Shown here: positions 1 to 64,000 of the stretch, piece after piece
Layout: the number at the start of each line of letters is the position of its first letter
Numbering within the stretch: the first letter of the stretch is position 1
Assembly: GCF_000265205.3 (NCBI RefSeq)
Contig: NC_018000.1
Coordinates: 1,860,001 to 1,924,000 of the forward strand
Direction: 5' to 3'
Source of the DNA: Sinorhizobium fredii USDA 257
Lineage (GTDB): Bacteria > Pseudomonadota > Alphaproteobacteria > Rhizobiales > Rhizobiaceae
Length of the DNA stretch: 64,000 nt
Notes under the pieces: generated by a model
Told to the model about the DNA's origin: nothing
Database searches by the model: none
Seen by the model: the letters and a program-made list of their open reading frames with translations, nothing else
Position numbers and translations under genes: made by a program

Positions 1-411
1 GCGTCTTTGCACCGGATTTTGAAGGCAATTCCCATTTCAATGGCAGACTTCTTTGCTCTGCCCGTCTCCAAGCAGAACGTGTTGTTCTATGATGCGGATG
101 ACCTCGCCGTCGTGACGAGAGGCAAGGTCGACATGCGGGTCATGGGTAGTGAACGTCGCGATAAGAAACTTCAGATGTTCATCGAGCACTACTCGCCAGG
201 CACAGATACCGGCAAACCAGCTATCGCTCATGAGGGCGAAACTGCGGCGCTTATTCTAGAGGGTACAGTTGAGCTCGAAACGAGTGAGGGCGTAAGGCGA
301 ATTGAAGCCGGCGGCGGCTTTCACATCCTAGGGGCAGAGCCTTACAGATTGAAGAATGTCGGAAAAACGGTAGCGGTTGTGGCCTGCGCCGTCACACCTC
401 CAATGATCTAA
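1..411 (+). CDS. C-terminal part of a cupin-domain transcriptional regulator (5' end outside window)
   Basis: The reading frame is open to the left edge, so only the C-terminal ~136 residues are present. They form a small cupin barrel: a PAIAHEGE stretch, then a region read as ALILEGTVEL, a GGGFHI turn and a terminal hydrophobic strand. Length and layout match the sensory domain of XRE-type HTH-cupin regulators (PuuR-like), which repress amine or amino-acid catabolic genes. The HTH would lie upstream and is not visible, so a stand-alone cupin protein remains possible. It is convergent with the SDR pair to its right. Confidence 0.6.
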   Translation, partial: ASLHRILKAIPISMADFFALPVSKQNVLFYDADDLAVVTRGKVDMRVMGSERRDKKLQMFIEHYSPGTDTGKPAIAHEGETAALILEGTVELETSEGVRRIEAGGGFHILGAEPYRLKNVGKTVAVVACAVTPPMI

Positions 412-598
412 TCAGAATGTGATAATCGCCCTCTCAAGTGGTAGTTCGTTCGGTCTTCCGGTCTTCCGTCTCTTCCGGGGAGCGGCCCGGCGCCGCTCAT
501 ACGCCTCACGCCAATGCGGCACCGCCCGAAATAGCCAGCGGCTGTGTTGGCTATCCGATTGCCATGCCAGAAGTCAGTTAAGTTGAGGAGTACCAGGC

Positions 599-1381
599 TC
601 AATCCACCTTGGCGTTGAGATAACCTGCTGTCATGCCACCATCGAGCACCTGAACCGCTCCGCTTGTGAACGTTGCTTCCTGCGATGTAAGATGCGCGAT
701 CAAATTCGCAACATCCATGGCCGTCCCAGCTCTTCCAAGAGGCGTGCGCGACAGCTGAAACGTATTCTGGTGGGTGCCGTCGTGAGGATTCTCCGTCATG
801 GGATCGACGACCCCACAACTAACGATGTTGCATCTGATTCCCTGGCGGGCGTAGTCGAGCGCCATTGTCTTGATCAATCCTACCAAGCCATGCATCGCCG
901 CCGACGCAGCTGGAGAGCCCTGCAGCCCTGCTACGCTCCCCCTAGCGCTCACCGCGACAAAGGATCCCCCGCCCTGCAATAGATGCGGAATAGCATTTTT
1001 AGCAACCAAGTAAGCGCTTGTCAGATTCGCCTCAATGCAGCGCGTCCATTCACTCTCCTCAAGGCGGTGAACCTCGCCGGGTGTTCGCAGGGTGGATGAG
1101 ATAACGACCGTTGTTATCCGGCCGAACTGGGAAACGGTCTCCTTGACAGCCGTCGCGACGTCAGCCGCAATGTGGGCATGCCCCACCAGTCCTATTGCTC
1201 GCGCCCCGCGCGCTTGAAGCTGCCCGATCACGTCACTCACCGCTTGCGGATCATGATCAAAGATAGCTACGCGAGCGCCCCTTTCCGTCAAAGCCACTGC
1301 TGCATGTACACCGATCTCGGACGCGCCGCCGGCGATCAAAGCAACTTCATCAATATTGTTTACTTTTCGTAAGTTGGTCAT
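599..1381 (-). CDS. SDR-family protein with a degenerate active site
   Basis: A 260-residue protein with the length and Rossmann pattern of classical short-chain dehydrogenases/reductases. The nucleotide loop reads GGASEIG instead of TGxxxGIG, and the C-terminal LDGG motif is present. The catalytic YxxxK is missing: where relatives have YTASKH, this protein has ASAAMH, so Tyr and Lys are Ala and Met. The NNAG motif is also absent (VVISST). The start has a GAGGAAG ribosome-binding site. The next SDR (1435-2202) lies 53 bp upstream in transcription order. It may be a non-catalytic partner or a decaying paralogue. Substrate unknown. Confidence 0.75.
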   Translation of the reverse strand: MTNLRKVNNIDEVALIAGGASEIGVHAAVALTERGARVAIFDHDPQAVSDVIGQLQARGARAIGLVGHAHIAADVATAVKETVSQFGRITTVVISSTLRTPGEVHRLEESEWTRCIEANLTSAYLVAKNAIPHLLQGGGSFVAVSARGSVAGLQGSPAASAAMHGLVGLIKTMALDYARQGIRCNIVSCGVVDPMTENPHDGTHQNTFQLSRTPLGRAGTAMDVANLIAHLTSQEATFTSGAVQVLDGGMTAGYLNAKVD

Positions 1382-1434
1382 GTCTTCCTCTGTATCTTAG
1401 CGTGGTTGACGCCCTCAGTTAGGTCCCACGGCAG

Positions 1435-2202
1435 CTAGTCAGCTGAGAAAAGGCCAGCAGAGCCAGCCCCGTCTACTACGAAGACACTTCCATTCATGAA
1501 TGATGCGGCAGGCGAGCTCACGAAGTCCACTGCCCCCGCAATCTCGTCTGGATCAGCAAAACGGCCCATCGGCACGACGCTGAACCAGTATTCTGCCTCT
1601 TCAGGAGAGGCACGAAGGTATTCGTCCATCATTGGCGTGCGCACATTGCCAGGACAAACAGCGTTTGCCCTGATCCCAAGATGGCCGAAATCCAACGCGA
1701 GGCATTTCACGAGGCCGACAACCGCGTGTTTTGATGCAGTGTAGACTCCAAATCCGCTCGTGCCGAGTATTCCAGCATCTGATGAAATGACGACGAAGCT
1801 GCCTTGTTTCCTTTTGACGAAGCGGGCGTAAGCTGAGCGTGCCGACAGGTAAACGCCCTTAGCATTCACACCCATGACGAAGTCCCAATTTTCCTCAGGT
1901 TCGTCGATTACCGTTCCTAATCGCTCAACCCCAGCGCAGGCTACGACGATATCCGCGGTGAACCCCTGCGACTCAAACTTGTTGAAGGCTTGCTCCAACG
2001 AACCGCTGTCCGTGACGTCCGCTACAAGCGGGACTGCCTGACCACCCGCTTCTTCGATCAATCTTACTGTGGTCGCGATGCCCTCAGCATTACGATCAAG
2101 AACACCTACGGTGCTGGTTCTGGAAAGCCGAGTGCATATCGCTCTGCCGATTCCGGATCCACCTCCTGTCACGATGCTGCCAGTTCGAAACCCGTTGGTC
2201 AT
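1435..2202 (-). CDS. Short-chain dehydrogenase/reductase (SDR)
   Basis: A 255-residue classical SDR. The NAD(P) loop TGGGSGIG lies near residues 12-19, the catalytic Ser is in VVISSDAG, and the YTASKHAVVGL active-site helix and the PGNVRTPM segment are intact. It should oxidise or reduce a secondary alcohol or ketone; the substrate cannot be read from sequence. A GGGAGC ribosome-binding site precedes the ATG. It sits between an NCS1 permease gene upstream and a second, degenerate SDR downstream, all leftward, which suggests one transcription unit that imports and oxidises a nitrogenous compound. Confidence 0.85.
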   Translation of the reverse strand: MTNGFRTGSIVTGGGSGIGRAICTRLSRTSTVGVLDRNAEGIATTVRLIEEAGGQAVPLVADVTDSGSLEQAFNKFESQGFTADIVVACAGVERLGTVIDEPEENWDFVMGVNAKGVYLSARSAYARFVKRKQGSFVVISSDAGILGTSGFGVYTASKHAVVGLVKCLALDFGHLGIRANAVCPGNVRTPMMDEYLRASPEEAEYWFSVVPMGRFADPDEIAGAVDFVSSPAASFMNGSVFVVDGAGSAGLFSAD

Positions 2203-2345
2203 TCATAGCTCCCTGTGTCTGTCTAAGTGAAACCACCGCGCCTTGCGGAACGCTCCCGGTAGATTGGCCACGCCGCCAGATGGCAGCGCGATGGTGCCGA
2301 GCGACCGCGGCCTGCGACAGCCGATCGCCGTGAAATATGGGCGGA

Positions 2346-3815
2346 TTAGGCAATTGGCTTTGCCACCGCGTCCAAGCCCAAGTCGGCTGTTTGAATGATC
2401 GAGAACTCCCGGCTCAAATCTTGGTTTAAGCAGAACAGCCAGTAGAGCAATGCACCGACGGGGATGCCAACGAAGAATGCGACGTCAACGCCGCCAAAAT
2501 ATTCAGCGACAGGTCCTTGGTAGAACGACAGATACATGAAAGGGATCATGGCAACGAACGCAAGCGAGTATGCTGTTATTCCGCGCCAGTTCCACCTGCC
2601 GTATATTCCCACAGGATTGAAAATCTCCGCGATCGAGTATCTTCCTTTCCGGACAACGAAGTAGTCGACTAGGTTCACTGCCGTCCACGGCGCCATCAGA
2701 TAAGCCAGAACGGCGAGGATCGTGTAGAACGTGGTATTGATGAAATCGGTAGGAAGCAGGACTCCAACGATCGTTGCAGAAATGCCGATGATTGCGTTCA
2801 TTCTGATGCGGAGGCTCCGCGTCGGCGAAGTCGAAACCACACTGTCCATCGCCGTGATCAGCGTAAGTGCGCCGCCATAGACACACATGCCGTTGAAGAT
2901 CAGTAGCGCGACCCCTCCCACGAGCAGCAGGACCGCACCGAACCCCGGCACGATAAGGTCCCCCGATTGCTGAAGAGCCAATGTTAGGCTGTCCTTTGGA
3001 AATAGTGCAGCGCCCACTGCGCCGACAGCTTCCATGGAGAAAACGCCGGCGCCGGCGCCGAACGCGGTGTAGAGGATGATCGATCGGTGGCTCGTCGTTG
3101 GGGGCATGTATCTGGAGTAATCCGACACGAAGAATGCCCAGGACAGCTGATATGCCAACGAAGCGGACACAACCATCAGGAACGGCGTAAATTGGAAGGT
3201 TCCAATTATGGTGACTTGTTCGGCTGGAAAGCCCACACCAAAGACAATCCCGAACGTAAAGATCGCAAGAACGACCAGAAGTACAATTGTTGTATAGCGT
3301 TGACCAACGTGGAGCCAATGGTATCCGAAAATCGCGAAGATGATAGATGCGAAGCCCAGGACGACTCCTGACGAAGGAGCAGATCCTAATCCCAGTTGCT
3401 CGGCCGTAGCGCCCATAAGGTTGACGTTGAGAACGACGTAGCCCCAATATACGAGAACGGCGACAAGCCAAATGAAGATCGCGCCGTAGCGGCCGAATTG
3501 GGGCCGCGTCTGGACCATCTGCGGCAGTCCGAGGTGCGGACCTTGGCTTGCATGGGCGGCGACCGGAAGTGTCCCGAGCACGGTCCCCAGAAGGAGGCCG
3601 ATCAATGTCCATGTGAGATTGAGCCCCAGCGAAATTCCGATTGCTCCTGTCGCGAGGCTGAGGAGCTGTGCGCTCCCAGCGAACCATATCGTAGCTTGAT
3701 CAGACAAACGCCCATGTCTCTCTGAAATCGGGACAAAGTCGATCGACCTTGTTTCGATCGCCAGGGCGCTTCTCTCGGAGCTCGATTGTATGTTCATTTT
3801 TGGCTGTGCATTCAT
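2346..3815 (-). CDS. NCS1-family permease (purine/cytosine/hydantoin/allantoin type)
   Basis: A 489-residue integral membrane protein with about 12 hydrophobic segments. The N-terminal motif (VPISERHGRLSDQATIWF) is typical of nucleobase:cation symporter-1 proteins such as CodB, Mhp1 and PuuP. It should import a nucleobase, hydantoin, allantoin or related compound across the inner membrane with a cation. The ATG has a strong GGAGG ribosome-binding site. It is the first gene of a leftward unit followed by two SDRs. The exact substrate cannot be assigned without a phylogeny. Confidence 0.85.
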   Translation of the reverse strand: MNAQPKMNIQSSSERSALAIETRSIDFVPISERHGRLSDQATIWFAGSAQLLSLATGAIGISLGLNLTWTLIGLLLGTVLGTLPVAAHASQGPHLGLPQMVQTRPQFGRYGAIFIWLVAVLVYWGYVVLNVNLMGATAEQLGLGSAPSSGVVLGFASIIFAIFGYHWLHVGQRYTTIVLLVVLAIFTFGIVFGVGFPAEQVTIIGTFQFTPFLMVVSASLAYQLSWAFFVSDYSRYMPPTTSHRSIILYTAFGAGAGVFSMEAVGAVGAALFPKDSLTLALQQSGDLIVPGFGAVLLLVGGVALLIFNGMCVYGGALTLITAMDSVVSTSPTRSLRIRMNAIIGISATIVGVLLPTDFINTTFYTILAVLAYLMAPWTAVNLVDYFVVRKGRYSIAEIFNPVGIYGRWNWRGITAYSLAFVAMIPFMYLSFYQGPVAEYFGGVDVAFFVGIPVGALLYWLFCLNQDLSREFSIIQTADLGLDAVAKPIA

Positions 3816-4124
3816 GTGGTGCCTCCCTCATCGCACGGCACGCGCTCATCCGAGGTCGGAAGATCAAATCTTCCACCGGCTACTCGTATCGGATCTGCGC
3901 TGTCTGTCTGCCCTGCTTTCCCCTCTGACGTTGCAGGACAGCAGTATGCTACGTTTGTTTTTTCACACAGGCAATATGATTTTTCGCACACTCAACGACG
4001 ATGAGAATCTGCGCTTCAGAAGGTATGTAGAACACCGCTCTCCCCTCGCCCTACCACCTTATGCACCTTGAACGGACGCCTGCTTCCAAGGGCATCACAG
4101 TGGTAGTTCTGCATAGCCTCTCCC
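3816..4124. other. Intergenic region upstream of the NCS1 permease gene
   Basis: About 300 bp with no supported gene. It must hold the promoter of the leftward permease operon. Short frames on both strands show no recognisable domain. Confidence 0.4.
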
Positions 4125-4336
4125 ATGGTAAGCGAATGCTCGTTCGCTGGTAGCTCTCTATTCAAGGCCATGGATGCACTCGGAATTGAAAAGAAACTGA
4201 TCCCGATGCGCGGCGGCACCGATGGCGCGGTCTTTCGACCAGAGGAATATCGGTACCGAACTTCTTCACCGGCGCTTACGACTTCCATTCGCGCAACGAG
4301 TTTCTACCGATACCATGCATGAGCGGCTTGATCTCT
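4125..4336 (+). pseudogene. Remnant of a peptidase T (PepT, M20 family) gene, C-terminal region
   Basis: Translation gives LFKAMDALGIEKKLIPM followed by RGGTDGA. In the next frame it gives RGISVPNFFTGAYDFHSRNE and then FLPIPCM. These are the conserved metal-site and substrate-binding blocks near the C terminus of tripeptidase T. The two blocks lie in different frames, the N-terminal two thirds of the gene are absent, and no intact frame covers the segment. It is a decayed fragment. Confidence 0.65.
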
Positions 4337-4432
4337 TTATTCGACTGTACGCGGCGGTCGCTGAAGAGCTCGGGTTCCCCAATTCCATGGAAAAAGCGCG
4401 AGCTGTCATGTCTCTGATGGATTGCGCCGCGA

Positions 4433-4603
4433 GTGACCAACCGGGAGCTCGCCAGCCGTGTCGGTCTGTCGCCAAGCGCCTGCCCATCGTGGCCATCGAT
4501 CTCGATCGCATCACGCACAATGTCCAAGCATACTTCATGGTTTGCATGGACAACATCCGGCCCGAGAAGGGTCCGCAAGAGCTAACCTTCCTCCCAAAAG
4601 CCA
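4433..4603 (+). pseudogene. Remnant of an Lrp/AsnC-type regulator gene
   Basis: One frame reads VTNRELASRVGLSPSAC, the helix-turn-helix signature of Lrp/AsnC proteins. About 10 bp later a different frame reads AIDLDRITHNVQAYFMV and then DNIRPEKGPQELTF, which matches the start of the Lrp ligand-binding (RAM) domain. The segments are frameshifted, the DNA between them is too short for the usual linker, and the C terminus is lost. It lies directly after the pepT fragment, so 4.1-4.6 kb is a small graveyard of amino-acid-metabolism genes. Confidence 0.55.
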
Positions 4604-4847
4604 GCCTCCAGTACCACAACGCTCCAACAACTGACGGCTGTGTACCGCGGTTCTCGCCGACATCGCCCGACGGCAAGACGGAAAGGATGCCGTGTTTGCG
4701 CCATGATCGCCCTGCATCGTCCATCCCGCCCGCTCGGGTGACCAGAATGCCAAGCTCGCCGCCGCACCTTGGACCGCTAAGTGATAAGAGTCGTGCATGG
4801 TACCTGGTCGAACTCTTCGTGCCAGATCCTTACAGCTGGAGCCCCTT

Positions 4848-5852
4848 ATGACCGCAGCCGCGCCGACGAACGTCTGCATTATCATTGCGGCAAAGAATGC
4901 CTCCGGGACGATCACGAGAGCGATCTCCTCTGCCCTCGCTGAGCCCGAAGCATCAGAAGTGGTCGTCGTTGATGACGGTTCGACGGATGGTACCGCGGCG
5001 GTTGCAAGTGCTGCCGATGATGGGACCGGGCGGCTGAATGTCGTCCGCTTCGACGCGAATCGCGGGCCGTCTGCAGCTCGCAACCATGCAATTTCGATTT
5101 CGCAGTCCCCCCTTCTCGCGGTGCTAGACGCGGACGATTTCTTTTTTCCCGGCCGACTGACGCAACTGCTTTCTGTGGACGGTTGGGACTTGATCGCTGA
5201 CAACATCGCCTTCATCGATGCTGCGCAAGCGGCGAGCGCGAGTGCTAAAGTTGGGCAGTTCGCGCCCAGTCCGCGCCTCATTGATCTTGTCGGATTCCTG
5301 GAAGGAAATATCTCGCGGCGCGGCGCCCGCCGTGGTGAAATCGGCTTCTTGAAACCGATTATGCGACGCGCTTTCCTCGAAGAACACGGGCTTCGTTACG
5401 ATGAAACATTGCGCCTCGGCGAAGACTACAACCTCTATGCACGGGCGCTCGCAAGGGGCGCACGCTACAAGATCATCAAAAGCTGCGGCTACGCCGCCGT
5501 CGTGCGCGGCAACTCCCTCAGCGGCAGCCATCGCACGATCGACTTGAAGCGTCTGTATGAGGCCGATCGGGCAATGCTTGCTGAGGCCTGGTTAGGCAGC
5601 GAGGCCGAGGCTGCGTTGCGCCGGCACGCACGCCATGTCCGGGACCGCTACGAATTGCGGCATTTTCTCGACCTTAAAGAACGAGAAGGTTTCACGAGCG
5701 CCATCGGCTATGCGTTGAAGCATCCCGACGCCCTACCGGCGATCGTCGGCGGCATCGTCGCAGACAAAGCGGAGCGCTATCGGCGGCCACGATCGCCGGC
5801 GCCGGTTGCCCTCGGCGGCACTGGAGAGATCCGCTACCTGCTTCAAGATTAG
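4848..5852 (+). CDS. Glycosyltransferase family 2 (ExoU-like)
   Basis: A 334-residue GT-A fold transferase. The N terminus has the family-2 pattern (CIIIAAKNASGTI, VVVDDGSTDGT near residue 45, ANRGPSAARN) and the metal-binding LDADDFF near residue 90. It resembles rhizobial exopolysaccharide glucosyltransferases such as ExoU, although no other exo genes are in view. I chose the ATG at 4848 because a GGAG box lies just upstream and homology begins there; an in-frame GTG-type start farther upstream is possible. No signal peptide or membrane segment is seen, so it is probably cytoplasmic or peripheral. It is convergent with lipA. Confidence 0.8.
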   Translation: MTAAAPTNVCIIIAAKNASGTITRAISSALAEPEASEVVVVDDGSTDGTAAVASAADDGTGRLNVVRFDANRGPSAARNHAISISQSPLLAVLDADDFFFPGRLTQLLSVDGWDLIADNIAFIDAAQAASASAKVGQFAPSPRLIDLVGFLEGNISRRGARRGEIGFLKPIMRRAFLEEHGLRYDETLRLGEDYNLYARALARGARYKIIKSCGYAAVVRGNSLSGSHRTIDLKRLYEADRAMLAEAWLGSEAEAALRRHARHVRDRYELRHFLDLKEREGFTSAIGYALKHPDALPAIVGGIVADKAERYRRPRSPAPVALGGTGEIRYLLQD

Positions 5853-5915
5853 GTACAAGCGTCTCAAGTCTCGTGCAGACGATGACCCAGTGGGATCCAT
5901 CAGCCGGGACGACAA

Positions 5916-6881
5916 CTATCCAGCCGCCAATTTCTTCTCGCGCGCCGCCCTGAGCCTCGCAAAGTCGTCGCCAGCATGGTGCGACGAGCGGGTGAGCGGA
6001 CTCGAGGCGACCATCAGGAAGCCCTTGGTGTAGGCGACCGTTTCGTAGGACTTGAACTCCTCGGGGGTCACGAATTTCTCGACCTTGTGGTGCTTGCGGG
6101 TCGGCTGCAGGTATTGGCCGATCGTCAGGAAGTCGACGTCGGCGGTGCGCAGGTCGTCCATCAGTTGCAGCACCTCGTTCCGCTCCTCGCCGAGGCCGAC
6201 CATGATGCCGGACTTGGTGAACATCGACGGGTCGAGTTCCTTGACGCGCTGCAGGAGCCGGATCGAATGGAAATAGCGCGCGCCCGGGCGCACGGTCAGA
6301 TAGTTGGACGGCACGGTTTCGAGATTGTGGTTGAAGACGTCGGGCTTGGCGGCAACGACCCGCTCGAGCGCGCCGGGCTTGCGCAGGAAGTCGGGCGTCA
6401 GGATCTCGATGGTCGTCGCGGGAGACGCCTCGCGGATCGCGAAGATCACCTTCTCGAAATGTTCGGCGCCGCCATCCTCGAGGTCGTCGCGGTCGACCGA
6501 GGTGATGACGACGTGGCTCAAGCCCATCTGCTTGACGGCGTTGGCGACATTGGCGGGCTCTTCGGGATCGAGCGCGTTAGGCTTGCCGGTGGCGACGTTG
6601 CAGAAGGCACAGGCGCGCGTGCAGATCTCGCCCATGATCATGAAGGTGGCGTGCTTCTTGTCCCAGCATTCACCGATATTCGGGCAGCCGGCCTCCTCGC
6701 AGACGGTGACGAGGTTGTTGCCCTTCACGATCGAACGGGTCTCCATGTAACCCTTCGAGGTCGGCGCCTTCACGCGGATCCAGTCCGGCTTGCGCAAGAC
6801 TTCCGTGTCCGGCCTGTGCGCCTTTTCCGGGTGGCGAACGCGCTGAGCCCGGTCCGAGACCGCGTCGAAAACCGTTACCAT
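5916..6881 (-). CDS. lipA: Lipoyl synthase LipA
   Basis: Radical SAM enzyme that inserts two sulfurs into octanoyl groups on lipoyl-domain proteins. It has 321 residues, the usual length. The auxiliary [4Fe-4S] cysteines lie in [12 protein letters not shown] and the radical-SAM cysteines in [23 protein letters not shown] and the C-terminal [12 protein letters not shown] are all conserved. The ATG at 6881 is chosen over one 57 bp upstream because it has an AAGGAAGG box and matches family N termini. It stands alone, away from pyruvate-dehydrogenase genes, so it may be an additional copy. Lipoylated E2 proteins are encoded at 34.3-55.9 kb. Confidence 0.95.
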
Positions 6882-7009
6882 CTGCCTTCCTTCATTGCAT
6901 CGAGCAAGCGGCCGAGAGCCCCGACACTTTAACGACACGAGGCCCCTCCTACTTGCCCCCTACCGAACAACTCTGGCTGCCTTCTTAAGGCGACACGATG
7001 GCGTGCGAG

Positions 7010-7975
7010 CTAAAAATCCACCTCGATCGCGGTTCCTCTAGAGACTGCGTGCGCGACAGCGGCCGAAGCCACCGCGAGATCCTGGAGGGCAACTCCCGTG
7101 CCATCGAACATTGTGATCTCTTCCGGCGACGAACGACCCTTGTGGCGACCTGTGATGACCGCACCAATCTCGACAATGTCGTCCTTGCTGATCAGCCCCT
7201 TTTCAATCGCGTGCTGGCATTCACCGATCGTGACGGCCTGAGCGACTTCATCGGTGAACACCGTTGCTGCAGCGATAAGTTCGGCATCCATCTCCTGTTT
7301 GCCCTTTGTGTCCGTCCCCATACAGGCGAGATGTGTACCGGGGCGAACCTGAGAGGCCTTGAGGATCGGGGCAAACGACGAGGTAATCGAAATGATGACG
7401 TCCGCTTCATCACCCAGACGGTCGAGATCGACAGTCTCGAAAGGAAGCTCCAGTTCCCTGGCGACTCCTTCGAGACGGCTCAGCATCTCGGGGTGCAGAT
7501 TCCACGCGAGGACTTTCTCAAAAGGCCTCTGCTCCACCGCAGCGCGCAACTGGTACGTCGATTGATGCCCTGCGCCGATCATGCCAAGCACCTTGGCGTT
7601 CTTACGGGCAAGATACTTGATCGAGACAGCCGAGGCTGCCGCCGTCCGAAGCGCAGTGACCAGATTGCCGCCAACCACCGCACGGCACCTGCCGGTATCA
7701 GCGTCAAACAGGAAGACGGTCGATTGGTGGTTCGCCAGCCCATTTTGAACATTGTTCGGCCAGAAACCACCGGATTTAAGACCAAGAGCCAGACTGTCGC
7801 GGTCGAACCCCGATTTGAAACCATAGAGCGCGTCCGCATGGCCGATTGCCTCGCGAATGACAGGGAAGTTGTAGGCTGACCTTTTGGCCATGGAGGCGAA
7901 GACCCCTTCGACCGCCACAAGGCAATCAGCGGGGGTAATCAGTCCGGCGATCTGATTTTCCGGTACGATAATCAT
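7010..7975 (-). CDS. bhcD: Iminosuccinate reductase BhcD
   Basis: A 321-residue ornithine-cyclodeaminase/mu-crystallin-family protein with the NAD loop GMIGAGHQSTYQL near residue 130. In this context it matches BhcD of the beta-hydroxyaspartate cycle, which reduces iminosuccinate to L-aspartate and so regenerates the amino donor. It is the last gene of a leftward bhcABCD operon, 44 bp after bhcC. The ATG at 7975 has a CGGAAG box 5 bp upstream and is preferred over an ATG 30 bp farther out. The family alone would allow ornithine cyclodeaminase or alanine dehydrogenase; the operon decides the call. Confidence 0.9.
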   Translation of the reverse strand: MIIVPENQIAGLITPADCLVAVEGVFASMAKRSAYNFPVIREAIGHADALYGFKSGFDRDSLALGLKSGGFWPNNVQNGLANHQSTVFLFDADTGRCRAVVGGNLVTALRTAAASAVSIKYLARKNAKVLGMIGAGHQSTYQLRAAVEQRPFEKVLAWNLHPEMLSRLEGVARELELPFETVDLDRLGDEADVIISITSSFAPILKASQVRPGTHLACMGTDTKGKQEMDAELIAAATVFTDEVAQAVTIGECQHAIEKGLISKDDIVEIGAVITGRHKGRSSPEEITMFDGTGVALQDLAVASAAVAHAVSRGTAIEVDF

Positions 7976-8019
7976 GTAACTTCCGATTGCTGCAAAGTGG
8001 GGCAATACCCCTTTGATGG

Positions 8020-9183
8020 TCAGTAGGCCTTACCGCGCGCCGAGACCGGCCACAGCGTTTCAACCCGGCCGTTGCGCACGCCGACATACCAATCGTGAAC
8101 ATTGCAGGTCGGGTCGCAGTGGCCAGGAACCAAACGGAGCTTTTCATTGATCTTGAGCACACCGTTCGGATCCTCGATGACGCCATGCTCATCCGAGCAT
8201 TTCACGTATTTGACGTCAGTGCGGCCATAGACGAACGGGAGTCCGGAATCGACCGACTGCGCCTTCAATCCGGCGTCGCAAATCGCCTTGTCCGACTTCG
8301 CATGGCTCATCACGCTGGTGAGAATGAACAGGGCGTTTTCCCATTCGCCTTGATCGATCCGGTTGCCACCCTCATCGCGGATGCGGCCATAATCAGCATC
8401 CATGAACGCGTAGCTGCCGCACTGCAGTTCGTTGTACACGCCGGAATTGCTCTCGAAATAATAGCTTCCGGTGCCGCCTCCGCTTACCAGTTCGGGCTCA
8501 AGGCCCTCAGCCTTCAAGGCCGCGACCGCATCCTTCACCTGGGCAATCGCGACGTCGAGCTTGGCTCTGCGGTCTTCGTAGTTGTCGATGTGCTGCATGG
8601 CGCCTTGATAGGCCTGAATGCCAGTGAACTTGAGACCCGGAGCGCCGTCGATGGCTTTGGCAAGCGCCACAACCGCGGCGGTGGTGGTCACGCCGCACCG
8701 GCCAGCACCGCAATCGATCTCGACAAAGCACTCGAGCGTTGTCCCGTGCTTCTGTGCCGCTGCCGACAGTTCTGCGACATTGGCCAGATCGTCGACGCAA
8801 ACGATAATGCGTGCATCCTGCTTGGCGAGGCGGGCCAGACGATCGATCTTCAGCGGATCGCGGACTTGGTTCGACACCAGCACATCCTTGATTCCGCCGC
8901 GCACGAACACCTCTGCCTCCGACACCTTCTGGCAGCACACACCAATCGCGCCACCGAGTTCCTGCTGGAGACGCAGAACATCGACCGACTTGTGCATCTT
9001 GCCGTGTGCCCTGTGGCGCATTTTGTGCGCCTTGGCATAGTCACCCATCTTGCGGATGTTGCGTTCGAGGGCATCGAGATCGAGGATCAGGCACGGCGTC
9101 TGGATTTCATCGACGCTCATTCCGGGAAGAGCCGGTACATCGTAGCCGACTTCCATGCCTGCGAACTTCGCTTCCATGTTCAT
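8020..9183 (-). CDS. bhcC: Beta-hydroxyaspartate aldolase BhcC
   Basis: A 387-residue PLP protein of the D-threonine-aldolase/DSD1 class. The alanine-racemase-like N-terminal barrel carries the PLP lysine motif RAHGKMHKS near residue 60. A C-terminal GHCDPT motif supplies metal ligands. In the cycle it condenses glyoxylate and glycine to (2R,3S)-beta-hydroxyaspartate. It lies between bhcB and bhcD with short spacers (15 and 44 bp). The full set bhcA-B-C-D plus an IclR gene makes this assignment much stronger than the family alone, which also includes D-threonine aldolases and D-hydroxyaspartate dehydratases. Confidence 0.92.
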   Translation of the reverse strand: MNMEAKFAGMEVGYDVPALPGMSVDEIQTPCLILDLDALERNIRKMGDYAKAHKMRHRAHGKMHKSVDVLRLQQELGGAIGVCCQKVSEAEVFVRGGIKDVLVSNQVRDPLKIDRLARLAKQDARIIVCVDDLANVAELSAAAQKHGTTLECFVEIDCGAGRCGVTTTAAVVALAKAIDGAPGLKFTGIQAYQGAMQHIDNYEDRRAKLDVAIAQVKDAVAALKAEGLEPELVSGGGTGSYYFESNSGVYNELQCGSYAFMDADYGRIRDEGGNRIDQGEWENALFILTSVMSHAKSDKAICDAGLKAQSVDSGLPFVYGRTDVKYVKCSDEHGVIEDPNGVLKINEKLRLVPGHCDPTCNVHDWYVGVRNGRVETLWPVSARGKAY

Positions 9184-9198
9184 CTCTCTTTCTCTCCC

Positions 9199-10152
9199 TT
9201 ATTGCCAAGGCAACTTGTCAAGGTCGACGTTGCCGCCGGTGATGATGACGCCGATACGCTTGCCGGCGAACAGATCCTTGTTCTTCAAGATGGTCGCGAG
9301 CGGCACGGCACTGGAGGGCTCCATGACGATCTTCATCCGCTTCCAGATGAGCTTCATCGCGTCGACGATCTCTTCCTCCGAGGCCGTCAGGACGTCGGTG
9401 ACGTGGTTCCGGACGAAGTGCCACGTCAAATCCTTGAGAGGCACCTTCAGGCCGTCAGCCACAGTAACTGGTGCGTCGTCGGCGATGATGTGCCCGGCTT
9501 TGAAGCTCCGGTATGCATCATCCGCCTGCTCCGGCTCGGCTGCGTAGATTTTTATGTGCGGCGCCAAGTTCGACAGCGTGAGGCAGGTCCCCGAAACCAT
9601 GCCGCCGCCGCCAATGGGAGCAATCACCGCTTGGAGTCTGGTGACCTGTTCGATCAGTTCTTTCGAACAGGTTGCCTGACCGGCGATGACGCGCGCGTCG
9701 TTATAGGGATGCACGAATTCCGCACCGGTCGCGGCGAGGACTTCGGCAAAGACCGCTTCGCGGGAAGTCGTTGACGGCTCACACTCGACAACCTTGGCAC
9801 CGTAGCCGCGAACAGCATCTTTCTTCGCTTGCGGCGCGGTACGGGGCATGACGACGGTGCAAGGTATTCCGCGCCGTCCCGCCGCAAAGGCGAGGCAGGT
9901 CCCATGATTGCCCGAGGAATGGGTGGCAACCCCCTTTGCCGCCTGCTCGTCGCTCAACCCGAAAACGGCGTTCGACGCGCCGCGGACCTTGAAGGCTCCG
10001 GCCTTCTGCAGATTCTCGCACTTGAAGAAGAGCTCCGCCCCAGCAAGGGAGTTGATGAAACGCGAGGTCAGAACCGGCGTGCGATGAATGTGCGGCTTGA
10101 TCCGCGCATGTGCTTCATTCATGTCGGAAAGCGTCGGGATATACATCTTCAT
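9199..10152 (-). CDS. bhcB: Beta-hydroxyaspartate dehydratase BhcB
   Basis: A 317-residue fold-type II PLP enzyme of the serine/threonine dehydratase family. The PLP lysine lies in AGAFKVRGAS near residue 55, and the phosphate-binding glycine loop reads GGGGMVSG. BhcB removes water from beta-hydroxyaspartate to give iminosuccinate, which BhcD reduces. It starts 6 bp after bhcA ends, so the two are probably translationally coupled. A threonine dehydratase role is the family alternative, but the operon argues for BhcB. Confidence 0.92.
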   Translation of the reverse strand: MKMYIPTLSDMNEAHARIKPHIHRTPVLTSRFINSLAGAELFFKCENLQKAGAFKVRGASNAVFGLSDEQAAKGVATHSSGNHGTCLAFAAGRRGIPCTVVMPRTAPQAKKDAVRGYGAKVVECEPSTTSREAVFAEVLAATGAEFVHPYNDARVIAGQATCSKELIEQVTRLQAVIAPIGGGGMVSGTCLTLSNLAPHIKIYAAEPEQADDAYRSFKAGHIIADDAPVTVADGLKVPLKDLTWHFVRNHVTDVLTASEEEIVDAMKLIWKRMKIVMEPSSAVPLATILKNKDLFAGKRIGVIITGGNVDLDKLPWQ

Positions 10153-10158
10153 AGCCTC

Positions 10159-11349
10159 TCAGGCGGCTCCGTTGCCCGCTGAAACTTGGTTGTTGCGGTA
10201 ATAATCCTGGGCGGCGGCAACCCCCGAACCGAGCTTGATGGCGAGGCCGAGATCCGCCATGACCATCTCCGCCGTCGCAATGCCAGAAAGGGCCATCACG
10301 TCCGTCAGGCTGCCGAGATGCCCGATGCGGAACACCTTGCCGGCGACCTCTCCCAGCCCAACACCGAAGGCGACGTCATATTTCTTCGCCGCGTGGGTAA
10401 CGACGGACGTAGCGTCGAAGCCGTCAGGGGTTCGAATTGCGCTGACCGTGTCCGAGTAAAGGTCCTCGCTCATCGCGCAGAGCTCAAGACCCCAGGCACG
10501 CACGGCCGCACGGATTCCCGTTGCAATGCGGTTGTGGCGCGCGAATACGTTCTCAAGGCCTTCCGCCAGCAGCATCTCCGTCGAGACCTTCAGGCCGTTC
10601 AGGAGGCCGACGACGGGGGTATAGGGGTAGGCGTTGTTCTCATAGCTCTTCGACATATCGCGAACGTCGAAGAAAGTGCGGGGCAGCTTCGCCGTTTCGA
10701 TCGCCGCCAAGGCTTTGGGAGAGAATGCGGTGATCGCCAGCCCGGCAGGCAGCATGAAGCCTTTCTGCGAGCCGGTCACAGCAACGTCGACGCCCCAATC
10801 GTCCATGCGAAACTCCATTGAAGCAATGGAGCTGACCCCATCGACGAACAACATGGCCGGATGGCGAGCTGCATCGAGGGCGCGCCGAAGCGCGGCGATA
10901 TCCGACTTGACGCCCGTTGCGGTCTCGTTGTGCGTGACCAGGACAGCCTTGATCTGGTGCGCCTTGTCTGCGGTCAGCATTTCCTCATAACGATCGACCG
11001 GGGCGCCGCTGCCCCACGGCGTCTCAATGACACTAACGTCGAGGCCATGCCTCTGGCACATGTCGATCCAGCGATGGCTGAACATTCCATAGCGAGCCAC
11101 GAGAACGCGGTCGCCGGGACTGAGAGTGTTTGTGATCGCCGTCTCCCATCCACCGGTGCCCGTTGCAGGGAAAACGAAAATCGAGGCTGATTGGGATCTC
11201 ACGACCTTTTTTACGCCTGCGAGAGCGGGCCGCAAAATCTCTCCGAACAAGGGCGAGCGATGGTCGATGGTCGGCATATCCGACGCCTTACGGAGCACCT
11301 CCGGCATATTGGTCGGACCTGGAATGAAGACCGGGTTTTGCAGGTACAT
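10159..11349 (-). CDS. bhcA: L-aspartate:glyoxylate aminotransferase BhcA
   Basis: A 396-residue class V aminotransferase of the serine/alanine-glyoxylate type. The PLP lysine lies in VTGSQKGFMLPAG near residue 195, preceded by DGVSSIASMEF. In the cycle it transfers the amino group of aspartate to glyoxylate, giving glycine and oxaloacetate. It is the first gene of the leftward bhcABCD operon. The start has a strong AGGAGGG box. The ~190 bp gap to divergent bhcR contains a TTTTGAAA/TTTCAAAA inverted repeat. Confidence 0.92.
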   Translation of the reverse strand: MYLQNPVFIPGPTNMPEVLRKASDMPTIDHRSPLFGEILRPALAGVKKVVRSQSASIFVFPATGTGGWETAITNTLSPGDRVLVARYGMFSHRWIDMCQRHGLDVSVIETPWGSGAPVDRYEEMLTADKAHQIKAVLVTHNETATGVKSDIAALRRALDAARHPAMLFVDGVSSIASMEFRMDDWGVDVAVTGSQKGFMLPAGLAITAFSPKALAAIETAKLPRTFFDVRDMSKSYENNAYPYTPVVGLLNGLKVSTEMLLAEGLENVFARHNRIATGIRAAVRAWGLELCAMSEDLYSDTVSAIRTPDGFDATSVVTHAAKKYDVAFGVGLGEVAGKVFRIGHLGSLTDVMALSGIATAEMVMADLGLAIKLGSGVAAAQDYYRNNQVSAGNGAA

Positions 11350-11409
11350 TGGGGCGTCCCTCCTAGAGCTGGAAAGAGTGGTAACACGCCGGCGGTTTGG
11401 GGTAAATTT

Positions 11410-11430
11410 TTTTGAAACTGTTTTTCAAAA
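11410..11430. promoter_or_regulatory. Inverted repeat in the bhcR-bhcA intergenic region, candidate BhcR operator
   Basis: TTTTGAAA (11410-11417) and TTTCAAAA (11423-11430) form a perfect 8-bp inverted repeat with a 5-bp spacer. It lies 61 bp before the bhcA start codon, in an AT-rich gap between divergent genes. A second, weaker repeat (GTGA...TCAC, 11484-11502) lies closer to bhcR. Binding by BhcR is inferred from position only. Confidence 0.45.
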
Positions 11431-11542
11431 TGATGAGTAATCAAACTTGTTTAAACAATATCATAGGCTTATAATTTTTCATTGTGAGAATTGATTTTTC
11501 ACGAGTGCCATTGAATGATGGTGATGACATTGGTGAGGTGCA

Positions 11543-12355
11543 ATGATGCAGGTGGTAAAGCGGCGAAGAGGTCGTCCGAAAGCATTTAATGCTCCGGAGT
11601 CCCCGAGCGTCATTCAGTCCCTCGATCGGGCTTTGGACGTGCTAGAGGCTTTGGCCTCGCCCGAGGGACTGACGCTATCGGAACTTGCCGCCCATCTCGG
11701 TCAGTCGGCCGCCACAATGCATCGGGTACTCTCGACGCTGGAACGTCGTGAATTCGTCGAGATCAGCCCCGATCGGCAGGTCTGGCACATCGGCCCCGAG
11801 GCCTATCGGCTCGGCTCCGCGTTTCTTCGTCGTACGAACGTCGTCGAACGCAGCCGCCCGATCATGCGGGAGTTGATGCTGGAGACAGGAGAAACCTCGA
11901 ACCTCGGGATCGAGAAGGACGGCCATGTCCTGTTCATCAGCCAAGTCGAAACGCACGAATCGATCAGGGCATTCTTCCCGCCAGGGACACTGTCTCCCCT
12001 GCATGCCTCGGGAATTGGAAAGGCGTTGCTCAGCACATATGACGACAGCCGCCGAACATCACTTTTTAAGAAGAGCACTTTGGAGCGCTTCACCGAAAAT
12101 ACGGTTCGATCGATCGCTCAATTGGAGGAAGAACTGCGCGTCACGAGAGACCGAGGCTATGCGTTCGACGATGAGGAGCGAACCAAGGGAATGCGTTGTG
12201 TTGCAGCCCCTATTTTGAATGTGCACGGCGAAGCGGTGGCGGGCATTTCCGTTTCTGGCCCAACCCATAGAATGCCCGACAGACAAGTGCAGAAAATCGG
12301 AGAACGAGTACGTAATGCTGCGACAAAGGTTTCGCGGCGTTTGGGAGCGCCATAG
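11543..12355 (+). CDS. bhcR: IclR-family regulator BhcR
   Basis: A 270-residue IclR protein. The N-terminal winged helix (SLDRALDVLEALASPEGLT, SELAAHLGQSAATMHRVL) is followed by the IclR effector domain with the typical GLKAL-like segment HASGIGKALLS and the closing VAGISVSGP. It is divergent from bhcABCD, the arrangement of bhcR in known beta-hydroxyaspartate clusters, where it senses glyoxylate. The GAGGTG box lies just before the ATG. Its stop is 10 bp from the end of convergent glcF. Confidence 0.88.
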   Translation: MMQVVKRRRGRPKAFNAPESPSVIQSLDRALDVLEALASPEGLTLSELAAHLGQSAATMHRVLSTLERREFVEISPDRQVWHIGPEAYRLGSAFLRRTNVVERSRPIMRELMLETGETSNLGIEKDGHVLFISQVETHESIRAFFPPGTLSPLHASGIGKALLSTYDDSRRTSLFKKSTLERFTENTVRSIAQLEEELRVTRDRGYAFDDEERTKGMRCVAAPILNVHGEAVAGISVSGPTHRMPDRQVQKIGERVRNAATKVSRRLGAP

Positions 12356-12365
12356 CCGGAAGTCC

Positions 12366-13697
12366 TCAATACCAAAACACTTGTGTCTCCTCGCATTTCC
12401 TTCGTGGAGAGGTGGCGATGCTACGAGGTTTCGGCCCACCTGTGGCCCAGTCGAGCAATTCGACGGTGTGAACAAGAGGTATCGTGGTCCCGGAGCCGAT
12501 CTGCATCATGCAGCCAATGTTGCCGGCACTGATTACCTCAGGGTGGGTAGCTTCGATCGTCGCTAATTTTCGAGCCTTGAGTTCAGAAGATATCGCCGGC
12601 TGCATGAGATTGTAGGTCCCAGCGGATCCACAGCAGATATGACTGTCACGAGGCTCCACGACTTCGAAGCCTGCCGCCCGAAGCAGGTCTTTCGGGGCGG
12701 AACGAATCTGCTGCCCGTGCTGCAGCGAACAAGCAGCATGATAAGCCACGCGCAGCGGATCAGCGTGTACCGGGTCGTCCAACCCGAGTTCGGACATGAT
12801 TTCGGTTACATCTTTAGCGAGAGCCGCCACACGAGCTGCGTCGTCGGCGACTGGATCGTGTCGCAACAGATGGGCATAATCCTTCACCGTCGTTCCGCAA
12901 CCCGACGTGTTGATGACCACCGCGTCCAGGCCTTCACCATCGAGTTCGCGGATAATCGCACGAATGTTCACCGCGGCCATTGCATGACTTTCTTCGACCT
13001 TGCCCATGTGGTGCGTCAGGGCACCACAGCAGCCGATGCCCTTCGGGACCACGACCTCGCAGCCATGGCGGCGTAGCAGCCTGATCGTGGCATCGTTTAT
13101 ATCCGTATTGAGGGCACGCTGCGCACAGCCAATAAGCAGGGCAACGCGCTTGCGTCGTGAACCGATCGCCGGAAAGCTTTGAGGTCTGTCATTCTTGCTG
13201 GCCGGCGGAATACGATCGGGGGCCATCTCCAACATGGCCCTCAGGCGAGGGTCTGGGAGTAATTTCCTGAAAGGGCGGGCCAGTCTGGCACCAATCAGCG
13301 CCAGCCGAAACCGACCGGGATACGGCAGAATCTTTGCCAAAAGCCAACGCAGAGCTCTCTCGTCCCACCGGCGTTTGTAGGTCTTCTCGATGTACTCGCG
13401 CGCATGATCGATCAGATGCATGTAATGAACACCCGAGGGGCAGGTGGTCATGCAGCTCAGACAACTGAGGCAGCGGTCGATATGCGTTACTGTTCGCTCG
13501 TCAGGGGCCTTGTTGTTTTCCAACATGTCCTTGATCAGATAGATGCGGCCCCGCGGACTATCGAGCTCGTCACCAAGCACCTTGTATGTCGGGCAGGTCG
13601 CTGTGCAGAAGCCGCAATGGACGCAAGACCGAAGAATCTCGTTCGAATGTCTCGTGGCGGGATCGGCGAGTTGCGTATCGGTGAAGTTTGTCTGCAT
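12366..13697 (-). CDS. glcF: Glycolate oxidase iron-sulfur subunit GlcF
   Basis: A 443-residue protein with two ferredoxin-type clusters near the N terminus (CVHCGFCTATCP and CLSCLSCMTTCP). Two CCG domains follow, with motifs such as IGCCGALTHHMG and HICCGSAGTYN. It passes electrons from the flavin subunits GlcD/GlcE to the membrane quinone pool. It is the third gene of a leftward glcD-glcE-glcF operon and starts 1 bp after glcE ends. The neighbouring beta-hydroxyaspartate cycle consumes the glyoxylate produced. Confidence 0.93.
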   Translation of the reverse strand: MQTNFTDTQLADPATRHSNEILRSCVHCGFCTATCPTYKVLGDELDSPRGRIYLIKDMLENNKAPDERTVTHIDRCLSCLSCMTTCPSGVHYMHLIDHAREYIEKTYKRRWDERALRWLLAKILPYPGRFRLALIGARLARPFRKLLPDPRLRAMLEMAPDRIPPASKNDRPQSFPAIGSRRKRVALLIGCAQRALNTDINDATIRLLRRHGCEVVVPKGIGCCGALTHHMGKVEESHAMAAVNIRAIIRELDGEGLDAVVINTSGCGTTVKDYAHLLRHDPVADDAARVAALAKDVTEIMSELGLDDPVHADPLRVAYHAACSLQHGQQIRSAPKDLLRAAGFEVVEPRDSHICCGSAGTYNLMQPAISSELKARKLATIEATHPEVISAGNIGCMMQIGSGTTIPLVHTVELLDWATGGPKPRSIATSPRRKCEETQVFWY

Positions 13698-13698
13698 C

Positions 13699-14856
13699 TC
13701 ATCTATCCATCAATCCCGGATTGAGAATTCCGGCAGGATCAAAAGTCCGGCGCAATGCAACTGAAAGCCGAGCTATGCAGGCTCCTTCGGGCGGAAAACT
13801 GTCACTGTTCGGCAGCGTCCCGCTTCGCAGCAGCATAGCTTTCCCCATGCCGGCTGCGTGGCGGACCGCAGAGCCATCGGCACCACTCTCAAACCAAATC
13901 AATCCGCCACCCCAATCCAGCGACATGTCCCCGCCGAGTGCATGCAAACGGGCCACAACTGCCGGAGCTTCACTCGGCTTAACCAGAATCCGCCAAAGCG
14001 GCACATTCGAGCCAGCAAAGTGGTGCAGATCGCGCAATCCACGCCAGAGCATCCGGCTGTCAGCCTCGCTCACTATGTCAATCTCTCGATCGCGGAAGAG
14101 GGCGGATAGCCGCTCGCGACGATAGTCGACCTGCGGGGAAAGCCCCTCTATCCTGAGCCAGGCAGTGCCGGACCGAAAGGCGGCGCCAGACACTTCGAAG
14201 GGCGTGGCGAGCGCCGTAGCAAAGATTTCGATTGCCCCTTTCACGGAAGTGCCATGAAAGGCCAGCGTCTGTTGACTTTCCGCGACGGGCAACGTTTTCA
14301 GCACCACCTCGGTCAACACGCCAAGGGTTCCGTGAGAGCCGCAGAGCAGTTTGCCAAGGTCCAGCCCAGTGACGTTCTTCATCACCCTGCCACCATTCTT
14401 GATGACCCGCCCTCTGCCATCGACGAACCGCACGCCAAGGAGATGGTCTCTACAAGCGCCCGCATGTATTCGGCGGGGGCCGGAGATGTTGGCGGAAACC
14501 ATGCCACCAACTGTTGGAACTCCCTTCGTCTCGAGTACCTTTCTATGGTCCATTGGTTCGAATGCGAGCCCCTGGCCCTCGGCCGCAAGTGCTGCCTCGA
14601 TTTCCTCGATAGGCGTTCCTGCGCGCGCAATCAGCGTCAGAGCGCCGGGCTCATAGGTCACGATGCCGCTGAGACGTCGTGAGGTGAGGGTCTGATCAGC
14701 CGCGATGGCCTCCGATTGGAAACGGGTGCTTCCGCCGACGACACGCATGGGGGCGGCCCGCGCATAGCTTTCGGCAATGAATCCAGCCAGTTCCGCTTCG
14801 CTGGTCGGGGAAACGGCTGCCGCCGCATTGTTGGTTTGGGTGTCAGTGAATGTCAT
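13699..14856 (-). CDS. glcE: Glycolate oxidase FAD-binding subunit GlcE
   Basis: A 385-residue FAD-binding (PCMH-type) protein. The region around MRVVGGSTRF is followed by GGMVSANISGPRRIHAG near residue 120, and KNVTGLDLGKLLCGSHGTLG is typical of GlcE. It forms the glycolate dehydrogenase complex with GlcD and GlcF. I chose the ATG at 14856, which overlaps the glcD stop as ATGA, the usual sign of translational coupling. An ATG two codons upstream (14862) is the alternative. Confidence 0.9.
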   Translation of the reverse strand: MTFTDTQTNNAAAAVSPTSEAELAGFIAESYARAAPMRVVGGSTRFQSEAIAADQTLTSRRLSGIVTYEPGALTLIARAGTPIEEIEAALAAEGQGLAFEPMDHRKVLETKGVPTVGGMVSANISGPRRIHAGACRDHLLGVRFVDGRGRVIKNGGRVMKNVTGLDLGKLLCGSHGTLGVLTEVVLKTLPVAESQQTLAFHGTSVKGAIEIFATALATPFEVSGAAFRSGTAWLRIEGLSPQVDYRRERLSALFRDREIDIVSEADSRMLWRGLRDLHHFAGSNVPLWRILVKPSEAPAVVARLHALGGDMSLDWGGGLIWFESGADGSAVRHAAGMGKAMLLRSGTLPNSDSFPPEGACIARLSVALRRTFDPAGILNPGLMDR

Positions 14857-16310
14857 GGGCATCTCGACGCTGCGTCACGATGCGGCTGACTGACTTCGAG
14901 TGGGAAGACCTTGGCTGGATTGAGCAGCCAGGCGGGATCGAAGACGCTCTTGATTTCCATCTGAATGGCCAGGTCATCGGCCGTATATTGTTTCGTCATG
15001 AGATCGCGCTTCTCGATTCCGACCCCATGCTCGCCGGTCAGGCAGCCTCCTACGTCCACGCAAAGCCGAAGAATGTCGGCACCGAATTCTTCGGCTCGCT
15101 CGAGCTCACCGGGTGCGTTCGCGTTGAACAAGATCAACGGGTGCATGTTGCCATCGCCTGCGTGGAATACATTGGCGACCTCCAAGCCATAAGCTTTAGA
15201 CAGCTCGCCAATACGCTTAAGTGTGTGGGGGAGTTTCGAGACGGGTACGGTTCCGTCGAGACACAGGTAATCACCGAGCCGGCCCATCGCCCCAAATGCC
15301 GATTTGCGCCCCTTCCAGATCGCCAGGCTTTCCTCGGCAGTTCGGCTGGCACGGAACTCCACCGGGTTCAACTCCTCGGCGATCAAACGGATGCGTTCGA
15401 TTTGATGGTCGATTTCGGCCTCGGATCCCTCGACCTCGACAATCAGCAAGGCGGTGCAATTTGGATAGCCGGCTTTGACGAAGGCCTCGACCGCGCGTAG
15501 GCAAACGTCGTCCATATATTCGATCGCCACGGGCAGCAGACCCGATCGGATAATCCGTCCCACGCACTCACCAGCCGTTTCGGCGCTGTCGAAGCCGATC
15601 AGCACGGGCCGTGCGCCTTCGGGCTTTGGCACAATCCGGAGCGTTGCTTCGGTCACAATGGCGAGCTGGCCCTCCGACCCGCAGATCAAACCGAGGAGGT
15701 CGAGTCCTGATGTACCCAGGAGTGGGCCGCCAAGCTCAATGATCTCGCCCGTTGACATGACGATCCGGACACCCATCAGATTGTTCGTCGTAACGCCGTA
15801 TTTTAGGCAGTGGGCGCCGCCGGAATTCATCGCGATGTTACCAGCGATCGTGCAAGCAAGCTGCGACGAGGGATCCGGCGCGTAGAAGAAGCCGTCAGCT
15901 TCCAGTTCGGCGCTCACGGCGAGGTTCGTGACGCCCGTCTGCACACGAATGAAGCGGTTGGCGGTGTCGACCTCGAGGATCTCGCGCAGGCGCATTGTGC
16001 CGATGACGACGCTGTCGGCGGTCGGCAAAGCGCCGCCGGCAAGTGAAGTGCCTGCCCCACGGGGAACGACGGGTACGCGCAACTGATGGCAGACGCGCAT
16101 GGCAGTCGCCACTTCCTCGGTTGTGCGCGGTAGTACAACAGCAAGAGGCGGACAGCGGTACGCGGTTAGCGCGTCGCATTCGTAGGCCCGTGTTTCCTCC
16201 GCGTTTGAGATGACAATACTTGCCGGTAGGGCAGCCTCCAGCGCTGCTACGATTTGCGGCGCTCTCGCAAGGACGCCGGCATCCGGTTCGGGCATGGCTA
16301 TGGTTGACAT
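14853..16310 (-). CDS. glcD: Glycolate oxidase subunit GlcD
   Basis: A 485-residue FAD-linked oxidase that converts glycolate to glyoxylate. The PCMH FAD domain includes VVPRGAGTSLAGGALP and AGNIAMNSGGAHCLKYG. The C-terminal substrate domain has FHAGDGNMHPL and GGCLTGEHGVGIEKR, the hallmark of the GlcD/D-lactate dehydrogenase family. It is the first gene of the operon, 91 bp after a GntR regulator. I prefer the ATG at 16310 by homology; another lies 48 bp upstream. D-lactate is the family alternative, but the glcE/glcF/bhc context supports glycolate. Confidence 0.92.
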   Translation of the reverse strand: MSTIAMPEPDAGVLARAPQIVAALEAALPASIVISNAEETRAYECDALTAYRCPPLAVVLPRTTEEVATAMRVCHQLRVPVVPRGAGTSLAGGALPTADSVVIGTMRLREILEVDTANRFIRVQTGVTNLAVSAELEADGFFYAPDPSSQLACTIAGNIAMNSGGAHCLKYGVTTNNLMGVRIVMSTGEIIELGGPLLGTSGLDLLGLICGSEGQLAIVTEATLRIVPKPEGARPVLIGFDSAETAGECVGRIIRSGLLPVAIEYMDDVCLRAVEAFVKAGYPNCTALLIVEVEGSEAEIDHQIERIRLIAEELNPVEFRASRTAEESLAIWKGRKSAFGAMGRLGDYLCLDGTVPVSKLPHTLKRIGELSKAYGLEVANVFHAGDGNMHPLILFNANAPGELERAEEFGADILRLCVDVGGCLTGEHGVGIEKRDLMTKQYTADDLAIQMEIKSVFDPAWLLNPAKVFPLEVSQPHRDAASRCP

Positions 16311-16400
16311 GATGGTTTCTGTCCCGTGATCTTTAAGAAAGAGATGGGATGCCGCCATTGCCGTGAATGCGGCGCATACAAGTTTTATGTTGCCGAGGAG

Positions 16401-17126
16401 TCATGATTGCGCAGTCCGTGTGGAAGAATGACCGATAGAGCCAATGCAAGCTCTTTCGCTCTTCTTGCCGCTCTTCCTGCGCTGCAAGGCTGCGAGAACT
16501 GCTCTTTCCGACTTGAGAAGGTACGCCTCCAGTTGACGCACCGCTTCCGTTATGTGTTCCGCTTGGAGCAACGCGATGAGGGAGGCGTTCCTCTCGATGG
16601 AGAGTTGATGCAGATGGGCCGTGTCTTCCAATTGATGAAATACCAATCGGAGTTCAGCCAAAACCAGATCGAAATACACGCTCAGTTTCGGGCTATCGCA
16701 TAGCTCCACCATCGCCCGGTGGAATTGAAAATTGATCGCCCCCACGCGCTCCCAGTCGCCGCTCTTTCTGGCGGCGTCAGCCTCGTCCGCGAGCGCACCC
16801 ATGCACGCCAGCGCTGGATGGCCCGGAGTTGAAGCCTGGACTGCAGCCCTTTGTATAGCGCCGCGCACGCGATAGATGTCCATCACCATAGATTCGTCCG
16901 GAGCGGCAACGAAGACGCCGCGATTGGGAATATGCGTGAGTAGGCCTTGGCTGGTCAGCAGCCGGAACACCTCCCTAAGCGTATTGCGCGAAATCTCGAG
17001 CTCGGTGGCAATCTGCTGCTCGGAGAGCTTCTCGCCTGCGGCAAATCGGCCCTCGATCAGCATTGTCCTCATCCGTGCCGCTACCTTTGCAGTAAGCGGC
17101 TGAACGTTTTCTTCCACTGCTGTCAT
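16401..17126 (-). CDS. GntR-family regulator (FCD subfamily), probable glycolate-operon regulator
   Basis: About 241 residues. An N-terminal winged helix (EGRFAAGEKLSEQQIATELE, SRNTLREVFRLLTSQGLL) is followed by an alpha-helical FCD domain with metal-ligand-like positions (D/H in INFQFHRAMVEL). It lies just upstream of glcDEF in the same direction and 31-56 bp after the biotin carboxylase gene, so it could read glycolate (GlcC-like) or 5-oxoproline signals. I chose the ATG at 17126, preceded by GGGGAG; an ATG 24 bp upstream lacks a clear ribosome-binding site. Confidence 0.8.
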   Translation of the reverse strand: MTAVEENVQPLTAKVAARMRTMLIEGRFAAGEKLSEQQIATELEISRNTLREVFRLLTSQGLLTHIPNRGVFVAAPDESMVMDIYRVRGAIQRAAVQASTPGHPALACMGALADEADAARKSGDWERVGAINFQFHRAMVELCDSPKLSVYFDLVLAELRLVFHQLEDTAHLHQLSIERNASLIALLQAEHITEAVRQLEAYLLKSERAVLAALQRRKSGKKSERACIGSIGHSSTRTAQS

Positions 17127-17182
17127 AGGCTCCCCACACGAGTTCGCCATCAGGTGGCTGCTGGACTTGCTCTACTGGAGCA

Positions 17183-18892
17183 TCAGCCGATGGTCGCCAG
17201 TTCCGCACCGAGGCTGACGACCGAGCCGGCTTCGGCCTTGACGCGAATGCGGCCCGTCTTCGGTGCAAGAATGCGGGTTTCCATCTTCATCGCTTCGATA
17301 ACGGCGACAGCGTCGCCTTCCGCCACTTCCGCCCCGTCACCGACCAACCATTGCTGCAACGTGCCAGGGATCGGGGCGGTGACGCCGCCGTCGCTTACAG
17401 ACGGTGCCGCCTGCTGCACGAGCTGTGGGGCGCCCAGACCGGAAAAAAGTGCAGCCGGAAGGCCGATGGTGTGCCGCTTTCCATCGATCTCGATGAAACT
17501 GCGTATGAGCCCACTTTCTGCTGGATCGACGCGGGGAGAAGGGGCCAAACCGTGAAACTCCGTCTCGATCCAGTTGGTGAAGACGCGGAAGCCATCCTCG
17601 CCGGTGAAATCGCGCTCATCCAGCACCGCCCTGTGGAAGGGCAGCACGGAGGCGACCCCCTCGACACGGAATTCGGCCAGCGCCCTTCGAGCCCGGATAA
17701 GCGCTTCCTCGCGGTTGGCGCCCGTGACGATCAGCTTTGCCATCATGGAATCGTAGAGGCCGGGGATTTCAGATCCGGTCTCGACGCCAGCATCAATGCG
17801 CACGCCAGGCCCTGCAGGGGCGCGGAAGCGGGTGATGAAGCCCGGAGTCGGCAGGAACCCTCGCCCGGGATCCTCGGCATTAATGCGGAACTCGAAGGCA
17901 TGGCCGCGCGGCTCGGGTGTGTCCGTGAGCGTAAGCGGAAGGCCGTCGGCGATGCGCAACTGCTCGATCACGATGTCTACACCGGTTGTCTCCTCGGTCA
18001 CCGGATGCTCGACCTGGAGACGGGTGTTTACCTCGAGAAACGAGATCACGCCGTCTTGGGACAGCAGGAATTCCACCGTCCCTGCCCCCGTATAGCCGGC
18101 TTCCACGCAGATGCCGCGGGCGGCGTCGTGGATGCGCGCTCGCTGTTCCGCGGTGATGAAGGGGGCCGGAGCCTCTTCCACGAGCTTCTGGTTGCGGCGC
18201 TGCAGCGAGCAGTCGCGCGTACCGAGGACGACCGTATTGCCGTGGCTGTCGGCGATGACCTGCGCCTCGATGTGACGAGGGCGGTCGAGGAATTGCTCCG
18301 CATAGCATTCACCGCGTCCAAAGGCCTCCTTCGCCTCGCGCACGGCTGAATCGAACAGTTCGCCGACCTCTTCCAGCCGCCAGGCCACCTTCATGCCGCG
18401 GCCGCCGCCGCCAAAAGCCGCCTTGATGGCGAGCGGCAGACCGGCTTGCTTGGCGAAGTCGACCGCCTCGGCAGCCGAAGCGAGCGGACCGTCCGAACCT
18501 TTGACGAGCGGCGCCCCGACCTTGGCAGCGATCCGGCGAGCTTCGACCTTGTCGCCGAGCGCTGTTATGACTTCGGGTGCAGGCCCTACCCAGGTGAGGC
18601 CCGCGTCGATGACTGCTCGCGCGAATTCCGCGCGCTCCGACAGGAAGCCGTAACCGGGATGAACCGCGTCGGCGCCGGCGCGGCGGGCAATTTCGAGGAT
18701 CTTTTCGATGTTGAGATAAGTCTCCGCCGGGCGGCCGGGACCGAGGCCGTAGGCCTCGTCGGCGACCTCGGCATGGAGCGATGCCGCATCGGCATCTGAA
18801 TAAATGGCGACCGAGGCGACGCCGTAATCGCGCGCGGCCCGGGCGATGCGGATGGCGATTTCACCGCGATTGGCGATGAGCAACTTTTTCAT
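17183..18892 (-). CDS. Acetyl/propionyl-CoA carboxylase-type biotin carboxylase with BCCP domain
   Basis: A 569-residue protein. It has a biotin carboxylase N-terminal domain ([18 protein letters not shown]), an ATP-grasp centre ([10 protein letters not shown]) and the [14 protein letters not shown] motif, then a C-terminal carrier domain with the biotinylation motif EAMKMET near residue 540. No carboxyltransferase is adjacent. It overlaps pxpBC by 4 bp (ATGA). Biotin carboxylases commonly sit with KipI/KipA/LamB genes; the role there is unsettled and may be urea-amidolyase-like or lactam carboxylation. Confidence 0.88.
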
Positions 18893-20484
18893 CGGTCGGT
18901 ATCCTTCACATGCGGGTCGAAGGCGGCGATCGGATTGAAACGGATGCGCGCGCCGATTGGGATCTGGCCAGCCAGGTCAAGGTGATGGGTTGCCACCACG
19001 CCGATCACCGGATAGCCGCCGGTCAGGGGGTGGTCGGCAAGGAAGAGCACTGGCTGGCCGCTGTGTGGCACCTGTATCGAGCCGAGCGCCGTGCCTTCGG
19101 ATGGAAGCTCCGCCGCGTCGCGTCGTTCAAGCGCTGCGCACCCCGAGAGGCGCACGCCGACGCGGCTCGATTCGGCAGTGACCTCCCAATCCTGCGAGAG
19201 AAATGTCTGCACGCCTTTGTCCGTAAACCAGTCGGTTCGCGGGCCGAGCACTACGTCAAGAGACACGCTCTCCTCCGCGCGCGGCAGGTGTTTCGGTTCG
19301 GGCCGGTGCGGGTCGACGGCGCATGCCGGACCGTTCGCTGGAACGAGCACATCGTCCATCGCAATCGCCGGTGGCCCGATCTTCGCTAGCGTGTCGGTCG
19401 AGGCTGAACCGAGAACAGGCTCGACAAGGAAGCCACCGCGCAGTGCCAGATAGCTGCGCATCCCTTCGCTTGGCACGCCGAGCGTTAGCTCGTCGCCGGC
19501 ATCGAGCGCGAACGGGCGAGCGAAGGGGGCGGAGACCGCGCGGCCGCCGGCCGTGCGTATCTCAAGCGGGCACGGCGCGCCCGTTAACGCGAGCGTGACT
19601 GGTCGGTCGGCCCTGAGCGCGAAGCCGCCGAAAGTTACCTCGATCGCCGCGGCGTCACGCGGGTTGCCGACGCAAAGGTTAGCTTCGCGTAGCGCGGCGC
19701 GGTCGAGTGCGCCGGATTCCGAAACTCCCTGATCTGCCCTCCCCGGACGCCCGAGGTCCTGATAAAGAGCCGGTCGGTCCGCGCGGATGACGCGCAACCC
19801 CTCTGCCGGCGGCGCGGCGTCCGCCTGCGGTTCTGGCACGGAGGCCGGCACGAGGGCGCCCTTGGCCATGTCGCGAAAACGCACGCGATCGCCGGGGGCA
19901 AGCAGCGCCGCCCGGGGGCGGGCTGTATCCCACATGCGCACGGGTGTTTTGCCGAGCAGCTGCCAACCGCCGGGGCTGTCAGTGGGGTAGATGCCACCGA
20001 ACTTGCCGGCGATCGCCACGGAGCCGGCCGGAATGCGCACCCGCGGGGCCTTGCGGCGCGGCACGTCGAACGCGGGATCATCACAGGTCATGTAGGCGAA
20101 GCCGGGCGCGAAGCCGGTGAAGGCTACGGTATAGGTCGCCTCTGTGTGGCGGCGGATGAGCTCTTCCACCGACCAGCCGAGGAGTTCGGCAACGTCGCCG
20201 AGGTCCTCGCCGTCGTAAGTCACAGGGATGTCGAACGTCTCGCCCTGCCGCGCGCTCCGCATCGATAGATCGATTCGCGCAACGAATTCCTCGATCGCGG
20301 GACGATTCGTGGCGAGCGGATCGAAGCGGATCATCACGGTGCGTGCGGCCGGAACGAGCTCCTTCACCTCCTCCGGTCCGGCGGCCAACAAACGGTCGAG
20401 CAACGTCAACGTCGTTTCCAGGTCGTCCAATTCGACCAGGAGAGCATCAGCGCCGGCGGGCAGAAATCGTAGGCGGTCAGCCAT
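18889..20484 (-). CDS. pxpB/pxpC: Fused 5-oxoprolinase subunits B and C (KipI-KipA)
   Basis: A 531-residue fusion. The N-terminal ~210 residues are KipI/PxpB ([27 protein letters not shown]) and the rest is KipA/PxpC ([30 protein letters not shown]). With PxpA it forms the ATP-dependent bacterial 5-oxoprolinase that opens 5-oxoproline to glutamate. The ATG at 20484 overlaps the pxpA stop by 8 bp, and the stop overlaps the biotin carboxylase start. B and C are usually separate genes, and fusions are well known. KipI/KipA can also act as kinase inhibitors in Bacillus. Confidence 0.9.
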
Positions 20485-21262
20485 TGGCGGCAACCTGGAT
20501 CAACCCGGCGAAGGGCTTCAGCTCGACACCATTTTCGATGAGCCTGTCGCGCAAGCTGCGGGCGAGTGCAACTGCGGAGGGCGTGTCGCCGTGGATGCAG
20601 ATGGATTGGGCTTCGATGACGATCTCCGTGCCATCGATGGCGGAAATCCGACGCTCGCTCACCATGCCCAGCATCCGGTCTGCGACGAGCTCCGCATCGT
20701 GAATGACCGCACCGGGCAGCCGGCGGCTGACAAGGGTGCCGTCGGCATTGTAGGAACGATCGGCGAAGGCTTCGCACACGACCGTCAACCCGGCCGCGCG
20801 GGCACGCTCGACGATCGGGGCCCCAGCGAGCGCCATCAGAATCAGCGACGGATCGACAGCCTTGATTCCGGCGATCACGTCATCGGCTTGGCGAATATCG
20901 TTGGAGATAGTGTTGTAGAGCGCTCCGTGCGGCTTGACGTAGCGGACTGCGGTGCCGGCAGCCTTCGCGAGTCCCTGCAGGGCGCCGATCTGGTAGATCG
21001 TGTCGCCCACGAGTTCGGCGCTCGACGGGTCCATGTTGCGCCGGCCGAACCCGACCAAGTCTCGATAGCCGATATGGGCGCCGACCGAGACGCCGCGCCG
21101 CGCGGCCTCGCGTAGAACGGCAAGGATGCCCGCCGGATCGCCTGCATGAAAGCCGCAGGCGATATTAGCACTGGTGACGATGCCAAGCATCGAGGTGTCG
21201 TCACCCATCGGCCAGGGGCCGAAGCTTTCGCCGAGATCGCTATTAAGATCGATGACTGCCAT
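20477..21262 (-). CDS. pxpA: 5-oxoprolinase subunit A (LamB/YcsF family)
   Basis: A 261-residue TIM-barrel-like protein of the LamB/YcsF family. The N-terminal signature [14 protein letters not shown] is present, followed by [13 protein letters not shown] and VKPHGALYN, which hold the conserved His and Asp. It works with PxpB/PxpC to hydrolyse 5-oxoproline with ATP. It starts the leftward pxpA-pxpBC-biotin carboxylase unit. The 176 bp upstream, before the ABC ATPase gene, should hold the promoter. DUF1445 and DUF4392 genes that would feed the same pathway are at 29.2-33.0 kb. Confidence 0.92.
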
Positions 21263-21439
21263 TGTCTTAGCCTGTTCGAGTGGTTGCTTGGCGCGATCCT
21301 ACGGCGGCTCACGAGTTCATGACGTTTCGTGGCCGTCCGTTAGGATCCGACCTTTGGTTTGCACGAGTGCCGATTACCCATCGCTGCGCATCACCCGCTT
21401 TGGCCTTCTTTGCCGCTAACGCGCCTGGATGCGTCGTCA

Positions 21440-22977
21440 TCATTGTGCTGCAAGCTCCATGATCTTGACCTGATCGGCTTCAGCGCGATCCAAGATGCCG
21501 GACAAACGACCCTGCCGTATCGTCATGACACGGTCACTCATGCCGAGGATCTCGGGCATCTCCGAAGAAATCATGATCACCGCTAGACCTTCACTGGCAA
21601 GATTTGAGATCATGCGATGGATCTCCGCCTTAGCGCCCACGTCGATACCGCGGGTAGGCTCGTCGAGAATAAGGATGCGCGGCTTCGTCAACAGCCAGCG
21701 GGCAATAAGTACCTTCTGCTGGTTGCCGCCGGAAAGATTCAGGATCAACTCTTCCATGTTTGGGGTCTTGACGCGCAGCGCGCTTGTCATTGCCGCGCAG
21801 TCGCGGAATAGGCATTTCTGATCGACGAAGCCACGCCGGACATAGCCGCTGCGCAGAGCCGCCATCTGCATGTTCTCCTGGATGTTGAGGAGCAGAAAAC
21901 AGCCGGACTCCTTGCGTTCCTCAGTGAGGAAGGCCATGCCGTGTTCCATGGCGACAGCAGGCGAGTTCACAACCACCTTCTTGCCACCAATCTCGATGGT
22001 ACCCGAGGTCGCCGGAGTGACGCCAAAGATCGTCTCGGCAATATTGGAGCGACCCGATCCAACCAGACCCGCGATGCCCAGGATCTCGCCGGCCCGCAAG
22101 TCGAAAGAGATGCCCTCGAAGACCCCGGCCAGTCCGAGATTGCGGGCTCTCAGCACGACCTCGCCGATCGGCGCGGGTGTCTTCGGAAACATCTGCGAAA
22201 GCTCGCGACCAACCATCATTCGAATTACGTCGTCGCGGGTGACCTCGTTGGCGGCTTTAGTCGCGATGTACTTGCCGTCACGAAAGATCGAGACCTCATC
22301 AGCGATTTCGAAAAGCTCGTTCATCTTGTGAGTTATGTAGATGATCCCCTTTCCCGATTCCCTCAGTGTTCGGATGATCCGAAAAAGGTGCTCGACCTCA
22401 CGCTCGGTCAGAGTCGAGGTAGGCTCGTCCATGATCAGGACGTCTGATTCATAGGAAACCGCCTTTGCGATCTCGACCATTTGTCGACTGGCGACCGAGA
22501 GCTTACCCACCTGCTCGTCCGGGTCGATATCGATCCCGAGCCGGTCGAAGAGCTCCAGCGTGCGGCGGCGCAACTCGTCGTGGTCGATAAATCCGAATCG
22601 GTTCTTCGGCTCGCGGCGAATCCATATATTCTCCGAGACGGTCATCGGCGCCATGAGGTTGAGCTCTTGGTGGATCATTGCGATTCCGTTGTCGAGCGCG
22701 TCGAGCGGGCTGCTCAGCCGGATCGGCTGGCCGCGCCACTTAAACGTTCCGGAATCCGGCGTGTAGATACCGGCAATGATCTTCATCAATGTCGACTTGC
22801 CGGCGCCGTTCTCGCCCATGAGCGCATGCACGCTGCCGCGGCGGACCCGGAAAGAGACGTTGTCGAGCGCAACGACCCCGCGAATTCCTTGCGGACGTTT
22901 TCGACCTCCAAGAGATACTCGGAGTTTGGCAGCGCACCGGTTTCGCGAACGACCTTTATGGTAGATGGTGACAGCAT
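21440..22977 (-). pseudogene. Sugar ABC transporter ATP-binding protein (RbsA/MglA type), frameshifted near the N terminus
   Basis: A two-cassette ATPase of ~512 residues if repaired. The first ~33 residues ([13 protein letters not shown]) are in one frame; from VALDNVSF onward the protein is in another. The break falls at a C run on the + strand (22876-22879), where one base seems missing. The rest is intact: GENGAGKST, the [13 protein letters not shown] signature, DEPTSTLT, and in the second half LSGGNQQKV and [12 protein letters not shown]. No permease or binding protein adjoins it, but the repeat at 37.5-39.6 kb (and 46.8-48.9 kb) has those two and lacks an ATPase. The frameshift may be a sequencing error. 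Confidence 0.8.
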
Positions 22978-22982
22978 GCTGG

Positions 22983-23102
22983 TTAGCCTTTCACGCTCCG
23001 CCCTTCGGCATTGGACTTGACAGAAGTGATGCGCCGCAACGTCGATACCCGCCTGAGACCGATCGGCTGGTTTATGATGTACTCATTGGCGATCTGATTC
23101 AT
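22983..23102 (-). CDS. Small hypothetical protein (39 aa)
   Basis: A short frame beginning [16 protein letters not shown] with an AGAGGGG ribosome-binding site, ending 5 bp before the ABC ATPase start. It is basic near its C terminus and shows no recognisable domain or membrane segment. It may be a leader peptide, a coupled upstream frame, or the stump of a deleted transporter gene. Confidence 0.35.
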
Positions 23103-23173
23103 TCTTTTCCCCTCTGCACTTGGGTGTCCGGCCGCGTGCTGTTGATACGGACCACCCCCTCCTTGCTGTTCCT

Positions 23174-24160
23174 CTAAGCAGACTGCCGGATCGTCAGCGA
23201 AAACGGCAGAATGACGTTGCGGTTGTGATCGTTCGCTGCGTGCGGCTCGTTGATCAGCTCCGCAATGGCAGGGCCGAAGTCGAATGCCGGAACCTTGACG
23301 GTCGTGAGCCAAGGAGCGAGCCACTCGTTCACACGATTGTCGTCGAAGCCAAAAATGATCAGGTCATCGGGAATCCGCATGTTCTTCTCCATGGCAGCCC
23401 GATAAACACCGTAGGCGATCATGTCGTTGGCGCAGAAAACTGCGTACCGACGGCTGCGGTCAGCCAGAAGAAGCGAGCCCCGTTGGTAGCCGGCCTCCAT
23501 CGTGAAAGCGCACTCGAACTGGAGGACTTGGCGCATTTCGCCGGCACCTGCGAGAAAGCCCTCAAGGCGTCGACTGCTTCCCGGATAGTGTCGCGGCCCG
23601 TGGATTGCTACACAGTTCTCGTAGCCTTGCTCGATGAAATAGCGACCTACCGCGAAACCAGCGGCGAAGTTGTCAATTCCGACATAGGGAGCGACAATGC
23701 CGGGCGCGGGCCGGCGATTCACGAATATCAAGTTGTTTTGCCGCTCGGCCATCTCACGCAGCCGCGGCGTATCCATCGCACCTTGCAGAACGATGGCTCG
23801 CGCCCGCAAGCCCTGCGCATCGGCGAGCAGGCGGTCCTGCTTTTCAGGGTTTTCAGCCGTGTTCGCGAGCACCAATGAAAGGCCGATACCCTTGAGCGCA
23901 TTCTCGACCGACGCTGCAACATCGGCGGTAAACAGGTTGGTTGCATCGGGCACCAGCATCACCACCACCCGGCTGTTCGCCAAGCGAAGCGAGCGCCCGA
24001 TCTCCGAAGGGGTGTAACCGAGCTCCTCTGCAGCACTGCGCACACTCTCAAGGGTTTCAGGAGCAATCGCGCTCGTCTTCCCCGTGAAGAACCGCGAAAC
24101 CGTGGCGGTCGAAACCCCCGAAAGGCGTGCTACATCGCGGATAGTCGGCGGCTTGGCCAT
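23174..24160 (-). CDS. LacI-family repressor (paralogue 1)
   Basis: A 328-residue LacI/GalR protein. The N-terminal HTH (TIRDVARLSGVSTATVSRFF) and hinge (LGYTPSEIGRSLRL) precede a periplasmic-binding-like sensor domain with MLVPDATN and FGFDDNRVNEW. Sequence and length closely match the next LacI gene (24525-25511), and the recognition helix is the same, so the two probably bind the same sites. Two 14-bp sites near TGTnAACGnTnACA lie upstream (24322-24365), which suggests autoregulation. Downstream is the ABC ATPase gene. Confidence 0.88.
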   Translation of the reverse strand: MAKPPTIRDVARLSGVSTATVSRFFTGKTSAIAPETLESVRSAAEELGYTPSEIGRSLRLANSRVVVMLVPDATNLFTADVAASVENALKGIGLSLVLANTAENPEKQDRLLADAQGLRARAIVLQGAMDTPRLREMAERQNNLIFVNRRPAPGIVAPYVGIDNFAAGFAVGRYFIEQGYENCVAIHGPRHYPGSSRRLEGFLAGAGEMRQVLQFECAFTMEAGYQRGSLLLADRSRRYAVFCANDMIAYGVYRAAMEKNMRIPDDLIIFGFDDNRVNEWLAPWLTTVKVPAFDFGPAIAELINEPHAANDHNRNVILPFSLTIRQSA

Positions 24161-24321
24161 TTCATTTTGTCCAGATGTCCGAGGATGTGCGCGATCATCC
24201 TACCTTACGTGCCTAGTTTCCATCGCGGGCAGGGTTTTTCGTTCGGCGAATTTTCACCTTTCAACCTTGCTCTGCCCTTCGACCGGCTAATGTGCCACAT
24301 TGAAGTTGATGAATCCCGTGA

Positions 24322-24365
24322 TGTAAACGTGTACACTAGGCAAATCGGCAATGTCAACGATTACA
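24322..24365. promoter_or_regulatory. Pair of LacI-type operators upstream of LacI paralogue 1
   Basis: TGTAAACGTGTACA (24322-24335) and TGTCAACGATTACA (24352-24365) are near-palindromes centred on CG, with centres 30 bp apart. The same two sequences occur in the same order upstream of the Gfo/Idh gene at 41.8 kb. They lie in the 364-bp gap between the two lacI genes, which otherwise holds nothing I recognise. Confidence 0.6.
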
Positions 24366-24524
24366 TCGAGCGCCCTTTCGAGAAGCAAAGCAAATTAGAC
24401 GGCGATTCAGGACGGAGGACACCGGCTTTGGCCAGGGCAGTCCGGCAGCGTGGCGCAATTGAGGATCACAAGCGCACGCCCATCAGGTGCGACTAGGTAA
24501 ATTTTTGCGAGTCCCTGCTCTCTT

Positions 24525-25511
24525 CTAAGCAGACTTTCTGATCGTCAGCGCAAATGGAAGAATAACGTTCCTATTTGGATCGTTCGGGGCGATCGGCTCA
24601 TGAATGAGCTTCGCGATGGCAGGGCCGAAATCGAACGCTGGGACCCTCACAGTGGAGAGCCAAGGTGCCAGCCACTCGTTCAATCGATTGTCGTCGAAGC
24701 CGAAGATCACAAGATCGTCAGGTACCCGCATGTTCTTCTCCATCGCGGCGCGATGGACGCCATAGGCAATCATGTCGTTGCCGCAGAATATCGCATATCG
24801 GCGGCTGGGATCAGCGAGTAGCAGCTGACCTTGCCGGTAACCCGCCTCCATTGTGTACGCACTCTCAAATTGGAAGACCGGACGCACCTGCCCGAGTCCT
24901 GCGAGAAATCCATCAAGGCGCTCAGTACTGCCGGAGTAATGGCGTGGTCCGTGGATCGCAACGCAATTCTCATAGCCGCGCTCAACGAAGTAGCGCCCGA
25001 CCGCAAAACCCGCGGCGAAGTTGTCGACGCCCACGTAAGGAGCGACGATCCCTGGAGCAGGCCGACGATTAACAAAGATAAGGTTGCCCTGCCGCGACGC
25101 CGTGTCACGCAGTCGCGGCGTATCTATAGCACCTTGGAGCACAATTGCCCGCGCCCGCAGACCTTGCGCATCGGAGAGTAGCCGGTCCTGCTGTTCCGCG
25201 TTTTCGGAAGCGTTTGCCAGCACCATCGACAGCCCGAATTCTTTAAGCGCCTGTTCGACTGACACGGCAACGTCCGCGGTAAATGGATTTGTTGCATCGG
25301 GGACCAACATCACGACCACACGGCTGCGGGCTAGACGAAGCGAGCGCCCAATCTCTGATGGCGTATATCCGAGAGCCTCAGCGGCATTGCGTACACTCTC
25401 GATGGTCTCGGGCGCAATCGCATCCGTTTTCCCGGTAAAATATCGGGAAACTGTGGCGGTCGATACGCCCGAGAGGCGTGCCACGTCGTGGACAGTCGGC
25501 GGCTTGCTCAT
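24525..25511 (-). CDS. LacI-family repressor (paralogue 2)
   Basis: A 328-residue LacI/GalR protein, colinear with and mostly identical to the gene at 23174-24160 over its whole length. The HTH reads TVHDVARLSGVSTATVSRYF, with the same recognition helix. Differences are scattered through the sensor domain, as in an older tandem duplication rather than a recent copy. A single operator-like site lies at 25611-25624. The two repressors may respond to different ligands while sharing operators. Confidence 0.88.
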   Translation of the reverse strand: MSKPPTVHDVARLSGVSTATVSRYFTGKTDAIAPETIESVRNAAEALGYTPSEIGRSLRLARSRVVVMLVPDATNPFTADVAVSVEQALKEFGLSMVLANASENAEQQDRLLSDAQGLRARAIVLQGAIDTPRLRDTASRQGNLIFVNRRPAPGIVAPYVGVDNFAAGFAVGRYFVERGYENCVAIHGPRHYSGSTERLDGFLAGLGQVRPVFQFESAYTMEAGYRQGQLLLADPSRRYAIFCGNDMIAYGVHRAAMEKNMRVPDDLVIFGFDDNRLNEWLAPWLSTVRVPAFDFGPAIAKLIHEPIAPNDPNRNVILPFALTIRKSA

Positions 25512-25610
25512 CTAACTCGCTCAATTCAAGAGAAAATTTCTCGCTGTGCCACGTTTGAGGCCAATCGGGGCCGTATCGCGGCGTGGCATTTGATCAAGTA
25601 GATTGACTAG

Positions 25611-25624
25611 CGTCAACGATTACA
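25611..25624. promoter_or_regulatory. LacI-type operator upstream of LacI paralogue 2
   Basis: CGTCAACGATTACA differs at one base from the site at 24352-24365. It lies about 100 bp before the start of the second lacI gene, in a 351-bp gap (25512-25862) with no other recognised feature. Confidence 0.5.
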
Positions 25625-25862
25625 TTCGCAGCGCGTATCTCGAGAATGAATCCGAAAGGCGGCTGCCTCGGTTACCGAACCCGTTGGGTGAGACAGACGA
25701 GGTGTTTCGTCGCTCTCGTCTGGTTGCACCCAGCGCTATGACGCACGGCAGGTTTCTGGTTTTGACCGATCGCGGCCAGAAAGCGAGCGAAGCAAGGCTC
25801 CGACAACGACTATCAAAGTTGAGCACGTGAGCCGATTGGTCTTGTCATCGAGGCTATTCACG

Positions 25863-26840
25863 TTAGCCGTAGAATGCGGGACGCAATTCAACCGTGAGAT
25901 GCGCTGTGGTGTCAGTGTCGAGCGCCGCCACGATCTGTTCCGCAAGCGAGGTCGTGACGTAACCGTCCCATGCGCTAGCACCGTCGTTGGGCTCACCGCT
26001 CCTTACCGACCTTACCCAAGCGTTCATCTGAGTCGCATAGGCATTGCGGAAGCGCGGTATCCAATTGTCCGGGTAGGCCGAGCTGTGCTGACCCGAAACA
26101 TTCCTGACAGTGGCAGTTGGGAGGGCAGTTTCTATGGTTCCATTGCGCCCGACGAGTTGCGAATGCACATGATAACCGTAGCCGCAGTTCATGAAGATCT
26201 CGGTTGAAACGATTTCCTCCTGGTCGGTCTGCATTGTGATCATCAGCGGGTCACCAACCGGCCCCGAATGGACCCGTGCCGACACCATCTCCGAGCCGAG
26301 CAGCCATCTACTCATGTCGATCTCGTGGACAAAGGCATTCGTTACCGACATAGGTCCGCTGAACCATGCAGGCACGACCGGATTGCGATGGACATTGTGT
26401 AGGATGACCGGTTTTCCAATTTCCCCTTCTTCACACAGACGCTTCATCTCTACATAAGGCGCATCGAAGCGCCGCATGTAACCAACTTGAACCAGTCTCC
26501 GCCCTTTGGCGACCTCTGCCTCGACGACTTGGAGCGCCTCGGCCGCGGTGAGTGCGAGCGGCTTTTCACACAGCACCGGCTTACCTTGTTCGATGCAAGC
26601 GAGCACAAGGCTTCCATGCATCGCATCCGGTGCGGCGATCACGATGGCTTGGACATCATCGGAATTGATCAGGGCGAATGGCTCCGTGAACACCTTACTT
26701 CCGCCGCCTGCGGCACGGGCTCGGCCTTCATCAGCATCGCAAACGGCGGCAAGATGCGCCCCGCTGGTCTCCTCGCGCACAATGCGGGTATGTTCGGAGC
26801 CCATCACTCCGGTTCCAATTACACCGATCGCGACGCTCAT
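25863..26840 (-). CDS. Gfo/Idh/MocA oxidoreductase, myo-inositol 2-dehydrogenase (IolG)-like
   Basis: A 325-residue NAD(P)-dependent oxidoreductase. The Rossmann loop GVIGTGVMGSEH starts at residue 6, the CEKPLAL motif carries the catalytic Lys, VQVGYMRRFDAPY follows, and HEIDMSRWLLG supplies the Asp/His pair of inositol dehydrogenases. These blocks match IolG-type enzymes that oxidise myo- or scyllo-inositol to inosose. A pair of LacI-type operators lies upstream (27052-27097), placing it in the same regulon as the repeat genes. Other cyclic polyols or sugars are possible substrates. Confidence 0.82.
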   Translation of the reverse strand: MSVAIGVIGTGVMGSEHTRIVREETSGAHLAAVCDADEGRARAAGGGSKVFTEPFALINSDDVQAIVIAAPDAMHGSLVLACIEQGKPVLCEKPLALTAAEALQVVEAEVAKGRRLVQVGYMRRFDAPYVEMKRLCEEGEIGKPVILHNVHRNPVVPAWFSGPMSVTNAFVHEIDMSRWLLGSEMVSARVHSGPVGDPLMITMQTDQEEIVSTEIFMNCGYGYHVHSQLVGRNGTIETALPTATVRNVSGQHSSAYPDNWIPRFRNAYATQMNAWVRSVRSGEPNDGASAWDGYVTTSLAEQIVAALDTDTTAHLTVELRPAFYG

Positions 26841-27051
26841 TTCGTGCTTATCCGAGCGGAATTGCGGGTTAACGCCAAGGAGTTTTCGATGTTTGTTGTC
26901 ATTTCCTTGTCTCTCACTCCCCTACTGAGTCGTTGTTCCTGCGCGTGGCGGCTGCGGGTGACGTGCTAGCGCGAAGGTTCCTTTTCACCGGCAGCGCGTT
27001 AGCCCGCAGTTTCTGACACCACGTCTGAAACTCATAGTGTTCGCACGATGA

Positions 27052-27097
27052 TGTTAACGTATACAAAATTCAATTTGCGTGTATGTCAACGATAACA
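27052..27097. promoter_or_regulatory. Pair of LacI-type operators upstream of the IolG-like gene
   Basis: TGTTAACGTATACA (27052-27065) and TGTCAACGATAACA (27084-27097) have CG centres 32 bp apart. They lie in the 381-bp gap (26841-27221) between the leftward IolG-like gene and the rightward LysR gene. The distance to the IolG-like start (about 210 bp) is long, so an upstream promoter or a lost gene is possible. Confidence 0.55.
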
Positions 27098-27221
27098 ATC
27101 AGTTTACACTGAAGAGAGCAATCCTTGTGGTAACTTCTACCGACCGGCTCCTGAGTAGTCAGTTTAGAAGTCCGGCACGTGCCCCGCGCTCGCGGCGCGG
27201 TGGAAATCATGTCGAGGTAGG

Positions 27222-28115
27222 ATGCTCAGTCTTAGAAGCCTGGAAGTCTTTTATTGGGCAGGATGCCTGCGCAGCTTCTCCAAGGCAGCAGAGAAGCTCA
27301 ACACCACTCAGCCGACAATCTCACAACGGGTCGGGGCGATGGAGGAAGCCATCGGCGAACCCTTGTTCGATCGAATGGCAAAACCCATAGCCCTGACAAG
27401 GGTCGGACGCACTCTCTTCGGCCATGCAGAATTGCTTCTGCGGCAGGTCGCCGTCATGGAGCGCGATCTTGAACTCAACCGACACCTTCACTGTAGGATA
27501 CGCCTTGGCGTTTCGGAGACTATTGTTCAAACATGGCTTTCGCGATTTCTCGAACAGGCCTCGCGGCGGTTTCCAAACATGGACTTCGACATGACGGTGG
27601 ACGTCACGCCGTCGATGCGCGTTGCCTTGCAAAAGGGTGAAATCGACATCGCCCTGATGCTTGGCCCCGCTGTCCTCGAGGGTTTCACCTGTGTAAAACT
27701 GAAGGACTACCCTCTGCGGTTCTATGCGATCCCTGGACTTGTCCCAGACGAACTGCTCACATATCAGAAAGCCTCCGCCGTCCCTATCTTGACCTATCCT
27801 CGCAATACCTACCCGTTTGACTATCTCCGGGAGCTGGTATTCCAAAAAACCGGTCGACCCCCTCGGATCTTCGCGAACTCATCAATCTCGACAATCGAGA
27901 AACTGGCGCTCGACGGCATAGGCGTCGCACTTGTTGCAGAGGGAACGCTCGGCGCGGCAAGGGACGACAAGATTCTTCAGCCTGTTCCAAGCGAAATAGA
28001 GCTCCCGCCTTTAAAATTTTACGCGTTCTACCCGTTGGGCTTCGGTAGTGAAATGCTTGAGGAACTCGCGGCGATCGCGCAGCGGGTTGCTAGTGACGAC
28101 CCCCACGCTGAGTGA
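27222..28115 (+). CDS. LysR-family transcriptional regulator
   Basis: A 297-residue LysR protein. The N-terminal HTH (SLEVFYWAGCLRSFSKAAEK, TTQPTISQRV) is followed by a LysR substrate-binding domain (RIRLGVSETIVQTWL). A GAGGTAGG box precedes the ATG. It is the first gene of a rightward group with a PLP dehydratase/racemase (92 bp downstream) and a DUF4392 protein, which it probably controls. The effector is not readable; a D-amino acid or hydroxy amino acid would fit the neighbours. Confidence 0.87.
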   Translation: MLSLRSLEVFYWAGCLRSFSKAAEKLNTTQPTISQRVGAMEEAIGEPLFDRMAKPIALTRVGRTLFGHAELLLRQVAVMERDLELNRHLHCRIRLGVSETIVQTWLSRFLEQASRRFPNMDFDMTVDVTPSMRVALQKGEIDIALMLGPAVLEGFTCVKLKDYPLRFYAIPGLVPDELLTYQKASAVPILTYPRNTYPFDYLRELVFQKTGRPPRIFANSSISTIEKLALDGIGVALVAEGTLGAARDDKILQPVPSEIELPPLKFYAFYPLGFGSEMLEELAAIAQRVASDDPHAE

Positions 28116-28207
28116 AAGGACGCATTCGATTTCCTTATGCCGCTCGATCACGGATTATAATTTTACTTTAAGTCATTGCTGAGCTTGTCTTCGAGCGTAC
28201 ACAGACT

Positions 28208-29233
28208 GTGGAGCTTCGGGTGACAGTTCAGCCTCCCAACCATTTCGAACCGACTGCAGAGTCAATCCAAGCGGCTCGGGATCGTATTGCGGAATACGCG
28301 GTGCGTACGCCGATCCTGGAGAGCCAAGAGCTGAACCGCCTGGTTGGAACACGTGTGCTTATCAAGCCGGAGAACCTGCAACGTTCCGGCTCCTTCAAGC
28401 TTCGCGGTGCCCTGAATAGGGCGTTGCAGCTTAACGCGGCGCAGCGTGATTGCGGCATTGTTACGTGGTCCTCAGGCAACCACGGATTGGCAATCTCCTT
28501 TGTAGCCAAAGAGCTTGGAATCAGAGCGACTGTTCTGATGCCTTACGACGCTCCCAAGACGAGGGTCGAGGGTGTCCGACAAAACGGTGCGACCGTCCGG
28601 CTCTACGACAAGACAAAGGAAGATCGCGAAGAAATCGACGCGCAAATCTCGGCCGGGAGCGGTGCTGTCATCGTGCCGCCCTATGACGATCCGCACGTCA
28701 TCACGGGCCAGGCGACCCTGGGTGCGGAAATCGCCCATCAAGCTGGTGAATTGGGTATGTCAATTGATGTTGCGCTATTTTCGTGTTCCGGCGGCGGGCT
28801 GGTTTCGGGTGCTGCTTGCGGCGTCCACACTCTCATGCCACGGGCGACAATCTATAGCGTTGAAGCCGCAGGTTTTGACGGGATGGCTCTTTCGCTTGCT
28901 ACCGGTGAATCACGAAAAGCGCCCGCACTTGGCACGTCGATCTGTGACGCGCTCCTGGTTCCTGCTCCAGGGAAACTGACATTTCCGATATGCCGAAAGC
29001 ATCTCGCTGGAGGGCTGTCCGTTGTCGACGACGAGGTGAAGGAGGCTATCCGCTTCGCGTATCGTGAATTGAAGCTCGTGGTCGAACCGGGGGGCGCGGT
29101 GGCTCTGGCCGCTCTGTTGGCCGGCAAGATCGATATCACAGGAAAAACCGCGGCGATCCTACTCAGCGGCGGCAATGTCGATGCTGAGAAGTTCGCTGCA
29201 TATATCACCACCTCGTCCGAAGCCGGGATATGA
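28208..29233 (+). CDS. Fold-type II PLP enzyme: threonine/serine dehydratase or racemase family
   Basis: A 341-residue relative of serine racemase, threonine dehydratase and threo-3-hydroxyaspartate dehydratase. The PLP lysine lies in SGSFKLRGAL near residue 62; SSGNHGLAISFVAKELG and the phosphate loop CSGGGLVSGA follow. No ACT domain is present, so a catabolic dehydratase or racemase is more likely than biosynthetic IlvA. The start is GTG (28208), with another in-frame GTG 12 bp later. The stop lies 1 bp before the DUF4392 gene. A broken ridA gene follows that, and RidA normally clears the enamines these enzymes release. Confidence 0.82.
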   Translation: MELRVTVQPPNHFEPTAESIQAARDRIAEYAVRTPILESQELNRLVGTRVLIKPENLQRSGSFKLRGALNRALQLNAAQRDCGIVTWSSGNHGLAISFVAKELGIRATVLMPYDAPKTRVEGVRQNGATVRLYDKTKEDREEIDAQISAGSGAVIVPPYDDPHVITGQATLGAEIAHQAGELGMSIDVALFSCSGGGLVSGAACGVHTLMPRATIYSVEAAGFDGMALSLATGESRKAPALGTSICDALLVPAPGKLTFPICRKHLAGGLSVVDDEVKEAIRFAYRELKLVVEPGGAVALAALLAGKIDITGKTAAILLSGGNVDAEKFAAYITTSSEAGI

Positions 29234-29234
29234 C

Positions 29235-30302
29235 ATGCTTGACCTACACAGCCCTAAGGGCGAAAAAATCGCGCAAACCATCGAAAATTTCATGACGCTT
29301 GATCTCACGGGCGTCGGGCTGATCGGCAGGATTTATGACGCGCTTCAAAAGCGCCAACCGGGCCCGGCTTGCATGATGGCTGCCAAACTGATTTGCGACC
29401 GGGTGCGAGACTATGGCGGCCCGATTGTCATTGCCACAGGCTTTCCCGAGGGGGCCGGTGTTCCTGAGACCGATGGCCCCGTGGGCGCCGCGCTCCTCGC
29501 CCGTGCATTCTTTCTGGGGTTGGGTGTTGAAACGGTCATCCTGACAGATGACGACTGGGTCGAAATGATGATCGGGACTTGCCGGGGGGCCGGCCTTTCT
29601 CCCCTTCCCTTCCCCGAAGACGGTGTGATCCAGTCGGTAGACTTCATTCGACCGGTCTACATTCGCAGCGTGCCGAAAGACGATGCGGGCTGCCAGGAGA
29701 TTACGAACTCTCTGCTCGATGCAACCAAACCATCCCTCGTCCTCTCGATTGAGCGCCCAGGAAAAAATGATCGTGGCCTTTATCACGGCCTCGGCGGACG
29801 GCCGCTCGACGGGCTTGTGGCCGATCTTGATCAATTTTTCCTTCGTGCGAAGTCCAAGGGCGTTCCGTTTGTTGCTATCGGCGATGGGGGAAACGAATTG
29901 GGTATGGGCGTGATCGCAGAAGAGCTCAAGTCCTTCTCACCGAAGGCTAACGACAGCGGCCACCCGGGACGGGGCGGTGTCGCAGCGGCAACAGCTGCCG
30001 ACCAACTGATCGTTTCAAACGTCTCCAATTGGGGTGCCACCGGGCTTATAGCTGCTCTTTCGGCGCTGCTTGAAAAGCCTTCGATCTTCCATGACGGCGA
30101 ACTGGAGCGCAGGTGCATAGAACAATGTGTTTCGTTCGGCGGTGTCGACGGCATGTTCATGGGGCCGGAACCGGCAGTGGACGGCATTTCCGCTACCGAG
30201 TGGGCAGGTCTTGTGACCACATTGCGCAACACGCTTGAGCGCCTCGCCGGCAGGGTCGTGGGCTGGAAAGGCGATAGCGGCGATTGGCGTCAACTGAAGT
30301 GA
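29235..30302 (+). CDS. DUF4392 protein, D-glutamate cyclase-like
   Basis: A 355-residue protein of the DUF4392/glutamate-cyclase family. Motifs include VIATGFPEGAGVPETDGP near residue 70, SIERPGKNDRGLYHG near 175 and AIGDGGNELGMG near 215. The mammalian relative DGLUCY converts D-glutamate to 5-oxo-D-proline and joins this domain to a DUF1445-like domain. Here DUF1445 is a separate gene (32168-32971), and 5-oxoprolinase genes lie at 18.9-21.3 kb. I chose the ATG at 29235, 1 bp after the preceding stop. Substrate inferred from family and context. Confidence 0.8.
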   Translation: MLDLHSPKGEKIAQTIENFMTLDLTGVGLIGRIYDALQKRQPGPACMMAAKLICDRVRDYGGPIVIATGFPEGAGVPETDGPVGAALLARAFFLGLGVETVILTDDDWVEMMIGTCRGAGLSPLPFPEDGVIQSVDFIRPVYIRSVPKDDAGCQEITNSLLDATKPSLVLSIERPGKNDRGLYHGLGGRPLDGLVADLDQFFLRAKSKGVPFVAIGDGGNELGMGVIAEELKSFSPKANDSGHPGRGGVAAATAADQLIVSNVSNWGATGLIAALSALLEKPSIFHDGELERRCIEQCVSFGGVDGMFMGPEPAVDGISATEWAGLVTTLRNTLERLAGRVVGWKGDSGDWRQLK

Positions 30303-30319
30303 AAACGGGGGTAGGTATG

Positions 30320-30743
30320 GGATCGTTGATGCGCGCTTGGCCCGTCTCGGTCTGGAGCTTCCCGAAGCAAACCCTCCTCAAGGGAACTATCTTCCCTTCG
30401 TCCAATCGGGTCGCCGGCCAGGGCCCGCGCAAGGGTGGTCAGCTAATCTATAGGGGCGTCATCGGCGGTTATTTGACCCTACGGATGGCCCGTTGAATAC
30501 ACTGGCACAGTTGTGCTCCGCCTGCAGCGGTGACGTTGATCGGGTCGTTCGGCTCGTCCGACTCGCGGGCCTAGTCCTTGCACTGATGATTTCGAAGACC
30601 AGGCAAAGGTGCTCAACGCAGCCTCAGATCTGACGTGCAATGTTCTGGGGGAGGCAGGCCGTCACGTCCGGGTTGCCTCGGGGACGCGCGCGCTTCCCTC
30701 GGGCATGGCCGTGGAAATCGAAGCTGTTGCCGAGATTCGCTAG
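30320..30743 (+). pseudogene. RidA (YjgF/L-PSP endoribonuclease-like) pseudogene
   Basis: Frame changes are needed to read DARLARLGLELPEANPPQGN then YLPFVQSGR, then DVDRVVRLVRLAGLV, then DDFEDQAKVLNAASDL and LGEAGRHVRVASGTRALPSG ending VEIEAVAEIR. Together these cover the length of a RidA-family protein. At least two frameshifts and in-frame stops interrupt it. RidA deaminates 2-aminoacrylate-type intermediates made by PLP dehydratases, so its place behind the PLP enzyme and DUF4392 is logical. Either decay or sequencing error explains the breaks. Confidence 0.7.
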
Positions 30744-31304
30744 TGAAGAGAGAGCGCTGCCAAAGGTCCGACCTAACGGGGTTGGACTAGACTTAGACTA
30801 GAAGTGCATCGGATCAACGCCGCGTCCACGGCTGAAACAGTGCCCAAACCAATAACTGAGGCCCGAGCCGACGCCCGAGGCCTCGATTACGAGCTCCGCC
30901 CCTTGCCGAAGGTGGCGAATGCGAGCGAGGCCGTCCGACTGCAGTGTCCTCGCAGGCGATATCCGCTTCTCGCCTCAGGATCGGGAGAGATCAAGCGGGG
31001 TTTAGTCTTCATCGTTCCCATAAATGCCTGGATGGTGTTGAAACTCCTGCCGCAACGGCATTGGTTTTGCTTTTGCGGAACCAATGCTGTAGGCGGCAAG
31101 GACAGCCTTCAGGGCTATTGGACGATAGCGCGCCGAGAGATCGGGAGCTTTCTCACAGCCTTTATCCATGTTGGAAGTCATCCGACGGTCCTTTAAGCTC
31201 ACTCATCCGGTAAACGATTGCTGTGGCCCGCCCGAAATTTTGACTTTCGGCCGGGCCAGGCTGTATATGAGCATCGCAATTCGTGATCCAAGCCGTACCC
31301 AGGC
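30744..31304. other. Non-coding gap between the ridA remnant and the leftward monooxygenase operon
   Basis: About 560 bp without a supported gene. Frames of ~130 codons exist but show no recognisable domain or convincing ribosome-binding site. The only structure I see is the hairpin at 31225-31257. Confidence 0.4.
31225..31257. terminator. GC-rich hairpin, possible transcription terminator
   Basis: Arms GGCCCGCCCGAAA (31225-31237) and TTTCGGCCGGGCC (31245-31257) pair with one mismatch around a 7-nt loop. It lies 48 bp past the stop of the leftward monooxygenase gene. No clear U tract follows, so it may be a weak terminator or an RNA-stabilising stem. Confidence 0.4.
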
Positions 31305-31598
31305 TCAAGAGATGCGCTTGTATTTATTGAGTGTGACCGATTGGATCCATTGGCCCGCCTTCGCACCGAATGCCTTCATTGAATCCGTGTTGTTGTGCAG
31401 GTCAAGCGACTGCTCATCCTCCCAGATCTCATAAAATACGAACTCTCCGGATCGCTCGAGCGACACGTGCAGATCGTACTGGACGAACCCCGGTTCCGTC
31501 TTTGCAAAGGAAACGAGCTCTAGCAGGGCTTCGCGGAGTTGATCCTCCTTTCCTTGATGCGCGATAACCGTTGCAACGACGACAAGTTTTTCTTTCAT
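31305..31598 (-). CDS. Antibiotic biosynthesis monooxygenase (ABM)-domain protein
   Basis: A 97-residue ferredoxin-like dimeric alpha/beta barrel protein with VVVATVIAHQGKEDQLREAL at the N terminus, EPGFVQYDLHVSLE in the middle and FYEIWEDEQSLDLHNN. This matches YgiN-type putative quinol monooxygenases. It is the last gene of a leftward series (SDR, GlcG/HbpS, DUF1445, OsmC, ABM). Substrate unknown; such proteins often detoxify or isomerise reactive carbonyl or quinone intermediates. Confidence 0.82.
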   Translation of the reverse strand: MKEKLVVVATVIAHQGKEDQLREALLELVSFAKTEPGFVQYDLHVSLERSGEFVFYEIWEDEQSLDLHNNTDSMKAFGAKAGQWIQSVTLNKYKRIS

Positions 31599-31642
31599 GT
31601 TTCACCTGTTTTTCAGAGGTTTTTAGCCGGTTAATTTCGGGG

Positions 31643-32110
31643 TCAAGCATCAGCTAACTGCGGTTGGGGCTCGATGGATACTTTTGACCGAATTGAATTT
31701 GCGATGAAGCATCCCTTGTGCGCGCGGTGATGCAATCGAGCCAAAGTCTCTCGATCTGGCTGCTTCTCCGCGCTGAAGGATACTCTGGGTCGAAGGGTGA
31801 TCGACGATACCCAGTGGAAGCCCACAGGACTTTTCGCGACGGTGCCGATTGCTTCGTCCGCATAGGTGCTGACTTTATAACCGCTAGCTTCGCAGATCGC
31901 GAGGAAGTACAGCATGTGGCAACTTGCGAGCGCAGAAACGAGCAACTGTTCTGGATCGGCCAGCTCGCTGTTGCCCAGATAATCCGGGGCTGCCGAAACA
32001 GGTATGCTTACTTTTGGGCTGATGATGGACTGATGGTCGCGGCTGTACGTGCCAGGTTGTTTGCTATGCTCAGTCGCGGTCCATTCAATGCGAGCGGTGT
32101 GTTCAGACAT
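31643..32110 (-). CDS. OsmC-family peroxiredoxin-like protein
   Basis: A 155-residue OsmC/Ohr-fold protein. The two conserved cysteines lie in ALASCHMLYFLA near residue 64 and HKGCFIANSI near residue 132. The pattern fits a thiol-dependent peroxidase acting on organic hydroperoxides. It is 44 bp upstream of the ABM gene in the same direction and 57 bp downstream of DUF1445, so the two probably protect the cell from reactive products of this operon. Confidence 0.85.
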   Translation of the reverse strand: MSEHTARIEWTATEHSKQPGTYSRDHQSIISPKVSIPVSAAPDYLGNSELADPEQLLVSALASCHMLYFLAICEASGYKVSTYADEAIGTVAKSPVGFHWVSSITLRPRVSFSAEKQPDRETLARLHHRAHKGCFIANSIRSKVSIEPQPQLADA

Positions 32111-32167
32111 GCTGTGCTCCCGATATGATTGATTTCAAGGATGGCAGGCAATTTGCCTGGAGCTTCT

Positions 32168-32971
32168 TCACCTGACGGACTGTGAGTCCGCTGACAGATC
32201 GGTGACCAGCATGAAGCCCGGCTCATGTGTGATCGCCAGATCGAGTTTCGCCTGCTGAAGCGCCAGCTGCGGCGTCACGCCACAGGCCCAGAAACCGAGC
32301 ATGTCACCCGGTTCGATGACCGGCGGATCTCCGTAATCCGGTCTGTTGATGTCTTTGATGCCAATCTCGGCGGGGTTTCCTATGTGAACCGGGGCGCCGT
32401 GGGCGAGTGGGTAACGTTCGGACAAGATGATCGCCTGGATGGTGTCGGCCGGCCGGAATGCTCGCATCGACACCACCATCGAACCGGCAAATGGCCCTGC
32501 AGGGCTGGTCGGCAGGTTCGTTGCGTACATCGGAACGTTGCGATTGGCACTGATGTGACGGATATCGATCCCGGCGCGAAGGATGGCGCTCTCGAACGAG
32601 AACGAGCAACCAAGCGCAAAGGTCACCAGATCGTCTCGCCAAATGTCAGAGAGGTTTTCTACTGTCTCCGTGTGCACGCCAGATCGGTAGACGCGATATC
32701 GTGCCACATCTGTGCGAATGTCGATCGAACCCAATTCAGGCAAGCCCGGATTCCCCGGCTTGCCAATGCCAAGCAACGGGCAACTCTTAGGATTGCGCTC
32801 GCAAAACATATGAAAGTCGGATGCATGCCGTTCAGGCAAGATCACAAGATTGGCTTGCATGAACCCCTCGGCAAACCCGGTGGTCGGGACGCGAAGGCTC
32901 CCTTGGCGGATCAATTGTCGAACTTCGGAAGCCGACATTGATGCTTTTGCTGCAACTGACTCCATTGACAT
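32168..32971 (-). CDS. DUF1445 (YcsI-like) putative hydro-lyase
   Basis: A 267-residue protein of the DUF1445 family. Typical motifs are MQANLVILPERHASDFHMFC, NPKSCPLLGIGKPG and DIRTDVARYRVYRSG. The Bacillus member ycsI is in the kip/pxp operon with 5-oxoprolinase genes, and the same domain is joined to DUF4392 in animal D-glutamate cyclase. Both partners occur in this window (18.9-21.3 kb and 29.2-30.3 kb), which suggests a D-glutamate/5-oxoproline role. The reaction of DUF1445 alone is not established. Confidence 0.85.
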   Translation of the reverse strand: MSMESVAAKASMSASEVRQLIRQGSLRVPTTGFAEGFMQANLVILPERHASDFHMFCERNPKSCPLLGIGKPGNPGLPELGSIDIRTDVARYRVYRSGVHTETVENLSDIWRDDLVTFALGCSFSFESAILRAGIDIRHISANRNVPMYATNLPTSPAGPFAGSMVVSMRAFRPADTIQAIILSERYPLAHGAPVHIGNPAEIGIKDINRPDYGDPPVIEPGDMLGFWACGVTPQLALQQAKLDLAITHEPGFMLVTDLSADSQSVR

Positions 32972-33005
32972 GCGAACCTCGTATGCAGGGAAGGACGTAT
33001 CGGAC

Positions 33006-33422
33006 TTAGTGTTGCTGTAATGCTGACACCATCACCTCAGCGATCGCTATGTCGGCATCCACCGGTCCCCCCGACGCGCCAACTCCCCCAATGACGGTCT
33101 TGCCGTCGTGGACCGGCAATCCGCCGCCGAAGACGACAAATGGCCTGCGTCCGCCGAGCGCATCAAGCCCATAGAGCGCTGCGCCTGGCTGCACTATTTC
33201 GAGCCAGTTTCCGGAAGGCGAGCGCAGGGCCAGAGCGGTATATGCCTTGCCTTGCGCAATCTCGACTGTCGAAAGTGCGGCGTCGTCCACACGCAAGAAT
33301 GCCATCAGGTTGCCGCCGGCATCAACAATCGCAAGAGAAGAAGGCTCTCCAAGCTCCCGTGCTTTCGCCGCGCCGACCTCAATGGCTTTGAGCGCTGATT
33401 CATGCGTAATCATCTTGGCCAT
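33006..33422 (-). CDS. GlcG/HbpS-family protein
   Basis: A 138-residue single-domain protein of the GlcG/HbpS (DUF336) family: AIEVGAAKARELG, SLAIVDAGGNLMAFLRVDDA, QGKAYTALALRSPS and GGLPVHDGKTVIGGVGASGG. Members bind haem or cobalamin or act as accessory proteins in glycolate and diol operons. I chose the ATG at 33422 (GAGGG box); upstream extension in the same frame runs into the neighbouring SDR and is not credible. It lies 22 bp after that SDR. Confidence 0.85.
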   Translation of the reverse strand: MAKMITHESALKAIEVGAAKARELGEPSSLAIVDAGGNLMAFLRVDDAALSTVEIAQGKAYTALALRSPSGNWLEIVQPGAALYGLDALGGRRPFVVFGGGLPVHDGKTVIGGVGASGGPVDADIAIAEVMVSALQQH

Positions 33423-33444
33423 TTTCGTACCCTCGCCGTTGACC

Positions 33445-34200
33445 TTAGTTGTAGATGCCGCCATCGACATTGATCGACTGAGCAGTGACATACGAAGCCT
33501 CATCCGAGGCGAGATAGACGAACAACGGAGCCACCTCTTGCGGCGTAGCTTGCCGCCCAAGCGGAATGACTGTCGGAACCAGGGCTTCCTGCTTGTCCCT
33601 GCCGCCAATATAGTCGATGGCCGGCTGGTTGAACGGCGTGTCGATCCATCCGGGGCAAACAGCGTTTACGCGTATTCCGTCGCGAGCCAATTCGAGGGCA
33701 AGCGTTGTGGTCAACCCGATTATGGCCGCCTTCGATGCGGAATAGGCTAGCAATCCCGGGGCGCCGCGCTTGCCGGCCAGCGACGACATCATGACAATCG
33801 AGGATTTGCCAGCCTCGCGGAGATGTTTGACGGACTCGCGCGCAAAGATGAAATTTGCACGCACGTTGATCGTGAAAACCTTGTCCCAATTGCTTGTACT
33901 AAAGTCTTCGACTTTGCCGGAGAGTTGGACGCCCGCATTCAGGCACAGTGTGTCCATCCCCTTCATCCACGCGACTGATTGAGCGATCGCGGATTTGATT
34001 TCCTCTTCCTGCGAGATATCCGCTTTGAAGAAGCGAACCCGCCCGCCAAATCGCTTTTCGACTTCGGAGCCCTTGTCCGCGTCGATGTCGACTACGGAAA
34101 CAATCGCGCCTTCCGCAACGAAGGCCTCAAGTATGGCAAGACCGATATTCGCTACGCCTCCCGTCAAGAGAACGCGCTTTCCTGACAAACGTCCGGACAT
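33445..34200 (-). CDS. SDR downstream of the a-type dehydrogenase module (SDR-A)
   Basis: A 251-residue classical SDR. LLTGGVANIG is the nucleotide loop, CLNAGVQLSG replaces NNAG, SSLAG supplies Ser, and YSASKAAIIGLT gives Tyr and Lys. It follows the a-type E2 gene with a ~70-bp gap. The b-type E2 gene is followed in the same way by a different SDR (51958-52710), so E1alpha-E1beta-E2-SDR looks like a conserved module. An alcohol/ketol dehydrogenase working with the E1/E2 complex is the natural guess. Confidence 0.85.
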   Translation of the reverse strand: MSGRLSGKRVLLTGGVANIGLAILEAFVAEGAIVSVVDIDADKGSEVEKRFGGRVRFFKADISQEEEIKSAIAQSVAWMKGMDTLCLNAGVQLSGKVEDFSTSNWDKVFTINVRANFIFARESVKHLREAGKSSIVMMSSLAGKRGAPGLLAYSASKAAIIGLTTTLALELARDGIRVNAVCPGWIDTPFNQPAIDYIGGRDKQEALVPTVIPLGRQATPQEVAPLFVYLASDEASYVTAQSINVDGGIYN

Positions 34201-34269
34201 GGATTTGCTCCCAATTAGATCACTACCGACCAGTTCACTTCACACTTCGGGCACCGGTACTACGCGTGC

Positions 34270-35388
34270 TCACCCGTGCTGGATGTTCTCCATAATGGCT
34301 TCGTTGACGGCGGAGGATGCCTCCATCTGCGGCATGTGGCCGGCGCCCGGGATGATGCGCAGCTGGACATTGCCGGGCACTTCGGCTTGCTGCGGCACCG
34401 GGACGATCCCATCGCGCTCGCCCCAGATGAGCGTCACCGGGCACGTCAACGCCTGAAGCTGGTCGCCGATCGACTGCAGCTGGCCATTGTCGTCGGCAAT
34501 CGTGTCGGCGATCGCCGACAGCGCCTCCGGCACACCCTCGAGCCGCTTGAAGCGAAGCGTTCCCTCGACCATGTCGCTGGTGATCTTCGACGGATCGGCG
34601 AACAGCCGCTCCAATACGCCGAGCAGCGGGCGGCGGCGCTCCGCCGCAACGAAGTCGACGAGGAAATCCCGGCTGATCTGGCGGCTCAGCCCGATCGGGG
34701 CGATCAGCGTCAGCGAACCGACGCGCGAGGGCCGATTGGCGGCGATCGCCGCGGCGACAGCACCGCCGAAGGAGTGGGCGATGAGGTGAAGCTTGCCGGG
34801 CGCGACCGCTTCGACCGCCGCTTCCACGGCAGAGACGATCTTCGGGAAGACATCGCCGCCCGCGATCGGCGACGACGCGCCGTGTCCGGGCAGGTCGATG
34901 GCAACCACCCGCATGTTTTCGGCGAGTGCCGACTGGTTGAACAGCCATGTCGAAAGATCGCCGCCAAACCCGTGCAGCAGCACCACCGTCTCGTCGCCCT
35001 GCGGTCCAGCTTCGAGAACGTTGACGGCACCCCCATCAACAGCGATCGTTCGCGGCACGGGGACGCCGCCGTCGCCTTCGTCGCCTGCACCAAGCCGGTC
35101 GGCATAGCTTGCGATGAAGGCGTCGATCTCTTCCGACGTCGCCGCCGCCTCGGCGATCACCCCGGCCAGGGCACCGACCGGCGCCGTCGTTCCCTCTTTG
35201 AGGACGATGCGTCTCAGCGTTCCGGTGGCGGCGGCTTCGACGACATTGGTGACCTTGGTGGTTTCGATCTCCAGGATTTCCTGACCGCGCGTGACATGCT
35301 CGCCCTCGCCGACCATCCACTGGGTGATCTTGCCCTCGGTCATCGTCATTCCCCATTTGGGAACGGTGACTGCCTCGATTGACGACAT
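34270..35388 (-). CDS. Acetoin dehydrogenase-type E2: lipoyl domain plus alpha/beta hydrolase (AcoC-like), copy 1
   Basis: A 372-residue protein. Residues ~1-80 are a lipoyl domain with the lipoylation site in IETTKVTN (Lys near 44). A short linker leads to an alpha/beta hydrolase domain with VVLLHGFGGD, nucleophile AHSFGGA, acid IWGERDGIV and His in GAGHMPQ. This is the architecture of AcoC, the acetoin dehydrogenase acyltransferase. The last residues read ENIQHG, unlike copies 2 and 3 (ENIQRSSGI), because the repeat boundary falls here. It starts 6 bp after E1 beta. No E3 gene is nearby. Confidence 0.88.
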   Translation of the reverse strand: MSSIEAVTVPKWGMTMTEGKITQWMVGEGEHVTRGQEILEIETTKVTNVVEAAATGTLRRIVLKEGTTAPVGALAGVIAEAAATSEEIDAFIASYADRLGAGDEGDGGVPVPRTIAVDGGAVNVLEAGPQGDETVVLLHGFGGDLSTWLFNQSALAENMRVVAIDLPGHGASSPIAGGDVFPKIVSAVEAAVEAVAPGKLHLIAHSFGGAVAAAIAANRPSRVGSLTLIAPIGLSRQISRDFLVDFVAAERRRPLLGVLERLFADPSKITSDMVEGTLRFKRLEGVPEALSAIADTIADDNGQLQSIGDQLQALTCPVTLIWGERDGIVPVPQQAEVPGNVQLRIIPGAGHMPQMEASSAVNEAIMENIQHG

Positions 35389-35394
35389 CGTGGT

Positions 35395-36402
35395 CTACCT
35401 CTTGATAATGGAGGTCGCGGCCTTCACCACGGCATCGGCCGACGGGATATAGGCGTCCTCGAGATTGGGGGCGTAGGGAACCGGCGCATGCGGCGCCGTC
35501 ACCAGCTTGATCGGCGCCTTCAGCGCATCGAAGCATTTGTCGGCAAGCAGCGCCGAGATATCGGTGGCGACACTGCAGCGCGGATTGGCTTCGTCGACGA
35601 TGACGACACGCCCGATCGTCTCGGTGAACTCCAGCAGCGTGTCTTCGTCGAGCGGCGAGGTGGTGCGCGGGTCGATGATGCAGGCGGAGATGCCCTCGGC
35701 CGCCAGCTTGCGGGCGGCCTCTTCGGCGACCTGGACCATGCGGCCGATGGCGATGATCAGCACGTCCTTGCCGTCACGCGCCACCCGCGCCTCGCCGAAG
35801 GGGATCGTGTAGGCGCCGTCAGGCACTTCCCCCACCGTGTCATAGAGCATCTTGTGCTCGAGGAAGATCACCGGATCGTCGTCGCGGATCGCCTGCAGCA
35901 ACAGGCCTTTGGCGTCATAGGGGGTCGACGGTATGACCACCTTGAGACCGGGAATGTGGGTGAAGATCGGATAGAGCGCCTGGGTGTGCTGCGACCCGGA
36001 GCGGCTGCCGGCGCCATAGGTGGCGCGGATGACGAGCGGCGTCTTGGCGCGGCCGCCGAACATGAAGCGGAACTTCGCCGCCTGGTTCATGATCTGATCG
36101 AGGCAGACGCCGGCGAAATCGACGAACATGATTTCCGCGATCGGGCGCAGGCCGGTCAGCGCTGCCCCCGCCGCCGCGCCGATGAACGCCGCCTCGCTGA
36201 TCGGCGTGTCGCGAATGCGCTCCGGCCCGAAGGCGTCGAGCAGCCCGCGGGTGACGCCAAACGGACCACCCCAGGCATCCTTCACCCCATTGGCGCCGGC
36301 GCCGCCGGTCAGATCCTCGCCCATCATGATGACGCGCGGGTCGCGGCCCATCTCGAAGTGAAGGGCTTCGTTCAGGGCCTGCCGAAATGATTTCTGTGCC
36401 AT
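35395..36402 (-). CDS. TPP-dependent dehydrogenase E1 beta (AcoB-like), copy 1
   Basis: A 335-residue transketolase-like beta subunit: RQALNEALHFEMGRDPRVIM and GEDLTGG at the N terminus, GAAAGAALTGLRPIAEIMF near residue 75, and the C-terminal transketolase domain with IDPRTTSPLDEDTLLE. It pairs with E1 alpha to decarboxylate or cleave a 2-oxo acid, ketol or diketone and reductively acylate the lipoyl E2. All three copies in the window encode the same protein. It starts 12 bp after E1 alpha. Confidence 0.9.
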   Translation of the reverse strand: MAQKSFRQALNEALHFEMGRDPRVIMMGEDLTGGAGANGVKDAWGGPFGVTRGLLDAFGPERIRDTPISEAAFIGAAAGAALTGLRPIAEIMFVDFAGVCLDQIMNQAAKFRFMFGGRAKTPLVIRATYGAGSRSGSQHTQALYPIFTHIPGLKVVIPSTPYDAKGLLLQAIRDDDPVIFLEHKMLYDTVGEVPDGAYTIPFGEARVARDGKDVLIIAIGRMVQVAEEAARKLAAEGISACIIDPRTTSPLDEDTLLEFTETIGRVVIVDEANPRCSVATDISALLADKCFDALKAPIKLVTAPHAPVPYAPNLEDAYIPSADAVVKAATSIIKR

Positions 36403-36414
36403 CGTCGCGGCTCC

Positions 36415-37393
36415 TTACAAATACTTCACGTAAACATCGGTGGTGAGCGCGGCGAGCGGTGGGAACGGCGCCGCTCTGGCCGCACTGACGGCACGGTCGA
36501 TCTCGGCTTCGACCGCCGCGTCGACGGCATCGAGCTCTGCCATCTCGACCAGCGACACCTCCTTGACGCGTTTGCGGAAATTGCTGAGGCAATCGCGCTC
36601 GCGACGCATCGCCGCCTTCTCTTCGGGGGTGCGGTAGGTGTCCGGGTCACCGCTGTAGTGGCCGTAATAGCGCGGCACATGCACGTGCAGCATCGTCGGG
36701 CCGCCGCCCGCCCGGGCGCGCTCCACCGCCTCGCCGGCCGCGGCATAGACGCTGAAGACATCGGTGCCGTCGACCTCGATGGCGGGGATGTCGTAGCTTT
36801 CGGCGCGGCGGGTGAAGCTGCCGGCCGATACATACGCGTTCGCCGTCGCCTCGCCGAAGCCGTTGTCCTCGATGACGAAGATGATCGGCAGCATCCAGAT
36901 CTTGGCGAGGTTGAAACTTTCCGACATCACCCCTTCGTTCATGGCGCCGTCGCCGGCAAAGGCGACCGCCACCTGCCCGGTCCCGAGCAGCTTGGCGCTC
37001 AACGCCGCGCCGCAGGTGATCGGCGCTCCGGCCGCGACGATGCCGTTGGCACCCAGCATCCCCTTGCGAAGATCGGCAATGTGTTGCGATCCGCCCTTGC
37101 CGCCGCAGGTGCCGCTGGCACGGCCGAACAGCTCGGCCATCATGCCGTCGATGTCGACACCCTTGGCGATCGAGTGGCCGTGACCGCGGTGCGTCGAGGA
37201 AATGTAGTCGTCGTCGCGAAGCTGCAGGCAGACGCCGACCGCACTTGCCTCCTGCCCGGCATAGAGGTGGGTGTTGCCGGGGAATGTCGCCCGTCCCCAT
37301 TTCCTGCATCACCCGCTCCTCGAACCGGCGGATCGTCCGCATGGTCCGATAGACGTTGATGAGCTGCTCATGTGATAGCTGCAAAGCAGACAT
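36415..37393 (-). pseudogene. E1 alpha (AcoA-like), a-type, copy 1, frameshifted
   Basis: Would encode ~325 residues with the TPP motif GDGAMNEG...EDN. One extra G in the run at 37279-37282 breaks the frame just after EMGTGDIP. The intact b-type copy (54945-55922) shows the correct frame. This a-type has GGSQHIADLRKG where the b-type has GGSMHIADLRKG, and the N terminus is LSHEQLINVY rather than FSREELVNVY. The ATG at 37393 follows GAGGGAC. It lies 95 bp after the permease gene. A sequencing error is the likeliest cause of the break. Confidence 0.85.
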
Positions 37394-37488
37394 TTGTCCC
37401 TCACTGACATTTCGCGGTTCGGCGACTCGTTTTACGAAGCGAATTTCCGCTACCGGCATGCATGTGGCTGCGGTTGCCTTCGTTGCCG

Positions 37489-38536
37489 TCAGGCCCTTGT
37501 TTTGCGCGAACGCCTGTACTGATCGATGACGACGGCGGCGACGATGATCATTCCCTTGATGATCTCCTGGTAATAGGAGCCGATCTTGAGGAAGGTGAAG
37601 CCTGAGGTGATGACGCCGAGAATGATTGTGCCTATCACCGTGCCAGTGATGCGACCGACGCCGCCGGCAAGCGAGGTGCCGCCAATCACCGCGGCCGCGA
37701 TGGCATCGAGCTCATAGGCAACACCCATAGTGGGCTGGGCGGAGGCCGCACGCGCCGCGGTCACTACTCCGGCAAGGCCGGAAAGCAGGCCTGCGATTGC
37801 ATAGACCTTGATGAGATGCGAGCCGATATCAATGCCCGAGACTCGCGCGGCCTGCGGATTGGCGCCGACCGCATAGGTGAACTTGCCGTAACGCGTATAG
37901 CGCAGAGCGATATGCGAGATGATCGCAACGGCAATGAAGATAAGTACTGGCAGCGGCAAGGGGAAGCCCAAGATGAAAAAGCTCTTGCCGAGCCACGTAA
38001 AGTCGGGATTCAGCAGCCCGATAGGCTGACCAAGTGTGTACCACTTGGCAACGCCGCGGGCGCATACCATCATTCCTAAAGTGGCGATGAAAGGCGGAAT
38101 GTTTGTCTTGGCGATTATCAAGCCATTGATCAGACCGGCAAGCAAGCCAACCAAGAGCCCTGCTAGAATTGGCCAGATCGGAAACAGGTCCGTCAGGGCA
38201 GGATAAAAGGGCGCGCACGTCTATCGAGCTTTGAGCAAGAGAAGCCGCCACCATGGCAGCGAGACCAACCACGGAGCCCGACGAGAGATCGATACCACTC
38301 GTGATAATCACCTGCGTTACGCCAACGGCAAGAATACCGATGACGGAGACCTGAAGAATAATGATCGACAGCCGCTGCTGGTTGCCGAGGAATGAACTTC
38401 CAACAAAAATCCAGCCAAGGAGCTCGAACATGAGCGCGATACCGACGAGCACCACGGCCGTCGACATTTCGTTCCCAAGCTTTCTTTTCGCTGCCGGCTT
38501 TTGTGCCACGGCCGTGGCTCCAGAGGGCGTAGTCAT
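37489..38536 (-). pseudogene. Sugar ABC transporter permease (RbsC-type), copy 1, frameshifted
   Basis: Equals the intact 348-residue gene at 46756-47802 except for one extra base in the A run at 38204-38207. The two halves are in different frames: MTTPSGATAVAQKPAAKRKL to the middle, then GLLAGLINGLIIAKTN to the end. A membrane protein of the BPD_transp_2 family that moves monosaccharides or inositols. It lies between the binding-protein gene and E1 alpha. Confidence 0.85.
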
Positions 38537-38665
38537 TGCGAAGGAACCTCCGCCTTAAGAGTTGTTGGAGTTAGCTTTTGCATTTTGGTTAGCCGTCCAC
38601 CTTGCATTTGGCCAAACTCGTCTGGCCGGATGTGCCGCCGTTTGCGGCACATCCGTGGTCAGCGA

Positions 38666-39604
38666 TCAGTTCTTGCTGAGGTAGGTGTCGACGTTAGCCG
38701 CGTTCACCAGTTCAAACGGAATCCAAACCGGAGATTCGACTTTCTCGCCCTTGGCAAGTTTAATGGCGGCATCGACCGAACCGGCGCCCTGCCCCACCGC
38801 GTCCTGGAAGACGGTGGCGTCGAGATCGCCGCTCTTCACATAATGCATCGCCTCCTTGGTGGCGTCGATGCCGGCCACGATGACATCTTTCATCTCCCAA
38901 CCGGCCGCCTTGAGCGAGTTCATGGCGCCCAGTGCCATGTCGTCGTTGTTGGCGACGACCGCGACCGGCTTGTAGCCCGCCGTGATCCAGTTGGTCATCA
39001 GGTCCTGCGCCTTCACCGGATCCCAGTTTGCCGTCTGCTCGTCAATGATCTTCATGAAGTTGCATTCCGGCGTCGCAACGACGTCGTGGACCGCCCGGCT
39101 ACGCTCTTCGGCGGCGTGTTGGGCGAGAACACCCTGAATGATCAGAATGCCGGCATCCTCGGTCTTGCCCTCTTCCTTCAAAACCCGGCAAACTTCTTTG
39201 GCTTGCAGCGTGCCGGCGTCGATCTCCTTCGAGCCGATGAAAGCCGCCTCCGAGCCGAGCTTGTCAAGGTCGCTCGGCGTGTTGTTGACATAGACCAGCG
39301 GAATGCCGGCGTCGGCCGCCATTTTCGTGATCGTCGGCGTCGCGGTGCTCTCCACGACGTTCACAATGATGGCGTCGACCTTGGCGGCAATGAAGTTCTG
39401 GATCTGCGACAGCTGTTTGTTGACATCGGCGTCAGCAAACTCGATCTGCAGAGGCTGGTTGGTCTTGGCGGCCTCGTCCTTCATCGCCTGAACCATCACC
39501 GCCAGGAACGTGTCGTTGGACGCAATGGTCACCCCGATATCGCCTGCATAAGCCGACGACGCCGCGAGAAACATCGCAGTTGTTCCAATAATCATTCGCT
39601 TCAT
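38666..39604 (-). CDS. Periplasmic sugar/inositol-binding protein (RbsB/MocB type), copy 1
   Basis: A 312-residue type I periplasmic binding protein. The signal peptide MKRMIIGTTAMFLAASSAYA is followed by GDIGVTIASNDTFLAVMVQA, VDAIIVNVVESTATPTITK, NNDDMALGAM and a C-terminal IPFELV. It resembles ribose, inositol and rhizopine (MocB) binding proteins. The ATG at 39604 has a GGGGAA box and begins the signal peptide; upstream extension is rejected. A LacI-type operator lies 82 bp upstream. Permease follows; no ATPase gene is adjacent. Confidence 0.9.
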   Translation of the reverse strand: MKRMIIGTTAMFLAASSAYAGDIGVTIASNDTFLAVMVQAMKDEAAKTNQPLQIEFADADVNKQLSQIQNFIAAKVDAIIVNVVESTATPTITKMAADAGIPLVYVNNTPSDLDKLGSEAAFIGSKEIDAGTLQAKEVCRVLKEEGKTEDAGILIIQGVLAQHAAEERSRAVHDVVATPECNFMKIIDEQTANWDPVKAQDLMTNWITAGYKPVAVVANNDDMALGAMNSLKAAGWEMKDVIVAGIDATKEAMHYVKSGDLDATVFQDAVGQGAGSVDAAIKLAKGEKVESPVWIPFELVNAANVDTYLSKN

Positions 39605-39685
39605 TTCTATTCCCCTTTTCTTGTTCGGGTGTCCGGCAGCACCCAAGATCATCCGGACCGTCCTCCTCCACTGAGGAACGGCTTA

Positions 39686-39699
39686 TGTTAACGATTACA
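39686..39699. promoter_or_regulatory. LacI-type operator upstream of binding-protein gene, copy 1
   Basis: TGTTAACGATTACA, a near-palindrome centred on CG, 82 bp before the binding-protein start and 3 bp from the stop of the epimerase gene. It belongs to the same site family as those at 24.3, 25.6, 27.1 and 41.8 kb. Confidence 0.6.
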
Positions 39700-39702
39700 T
39701 GG

Positions 39703-40561
39703 CTAGGTCGATTTTGGCGCGTTTGCTGCGTCGACCAACGGCTTGAGATATTCCATCGAGACCCGCGCTACCCAGTCCGGCTCGATGCCCCGCTGGTGGA
39801 AACCGCATTCCATCGACAGATAGCCGTCGAAGCCGGTTTCCTTCAGCGCGTCGATGAGCGCTGGGAAGTCGCCCCTGCCCATGCCCGGAGGCAGTCGGTT
39901 GTTGTCCGAAGCGTGGATATGGACCAGGTCCTTCCCCATCGCATATACATAATCGCTCATCACCTCCTTCTCGGTGATGACGTGATGGCTATCGAACATC
40001 AGCCGGACGTTCGGCTCACCGACGTCCTTCATCATGTCGATGGTGTTGTCACAGGTGTTGACGATGTTGCTGTCTTCCGGCGTTGGGCTCAATGACGATC
40101 TCGACGCCGAAGTCCTGCGCGAAGCGGGCGATTTCCCGGATCGCCTCGGCTGCCCAATCCCACGCCTGCCGGTACGTCGTGCCGAAGATAAACCACCCGG
40201 GCAGGCAGATCAGCCGCTTGCCGCCCCAATCGGCGGTGAGCTGTACCATTTCCTTGTAATGATCGATCGCCCACCGACGCTCTTCCGGAATCGGAGACGC
40301 GACATTGTTGCCAGGCCCGCCGCCGTGCGCTGGCAGCATGGCCGCCAGCTCCAATTCATAATCCTTGAGCATCTTGCCAAGGTCCTTGCGCCTTTGCGCG
40401 CTCAGAGTCGGCGGAAAGACATGCGGGCTGGCCGCGCCGATTTCGATCGCGTCATACCCGATCTTCTTGATCCGCTTGATGGTCTCCTCAAGCGTGTAGG
40501 CCGGCAACCAGGTCGGGTTACTCGCATAGGGCCAGGTGTGCATCGCAAGCTTGATCGTCAT
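39703..40561 (-). pseudogene. TIM-barrel sugar epimerase/isomerase (MocC/IolE type), copy 1, frameshifted
   Basis: Same as the intact 285-residue gene at 48969-49826 apart from one extra T at 40083-40084. The frame breaks just after EIVIEP, so the metal-site residues MFDSHH, HIHASD and SMECG fall in another frame. It lies 11 bp after the Gfo/Idh dehydrogenase gene. Probably a sequencing error rather than decay. Confidence 0.85.
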
Positions 40562-40572
40562 GGGACCACTCC

Positions 40573-41736
40573 TCAGGCAGCAGACTGCTTGATATCTTCC
40601 CAGGCGCCCTTCTCTCCCGAGACGAGAATGGCTTCGGCAATGCGCTCGATCTGCACGCCGTCCTTGAAGTCCGGCGAGGCCGGCTTATTCTCGGCAATCG
40701 CCTTGAGAAAGTTGTACCATTCGATTGATTTGATATCGATATAGCCCTGCCCCATGCCCGCAACCGGCCACAGCTTGTCGCCGAACGGCTGGTTCGGTCC
40801 GGAATAGATGGTGCGAAAGCCGAAAGCATCGGCCGGATCATCGGCAAAGGCTACGCGAAGCTCATTGAGGCGCTGGTAATCGAATGCAATCGAGCCTTTG
40901 GTGCCGTGGATCTCGAAGCCAAGCTGATTATGATGGCCCCAAGAATTGCGCGTCACTTCGATACTGCCGTGAGCCCCGCTGGCAAACTTGATCAGAGTGA
41001 GCGCAGTATCGTCGACGTCGACCTTGCCCTTTTCCGAGGAGGCAGCACCACTTTGGCCAAAGAACCGCCCGAGAGGCAATGGCCGTTCCGGAATGAAGGT
41101 CTTGACGATAGCGTTGACCGAGGCGAACTCGCCGACCAGAAGGCGCGCCGCATCGATCACATGCGTCCCGATATCCCCGATCGTACCTGAGCCGGCCTTG
41201 GCCTTGTTGAAGCGCCAAGACAGAGGTGCATTCGGGTCAGCGCCCCAATCCTGGAGGTAGTAGCCTCGGAAAGTGAGGATATCTCCAATGCGCCCCTCAT
41301 CAATCAGCCGCTTTGCCATCTGCAGAGCCGGCGTGTGACGATAGTTGTAGGAGACCATCGTCACTACGCCAGTCTCGCTTGCCGCAGCAAGCATCGCTTC
41401 CGCTTCCGCGACCGTCATCGACATCGGCTTTTCGCACATAACGTGCTTGCCGGCCTTTGCGGCTGCGATCGCGATCTCGGCGTGCGTGTCATTCGGAGTG
41501 CAGATATCGACGATATCGATATCGGGGCGCGAGACCACCTCGCGCCAATCGGTCGCATACTCAGCGAACCCATACTGTTTGGATGCCTTCTGCGCCATCT
41601 CCTCGTCGATATCGACGATGACCTTGCGTTCGATCTCGATCGGCGCACCGAAGAGAATTGGCACCACCGCTGTGGCAATCGAATGGGCCTTGCCCATGAA
41701 GCCTGTACCGATCAATGCAACGTTCAGCTTTTTCAC
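40573..41736 (-). CDS. Gfo/Idh/MocA dehydrogenase, levoglucosan-dehydrogenase/MocA-like, copy 1
   Basis: A 387-residue NAD(P)-dependent oxidoreductase: GTGFMGKAH loop at residue 10, CEKPMSM near 102, YNYRHTPALQMAK, QDWGADPNAPLSWRF near 168 and GDIGTHVIDAARLL. Length and the QDW...SWRF block resemble levoglucosan dehydrogenase and related anhydrosugar or inositol oxidoreductases. It is the first gene of a leftward unit with the epimerase, binding protein, permease and E1/E2. Two LacI-type operators lie upstream (41813-41858). The substrate is not established. Confidence 0.87.
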   Translation of the reverse strand: MKKLNVALIGTGFMGKAHSIATAVVPILFGAPIEIERKVIVDIDEEMAQKASKQYGFAEYATDWREVVSRPDIDIVDICTPNDTHAEIAIAAAKAGKHVMCEKPMSMTVAEAEAMLAAASETGVVTMVSYNYRHTPALQMAKRLIDEGRIGDILTFRGYYLQDWGADPNAPLSWRFNKAKAGSGTIGDIGTHVIDAARLLVGEFASVNAIVKTFIPERPLPLGRFFGQSGAASSEKGKVDVDDTALTLIKFASGAHGSIEVTRNSWGHHNQLGFEIHGTKGSIAFDYQRLNELRVAFADDPADAFGFRTIYSGPNQPFGDKLWPVAGMGQGYIDIKSIEWYNFLKAIAENKPASPDFKDGVQIERIAEAILVSGEKGAWEDIKQSAA

Positions 41737-41812
41737 CTTCGTCTCCCCATTCGAGCCTGCAGCGCGCCCCGGCTGCGGTAAATATTATCGACCAGGCCGC
41801 CGATTTTCCTTA

Positions 41813-41858
41813 TGTAAACGTGTACACCACAAAAAAACTTGCCGTGTCAACGATTACA
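41813..41858. promoter_or_regulatory. Pair of LacI-type operators upstream of the Gfo/Idh gene, copy 1
   Basis: TGTAAACGTGTACA (41813-41826) and TGTCAACGATTACA (41845-41858), centres 32 bp apart. Both sequences are the same as the pair upstream of the first lacI gene. They sit in the ~300-bp divergent gap between the leftward dehydrogenase and the rightward receptor fragment. Confidence 0.62.
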
Positions 41859-42036
41859 TGATAGAAGGTTGGTACAAAGTTTCGGCGAGATCCCAATCCG
41901 GAGGGAACCGAAACGGAGGAGGAAAGTAACCAAAGGGTCGCCCTTGAGATCTTCGTCTGAGACGATTCCTCAGTCGGTCCTACTGCTTGAGGGAAGGCAG
42001 CGCACAGCGCTTTTGTGCGGAATGGGGAGGAAGTGA

Positions 42037-42240
42037 ATGCTTCAACAACATCGCATTGGCCTTGGCGGCCGCGTCGCAGTCTTCGTTGTAGTGTCCCTTT
42101 TGTTGCTGGGCGGGTTCGTAAACCTTCAAGGGACGATAGGGATTGTGACCCACGAGCTCGTTAGAATGAGCGAGATGAGGACACAACTAGCCGAAGCAAA
42201 GCTGTCAGCTTTCAAACATTACCTGAACTTTTCGCGTTGA
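42037..42240 (+). pseudogene. N-terminal fragment of a chemoreceptor or sensor protein, copy 1
   Basis: A 67-residue frame with a GGAGGAAG ribosome-binding site. A short basic N terminus and a membrane helix (VAVFVVVSLLLLGGFV) are followed by a start of helical periplasmic sequence, then a stop. This is how methyl-accepting chemotaxis proteins or histidine kinases begin; everything after is missing. It is divergent from the sugar operon, so the lost receptor may have sensed the same compound. Confidence 0.5.
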
Positions 42241-42275
42241 CATCCAGCGTCGCGACAGCTGCGATGATTGAGCGA

Positions 42276-42322
42276 TGTAATCGTTTGTCAAGGCCAGGAA
42301 ACGATTAATGTGTACGTTAACA
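42276..42322. promoter_or_regulatory. Two LacI-type half-matched operators with no gene attached, copy 1
   Basis: TGTGTACGTTAACA (42309-42322) fits the operator pattern on the reverse strand. TGTAATCGTTTGTC (42276-42289) is an imperfect match with one good half. The spacing is similar to the other pairs. Neither adjoins an intact gene start, which suggests that a regulated gene was deleted here. Confidence 0.4.
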
Positions 42323-42694
42323 GCAAGCGCCGGCTGTGAAGCCTGGTACTTCGCTCGAATATGTTATCGATGAGCGCGGAACCTGTTGTCCACCCGATTT
42401 GAAAGATCTCGTTTGACGAGGAGAACCGAGGGCTTGGAAAGATGTTGGCCGATCGGTTGAGTGCCGAGAACGTCGAACTGCAAGAGACTGGGACTGGTCT
42501 GAGATCACACGAAAACGGTCTCAGGCGGGGCTTTAGCTTAGATTCAAACGATGAGTTTTTGAAAGACAAGAGTCGCTGTCACGTTGCAAGGTCATGAGCA
42601 AGGATCCCACAAAGTTGGGCGGATGCTCAGCATTTAAGCTGCCCGAGGCTTTTGAGGCTGTGTCGACTTGCGGCTAGCTCATCAACACACCCAC
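42323..42694. other. Non-coding gap in repeat copy 1
   Basis: About 370 bp between the orphan operators and the SDR-B gene with no supported gene. Short frames on either strand show no recognised domain. The same gap is present in copy 2 (51587-51957). Confidence 0.4.
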
Positions 42695-43447
42695 TCATCC
42701 CGCAGTGGCTGCCACCATCAATGCTTAGCATGCTGCCCGTGGCAAAATCTGCCTCCGTGGTGACAAAGAGGACGAACTTGGCAATCTCGTCCGCACTGGC
42801 GAACCGCTTCAGGGGAACCTGTGCGACCGTGTTCTCCCGAATCTCGGCGGTACCGCCAAACCACTCCAGTTCGGCCTTCATCATGGGCGTCTCCACCGGG
42901 CCAGGGCAAACGCAATTCAGCCTGACTTCGGGCGCGAGTTCAAGGGCGAGCGCCTTCATCAGGCCTACCAGCCCGGCCTTGGACGCGCAGTAGTGGGCAA
43001 AGTTCGGCATGCCTTTGACGGAAAGGTTGGAGGCGATGGCCACAATGCTGCCCTGCCCTCGCTCTCGCATTCTGAGTGCACAATCACGTATCACGTAAAA
43101 GGCCCCTGACAGATTGACGTCAATGTGCTGCCGCCATAGTTCAGGCGTCAGATCCTCGATTGCCGCTGGGGTTACAATGCCCGCGGCGTGGATCAGGTAA
43201 TCGATACCGTCAAGTCTTTCCCAAGCTGCACCGACTGCCGTTGTTGCACTCCCTTCGTCGGAAACGTCAGTGGCGATCGGGATGGTGCCGCAACCCAGAT
43301 CGCGCGCAATTTCCTCGAGGAGACCCACCCGACGGCCGGCTATCGCTACCTTGACACCGCAACTCGCCAGTTGACGAGCACAGGCCAAACCAATGCCCGA
43401 CGTCGCGCCAGTTACGAGCGCCGTTTTCCCCTCCAGGTGTTTTTCAT
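42695..43447 (-). pseudogene. SDR-B, copy 1, frameshifted at both ends
   Basis: Identical to the intact 250-residue SDR at 51958-52710 except for two indels. A T run at 43440-43444 is one base short, which displaces the ATG, and an extra C at 42709 changes the C terminus after LSIDGG and carries the frame on to 42627. The central SDR motifs (VTGATSGIGLACA, YCASKAGLVGL) are intact. The consensus ribosome-binding site GGAGGTGA lies just before the true ATG. Confidence 0.8.
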
Positions 43448-43527
43448 TGGTCACCTCCCTCATTTCAAAGCTGGCCTATCCCTCGACCGCTTTGACTTGA
43501 ATGACGGCCAGCGGAGGGAACCCACAA

Positions 43528-44655
43528 TCAGATTCCTGACGATCGCTGGATGTTCTCCATAATGGCTTCGTTGACGGCGGAGGATGCCTCCATCTGCGGC
43601 ATGTGGCCGGCGCCCGGGATGATGCGCAGCTGGACATTGCCGGGCACTTCGGCTTGCTGCGGCACCGGGACGATCCCATCGCGCTCGCCCCAGATGAGCG
43701 TCACCGGGCACGTCAACGCCTGAAGCTGGTCGCCGATCGACTGCAGCTGGCCATTGTCGTCGGCAATCGTGTCGGCGATCGCCGACAGCGCCTCCGGCAC
43801 ACCCTCGAGCCGCTTGAAGCGAAGCGTTCCCTCGACCATGTCGCTGGTGATCTTCGACGGATCGGCGAACAGCCGCTCCAATACGCCGAGCAGCGGGCGG
43901 CGGCGCTCCGCCGCAACGAAGTCGACGAGGAAATCCCGGCTGATCTGGCGGCTCAGCCCGATCGGGGCGATCAGCGTCAGCGAACCGACGCGCGAGGGCC
44001 GATTGGCGGCGATCGCCGCGGCGACAGCACCGCCGAAGGAGTGGGCGATGAGGTGAAGCTTGCCGGGCGCGACCGCTTCGACCGCCGCTTCCACGGCAGA
44101 GACGATCTTCGGGAAGACATCGCCGCCCGCGATCGGCGACGACGCGCCGTGTCCGGGCAGGTCGATGGCAACCACCCGCATGTTTTCGGCGAGTGCCGAC
44201 TGGTTGAACAGCCATGTCGAAAGATCGCCGCCAAACCCGTGCAGCAGCACCACCGTCTCGTCGCCCTGCGGTCCAGCTTCGAGAACGTTGACGGCACCCC
44301 CATCAACAGCGATCGTTCGCGGCACGGGGACGCCGCCGTCGCCTTCGTCGCCTGCACCAAGCCGGTCGGCATAGCTTGCGATGAAGGCGTCGATCTCTTC
44401 CGACGTCGCCGCCGCCTCGGCGATCACCCCGGCCAGGGCACCGACCGGCGCCGTCGTTCCCTCTTTGAGGACGATGCGTCTCAGCGTTCCGGTGGCGGCG
44501 GCTTCGACGACATTGGTGACCTTGGTGGTTTCGATCTCCAGGATTTCCTGACCGCGCGTGACATGCTCGCCCTCGCCGACCATCCACTGGGTGATCTTGC
44601 CCTCGGTCATCGTCATTCCCCATTTGGGAACGGTGACTGCCTCGATTGACGACAT
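43528..44655 (-). CDS. E2 lipoyl/alpha-beta hydrolase protein (AcoC-like), copy 2
   Basis: A 375-residue protein, the same as copy 1 except for the C terminus, which reads ENIQRSSGI as in copy 3. Lipoyl site IETTKVTN and hydrolase triad present. SDR-B follows after a ~80-bp gap. Confidence 0.88.
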   Translation of the reverse strand: MSSIEAVTVPKWGMTMTEGKITQWMVGEGEHVTRGQEILEIETTKVTNVVEAAATGTLRRIVLKEGTTAPVGALAGVIAEAAATSEEIDAFIASYADRLGAGDEGDGGVPVPRTIAVDGGAVNVLEAGPQGDETVVLLHGFGGDLSTWLFNQSALAENMRVVAIDLPGHGASSPIAGGDVFPKIVSAVEAAVEAVAPGKLHLIAHSFGGAVAAAIAANRPSRVGSLTLIAPIGLSRQISRDFLVDFVAAERRRPLLGVLERLFADPSKITSDMVEGTLRFKRLEGVPEALSAIADTIADDNGQLQSIGDQLQALTCPVTLIWGERDGIVPVPQQAEVPGNVQLRIIPGAGHMPQMEASSAVNEAIMENIQRSSGI

Positions 44656-44661
44656 CGTGGT

Positions 44662-45669
44662 CTACCTCTTGATAATGGAGGTCGCGGCCTTCACCACGGC
44701 ATCGGCCGACGGGATATAGGCGTCCTCGAGATTGGGGGCGTAGGGAACCGGCGCATGCGGCGCCGTCACCAGCTTGATCGGCGCCTTCAGCGCATCGAAG
44801 CATTTGTCGGCAAGCAGCGCCGAGATATCGGTGGCGACACTGCAGCGCGGATTGGCTTCGTCGACGATGACGACACGCCCGATCGTCTCGGTGAACTCCA
44901 GCAGCGTGTCTTCGTCGAGCGGCGAGGTGGTGCGCGGGTCGATGATGCAGGCGGAGATGCCCTCGGCCGCCAGCTTGCGGGCGGCCTCTTCGGCGACCTG
45001 GACCATGCGGCCGATGGCGATGATCAGCACGTCCTTGCCGTCACGCGCCACCCGCGCCTCGCCGAAGGGGATCGTGTAGGCGCCGTCAGGCACTTCCCCC
45101 ACCGTGTCATAGAGCATCTTGTGCTCGAGGAAGATCACCGGATCGTCGTCGCGGATCGCCTGCAGCAACAGGCCTTTGGCGTCATAGGGGGTCGACGGTA
45201 TGACCACCTTGAGACCGGGAATGTGGGTGAAGATCGGATAGAGCGCCTGGGTGTGCTGCGACCCGGAGCGGCTGCCGGCGCCATAGGTGGCGCGGATGAC
45301 GAGCGGCGTCTTGGCGCGGCCGCCGAACATGAAGCGGAACTTCGCCGCCTGGTTCATGATCTGATCGAGGCAGACGCCGGCGAAATCGACGAACATGATT
45401 TCCGCGATCGGGCGCAGGCCGGTCAGCGCTGCCCCCGCCGCCGCGCCGATGAACGCCGCCTCGCTGATCGGCGTGTCGCGAATGCGCTCCGGCCCGAAGG
45501 CGTCGAGCAGCCCGCGGGTGACGCCAAACGGACCACCCCAGGCATCCTTCACCCCATTGGCGCCGGCGCCGCCGGTCAGATCCTCGCCCATCATGATGAC
45601 GCGCGGGTCGCGGCCCATCTCGAAGTGAAGGGCTTCGTTCAGGGCCTGCCGAAATGATTTCTGTGCCAT
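44662..45669 (-). CDS. E1 beta (AcoB-like), copy 2
   Basis: A 335-residue protein identical to copies 1 and 3. Same spacing to its neighbours. Confidence 0.9.
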   Translation of the reverse strand: MAQKSFRQALNEALHFEMGRDPRVIMMGEDLTGGAGANGVKDAWGGPFGVTRGLLDAFGPERIRDTPISEAAFIGAAAGAALTGLRPIAEIMFVDFAGVCLDQIMNQAAKFRFMFGGRAKTPLVIRATYGAGSRSGSQHTQALYPIFTHIPGLKVVIPSTPYDAKGLLLQAIRDDDPVIFLEHKMLYDTVGEVPDGAYTIPFGEARVARDGKDVLIIAIGRMVQVAEEAARKLAAEGISACIIDPRTTSPLDEDTLLEFTETIGRVVIVDEANPRCSVATDISALLADKCFDALKAPIKLVTAPHAPVPYAPNLEDAYIPSADAVVKAATSIIKR

Positions 45670-45681
45670 CGTCGCGGCTCC

Positions 45682-46660
45682 TTACAAATACTTCACGTAA
45701 ACATCGGTGGTGAGCGCGGCGAGCGGTGGGAACGGCGCCGCTCTGGCCGCACTGACGGCACGGTCGATCTCGGCTTCGACCGCCGCGTCGACGGCATCGA
45801 GCTCTGCCATCTCGACCAGCGACACCTCCTTGACGCGTTTGCGGAAATTGCTGAGGCAATCGCGCTCGCGACGCATCGCCGCCTTCTCTTCGGGGGTGCG
45901 GTAGGTGTCCGGGTCACCGCTGTAGTGGCCGTAATAGCGCGGCACATGCACGTGCAGCATCGTCGGGCCGCCGCCCGCCCGGGCGCGCTCCACCGCCTCG
46001 CCGGCCGCGGCATAGACGCTGAAGACATCGGTGCCGTCGACCTCGATGGCGGGGATGTCGTAGCTTTCGGCGCGGCGGGTGAAGCTGCCGGCCGATACAT
46101 ACGCGTTCGCCGTCGCCTCGCCGAAGCCGTTGTCCTCGATGACGAAGATGATCGGCAGCATCCAGATCTTGGCGAGGTTGAAACTTTCCGACATCACCCC
46201 TTCGTTCATGGCGCCGTCGCCGGCAAAGGCGACCGCCACCTCGCCCGGTCCCGAGCAGCTTGGCGCTCAACGCCGCGCCGCAGGTGATCGGCGCTCCGGC
46301 CGCGACGATGCCGTTGGCACCCAGCATCCCCTTGCGAAGATCGGCAATGTGTTGCGATCCGCCCTTGCCGCCGCAGGTGCCGCTGGCACGGCCGAACAGC
46401 TCGGCCATCATGCCGTCGATGTCGACACCCTTGGCGATCGAGTGGCCGTGACCGCGGTGCGTCGAGGAAATGTAGTCGTCGTCGCGAAGCTGCAGGCAGA
46501 CGCCGACCGCACTTGCCTCCTGCCCGGCATAGAGGTGGGTGTTGCCGGGAATGTCGCCCGTCCCCATTTCCTGCATCACCCGCTCCTCGAACCGGCGGAT
46601 CGTCCGCATGGTCCGATAGACGTTGATGAGCTGCTCATGTGATAGCTGCAAAGCAGACAT
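45682..46660 (-). pseudogene. E1 alpha (AcoA-like), a-type, copy 2, frameshifted
   Basis: Carries the a-type GGSQHI and LSHEQLINVY variants as in copy 1, but the frame is broken elsewhere. An extra C near 46241-46242 disrupts the reading before GDGAMNEG. Copy 1 reads correctly at this point and is broken near its N terminus instead, so combining the two gives a full a-type protein. Different breaks in otherwise identical copies favour sequencing error. Confidence 0.85.
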
Positions 46661-46755
46661 TTGTCCCTCACTGACATTTCGCGGTTCGGCGACTCGTTTT
46701 ACGAAGCGAATTTCCGCTACCGGCATGCATGTGGCTGCGGTTGCCTTCGTTGCCG

Positions 46756-47802
46756 TCAGGCCCTTGTTTTGCGCGAACGCCTGTACTGATCGATGACGAC
46801 GGCGGCGACGATGATCATTCCCTTGATGATCTCCTGGTAATAGGAGCCGATCTTGAGGAAGGTGAAGCCTGAGGTGATGACGCCGAGAATGATTGTGCCT
46901 ATCACCGTGCCAGTGATGCGACCGACGCCGCCGGCAAGCGAGGTGCCGCCAATCACCGCGGCCGCGATGGCATCGAGCTCATAGGCAACACCCATAGTGG
47001 GCTGGGCGGAGGCCGCACGCGCCGCGGTCACTACTCCGGCAAGGCCGGAAAGCAGGCCTGCGATTGCATAGACCTTGATGAGATGCGAGCCGATATCAAT
47101 GCCCGAGACTCGCGCGGCCTGCGGATTGGCGCCGACCGCATAGGTGAACTTGCCGTAACGCGTATAGCGCAGAGCGATATGCGAGATGATCGCAACGGCA
47201 ATGAAGATAAGTACTGGCAGCGGCAAGGGGAAGCCCAAGATGAAAAAGCTCTTGCCGAGCCACGTAAAGTCGGGATTCAGCAGCCCGATAGGCTGACCAA
47301 GTGTGTACCACTTGGCAACGCCGCGGGCGCATACCATCATTCCTAAAGTGGCGATGAAAGGCGGAATGTTTGTCTTGGCGATTATCAAGCCATTGATCAG
47401 ACCGGCAAGCAAGCCAACCAAGAGCCCTGCTAGAATTGGCCAGATCGGAAACAGGTCCGTCAGGGCAGGATAAAGGGCGCGCACGTCTATCGAGCTTTGA
47501 GCAAGAGAAGCCGCCACCATGGCAGCGAGACCAACCACGGAGCCCGACGAGAGATCGATACCACTCGTGATAATCACCTGCGTTACGCCAACGGCAAGAA
47601 TACCGATGACGGAGACCTGAAGAATAATGATCGACAGCCGCTGCTGGTTGCCGAGGAATGAACTTCCAACAAAAATCCAGCCAAGGAGCTCGAACATGAG
47701 CGCGATACCGACGAGCACCACGGCCGTCGACATTTCGTTCCCAAGCTTTCTTTTCGCTGCCGGCTTTTGTGCCACGGCCGTGGCTCCAGAGGGCGTAGTC
47801 AT
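46756..47802 (-). CDS. Sugar ABC transporter permease (RbsC-type), copy 2
   Basis: A 348-residue inner-membrane permease of the BPD_transp_2 family with ~9-10 hydrophobic segments. Typical blocks are QVIITSGIDLSSGSVVGLAA, GLINGLIIAKTNIPPFIATL and AAAVIGGTSLAGGVGRITG. It should carry a monosaccharide or inositol with the binding protein encoded just upstream (47932-48870) and a cognate ATPase. None is in the repeat; the nearest candidate is 21440-22977. E1 alpha follows after 95 bp. Confidence 0.9.
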   Translation of the reverse strand: MTTPSGATAVAQKPAAKRKLGNEMSTAVVLVGIALMFELLGWIFVGSSFLGNQQRLSIIILQVSVIGILAVGVTQVIITSGIDLSSGSVVGLAAMVAASLAQSSIDVRALYPALTDLFPIWPILAGLLVGLLAGLINGLIIAKTNIPPFIATLGMMVCARGVAKWYTLGQPIGLLNPDFTWLGKSFFILGFPLPLPVLIFIAVAIISHIALRYTRYGKFTYAVGANPQAARVSGIDIGSHLIKVYAIAGLLSGLAGVVTAARAASAQPTMGVAYELDAIAAAVIGGTSLAGGVGRITGTVIGTIILGVITSGFTFLKIGSYYQEIIKGMIIVAAVVIDQYRRSRKTRA

Positions 47803-47931
47803 TGCGAAGGAACCTCCGCCTTAAGAGTTGTTGGAGTTAGCTTTTGCATTTTGGTTAGCCGTCCACCTTGCATTTGGCCAAACTCGTCTGGCCGGATGTG
47901 CCGCCGTTTGCGGCACATCCGTGGTCAGCGA

Positions 47932-48870
47932 TCAGTTCTTGCTGAGGTAGGTGTCGACGTTAGCCGCGTTCACCAGTTCAAACGGAATCCAAACCGGAGA
48001 TTCGACTTTCTCGCCCTTGGCAAGTTTAATGGCGGCATCGACCGAACCGGCGCCCTGCCCCACCGCGTCCTGGAAGACGGTGGCGTCGAGATCGCCGCTC
48101 TTCACATAATGCATCGCCTCCTTGGTGGCGTCGATGCCGGCCACGATGACATCTTTCATCTCCCAACCGGCCGCCTTGAGCGAGTTCATGGCGCCCAGTG
48201 CCATGTCGTCGTTGTTGGCGACGACCGCGACCGGCTTGTAGCCCGCCGTGATCCAGTTGGTCATCAGGTCCTGCGCCTTCACCGGATCCCAGTTTGCCGT
48301 CTGCTCGTCAATGATCTTCATGAAGTTGCATTCCGGCGTCGCAACGACGTCGTGGACCGCCCGGCTACGCTCTTCGGCGGCGTGTTGGGCGAGAACACCC
48401 TGAATGATCAGAATGCCGGCATCCTCGGTCTTGCCCTCTTCCTTCAAAACCCGGCAAACTTCTTTGGCTTGCAGCGTGCCGGCGTCGATCTCCTTCGAGC
48501 CGATGAAAGCCGCCTCCGAGCCGAGCTTGTCAAGGTCGCTCGGCGTGTTGTTGACATAGACCAGCGGAATGCCGGCGTCGGCCGCCATTTTCGTGATCGT
48601 CGGCGTCGCGGTGCTCTCCACGACGTTCACAATGATGGCGTCGACCTTGGCGGCAATGAAGTTCTGGATCTGCGACAGCTGTTTGTTGACATCGGCGTCA
48701 GCAAACTCGATCTGCAGAGGCTGGTTGGTCTTGGCGGCCTCGTCCTTCATCGCCTGAACCATCACCGCCAGGAACGTGTCGTTGGACGCAATGGTCACCC
48801 CGATATCGCCTGCATAAGCCGACGACGCCGCGAGAAACATCGCAGTTGTTCCAATAATCATTCGCTTCAT
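47932..48870 (-). CDS. Periplasmic sugar/inositol-binding protein (RbsB/MocB type), copy 2
   Basis: A 312-residue protein identical to copy 1 (38666-39604), with the same signal peptide, GGGGAA ribosome-binding site and upstream LacI-type operator. Confidence 0.9.
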   Translation of the reverse strand: MKRMIIGTTAMFLAASSAYAGDIGVTIASNDTFLAVMVQAMKDEAAKTNQPLQIEFADADVNKQLSQIQNFIAAKVDAIIVNVVESTATPTITKMAADAGIPLVYVNNTPSDLDKLGSEAAFIGSKEIDAGTLQAKEVCRVLKEEGKTEDAGILIIQGVLAQHAAEERSRAVHDVVATPECNFMKIIDEQTANWDPVKAQDLMTNWITAGYKPVAVVANNDDMALGAMNSLKAAGWEMKDVIVAGIDATKEAMHYVKSGDLDATVFQDAVGQGAGSVDAAIKLAKGEKVESPVWIPFELVNAANVDTYLSKN

Positions 48871-48951
48871 TTCTATTCCCCTTTTCTTGTTCGGGTGTCC
48901 GGCAGCACCCAAGATCATCCGGACCGTCCTCCTCCACTGAGGAACGGCTTA

Positions 48952-48965
48952 TGTTAACGATTACA
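48952..48965. promoter_or_regulatory. LacI-type operator upstream of binding-protein gene, copy 2
   Basis: TGTTAACGATTACA, the copy-2 equivalent of 39686-39699. Confidence 0.6.
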
Positions 48966-48968
48966 TGG

Positions 48969-49826
48969 CTAGGTCGATTTTGGCGCGTTTGCTGCGTCGA
49001 CCAACGGCTTGAGATATTCCATCGAGACCCGCGCTACCCAGTCCGGCTCGATGCCCCGCTGGTGGAAACCGCATTCCATCGACAGATAGCCGTCGAAGCC
49101 GGTTTCCTTCAGCGCGTCGATGAGCGCTGGGAAGTCGCCCCTGCCCATGCCCGGAGGCAGTCGGTTGTTGTCCGAAGCGTGGATATGGACCAGGTCCTTC
49201 CCCATCGCATATACATAATCGCTCATCACCTCCTTCTCGGTGATGACGTGATGGCTATCGAACATCAGCCGGACGTTCGGCTCACCGACGTCCTTCATCA
49301 TGTCGATGGTGTTGTCACAGGTGTTGACGATGTTGCTGTCTTCCGGCGTGGGCTCAATGACGATCTCGACGCCGAAGTCCTGCGCGAAGCGGGCGATTTC
49401 CCGGATCGCCTCGGCTGCCCAATCCCACGCCTGCCGGTACGTCGTGCCGAAGATAAACCACCCGGGCAGGCAGATCAGCCGCTTGCCGCCCCAATCGGCG
49501 GTGAGCTGTACCATTTCCTTGTAATGATCGATCGCCCACCGACGCTCTTCCGGAATCGGAGACGCGACATTGTTGCCAGGCCCGCCGCCGTGCGCTGGCA
49601 GCATGGCCGCCAGCTCCAATTCATAATCCTTGAGCATCTTGCCAAGGTCCTTGCGCCTTTGCGCGCTCAGAGTCGGCGGAAAGACATGCGGGCTGGCCGC
49701 GCCGATTTCGATCGCGTCATACCCGATCTTCTTGATCCGCTTGATGGTCTCCTCAAGCGTGTAGGCCGGCAACCAGGTCGGGTTACTCGCATAGGGCCAG
49801 GTGTGCATCGCAAGCTTGATCGTCAT
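48969..49826 (-). CDS. TIM-barrel sugar epimerase/isomerase (MocC/IolE type), copy 2
   Basis: A 285-residue xylose-isomerase-like TIM barrel, the intact version of 39703-40561. Metal ligands are expected in EIVIEP, LMFDSHH, VHIHASDNNR and LSMECGFH. Relatives include inosose dehydratase IolE, the rhizopine protein MocC, and epimerases or 3-keto-sugar lyases that act after a Gfo/Idh dehydrogenase. It lies 11 bp after that dehydrogenase gene, so the two probably act in sequence on the same sugar. No signal peptide; cytoplasmic. Confidence 0.85.
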   Translation of the reverse strand: MTIKLAMHTWPYASNPTWLPAYTLEETIKRIKKIGYDAIEIGAASPHVFPPTLSAQRRKDLGKMLKDYELELAAMLPAHGGGPGNNVASPIPEERRWAIDHYKEMVQLTADWGGKRLICLPGWFIFGTTYRQAWDWAAEAIREIARFAQDFGVEIVIEPTPEDSNIVNTCDNTIDMMKDVGEPNVRLMFDSHHVITEKEVMSDYVYAMGKDLVHIHASDNNRLPPGMGRGDFPALIDALKETGFDGYLSMECGFHQRGIEPDWVARVSMEYLKPLVDAANAPKST

Positions 49827-49837
49827 GGGACCACTCC

Positions 49838-51001
49838 TCAGGCAGCAGACTGCTTGATATCTTCCCAGGCGCCCTTCTCTCCCGAGACGAGAATGGCTTC
49901 GGCAATGCGCTCGATCTGCACGCCGTCCTTGAAGTCCGGCGAGGCCGGCTTATTCTCGGCAATCGCCTTGAGAAAGTTGTACCATTCGATTGATTTGATA
50001 TCGATATAGCCCTGCCCCATGCCCGCAACCGGCCACAGCTTGTCGCCGAACGGCTGGTTCGGTCCGGAATAGATGGTGCGAAAGCCGAAAGCATCGGCCG
50101 GATCATCGGCAAAGGCTACGCGAAGCTCATTGAGGCGCTGGTAATCGAATGCAATCGAGCCTTTGGTGCCGTGGATCTCGAAGCCAAGCTGATTATGATG
50201 GCCCCAAGAATTGCGCGTCACTTCGATACTGCCGTGAGCCCCGCTGGCAAACTTGATCAGAGTGAGCGCAGTATCGTCGACGTCGACCTTGCCCTTTTCC
50301 GAGGAGGCAGCACCACTTTGGCCAAAGAACCGCCCGAGAGGCAATGGCCGTTCCGGAATGAAGGTCTTGACGATAGCGTTGACCGAGGCGAACTCGCCGA
50401 CCAGAAGGCGCGCCGCATCGATCACATGCGTCCCGATATCCCCGATCGTACCTGAGCCGGCCTTGGCCTTGTTGAAGCGCCAAGACAGAGGTGCATTCGG
50501 GTCAGCGCCCCAATCCTGGAGGTAGTAGCCTCGGAAAGTGAGGATATCTCCAATGCGCCCCTCATCAATCAGCCGCTTTGCCATCTGCAGAGCCGGCGTG
50601 TGACGATAGTTGTAGGAGACCATCGTCACTACGCCAGTCTCGCTTGCCGCAGCAAGCATCGCTTCCGCTTCCGCGACCGTCATCGACATCGGCTTTTCGC
50701 ACATAACGTGCTTGCCGGCCTTTGCGGCTGCGATCGCGATCTCGGCGTGCGTGTCATTCGGAGTGCAGATATCGACGATATCGATATCGGGGCGCGAGAC
50801 CACCTCGCGCCAATCGGTCGCATACTCAGCGAACCCATACTGTTTGGATGCCTTCTGCGCCATCTCCTCGTCGATATCGACGATGACCTTGCGTTCGATC
50901 TCGATCGGCGCACCGAAGAGAATTGGCACCACCGCTGTGGCAATCGAATGGGCCTTGCCCATGAAGCCTGTACCGATCAATGCAACGTTCAGCTTTTTCA
51001 C
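49838..51001 (-). CDS. Gfo/Idh/MocA dehydrogenase, levoglucosan-dehydrogenase/MocA-like, copy 2
   Basis: A 387-residue protein identical to copy 1 (40573-41736), with the same GTGFMGKAH and CEKPM motifs and the same operator pair upstream. Confidence 0.87.
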   Translation of the reverse strand: MKKLNVALIGTGFMGKAHSIATAVVPILFGAPIEIERKVIVDIDEEMAQKASKQYGFAEYATDWREVVSRPDIDIVDICTPNDTHAEIAIAAAKAGKHVMCEKPMSMTVAEAEAMLAAASETGVVTMVSYNYRHTPALQMAKRLIDEGRIGDILTFRGYYLQDWGADPNAPLSWRFNKAKAGSGTIGDIGTHVIDAARLLVGEFASVNAIVKTFIPERPLPLGRFFGQSGAASSEKGKVDVDDTALTLIKFASGAHGSIEVTRNSWGHHNQLGFEIHGTKGSIAFDYQRLNELRVAFADDPADAFGFRTIYSGPNQPFGDKLWPVAGMGQGYIDIKSIEWYNFLKAIAENKPASPDFKDGVQIERIAEAILVSGEKGAWEDIKQSAA

Positions 51002-51077
51002 CTTCGTCTCCCCATTCGAGCCTGCAGCGCGCCCCGGCTGCGGTAAATATTATCGACCAGGCCGCCGATTTTCCTTA

Positions 51078-51122
51078 TGTAAACGTGTACACCACAAAAA
51101 AATTGCCGTGTCAACGATTACA
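51078..51122. promoter_or_regulatory. Pair of LacI-type operators upstream of the Gfo/Idh gene, copy 2
   Basis: TGTAAACGTGTACA (51078-51091) and TGTCAACGATTACA (51109-51122). One base is missing between them relative to copy 1 (C after the A run), so the centres are 31 bp apart. Confidence 0.6.
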
Positions 51123-51300
51123 TGATAGAAGGTTGGTACAAAGTTTCGGCGAGATCCCAATCCGGAGGGAACCGAAACGGAGGAGGAAAGTAACCAAAGG
51201 GTCGCCCTTGAGATCTTCGTCTGAGACGATTCCTCAGTCGGTCCTACTGCTTGAGGGAAGGCAGCGCACAGCGCTTTTGTGCGGAATGGGGAGGAAGTGA

Positions 51301-51504
51301 ATGCTTCAACAACATCGCATTGGCCTTGGCGGCCGCGTCGCAGTCTTCGTTGTAGTGTCCCTTTTGTTGCTGGGCGGGTTCGTAAACCTTCAAGGGACGA
51401 TAGGGATTGTGACCCACGAGCTCGTTAGAATGAGCGAGATGAGGACACAACTAGCCGAAGCAAAGCTGTCAGCTTTCAAACATTACCTGAACTTTTCGCG
51501 TTGA
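51301..51504 (+). pseudogene. N-terminal fragment of a chemoreceptor or sensor protein, copy 2
   Basis: Identical to 42037-42240: 67 residues, one membrane helix, then a stop. Confidence 0.5.
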
Positions 51505-51539
51505 CATCCAGCGTCGCGACAGCTGCGATGATTGAGCGA

Positions 51540-51586
51540 TGTAATCGTTTGTCAAGGCCAGGAAACGATTAATGTGTACGTTAACA
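51540..51586. promoter_or_regulatory. Two LacI-type operator-like sites with no gene attached, copy 2
   Basis: Copy-2 equivalents of 42276-42322. The ~370 bp that follow (51587-51957) contain no supported gene. Confidence 0.4.
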
Positions 51587-51957
51587 GCAAGCGCCGGCTG
51601 TGAAGCCTGGTACTTCGCTCGAATATGTTATCGATGAGCGCGGAACCTGTTGTCCACCCGATTTGAAAGATCTCGTTTGACGAGGAGAACCGAGGGCTTG
51701 GAAAGATGTTGGCCGATCGGTTGAGTGCCGAGAACGTCGAACTGCAAGAGACTGGGACTGGTCTGAGATCACACGAAAACGGTCTCAGGCGGGGCTTTAG
51801 CTTAGATTCAAACGATGAGTTTTTGAAAGCAAGAGTCGCTGTCACGTTGCAAGGTCATGAGCAAGGATCCCACAAAGTTGGGCGGATGCTCAGCATTTAA
51901 GCTGCCCGAGGCTTTTGAGGCTGTGTCGACTTGCGGCTAGCTCATCAACACACCCAC

Positions 51958-52710
51958 TCATCCCGCAGTGGTGCCACCATCAATGCTTAGCATGCTGCCC
52001 GTGGCAAAATCTGCCTCCGTGGTGACAAAGAGGACGAACTTGGCAATCTCGTCCGCACTGGCGAACCGCTTCAGGGGAACCTGTGCGACCGTGTTCTCCC
52101 GAATCTCGGCGGTACCGCCAAACCACTCCAGTTCGGCCTTCATCATGGGCGTCTCCACCGGGCCAGGGCAAACGCAATTCAGCCTGACTTCGGGCGCGAG
52201 TTCAAGGGCGAGCGCCTTCATCAGGCCTACCAGCCCGGCCTTGGACGCGCAGTAGTGGGCAAAGTTCGGCATGCCTTTGACGGAAAGGTTGGAGGCGATG
52301 GCCACAATGCTGCCCTGCCCTCGCTCTCGCATTCTGAGTGCACAATCACGTATCACGTAAAAGGCCCCTGACAGATTGACGTCAATGTGCTGCCGCCATA
52401 GTTCAGGCGTCAGATCCTCGATTGCCGCTGGGGTTACAATGCCCGCGGCGTGGATCAGGTAATCGATACCGTCAAGTCTTTCCCAAGCTGCACCGACTGC
52501 CGTTGTTGCACTCCCTTCGTCGGAAACGTCAGTGGCGATCGGGATGGTGCCGCAACCCAGATCGCGCGCAATTTCCTCGAGGAGACCCACCCGACGGCCG
52601 GCTATCGCTACCTTGACACCGCAACTCGCCAGTTGACGAGCACAGGCCAAACCAATGCCCGACGTCGCGCCAGTTACGAGCGCCGTTTTCCCCTCCAGGT
52701 GTTTTTTCAT
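51958..52710 (-). CDS. SDR downstream of the b-type dehydrogenase module (SDR-B), copy 2
   Basis: A 250-residue classical SDR: VTGATSGIGLACARQL, IHAAGIVTPA in place of NNAG, SNLSVKG, and YCASKAGLVGL. It ends MLSIDGGTTAG. A consensus GGAGGTGA ribosome-binding site lies just before the ATG (MKKHLEGKT). It follows the E2 gene (52791-53918) in the leftward operon that starts with the polyamine-type transporter at 61.9 kb. This is the intact reference for the frameshifted copy at 42695-43447. Confidence 0.88.
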   Translation of the reverse strand: MKKHLEGKTALVTGATSGIGLACARQLASCGVKVAIAGRRVGLLEEIARDLGCGTIPIATDVSDEGSATTAVGAAWERLDGIDYLIHAAGIVTPAAIEDLTPELWRQHIDVNLSGAFYVIRDCALRMRERGQGSIVAIASNLSVKGMPNFAHYCASKAGLVGLMKALALELAPEVRLNCVCPGPVETPMMKAELEWFGGTAEIRENTVAQVPLKRFASADEIAKFVLFVTTEADFATGSMLSIDGGTTAG

Positions 52711-52790
52711 TGGTCACCTCCCTCATTTCAAAGCTGGCCTATCCCTCGACCGCTTTGACTTGAATGACGGCCAGCGGAGGGAACCCACAA

Positions 52791-53918
52791 TCAGATTCCT
52801 GACGATCGCTGGATGTTCTCCATAATGGCTTCGTTGACGGCGGAGGATGCCTCCATCTGCGGCATGTGGCCGGCGCCCGGGATGATGCGCAGCTGGACAT
52901 TGCCGGGCACTTCGGCTTGCTGCGGCACCGGGACGATCCCATCGCGCTCGCCCCAGATGAGCGTCACCGGGCACGTCAACGCCTGAAGCTGGTCGCCGAT
53001 CGACTGCAGCTGGCCATTGTCGTCGGCAATCGTGTCGGCGATCGCCGACAGCGCCTCCGGCACACCCTCGAGCCGCTTGAAGCGAAGCGTTCCCTCGACC
53101 ATGTCGCTGGTGATCTTCGACGGATCGGCGAACAGCCGCTCCAATACGCCGAGCAGCGGGCGGCGGCGCTCCGCCGCAACGAAGTCGACGAGGAAATCCC
53201 GGCTGATCTGGCGGCTCAGCCCGATCGGGGCGATCAGCGTCAGCGAACCGACGCGCGAGGGCCGATTGGCGGCGATCGCCGCGGCGACAGCACCGCCGAA
53301 GGAGTGGGCGATGAGGTGAAGCTTGCCGGGCGCGACCGCTTCGACCGCCGCTTCCACGGCAGAGACGATCTTCGGGAAGACATCGCCGCCCGCGATCGGC
53401 GACGACGCGCCGTGTCCGGGCAGGTCGATGGCAACCACCCGCATGTTTTCGGCGAGTGCCGACTGGTTGAACAGCCATGTCGAAAGATCGCCGCCAAACC
53501 CGTGCAGCAGCACCACCGTCTCGTCGCCCTGCGGTCCAGCTTCGAGAACGTTGACGGCACCCCCATCAACAGCGATCGTTCGCGGCACGGGGACGCCGCC
53601 GTCGCCTTCGTCGCCTGCACCAAGCCGGTCGGCATAGCTTGCGATGAAGGCGTCGATCTCTTCCGACGTCGCCGCCGCCTCGGCGATCACCCCGGCCAGG
53701 GCACCGACCGGCGCCGTCGTTCCCTCTTTGAGGACGATGCGTCTCAGCGTTCCGGTGGCGGCGGCTTCGACGACATTGGTGACCTTGGTGGTTTCGATCT
53801 CCAGGATTTCCTGACCGCGCGTGACATGCTCGCCCTCGCCGACCATCCACTGGGTGATCTTGCCCTCGGTCATCGTCATTCCCCATTTGGGAACGGTGAC
53901 TGCCTCGATTGACGACAT
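52791..53918 (-). CDS. E2 lipoyl/alpha-beta hydrolase protein (AcoC-like), copy 3
   Basis: A 375-residue protein identical to copy 2. It lies 6 bp after E1 beta and is followed by SDR-B. This copy belongs to the intact leftward operon from the TetR-side promoter. Confidence 0.88.
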   Translation of the reverse strand: MSSIEAVTVPKWGMTMTEGKITQWMVGEGEHVTRGQEILEIETTKVTNVVEAAATGTLRRIVLKEGTTAPVGALAGVIAEAAATSEEIDAFIASYADRLGAGDEGDGGVPVPRTIAVDGGAVNVLEAGPQGDETVVLLHGFGGDLSTWLFNQSALAENMRVVAIDLPGHGASSPIAGGDVFPKIVSAVEAAVEAVAPGKLHLIAHSFGGAVAAAIAANRPSRVGSLTLIAPIGLSRQISRDFLVDFVAAERRRPLLGVLERLFADPSKITSDMVEGTLRFKRLEGVPEALSAIADTIADDNGQLQSIGDQLQALTCPVTLIWGERDGIVPVPQQAEVPGNVQLRIIPGAGHMPQMEASSAVNEAIMENIQRSSGI

Positions 53919-55610
53919 CGTGGTCTACCTCTTGATAATGGAGGTCGCGGCCTTCACCACGGCATCGGCCGACGGGATATAGGCGTCCTCGAGATTGGGG
54001 GCGTAGGGAACCGGCGCATGCGGCGCCGTCACCAGCTTGATCGGCGCCTTCAGCGCATCGAAGCATTTGTCGGCAAGCAGCGCCGAGATATCGGTGGCGA
54101 CACTGCAGCGCGGATTGGCTTCGTCGACGATGACGACACGCCCGATCGTCTCGGTGAACTCCAGCAGCGTGTCTTCGTCGAGCGGCGAGGTGGTGCGCGG
54201 GTCGATGATGCAGGCGGAGATGCCCTCGGCCGCCAGCTTGCGGGCGGCCTCTTCGGCGACCTGGACCATGCGGCCGATGGCGATGATCAGCACGTCCTTG
54301 CCGTCACGCGCCACCCGCGCCTCGCCGAAGGGGATCGTGTAGGCGCCGTCAGGCACTTCCCCCACCGTGTCATAGAGCATCTTGTGCTCGAGGAAGATCA
54401 CCGGATCGTCGTCGCGGATCGCCTGCAGCAACAGGCCTTTGGCGTCATAGGGGGTCGACGGTATGACCACCTTGAGACCGGGAATGTGGGTGAAGATCGG
54501 ATAGAGCGCCTGGGTGTGCTGCGACCCGGAGCGGCTGCCGGCGCCATAGGTGGCGCGGATGACGAGCGGCGTCTTGGCGCGGCCGCCGAACATGAAGCGG
54601 AACTTCGCCGCCTGGTTCATGATCTGATCGAGGCAGACGCCGGCGAAATCGACGAACATGATTTCCGCGATCGGGCGCAGGCCGGTCAGCGCTGCCCCCG
54701 CCGCCGCGCCGATGAACGCCGCCTCGCTGATCGGCGTGTCGCGAATGCGCTCCGGCCCGAAGGCGTCGAGCAGCCCGCGGGTGACGCCAAACGGACCACC
54801 CCAGGCATCCTTCACCCCATTGGCGCCGGCGCCGCCGGTCAGATCCTCGCCCATCATGATGACGCGCGGGTCGCGGCCCATCTCGAAGTGAAGGGCTTCG
54901 TTCAGGGCCTGCCGAAATGATTTCTGTGCCATCGTCGCGGCTCCTTACAAATACTTCACGTAAACATCGGTGGTGAGCGCGGCGAGCGGTGGGAACGGCG
55001 CCGCTCTGGCCGCACTGACGGCACGGTCGATCTCGGCTTCGACCGCCGCGTCGACGGCATCGAGCTCTGCCATCTCGACCAGCGACACCTCCTTGACGCG
55101 TTTGCGGAAATTGCTGAGGCAATCGCGCTCGCGACGCATCGCCGCCTTCTCTTCGGGGGTGCGGTAGGTGTCCGGGTCACCGCTGTAGTGGCCGTAATAG
55201 CGCGGCACATGCACGTGCAGCATCGTCGGGCCGCCGCCCGCCCGGGCGCGCTCCACCGCCTCGCCGGCCGCGGCATAGACGCTGAAGACATCGGTGCCGT
55301 CGACCTCGATGGCGGGGATGTCGTAGCTTTCGGCGCGGCGGGTGAAGCTGCCGGCCGATACATACGCGTTCGCCGTCGCCTCGCCGAAGCCGTTGTCCTC
55401 GATGACGAAGATGATCGGCAGCATCCAGATCTTGGCGAGGTTGAAACTTTCCGACATCACCCCTTCGTTCATGGCGCCGTCGCCGGCAAAGGCGACCGCC
55501 ACCTGCCCGGTCCCGAGCAGCTTGGCGCTCAACGCCGCGCCGCAGGTGATCGGCGCTCCGGCCGCGACGATGCCGTTGGCACCCAGCATCCCCTTGCGAA
55601 GATCGGCAAT
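52808..55610. repeat. Tandem repeat, partial copy 3 (E2, E1 beta and most of E1 alpha)
   Basis: Matches copies 1 and 2 over about 2.8 kb. At 55611 the sequence begins to differ in short patches (55611-55616, 55812-55822, 55887-55918), and it diverges completely beyond the E1 alpha start. Confidence 0.88.
53925..54932 (-). CDS. E1 beta (AcoB-like), copy 3
   Basis: A 335-residue protein identical to copies 1 and 2. It starts 12 bp after the intact E1 alpha. Confidence 0.9.
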   Translation of the reverse strand: MAQKSFRQALNEALHFEMGRDPRVIMMGEDLTGGAGANGVKDAWGGPFGVTRGLLDAFGPERIRDTPISEAAFIGAAAGAALTGLRPIAEIMFVDFAGVCLDQIMNQAAKFRFMFGGRAKTPLVIRATYGAGSRSGSQHTQALYPIFTHIPGLKVVIPSTPYDAKGLLLQAIRDDDPVIFLEHKMLYDTVGEVPDGAYTIPFGEARVARDGKDVLIIAIGRMVQVAEEAARKLAAEGISACIIDPRTTSPLDEDTLLEFTETIGRVVIVDEANPRCSVATDISALLADKCFDALKAPIKLVTAPHAPVPYAPNLEDAYIPSADAVVKAATSIIKR

Positions 55611-55922
55611 ATGCATCGATCCGCCCTTGCCGCCGCAGGTGCCGCTGGCACGGCCGAACAGCTCGGCCATCATGCCGTCGATGTCGACACCCTTGGCGAT
55701 CGAGTGGCCGTGACCGCGGTGCGTCGAGGAAATGTAGTCGTCGTCGCGAAGCTGCAGGCAGACGCCGACCGCACTTGCCTCCTGCCCGGCATAGAGGTGG
55801 GTGTTGCCGGGGATATCACCGGTCCCCATTTCCTGCATCACCCGCTCCTCGAACCGGCGGATCGTCCGCATGGTCCGATAGACGTTGACGAGTTCCTCGC
55901 GAGAGAACTGTAAAGCCGACAT
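54945..55922 (-). CDS. TPP-dependent dehydrogenase E1 alpha (AcoA-like), b-type, intact
   Basis: A 325-residue alpha subunit. It has RTIRRFEERVMQEMGTGDIPG, STHRGHGHSIAKG near residue 68, GGSMHIADLRKG near 100, and the TPP motif AFAGDGAMNEG with IEDNGFGEAT. With E1 beta and E2 it should cleave a ketol, diketone or 2-oxo acid and pass the acyl group to lipoate. It is the only E1 alpha in the window without a frameshift, and the conserved GGSMH motif is present only here. An alpha/beta hydrolase gene lies 191 bp upstream. Confidence 0.92.
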   Translation of the reverse strand: MSALQFSREELVNVYRTMRTIRRFEERVMQEMGTGDIPGNTHLYAGQEASAVGVCLQLRDDDYISSTHRGHGHSIAKGVDIDGMMAELFGRASGTCGGKGGSMHIADLRKGMLGANGIVAAGAPITCGAALSAKLLGTGQVAVAFAGDGAMNEGVMSESFNLAKIWMLPIIFVIEDNGFGEATANAYVSAGSFTRRAESYDIPAIEVDGTDVFSVYAAAGEAVERARAGGGPTMLHVHVPRYYGHYSGDPDTYRTPEEKAAMRRERDCLSNFRKRVKEVSLVEMAELDAVDAAVEAEIDRAVSAARAAPFPPLAALTTDVYVKYL

Positions 55923-56113
55923 TCCAAACTCCCTTGTTTATAGCTTGGCGCGTAGAGCTGCCTTTCGCCTGTTCGCCGGTCACCATTGAGCGTTGATGCC
56001 GTGTGCCGGTTCTGATCTCGGCTGCGGTTGACCAGAACGCGATCAACCGCAGCCACTGGAATCCACCCGACTTGGGAAGGTGGACCACCGCACCCGCATG
56101 CTGACGTCAGAAG

Positions 56114-57001
56114 TCAGCCGAAGAAGCCCTGCAGCTCACGCGCGAGCGCGTCGGGTTGCTCTTCCGCCAGATAGTGACCGCAGGACTCTATTGCGGTCCC
56201 CCGGACACTGGTTGCTATCGTCTGCAATTGTGCAACCAGGTCCGGCATCGACCCTTGATCGGCCCTCACCGCGAGAACGGGCATCTCCAGCTTTCCCTTG
56301 GCGCTGAGTTCCCGATTTTGCTGCGCCGACAACGTTACGGCGCGGTAGTAGGCGAGCCCGCCCTTGAGCCCGCTGTACTGAAAGACGCGGAGATACTCTT
56401 CGAAGTCGGCATCGGAGAACACCTGCGGATTGGCCGCTTTGCGCTGCAGGAACCAGTTAAGATAGATGTGCTCCCGGCCTTGGATGAGTGCCTCCGGCAA
56501 GTCGGCAACGTTGTGGAAGGCGACGTGCCACGTCCGCCATGCCACGTCCGAGGACCAAGGCAGCGCGTCGGGAAGACTGATGCCAGGTATTCCCGTATCG
56601 AGGATGGCCAGCCCTTTAACGCTGCTTCCGTAGAGCGCTGCGTAGGGATATGCGACCCAGGCGCCGATATCGTGGGCCACCAAGAAGTGGCGATCGATAC
56701 CCAGTTTCTGAACAAGGCCACGGGCGATCTTCGCGATGCTCATCGTATCACAGCCGCCCATCGGGCGATCGGAGTCGCCCTGTGCAGGCAGATCGGGCGC
56801 GATGATCCTGTAGCGCGCGCCGAGGATCGGCATAATCTTACGCCAAGCGTACCAGCTTTGGGGAAACCCGGCGAACAGAAGCACGACTTCGCCATCCTCC
56901 CGCCCGCCACTGACATAGTGCAACCTGACACCGTCCACAGTTGCAAAGCCGCGTTCGAAACCCTCGATCCCGGTTTCTGGCCACTCTTGTCTTTCAACCA
57001 T
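56114..57001 (-). CDS. Alpha/beta hydrolase, epoxide hydrolase/dehalogenase-like (Asp nucleophile)
   Basis: A 295-residue alpha/beta hydrolase. LLFAGFPQSWYAWRKIM carries the oxyanion region, LVAHDIGAWVAYPYA has Asp as nucleophile (VAHDIGAW), and the C-terminal ESCGHYLAEEQP supplies His. An Asp nucleophile is typical of epoxide hydrolases and haloacid/haloalkane dehalogenases rather than esterases. It lies in the leftward operon between an SDR and E1 alpha. The substrate is unknown; hydrolysis of an epoxide to a diol that the SDR and E1/E2 then process would fit. Confidence 0.82.
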   Translation of the reverse strand: MVERQEWPETGIEGFERGFATVDGVRLHYVSGGREDGEVVLLFAGFPQSWYAWRKIMPILGARYRIIAPDLPAQGDSDRPMGGCDTMSIAKIARGLVQKLGIDRHFLVAHDIGAWVAYPYAALYGSSVKGLAILDTGIPGISLPDALPWSSDVAWRTWHVAFHNVADLPEALIQGREHIYLNWFLQRKAANPQVFSDADFEEYLRVFQYSGLKGGLAYYRAVTLSAQQNRELSAKGKLEMPVLAVRADQGSMPDLVAQLQTIATSVRGTAIESCGHYLAEEQPDALARELQGFFG

Positions 57002-57127
57002 CGCGCTCTCCCACTCATAACTATTGTCTCAATGGCGTCTTCGCCCAACTCACAGACCGCTTCCGCAATTCATCGCGGCGCCGAGGTCTTGCCGATGCCC
57101 ATCGGCAAGACCCAAGCCACCAAACCT

Positions 57128-57898
57128 TCAGAACGGGTCGCGTGCGGCGGTCAGCCAGCCGCCGTCCATCACGTAGGCGCTGCCGTGGACGTAGTCCGCA
57201 TCATCGCTTCCGAGGAAGGCTGCAAGTTTTGCGATCTCCTCAGGCTGGCACCACCGGCGAGCCGGCACCTTGCTGATTGCAAGGTCCATGTCTGGAGAGG
57301 CAGCATTGTGCTCAGGCAGGGCAAGAGGAGTGGCGGTTGCTCCCGGGCAGATGGAATTTACCCTTATGCCGCGCGCGCCGTACTCAAAAGTGAGCTGCCG
57401 TGTCAAACCTATGACACCGTGCTTTGAAGCGGTATAGGCTGAACCTCCGCCGGCAGCACTAAAGCCGGATGTCGAAGCCGTATTAATAATGGCGCCTTTT
57501 CCCTGCGCCAGCATTTGCGGGATGACCGCTCGCGACATCAGGAATGGTCCGGTGAGGTTCACCGCAAGGACCCTGTTCCATTCGTCGAGGCTAACTTCAT
57601 GAGCCGGAGCATGCCCGTCGAGAACGCCCGCATTGTTGCAGAGAAGATCAATCCGACCCCAGCGCGAAATGACGGCTTCCACTCCGTTCTGCACGCTCTG
57701 CGGATCGCTGACGTCGACCTGCAGCGGATATGCCATTTCTGGCTTTTCCAGATTTTCGACCGTTTCCGCCGCTCCGCCCATATTGATGTCAAAAGCGGCG
57801 ACATAAGCCCCCCTGGACACAAACTCGCCTACCATCGCCCGTCCCATGCCGGATCCGGCGCCGGTCACGACAACTACTCGACCACTATAGCTATTCAC
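57128..57898 (-). CDS. Short-chain dehydrogenase/reductase (SDR-C)
   Basis: A 256-residue classical SDR: VVTGAGSGMGRAM, NNAGVLDGHAP, TASTSGF and YTASKHGVIGLTRQ all intact. I chose the GTG at 57898 (N terminus NSYSGRVVV) because an AGAGGAAAGG box lies ~8 bp upstream; an in-frame ATG 51 bp farther out has no such site. It lies 109 bp after the permease fusion gene and 126 bp before the hydrolase. It probably oxidises an alcohol brought in or produced by this operon. Confidence 0.87.
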   Translation of the reverse strand: MNSYSGRVVVVTGAGSGMGRAMVGEFVSRGAYVAAFDINMGGAAETVENLEKPEMAYPLQVDVSDPQSVQNGVEAVISRWGRIDLLCNNAGVLDGHAPAHEVSLDEWNRVLAVNLTGPFLMSRAVIPQMLAQGKGAIINTASTSGFSAAGGGSAYTASKHGVIGLTRQLTFEYGARGIRVNSICPGATATPLALPEHNAASPDMDLAISKVPARRWCQPEEIAKLAAFLGSDDADYVHGSAYVMDGGWLTAARDPF

Positions 57899-58007
57899 CG
57901 CTAAACCTTTCCTCTTCTTGATTACTGTTCTCGCAGCCACAGCGTGCAATCGTTTGGCAGATGCTCTCGGCGCGAACCTGCCGTGGCTGCGTGCTACTAA
58001 CTAATCC

Positions 58008-59732
58008 TCAATTCGGCACCCGAGCTCGCTTGAGAGCGTTTCGCCAGCTCGCCACCGTCACCGTTAGCAAGCATGCAAACAAAAGCAGCGAGAAGACTGC
58101 GTTGACCGAAGGCGTGAACCCAAATCGCATCTGGTTGAACACCCAGATCGGCAACGTCGGTGAACCACCCGAAAGGAACAGGGTGACCATGACGTCATCG
58201 GCTGAAAGGGTGAGACCGAGAAAAGCGCTGGCCACGATCGTTCCCCTGATCATGGGGAACAGAACGTAGGCAAAGCTTTGCCACCGGTTGGCCCCAAGGT
58301 CCAACGAAGCTTCCATGAGGCTTGGATCGATGCGCCGCAGCCGCACCAACAATAGAAGCAGAGTCACCGGCATGACGAAGCTCATCTGCCCAACAACAAT
58401 GCGCGTGATACCGGACGGGATACCGAACAGTTCTGTCCCCAGCACCATCTCGATGCCCAGGACGACGCCCGGGGTGGCGATGGGAAGGGCGAACGCCATT
58501 TCATAGAAACGCGCTCCCTTCAGTCTGGCGTAGTGCACGATCAGAGCAAATGCCGTGCCGACTACGACCGATACTGATACGACACACGCTGCAACCACAA
58601 GAGAGCGCCGCGCAGCCTCGATCAGGGATTGGTCCTGAAGAAGTTCGTGGTACCAATGCAGTGTCAGCCCCTGAACCGGAAAAACCTGCAAGTTTGCCGA
58701 GTTGAACGAGAACAGCACGATGATGGCCAGCGGCGCGTACAGGTAGGCGATAGCCGCGACAAGACCGAAGGCGCCAAAACGGCGACCCAAGCGGGTCGCA
58801 GGGTTCGCCGCAGGCGCAACCGCTTGATCAGACTCTCCGCCGACCATGACCCCCTTGGAAGGACACAGAGCGATGATGACGCCAAGAAGCAAGCCAGCGC
58901 TCAGCATCAGAGCAACGGCGACAGCCGAGCCGTAAGGCCAGTTGTTTGCAAAGCCAAATTGTGTGGAGACGACCACCCCGAGGGTCGTGCCATCAATCCC
59001 ACCGATCATCGCCGGAGTGACGAAATCGCCAACAGTCACCAGAAACGCCAGTGAAAAGCCTATCGCCAGGTTTCTGCGCGTAAGCGGCCAGACAAGATGG
59101 ACGAAGGTCTGAAAGGCGGTAGCGCCGGAGTCTTCGGATGCTTCGAAGAGGTCCCGCGGGATCTTCTCGAACGCCCCCATAGTCGAGATGAAGATGAACG
59201 GAACCGAGATGTAGGCGAAGACGATAACAACTGCAGTCGGGCTGTAGAGAAACGCTTCCGATGGCGCGTCCAGAACTCCGCTGGACACCAGCGCCGCATT
59301 GAGCACCCCCGACTGGCCTAGGATTACCCGCCATGCAAAAATTCGCATGAGGAGGCTGATCCACAGCGGGATTACTATAAGCATTGTCAGTAGGGTTTTG
59401 TTCCGCCCTACGACCCGGCCAACATAAAAGGCGAGCGGATACGCAATCATGGTTGCGAACACGCAGGCTATGAAACTGTACGACAGCGTGCGCCACAGCA
59501 AGGCCCAGAAGCCTGCCGAATTCCAGATCCGCGCGTAATTCGTCAGTGAGGGTTCAAAGAGGATGACACCCGCCGAGGACTTGAGAAAGCTCGTTCCTAT
59601 GAGAAGGAGGTTCGGCAGGATAACGATGAGGAACAGCCAGGCCACCACGGGAACGCTTGCGAAACTGAAATTCAGCGGCAAGCGTCGCCGGAACATGCGC
59701 TCTAGAGACATTGTCGCGACGCTATCAGTCAT
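58008..59732 (-). CDS. Fused PotB-PotC permease of a spermidine/putrescine-type ABC transporter
   Basis: A 574-residue protein with two complete permease domains. The first (residues ~1-290) has FEASEDSGATAFQTFVHLVW and the second (~320-570) has LMEASLDLGANRWQSFAYVL; both are EAA loops that contact the ATPase. Each half has ~6 membrane segments. Polyamine-type permeases are normally two proteins, PotB and PotC. The start overlaps the ATPase stop by 8 bp. The family also moves opines, gamma-aminobutyrate, choline-like and other small organic solutes. Confidence 0.88.
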   Translation of the reverse strand: MTDSVATMSLERMFRRRLPLNFSFASVPVVAWLFLIVILPNLLLIGTSFLKSSAGVILFEPSLTNYARIWNSAGFWALLWRTLSYSFIACVFATMIAYPLAFYVGRVVGRNKTLLTMLIVIPLWISLLMRIFAWRVILGQSGVLNAALVSSGVLDAPSEAFLYSPTAVVIVFAYISVPFIFISTMGAFEKIPRDLFEASEDSGATAFQTFVHLVWPLTRRNLAIGFSLAFLVTVGDFVTPAMIGGIDGTTLGVVVSTQFGFANNWPYGSAVAVALMLSAGLLLGVIIALCPSKGVMVGGESDQAVAPAANPATRLGRRFGAFGLVAAIAYLYAPLAIIVLFSFNSANLQVFPVQGLTLHWYHELLQDQSLIEAARRSLVVAACVVSVSVVVGTAFALIVHYARLKGARFYEMAFALPIATPGVVLGIEMVLGTELFGIPSGITRIVVGQMSFVMPVTLLLLLVRLRRIDPSLMEASLDLGANRWQSFAYVLFPMIRGTIVASAFLGLTLSADDVMVTLFLSGGSPTLPIWVFNQMRFGFTPSVNAVFSLLLFACLLTVTVASWRNALKRARVPN

Positions 59733-60807
59733 AAAACACCTGCGTGTTTACGAGATCGAAGGCGACCTGCACCGGTTGACCGGGCGAGAAAGTTGAGTCT
59801 CGTGCGGCTGGCACGGTTCCGATCAAGCTGAGACCACCGCAACGGACATTGACCTCACAATTCGTCCCCAGGAAAAGGACGTCTTCGACTATTCCCGGGA
59901 TCGCGTCGGGCGAACGCCCTGCTCCGTTCAGAGCCTTAACGTGCACTGCCTCGTACCTTATGGCCATCCGCGCCGTTCCGCCTCTATCGGAGGTGAGGCC
60001 GGCAATTCTGGTCCCCTCAATCGTGCCAGCGTAGCCATCGCCCGTCGGTTCGAAACGAACATGAATAAGGTTCGACCGCCCGACGAACCTGGAGACGAAC
60101 TCGTTTTGCGGCGCAAAATAGATTTCGCGCGGCGTACCCAGTTGGGCGATCTTTCCGTCATGCAGGACGACGACGCGGTCAGACATAGACAGCGCCTCGC
60201 CCTGATCGTGCGTGACATACATGAACGCGATTCCAAGTTCCTTCTGCAGGGCAACCAATGTGTGCTGCATCTGCTGGCGCAGACGTAGGTCAAGAGCGGC
60301 AAGGGGCTCGTCCAGAAGAAGAAGTTTTGGCCGTGAGACGATGGAGCGCGCCAGAGCCGCTCGTTGACGTTGCCCCCCTGAAAGTTGATGCGGCAGCCGG
60401 TCCGCAAAGGTCGACAGTTCGACAAGGGAGAGCGCTTCCTCTGCCTTCTTCCGGCGGTTTGCCTTGTGCTCGCGCTGCATCCGCAGGGGATACTCGACAT
60501 TTTCCCGCACCGTGAGGTGCGGGAACAATGCATAGCTCTGGAATACAGTGCGAACGTCCCGCTTAAAGGGCGGAACAGCGTTCATCGCCTCTCCTTCCAT
60601 CAGAATCTGCCCGTTGTCAGGCCTTTCGAAGCCGGCGACGGTTCTGAGGATGGTGGTTTTACCGGATCCGCTTGGCCCAAGTATCGAAAAAAACTCTCCG
60701 GGCTTCACCGAGAATGATACCTTGTCGAGCGCCGGCTTTTGTGCGCCCTCATAGGTTTTCGATACTCCGGCAAGCGAAAGTACCGGGCCGGTTTCACGTG
60801 TTCCCAT
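59725..60807 (-). CDS. Spermidine/putrescine-type ABC transporter ATP-binding protein (PotA-like)
   Basis: A 360-residue ATPase: Walker A GPSGSGKTT, Q-loop TVFQSYALFPHLTV, signature LSGGQRQRAALARS, Walker B LLLLDEPLAALD, then a TOBE domain in the last ~90 residues. Energises the fused permease encoded next (8-bp overlap) for uptake of the ligand of the upstream binding protein. It lies 31 bp after the binding-protein gene. Confidence 0.92.
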   Translation of the reverse strand: MGTRETGPVLSLAGVSKTYEGAQKPALDKVSFSVKPGEFFSILGPSGSGKTTILRTVAGFERPDNGQILMEGEAMNAVPPFKRDVRTVFQSYALFPHLTVRENVEYPLRMQREHKANRRKKAEEALSLVELSTFADRLPHQLSGGQRQRAALARSIVSRPKLLLLDEPLAALDLRLRQQMQHTLVALQKELGIAFMYVTHDQGEALSMSDRVVVLHDGKIAQLGTPREIYFAPQNEFVSRFVGRSNLIHVRFEPTGDGYAGTIEGTRIAGLTSDRGGTARMAIRYEAVHVKALNGAGRSPDAIPGIVEDVLFLGTNCEVNVRCGGLSLIGTVPAARDSTFSPGQPVQVAFDLVNTQVFYD

Positions 60808-60838
60808 GGCCAGTCTCCAGAGCTAACTTGAGCCGATA

Positions 60839-61951
60839 TCAAAGGGTGCCGGCGAGGAAATCATTCCAGATCTGGATTCGACGCTCGACATCTTCGGGCT
60901 CTCGGAAGAACACGAGGTTATCCTTGAAATTCGGGTCTTCGGAGTCCGGGATGTTCGTGTTCTTCAGCTCTTCTTCAGTAAGCCCTGCCTTGAGGGCGTC
61001 CGCGCCAGTGAGAATGCCGTTGCTTCCGGAGAATTTCATGAACCTCGCCTGCCAAGGCAGCGACATGGTGTCATCAAGGAACTTATAAACGATATCCCGC
61101 TGCCCCTTGGGCGTCACGAACGTGCCTTCGATCCAGGAAGGCGTGCCTTCCTTAGGCAGCGAGTACTTTGAATTGACCCCCTTTTTCTTAAGCGAGTTCA
61201 CAACAGCGACATTGTGGCAGTAGCCGATCACCGCCTCGCCGGAGGCGTAAATGGTAGCCGCATCGTCAAAGCCGCGCGTCACCACCCGCACCTGCTGCCT
61301 CAGTGCACGGAGCGCGTCGGTGACCCTTGTAAACTCTTCTTCGGTCAGGCTGAACGGGTCCTTGGCTCCGACATAGAGTGCGACCATCGGAATATTAACG
61401 GTAGCGTCATCGAACGTCGTCACCTTGCCTTTGTAGCTTTCGTCCCACAGGTCACCCCAAGTCGTGGGTGGCTCTTTGATCACATCGGCATTGTACTGAA
61501 GTGGCTGCGTGCCCCAGTGGAGCGGGATGCCCATAACGGTACCGTCGACGGAGAGAGGCTCCTTCCAGTTCAGACCAGGAAGGACATTTGCAACATTGGG
61601 AACTTTGGAGATATCGAACGGGCCGATTTGTCCTGCCGTCTTGAGACGCCCGGCTGTGGAAGCCTCGGAATAGACCACGTCGGGCTTCACAGCGCCGGAT
61701 TGGAGTTGCGCGAAGACTTCGTCAAGCGAAGAGATGACGACGGGTTTTATCTTAACGCCGCCATTGGCCGCTTCCCATTCGGCTATCCAATCAGGCTCAT
61801 GATAGGTCTCCCATGTAAGGAGGGTGATCGGTTCCTCGTCCGCCCAAGCGTTTCGAATGATTGCCGGCGCGAGAAGCGAGGTGGCTGCGATGGCACCACC
61901 TGCTTTCAGGATCGTGCGGCGAGTAGCCGACTGCTGCATTTTATCGGACAT
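60839..61951 (-). CDS. Periplasmic binding protein of a spermidine/putrescine-type ABC transporter, Tat-exported
   Basis: A 370-residue PotD/PotF-like protein. The N terminus carries a twin-arginine signal (TRRTILKAGG, then IAATSLLAPAIIRNAWA). ITLLTWETYHEPDWIAEWEA begins the mature fold, and YCHNVAVVNSLKKKG and VYSEASTAGRLK follow. It is the first gene of a leftward operon that runs to SDR-B at 51958. A perfect inverted repeat lies 19-40 bp upstream. The true ligand could be a polyamine, opine or other organic cation or anion. Confidence 0.9.
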   Translation of the reverse strand: MSDKMQQSATRRTILKAGGAIAATSLLAPAIIRNAWADEEPITLLTWETYHEPDWIAEWEAANGGVKIKPVVISSLDEVFAQLQSGAVKPDVVYSEASTAGRLKTAGQIGPFDISKVPNVANVLPGLNWKEPLSVDGTVMGIPLHWGTQPLQYNADVIKEPPTTWGDLWDESYKGKVTTFDDATVNIPMVALYVGAKDPFSLTEEEFTRVTDALRALRQQVRVVTRGFDDAATIYASGEAVIGYCHNVAVVNSLKKKGVNSKYSLPKEGTPSWIEGTFVTPKGQRDIVYKFLDDTMSLPWQARFMKFSGSNGILTGADALKAGLTEEELKNTNIPDSEDPNFKDNLVFFREPEDVERRIQIWNDFLAGTL

Positions 61952-61969
61952 TTTTTTGATCCCCTTTAT

Positions 61970-61991
61970 ATCTAACTAACGGCAGTTAGAT
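61970..61991. promoter_or_regulatory. Perfect inverted repeat, candidate TetR operator
   Basis: ATCTAACT (61970-61977) and AGTTAGAT (61984-61991) flank a 6-bp spacer. The repeat lies between the divergent transporter operon and the TetR gene, close enough to the transporter start to block transcription or initiation. Confidence 0.6.
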
Positions 61992-62167
61992 TGCCTCCAA
62001 ATCGCGGCCAGAGTCAATCTCTTTTGAAATGATGTCTTCCAAGACCGGACTGGGGAGAAGCTGGCCGTCTCCTAAGAATTGCCAGAGCGGAGACATACAT
62101 ATAGATGAAGCCGTAAGCAGCATTGTTAGCGAACGCTCAAAGCCGCCATTTTGTAAGGACCCTGTAG

Positions 62168-62887
62168 ATGACTCTGCCGCCTCGAGTTCAGCAAGCGTGT
62201 GATGAGATGCGCCGCCACCTCGATCAATTTAACTGGACCAAATTGACCAACGGGCGTCGCCAAGTTCTTGAAGCTTTTCTCGAACTTGCAACAACGCAAG
62301 GTTTCTCTGGCGTAACGATGAGAGGACTTGCCAAGGCTCTCGATGTGAAGGCGTCCAGTATCTATTTTCATTTTCCGGACGGGCGAGATGAAATCGTCGC
62401 CCAGACGCTGCGATGGCATTATCACTGCTGGGGTTCCGCGATCCTCAGCGCTGTCGAGAACAGCGCTGGCGTGGGCGAATTTTGGGACAGCATGGTCCGG
62501 ACACATGTGAAGCGGCAGCTCGAACTTCCAGAAAGCGATCTATGGGACATACTCGTTGCTACAGATCGTATTTGCGGTTTCCTACAGCCAGGAATTCGGC
62601 AGGAAATTGAGCACTGGCTGCAATTGTGTGTGCGAATGTACGAGGCAGCGGCCTGCGAAATGGGCTACAAGAATTGTGAGGTTTCGGCGCGGGCCATCAT
62701 GAAGCTGCTCGATGGTGTTAGGTCATGGTGCGACTGGTCAGGACCAGGCAGCGATCTCGAAGCGTGCACCGCGCGGGCCATCGCGATGTCGCGCGCTATA
62801 TTGGCGTCGCAGTCTGATCAGGCAAACGCCTCCATAGATCGCGTGGGGAGTGCGAGCACGGCGCCAGCCCGATCAAGCCGGCGATGA
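62168..62887 (+). CDS. TetR-family transcriptional regulator
   Basis: A 239-residue protein. The HTH lies at residues ~30-75 (RRQVLEAFLELATTQGFSGV, MRGLAKALDVKASSIYFHFP). The ligand-binding domain is helical with conserved WDILVATDRICGFLQPG. An AAGGA box precedes the ATG. It is divergent from the transporter-SDR-hydrolase-E1/E2 operon and probably represses it through the inverted repeat at 61970-61991. The last ~20 residues are low-complexity and may not be structured. Confidence 0.87.
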   Translation: MTLPPRVQQACDEMRRHLDQFNWTKLTNGRRQVLEAFLELATTQGFSGVTMRGLAKALDVKASSIYFHFPDGRDEIVAQTLRWHYHCWGSAILSAVENSAGVGEFWDSMVRTHVKRQLELPESDLWDILVATDRICGFLQPGIRQEIEHWLQLCVRMYEAAACEMGYKNCEVSARAIMKLLDGVRSWCDWSGPGSDLEACTARAIAMSRAILASQSDQANASIDRVGSASTAPARSSRR

Positions 62888-63055
62888 TCTATGCCACTGA
62901 TCTATAAATCAGAAGGAATCAACTCGCGGTTCGCTTCCTGTCGGGTTGTGTGTGAGCAATCAGGTCCTTGATTGTGCAGAAAACTCGAGCGGGTGCCGCG
63001 TGGCCTCGGCGTCGGGTTGCTGCCTGGGCAGCAAACATAAATGGCGGCAACTAAG

Positions 63056-63931
63056 CTATGCCAATCCAAGTAGTGCCCTGGCTTCCTTAGGTGTCGCCAG
63101 TTCGCCCCCTAACAGGCGAATTATCTTGGCGGCTTTCTCGACGAGTTGCGCGTTCGATGACGCCACAAGACCTTTTTCCAGATAAAAATTATCCTCCAGA
63201 CCGACGCGCGTATGCCCACCCATGAGGTGCGCCTGCGCGACAATCGAAAATTCTGCACGGCCAACCCCGAAAGCCGACCAAAGCGCACCATGCGGCATCG
63301 CGCCCAAGAAATAGGAGAGCATCTGCGCCGTCGCTGGAGCACCCCACGGAACGCCGAGAGCGAACTGCAGGAAGCTGTCTTGAGGGATCGTTCCGGCCGC
63401 CATCATCTTTTGAGCCAAGGCAAGGTGACCGGGCTCAAATATCTCCAGCTCGGGCTTCACACCTGCGAGCATAATACCTGCCGCGATTTGTTCGATCTGT
63501 GCCGGCGTGTTGACGAGTGCACCTCGGCCGAAATTCAGTGAACCCATGTCCAGACTGCAGATTTCGGGCTTCAGTTCCACTATGTGACGAACCCGTTCAG
63601 CCGGCGGCCTTACATTCGATCCGGCGTCAAAACCGTTAGTCGTTTCGAGACTCGGAACAAACCGGCCTCCCGGGCCGGTGGTGAGATTGATAACGACGTC
63701 AACGCTGGCGCCACGGATCCGATCGACCACTTCCTTGTAGTGATCGAGTTCCATACTCGCCTTGCCGGTGTCAGGATCACGTACATGAATATGTACAATC
63801 GCAGCACCCGCCTTTGCCGCATCAACCGCCGCAGTTGCTATCTGTCGCGGCGTTACCGGCACTTGCGGATGCCGTTGTACGGAATCGTCACCACCTGTGA
63901 CAGCGCAGGTGAGTATCGTAGGTGTTGTCAA
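63056..63931 (-). CDS. Beta-keto acid cleavage enzyme (BKACE, DUF849)
   Basis: A 291-residue TIM-barrel enzyme that condenses a beta-keto acid with acetyl-CoA and cleaves it to acetoacetate and a new CoA ester. Zn ligands are in VHIHVRDP near residue 48 and HLMGGHTRVGLEDN near residue 230, and the catalytic Glu is in GGHTRVGLEDN. 3-keto-5-aminohexanoate and dehydrocarnitine are known substrates; this one is unknown. The start is TTG with an AGGAGGGG box. It is convergent with the TetR gene and begins a separate leftward unit that enters from beyond the window edge. Confidence 0.88.
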   Translation of the reverse strand: MTTPTILTCAVTGGDDSVQRHPQVPVTPRQIATAAVDAAKAGAAIVHIHVRDPDTGKASMELDHYKEVVDRIRGASVDVVINLTTGPGGRFVPSLETTNGFDAGSNVRPPAERVRHIVELKPEICSLDMGSLNFGRGALVNTPAQIEQIAAGIMLAGVKPELEIFEPGHLALAQKMMAAGTIPQDSFLQFALGVPWGAPATAQMLSYFLGAMPHGALWSAFGVGRAEFSIVAQAHLMGGHTRVGLEDNFYLEKGLVASSNAQLVEKAAKIIRLLGGELATPKEARALLGLA

Positions 63932-64000
63932 GCTCCCCTCCTACTTTCTGATGAACCCACTGGAATCGACGTGACAGCTCATGCTCGAAGTCGCTTGGGA

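Follow-up and report, generated by a model that had tools for sequence, protein, structure and literature searches.

A tandem catabolic array in Sinorhizobium fredii USDA 257 and the probable role of recombination between its 3.1-kb acetoin dehydrogenase-type modules

The window analyzed here, a stretch of 64,000 bases from S. fredii USDA 257 (contig NC_018000.1, positions 1,860,001 to 1,924,000), contained genes in the order F_L-A1-B1-A2-B2-A3-F_R, with the main genes on the minus strand (Table 1). A is a 3.1-kb AcoCBA-like module encoding E2, E1beta and E1alpha, and B is a 6.15-kb transport/dehydrogenase part. Self-comparison of the window aligned 43545-55923 with 34278-46661 at 99.78% identity over 12,386 columns, and 52808-55923 with 34278-37394 at 99.42%. 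The tandem repetition with constant offsets that had been noted in the original prediction was borne out by this comparison, the offsets being exactly 9267 and 9263 bases. Copies 1, 2 and 3 hereafter denote 34278-43544, 43545-52807 and 52808-55923, respectively. In the whole genome, no near-identical unit was found at a second site; other matches did not exceed 93% identity over 40 bases, or 72% where they were longer. The locus was not described in the titles of the literature matches listed.

Table 1. Features of the array and its flanks (positions in the window)
Feature	Position	Strand	Remarks
F_L	33445..34200	-	SDR adjoining A1 (Pfam adh_short_C2); same neighbor of A in relatives
Module A1	34278..37394	-	E2 34270-35388, E1beta 35395-36402, E1alpha
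B1	37395..43544	-	Permease, PF01261 protein, binding protein, Gfo/Idh/MocA dehydrogenase, SDR
Module A2	43545..46661	-	Hybrid: left flank shared with A3, right end and flank shared with A1
B2	46662..52807	-	
B2 permease	46756-47802	-	
B2 binding protein	47932-48918	-	
B2 PF01261 protein	48969-49826	-	
B2 Gfo/Idh/MocA dehydrogenase	49838-51001	-	
B2 SDR	51958-52710	-	
"Receptor fragment"	51250..51900	+	Name from the original prediction only; no intact gene seen here; partial DNA matches in some relatives
Module A3 (A')	52808..55923	-	E2 52791-53918, E1beta 53925-54932, E1alpha 54945-55922
Codon 103 of A3 E1alpha	55614..55616	-	Met; Gln at 37084-37086 and 46352-46354
F_R	56114..61951	-	Alpha/beta hydrolase, SDR, ABC permease, ATPase, binding protein

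Most of the gene names first given to the unit stood, with the exception that the "epimerase" is a PF01261 TIM-barrel protein, the dehydrogenase belongs to the Gfo/Idh/MocA family and the E2 is of the acetoin dehydrogenase type. The E2 carried lipoyl and alpha/beta-hydrolase domains (Pfam) and passed the NCBIfam acetoin dehydrogenase E2 model NF011457 (444 bits, cut-off 307). TPP-dependent E1 alpha and beta subunits were present (PF00676, PF02779 and PF02780), and the pyruvate dehydrogenase equivalog TIGR03182 was not reached (325 vs 394 bits). The module thus resembles the acetoin dehydrogenase operon acoABC in its E2 with the E1 pair alongside, but it occurs in two copies in two operons and has no E3 gene, and acetoin is only a putative substrate. 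The permease of B was of the sugar type. PMC10066097 describes a levoglucosan pathway of LgdA, LgdB1 and LgdC, which B resembles in having an ABC transporter alongside proteins of the Gfo/Idh/MocA and PF01261 families. While the Gfo/Idh/MocA enzyme looks similar to levoglucosan dehydrogenase, it fell below the cut-off of that family (NF052479, 561 vs 650 bits), and the identification of B as a levoglucosan operon was rejected on this ground. An extra base broke the E1alpha frame near 37279 in copy 1 and near 46242 in copy 2, whereas the frame was intact in copy 3; the permease and the PF01261 protein of B1 were both frame-broken.

The relatives compared were the best 80 of 222, and the nearest named ones at this locus were Sinorhizobium. 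The order A-B-A', where A' is the module adjoining F_R, was found in seven Sinorhizobium strains. In Rm41, MABNR56, CFNEI73, CCBAU 25509, GR64 and G001 it was accompanied by both flanks (F_L-A-B-A'-F_R), and in BR816 (G011) the order A-B-A was read for the modules alone, flanks aside. The homology between A and A' in these seven strains ended within 7 bases of the module ends of the window on both sides, and the F_R genes were the neighbors of A' in relatives as well. The original prediction had taken A3 for a partial third copy; this was rejected, as A3 ends like A' and adjoins F_R, just as in the relatives. Since the A' beside F_R belongs to the flank and most relatives with both modules show A-B-A', the array is, judged from gene order, one with just a single extra A-B, in which the 52808 junction already existed and A3 is the old A' module with an E1alpha 5' end of its own. 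The order A-B-A-B-A was seen in no relative compared, so that the duplication was observed once.

Other states of the locus were also found. CCGM7 had a single A (F_L-A-F_R), S24 had F_L-A-B only, without A', and NGR234 had A'-F_R followed by F_L-A-B (L123 15383-33114), so that A'-F_R lay on the other side of F_L-A-B. Two A modules in a different order, with parts of the B operon also present twice, occurred in Rhizobium sp. N324, Mim1 and R. sophoriradicis. B was variable: only part of its SDR was present in Rm41 and MABNR56, and none was found in CFNEI73. In strain N324, a related sugar operon was present twice besides the two A modules (L125 1-6126 and 25215-31340; 6126 bases, 99.94%), and in Agrobacterium sp. 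CGMCC 11546 the A' module lacked E2 (L127 15171-17254). Of 32 further Sinorhizobium genomes, G001, G011, G013 and G020 contained A at 92% identity or more, with two copies each, and G008 had fragments at contig ends. The family search, in which two candidates per genome were scored in a drawn sample, gave at least four of 297 genomes, the present one included. Plasmid records matching A numbered 20, 14 of them over at least 80% of A. The window is part of a single 6.48-Mb contig (G000:C1), although in relatives the matching records are those of plasmids, which may reflect replicon fusion or scaffolding; USDA257 is described in PMC12470103 as having one chromosome and one plasmid.

From this arrangement, A is predicted to serve the operon of F_L and B, and A' that of F_R. 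Both modules would cleave a predicted substrate, a ketol or diketone, with a product of the acetyl-CoA type. There would be two operons with one E1beta/E2 sequence and two E1alpha N-termini, through which the operons may remain distinct in specificity or expression.

The single A of CCGM7, which lies between F_L and F_R, was recombinant. When its letters were typed as A or A' against CFNEI73, positions 1-5 and 2807-2813 were A-type, whereas each of the 15 sites in 3028-3110 was A'-type; there was also one A'-type letter at 212, a small switch that may be due to conversion. By this pattern, the module is the residue of a deletion through crossing over between A and A', and it and the hybrid A2 of the window (Table 1) are apparently reciprocal products of one kind of exchange. 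As an A/A' recombinant is found in CCGM7 and the relatives have A-B-A', crossing over between A and A' would explain the step from A-B-A' to A-B-A-B-A'. The locus quite probably descends from F_L-A-B-A'-F_R, with A and A' as 3.1-kb direct repeats flanking an uptake/dehydrogenase operon, and the array would be the expected product of A/A' recombination, either in the cell or in the joining of reads. Homologous exchange between A and A', presumably RecA-dependent, would keep the two alike by non-reciprocal copying, conversion being read here from the pattern; unequal crossing over would duplicate A-B to give the sequence of the window, and looping out would delete A-B to give the CCGM7 state. 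What appeared to be an odd amplification is then a locus whose states can be counted (F_L-A-F_R and A-B-A', to which A-B-A-B-A' may be added) and are linked by one kind of exchange.

A and A' within a genome were 98.4-99.97% identical, with 1 to 50 of about 3100 sites differing in 13 genome pairs, which included two S. meliloti and three S. fredii by name. Agrobacterium CGMCC 11546 (A' without E2) and USDA 6670 were left out of this set, and a second Rm41 record (L130) was not counted. With strains of the same species set aside, the identity between A and A' exceeded that of either one to the nearest copy of another species in the set in all 13 pairs, although the margin was small in R. sophoriradicis (98.4 vs 97.7%). 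Strains of the same species were as close or closer (Rm41/MABNR56, 99.9%; CFNEI73/CCGM7, 99.3%). The core tree also joined the copies by genome in all 11 multi-copy genomes included, with a support of 0.68 for R. sophoriradicis. We infer that the near-identity of A and A' within genomes reflects concerted evolution by gene conversion. Homogenisation is not universal, as Agrobacterium CGMCC 11546 does not fit: its paralogues were 98.2% identical and one of them was 99.1% identical to an R. rhizogenes copy.

The remaining differences were concentrated at one end. In the window, copy 3 matched copies 1 and 2 up to about 55610 and carried 18 substitutions in the last 310 or so bases, the E1alpha 5' end. 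Over the 13 pairs, A and A' differed at 212 positions in the last 319 bases (E1alpha end), 30 in the first 319 (E2 end) and 68 in the 2478 bases between. CCBAU 25509, NGR234, BR816 and R. sophoriradicis had 26, 15, 11 and 39 differences, respectively, outside the E1alpha end. At residue 103, A had Gln in all 13 pairs, and nine of these, in both Sinorhizobium and Rhizobium, had Met in A'; the other four (BR816, CCBAU 25509, G001 and N324) had Gln in both copies. Gln was also read in four more copies on the A' side (R. ecuadorense, R634, R. rhizogenes and Agrobacterium CGMCC 11546), giving Met103 in nine of the 17 A'-side copies read. In BIHB 1217, Q103M was the sole amino-acid change among 11 changed codons compared. 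Leu6/Phe6 and His8/Arg8 were likewise position-specific in seven of nine Sinorhizobium pairs, and Gln30/Glu30 in seven of nine. Two draft records of USDA 6670 ending in A showed Met103 beside F_L (L042 near 273) and Lys (AAA) beside the SDR of B (L043 near 156). At face value this strain is against the rule of Gln in A and Met in A', but the link from flank to E1alpha end is unsafe here because of a 2.8-kb identical stretch in a draft.

In an alignment with human pyruvate dehydrogenase E1alpha, residue 103 falls on the Met of the GKGGSMH motif. Met103 was found in 66 of 67 more distant loci (L054-L120), one having no readable motif, and the nearer loci had mostly Gln. As a change from Gln to Met needs two or three base changes, it seems likelier that an old difference persisted or was restored than that it arose repeatedly. 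On the other hand, a tree of the E1alpha end (317 columns, support weak in places) grouped the copies by position in close species only and placed those of the window and of NGR234 by genome, which would speak against a simple old split of A and A'.

The end of the homogenised tract lay within 10 bases of codon 103 in seven of the ten pairs that differ there, namely the window, Rm41, MABNR56, CFNEI73, USDA 6670, BIHB 1217 and Mim1, the last of which had a single difference deeper inside; Rm41 and MABNR56 in this count are one species, and the USDA 6670 copies were paired by residue rather than by flank. Among the five pairs with Gln103 in both copies, the tract reached 3004 and 3073 in two. 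We favored selection as the cause, and tentatively propose that it guards the E1alpha N-terminus, chiefly residue 103, from conversion, so that E1beta/E2 would be shared between two E1alpha specificities; the full count of A'-side copies and the USDA 6670 records make this proposal slightly less likely. The divergent end may instead be an edge effect, as conversion tracts seldom reach the end of homology, and we regard this as possible at somewhat under an even chance. The differences do adjoin a homology end, and the grouping by genome of the window and NGR234 copies in the tree agrees with such an effect. However, the E2 end is equally near a homology end and had far fewer differences over the same length, and the E1alpha end exceeded it in 12 of the 13 pairs, R. 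sophoriradicis being the exception. A local barrier to exchange near codon 103 might conceivably also have produced the divergent end. The paired modules form a natural experiment, in which conversion erases paralogues and selection may keep a part of them, and the single residue 103 offers a direct test of the one against the other. If selection guards this residue, there would be two catabolic routes with one E1beta/E2 sequence and two E1alpha specificities.

Copies 1 and 2 differed by eight single-base indels and by no substitution. With polarity judged against up to nine relatives per site, seven of the eight were private to copy 1 (six insertions and one deletion) and one insertion was private to copy 2; for one copy-1 insertion no relative aligned, and a loss in copy 2 is equally possible. 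The load was seven in 9267 bases of copy 1 and one in 12,379 bases of copies 2 and 3 (Fisher P 0.025), an excess that suggests weak read support for copy 1. In the single-copy flanks, 25 proteins of relatives covering 22 window genes (matches below 60% identity were dropped) showed 20 genes in one frame, one split and one (RidA-like) with a partial match. The split gene, that of a sugar ABC ATPase (21440-22977), changed frame near 22876 when compared with S. chiapasense S24, probably by a sequencing error. Since mutation would have left substitutions too, sequencing or polishing error appears to fit the indel-only differences better, and the frameshifts would not mark pseudogenes. Decay of redundant copies was rejected as their source, as eight indels without a substitution are unlike mutation.

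Whether the cell holds a physical second copy of A-B is about evenly balanced. We give an even chance to the alternative that the cell has A-B-A' and that the joining of overlapping contigs, or of a repeat graph, put A-B into the assembly a second time, and the original prediction had rightly kept an assembly artefact open. Copies that differ by indels alone, nearly all private to one of them, look like one sequence read twice; A-B-A' is also the state of the relatives, and draft assemblies break inside A, as USDA 6670 shows. The same signature was found in R. leguminosarum BIHB 1217, in which the head of a circular plasmid record (NZ_CP022666.1, 1-13020) repeated its tail to the last base with four mismatches and 31 gaps (L128 26122-39138, L129 1-13020). 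This is an untrimmed end overlap of about 13 kb that mimics a tandem copy, and a second natural tandem in that strain (A-X-A-X-A) was dismissed as this overlap. Against an artefact, the array sits within a contig of 6,476,459 bases, away from its ends, and a genuine new duplication would be without substitutions too. Ambiguous mapping would also leave one real copy unpolished, and the CCGM7 deletion product shows such exchange in nature. It is improbable that selection for a higher dosage of the operon fixed a recent duplication: the absence of substitutions between copies 1 and 2 would make any duplication recent, but 3.1-kb repeats suffice for the structure to arise and selection is not needed. 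Assemblers easily duplicate loci of such build, of which the present array gives a warning.

Romero is said to have described, in 1991 and 1995, amplifiable regions (amplicons) of the R. etli symbiotic plasmid whose copies vary by homologous recombination, the repeats reportedly being reiterated nif and other sequences and the units much larger. The present locus is similar in that DNA lies between long near-identical direct repeats and that a deletion state through the same repeats exists (CCGM7, one strain), and differs in its repeats, which are catabolic operons, and in its unit of 9.3 kb. Santoyo in 2005 reportedly also described repeats of a rhizobium (R. etli) that undergo conversion and crossover; such events are here read from the sequence pattern, and, unlike in that system, one end of a natural repeat stays position-specific in several species. 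The self-comparison showed one further long repeat in the window, a 76% pair at 23160-25506, where two adjacent LacI-type regulators (23174-24160 and 24525-25511) with 76% DNA identity were found, both of which were present in several relatives.
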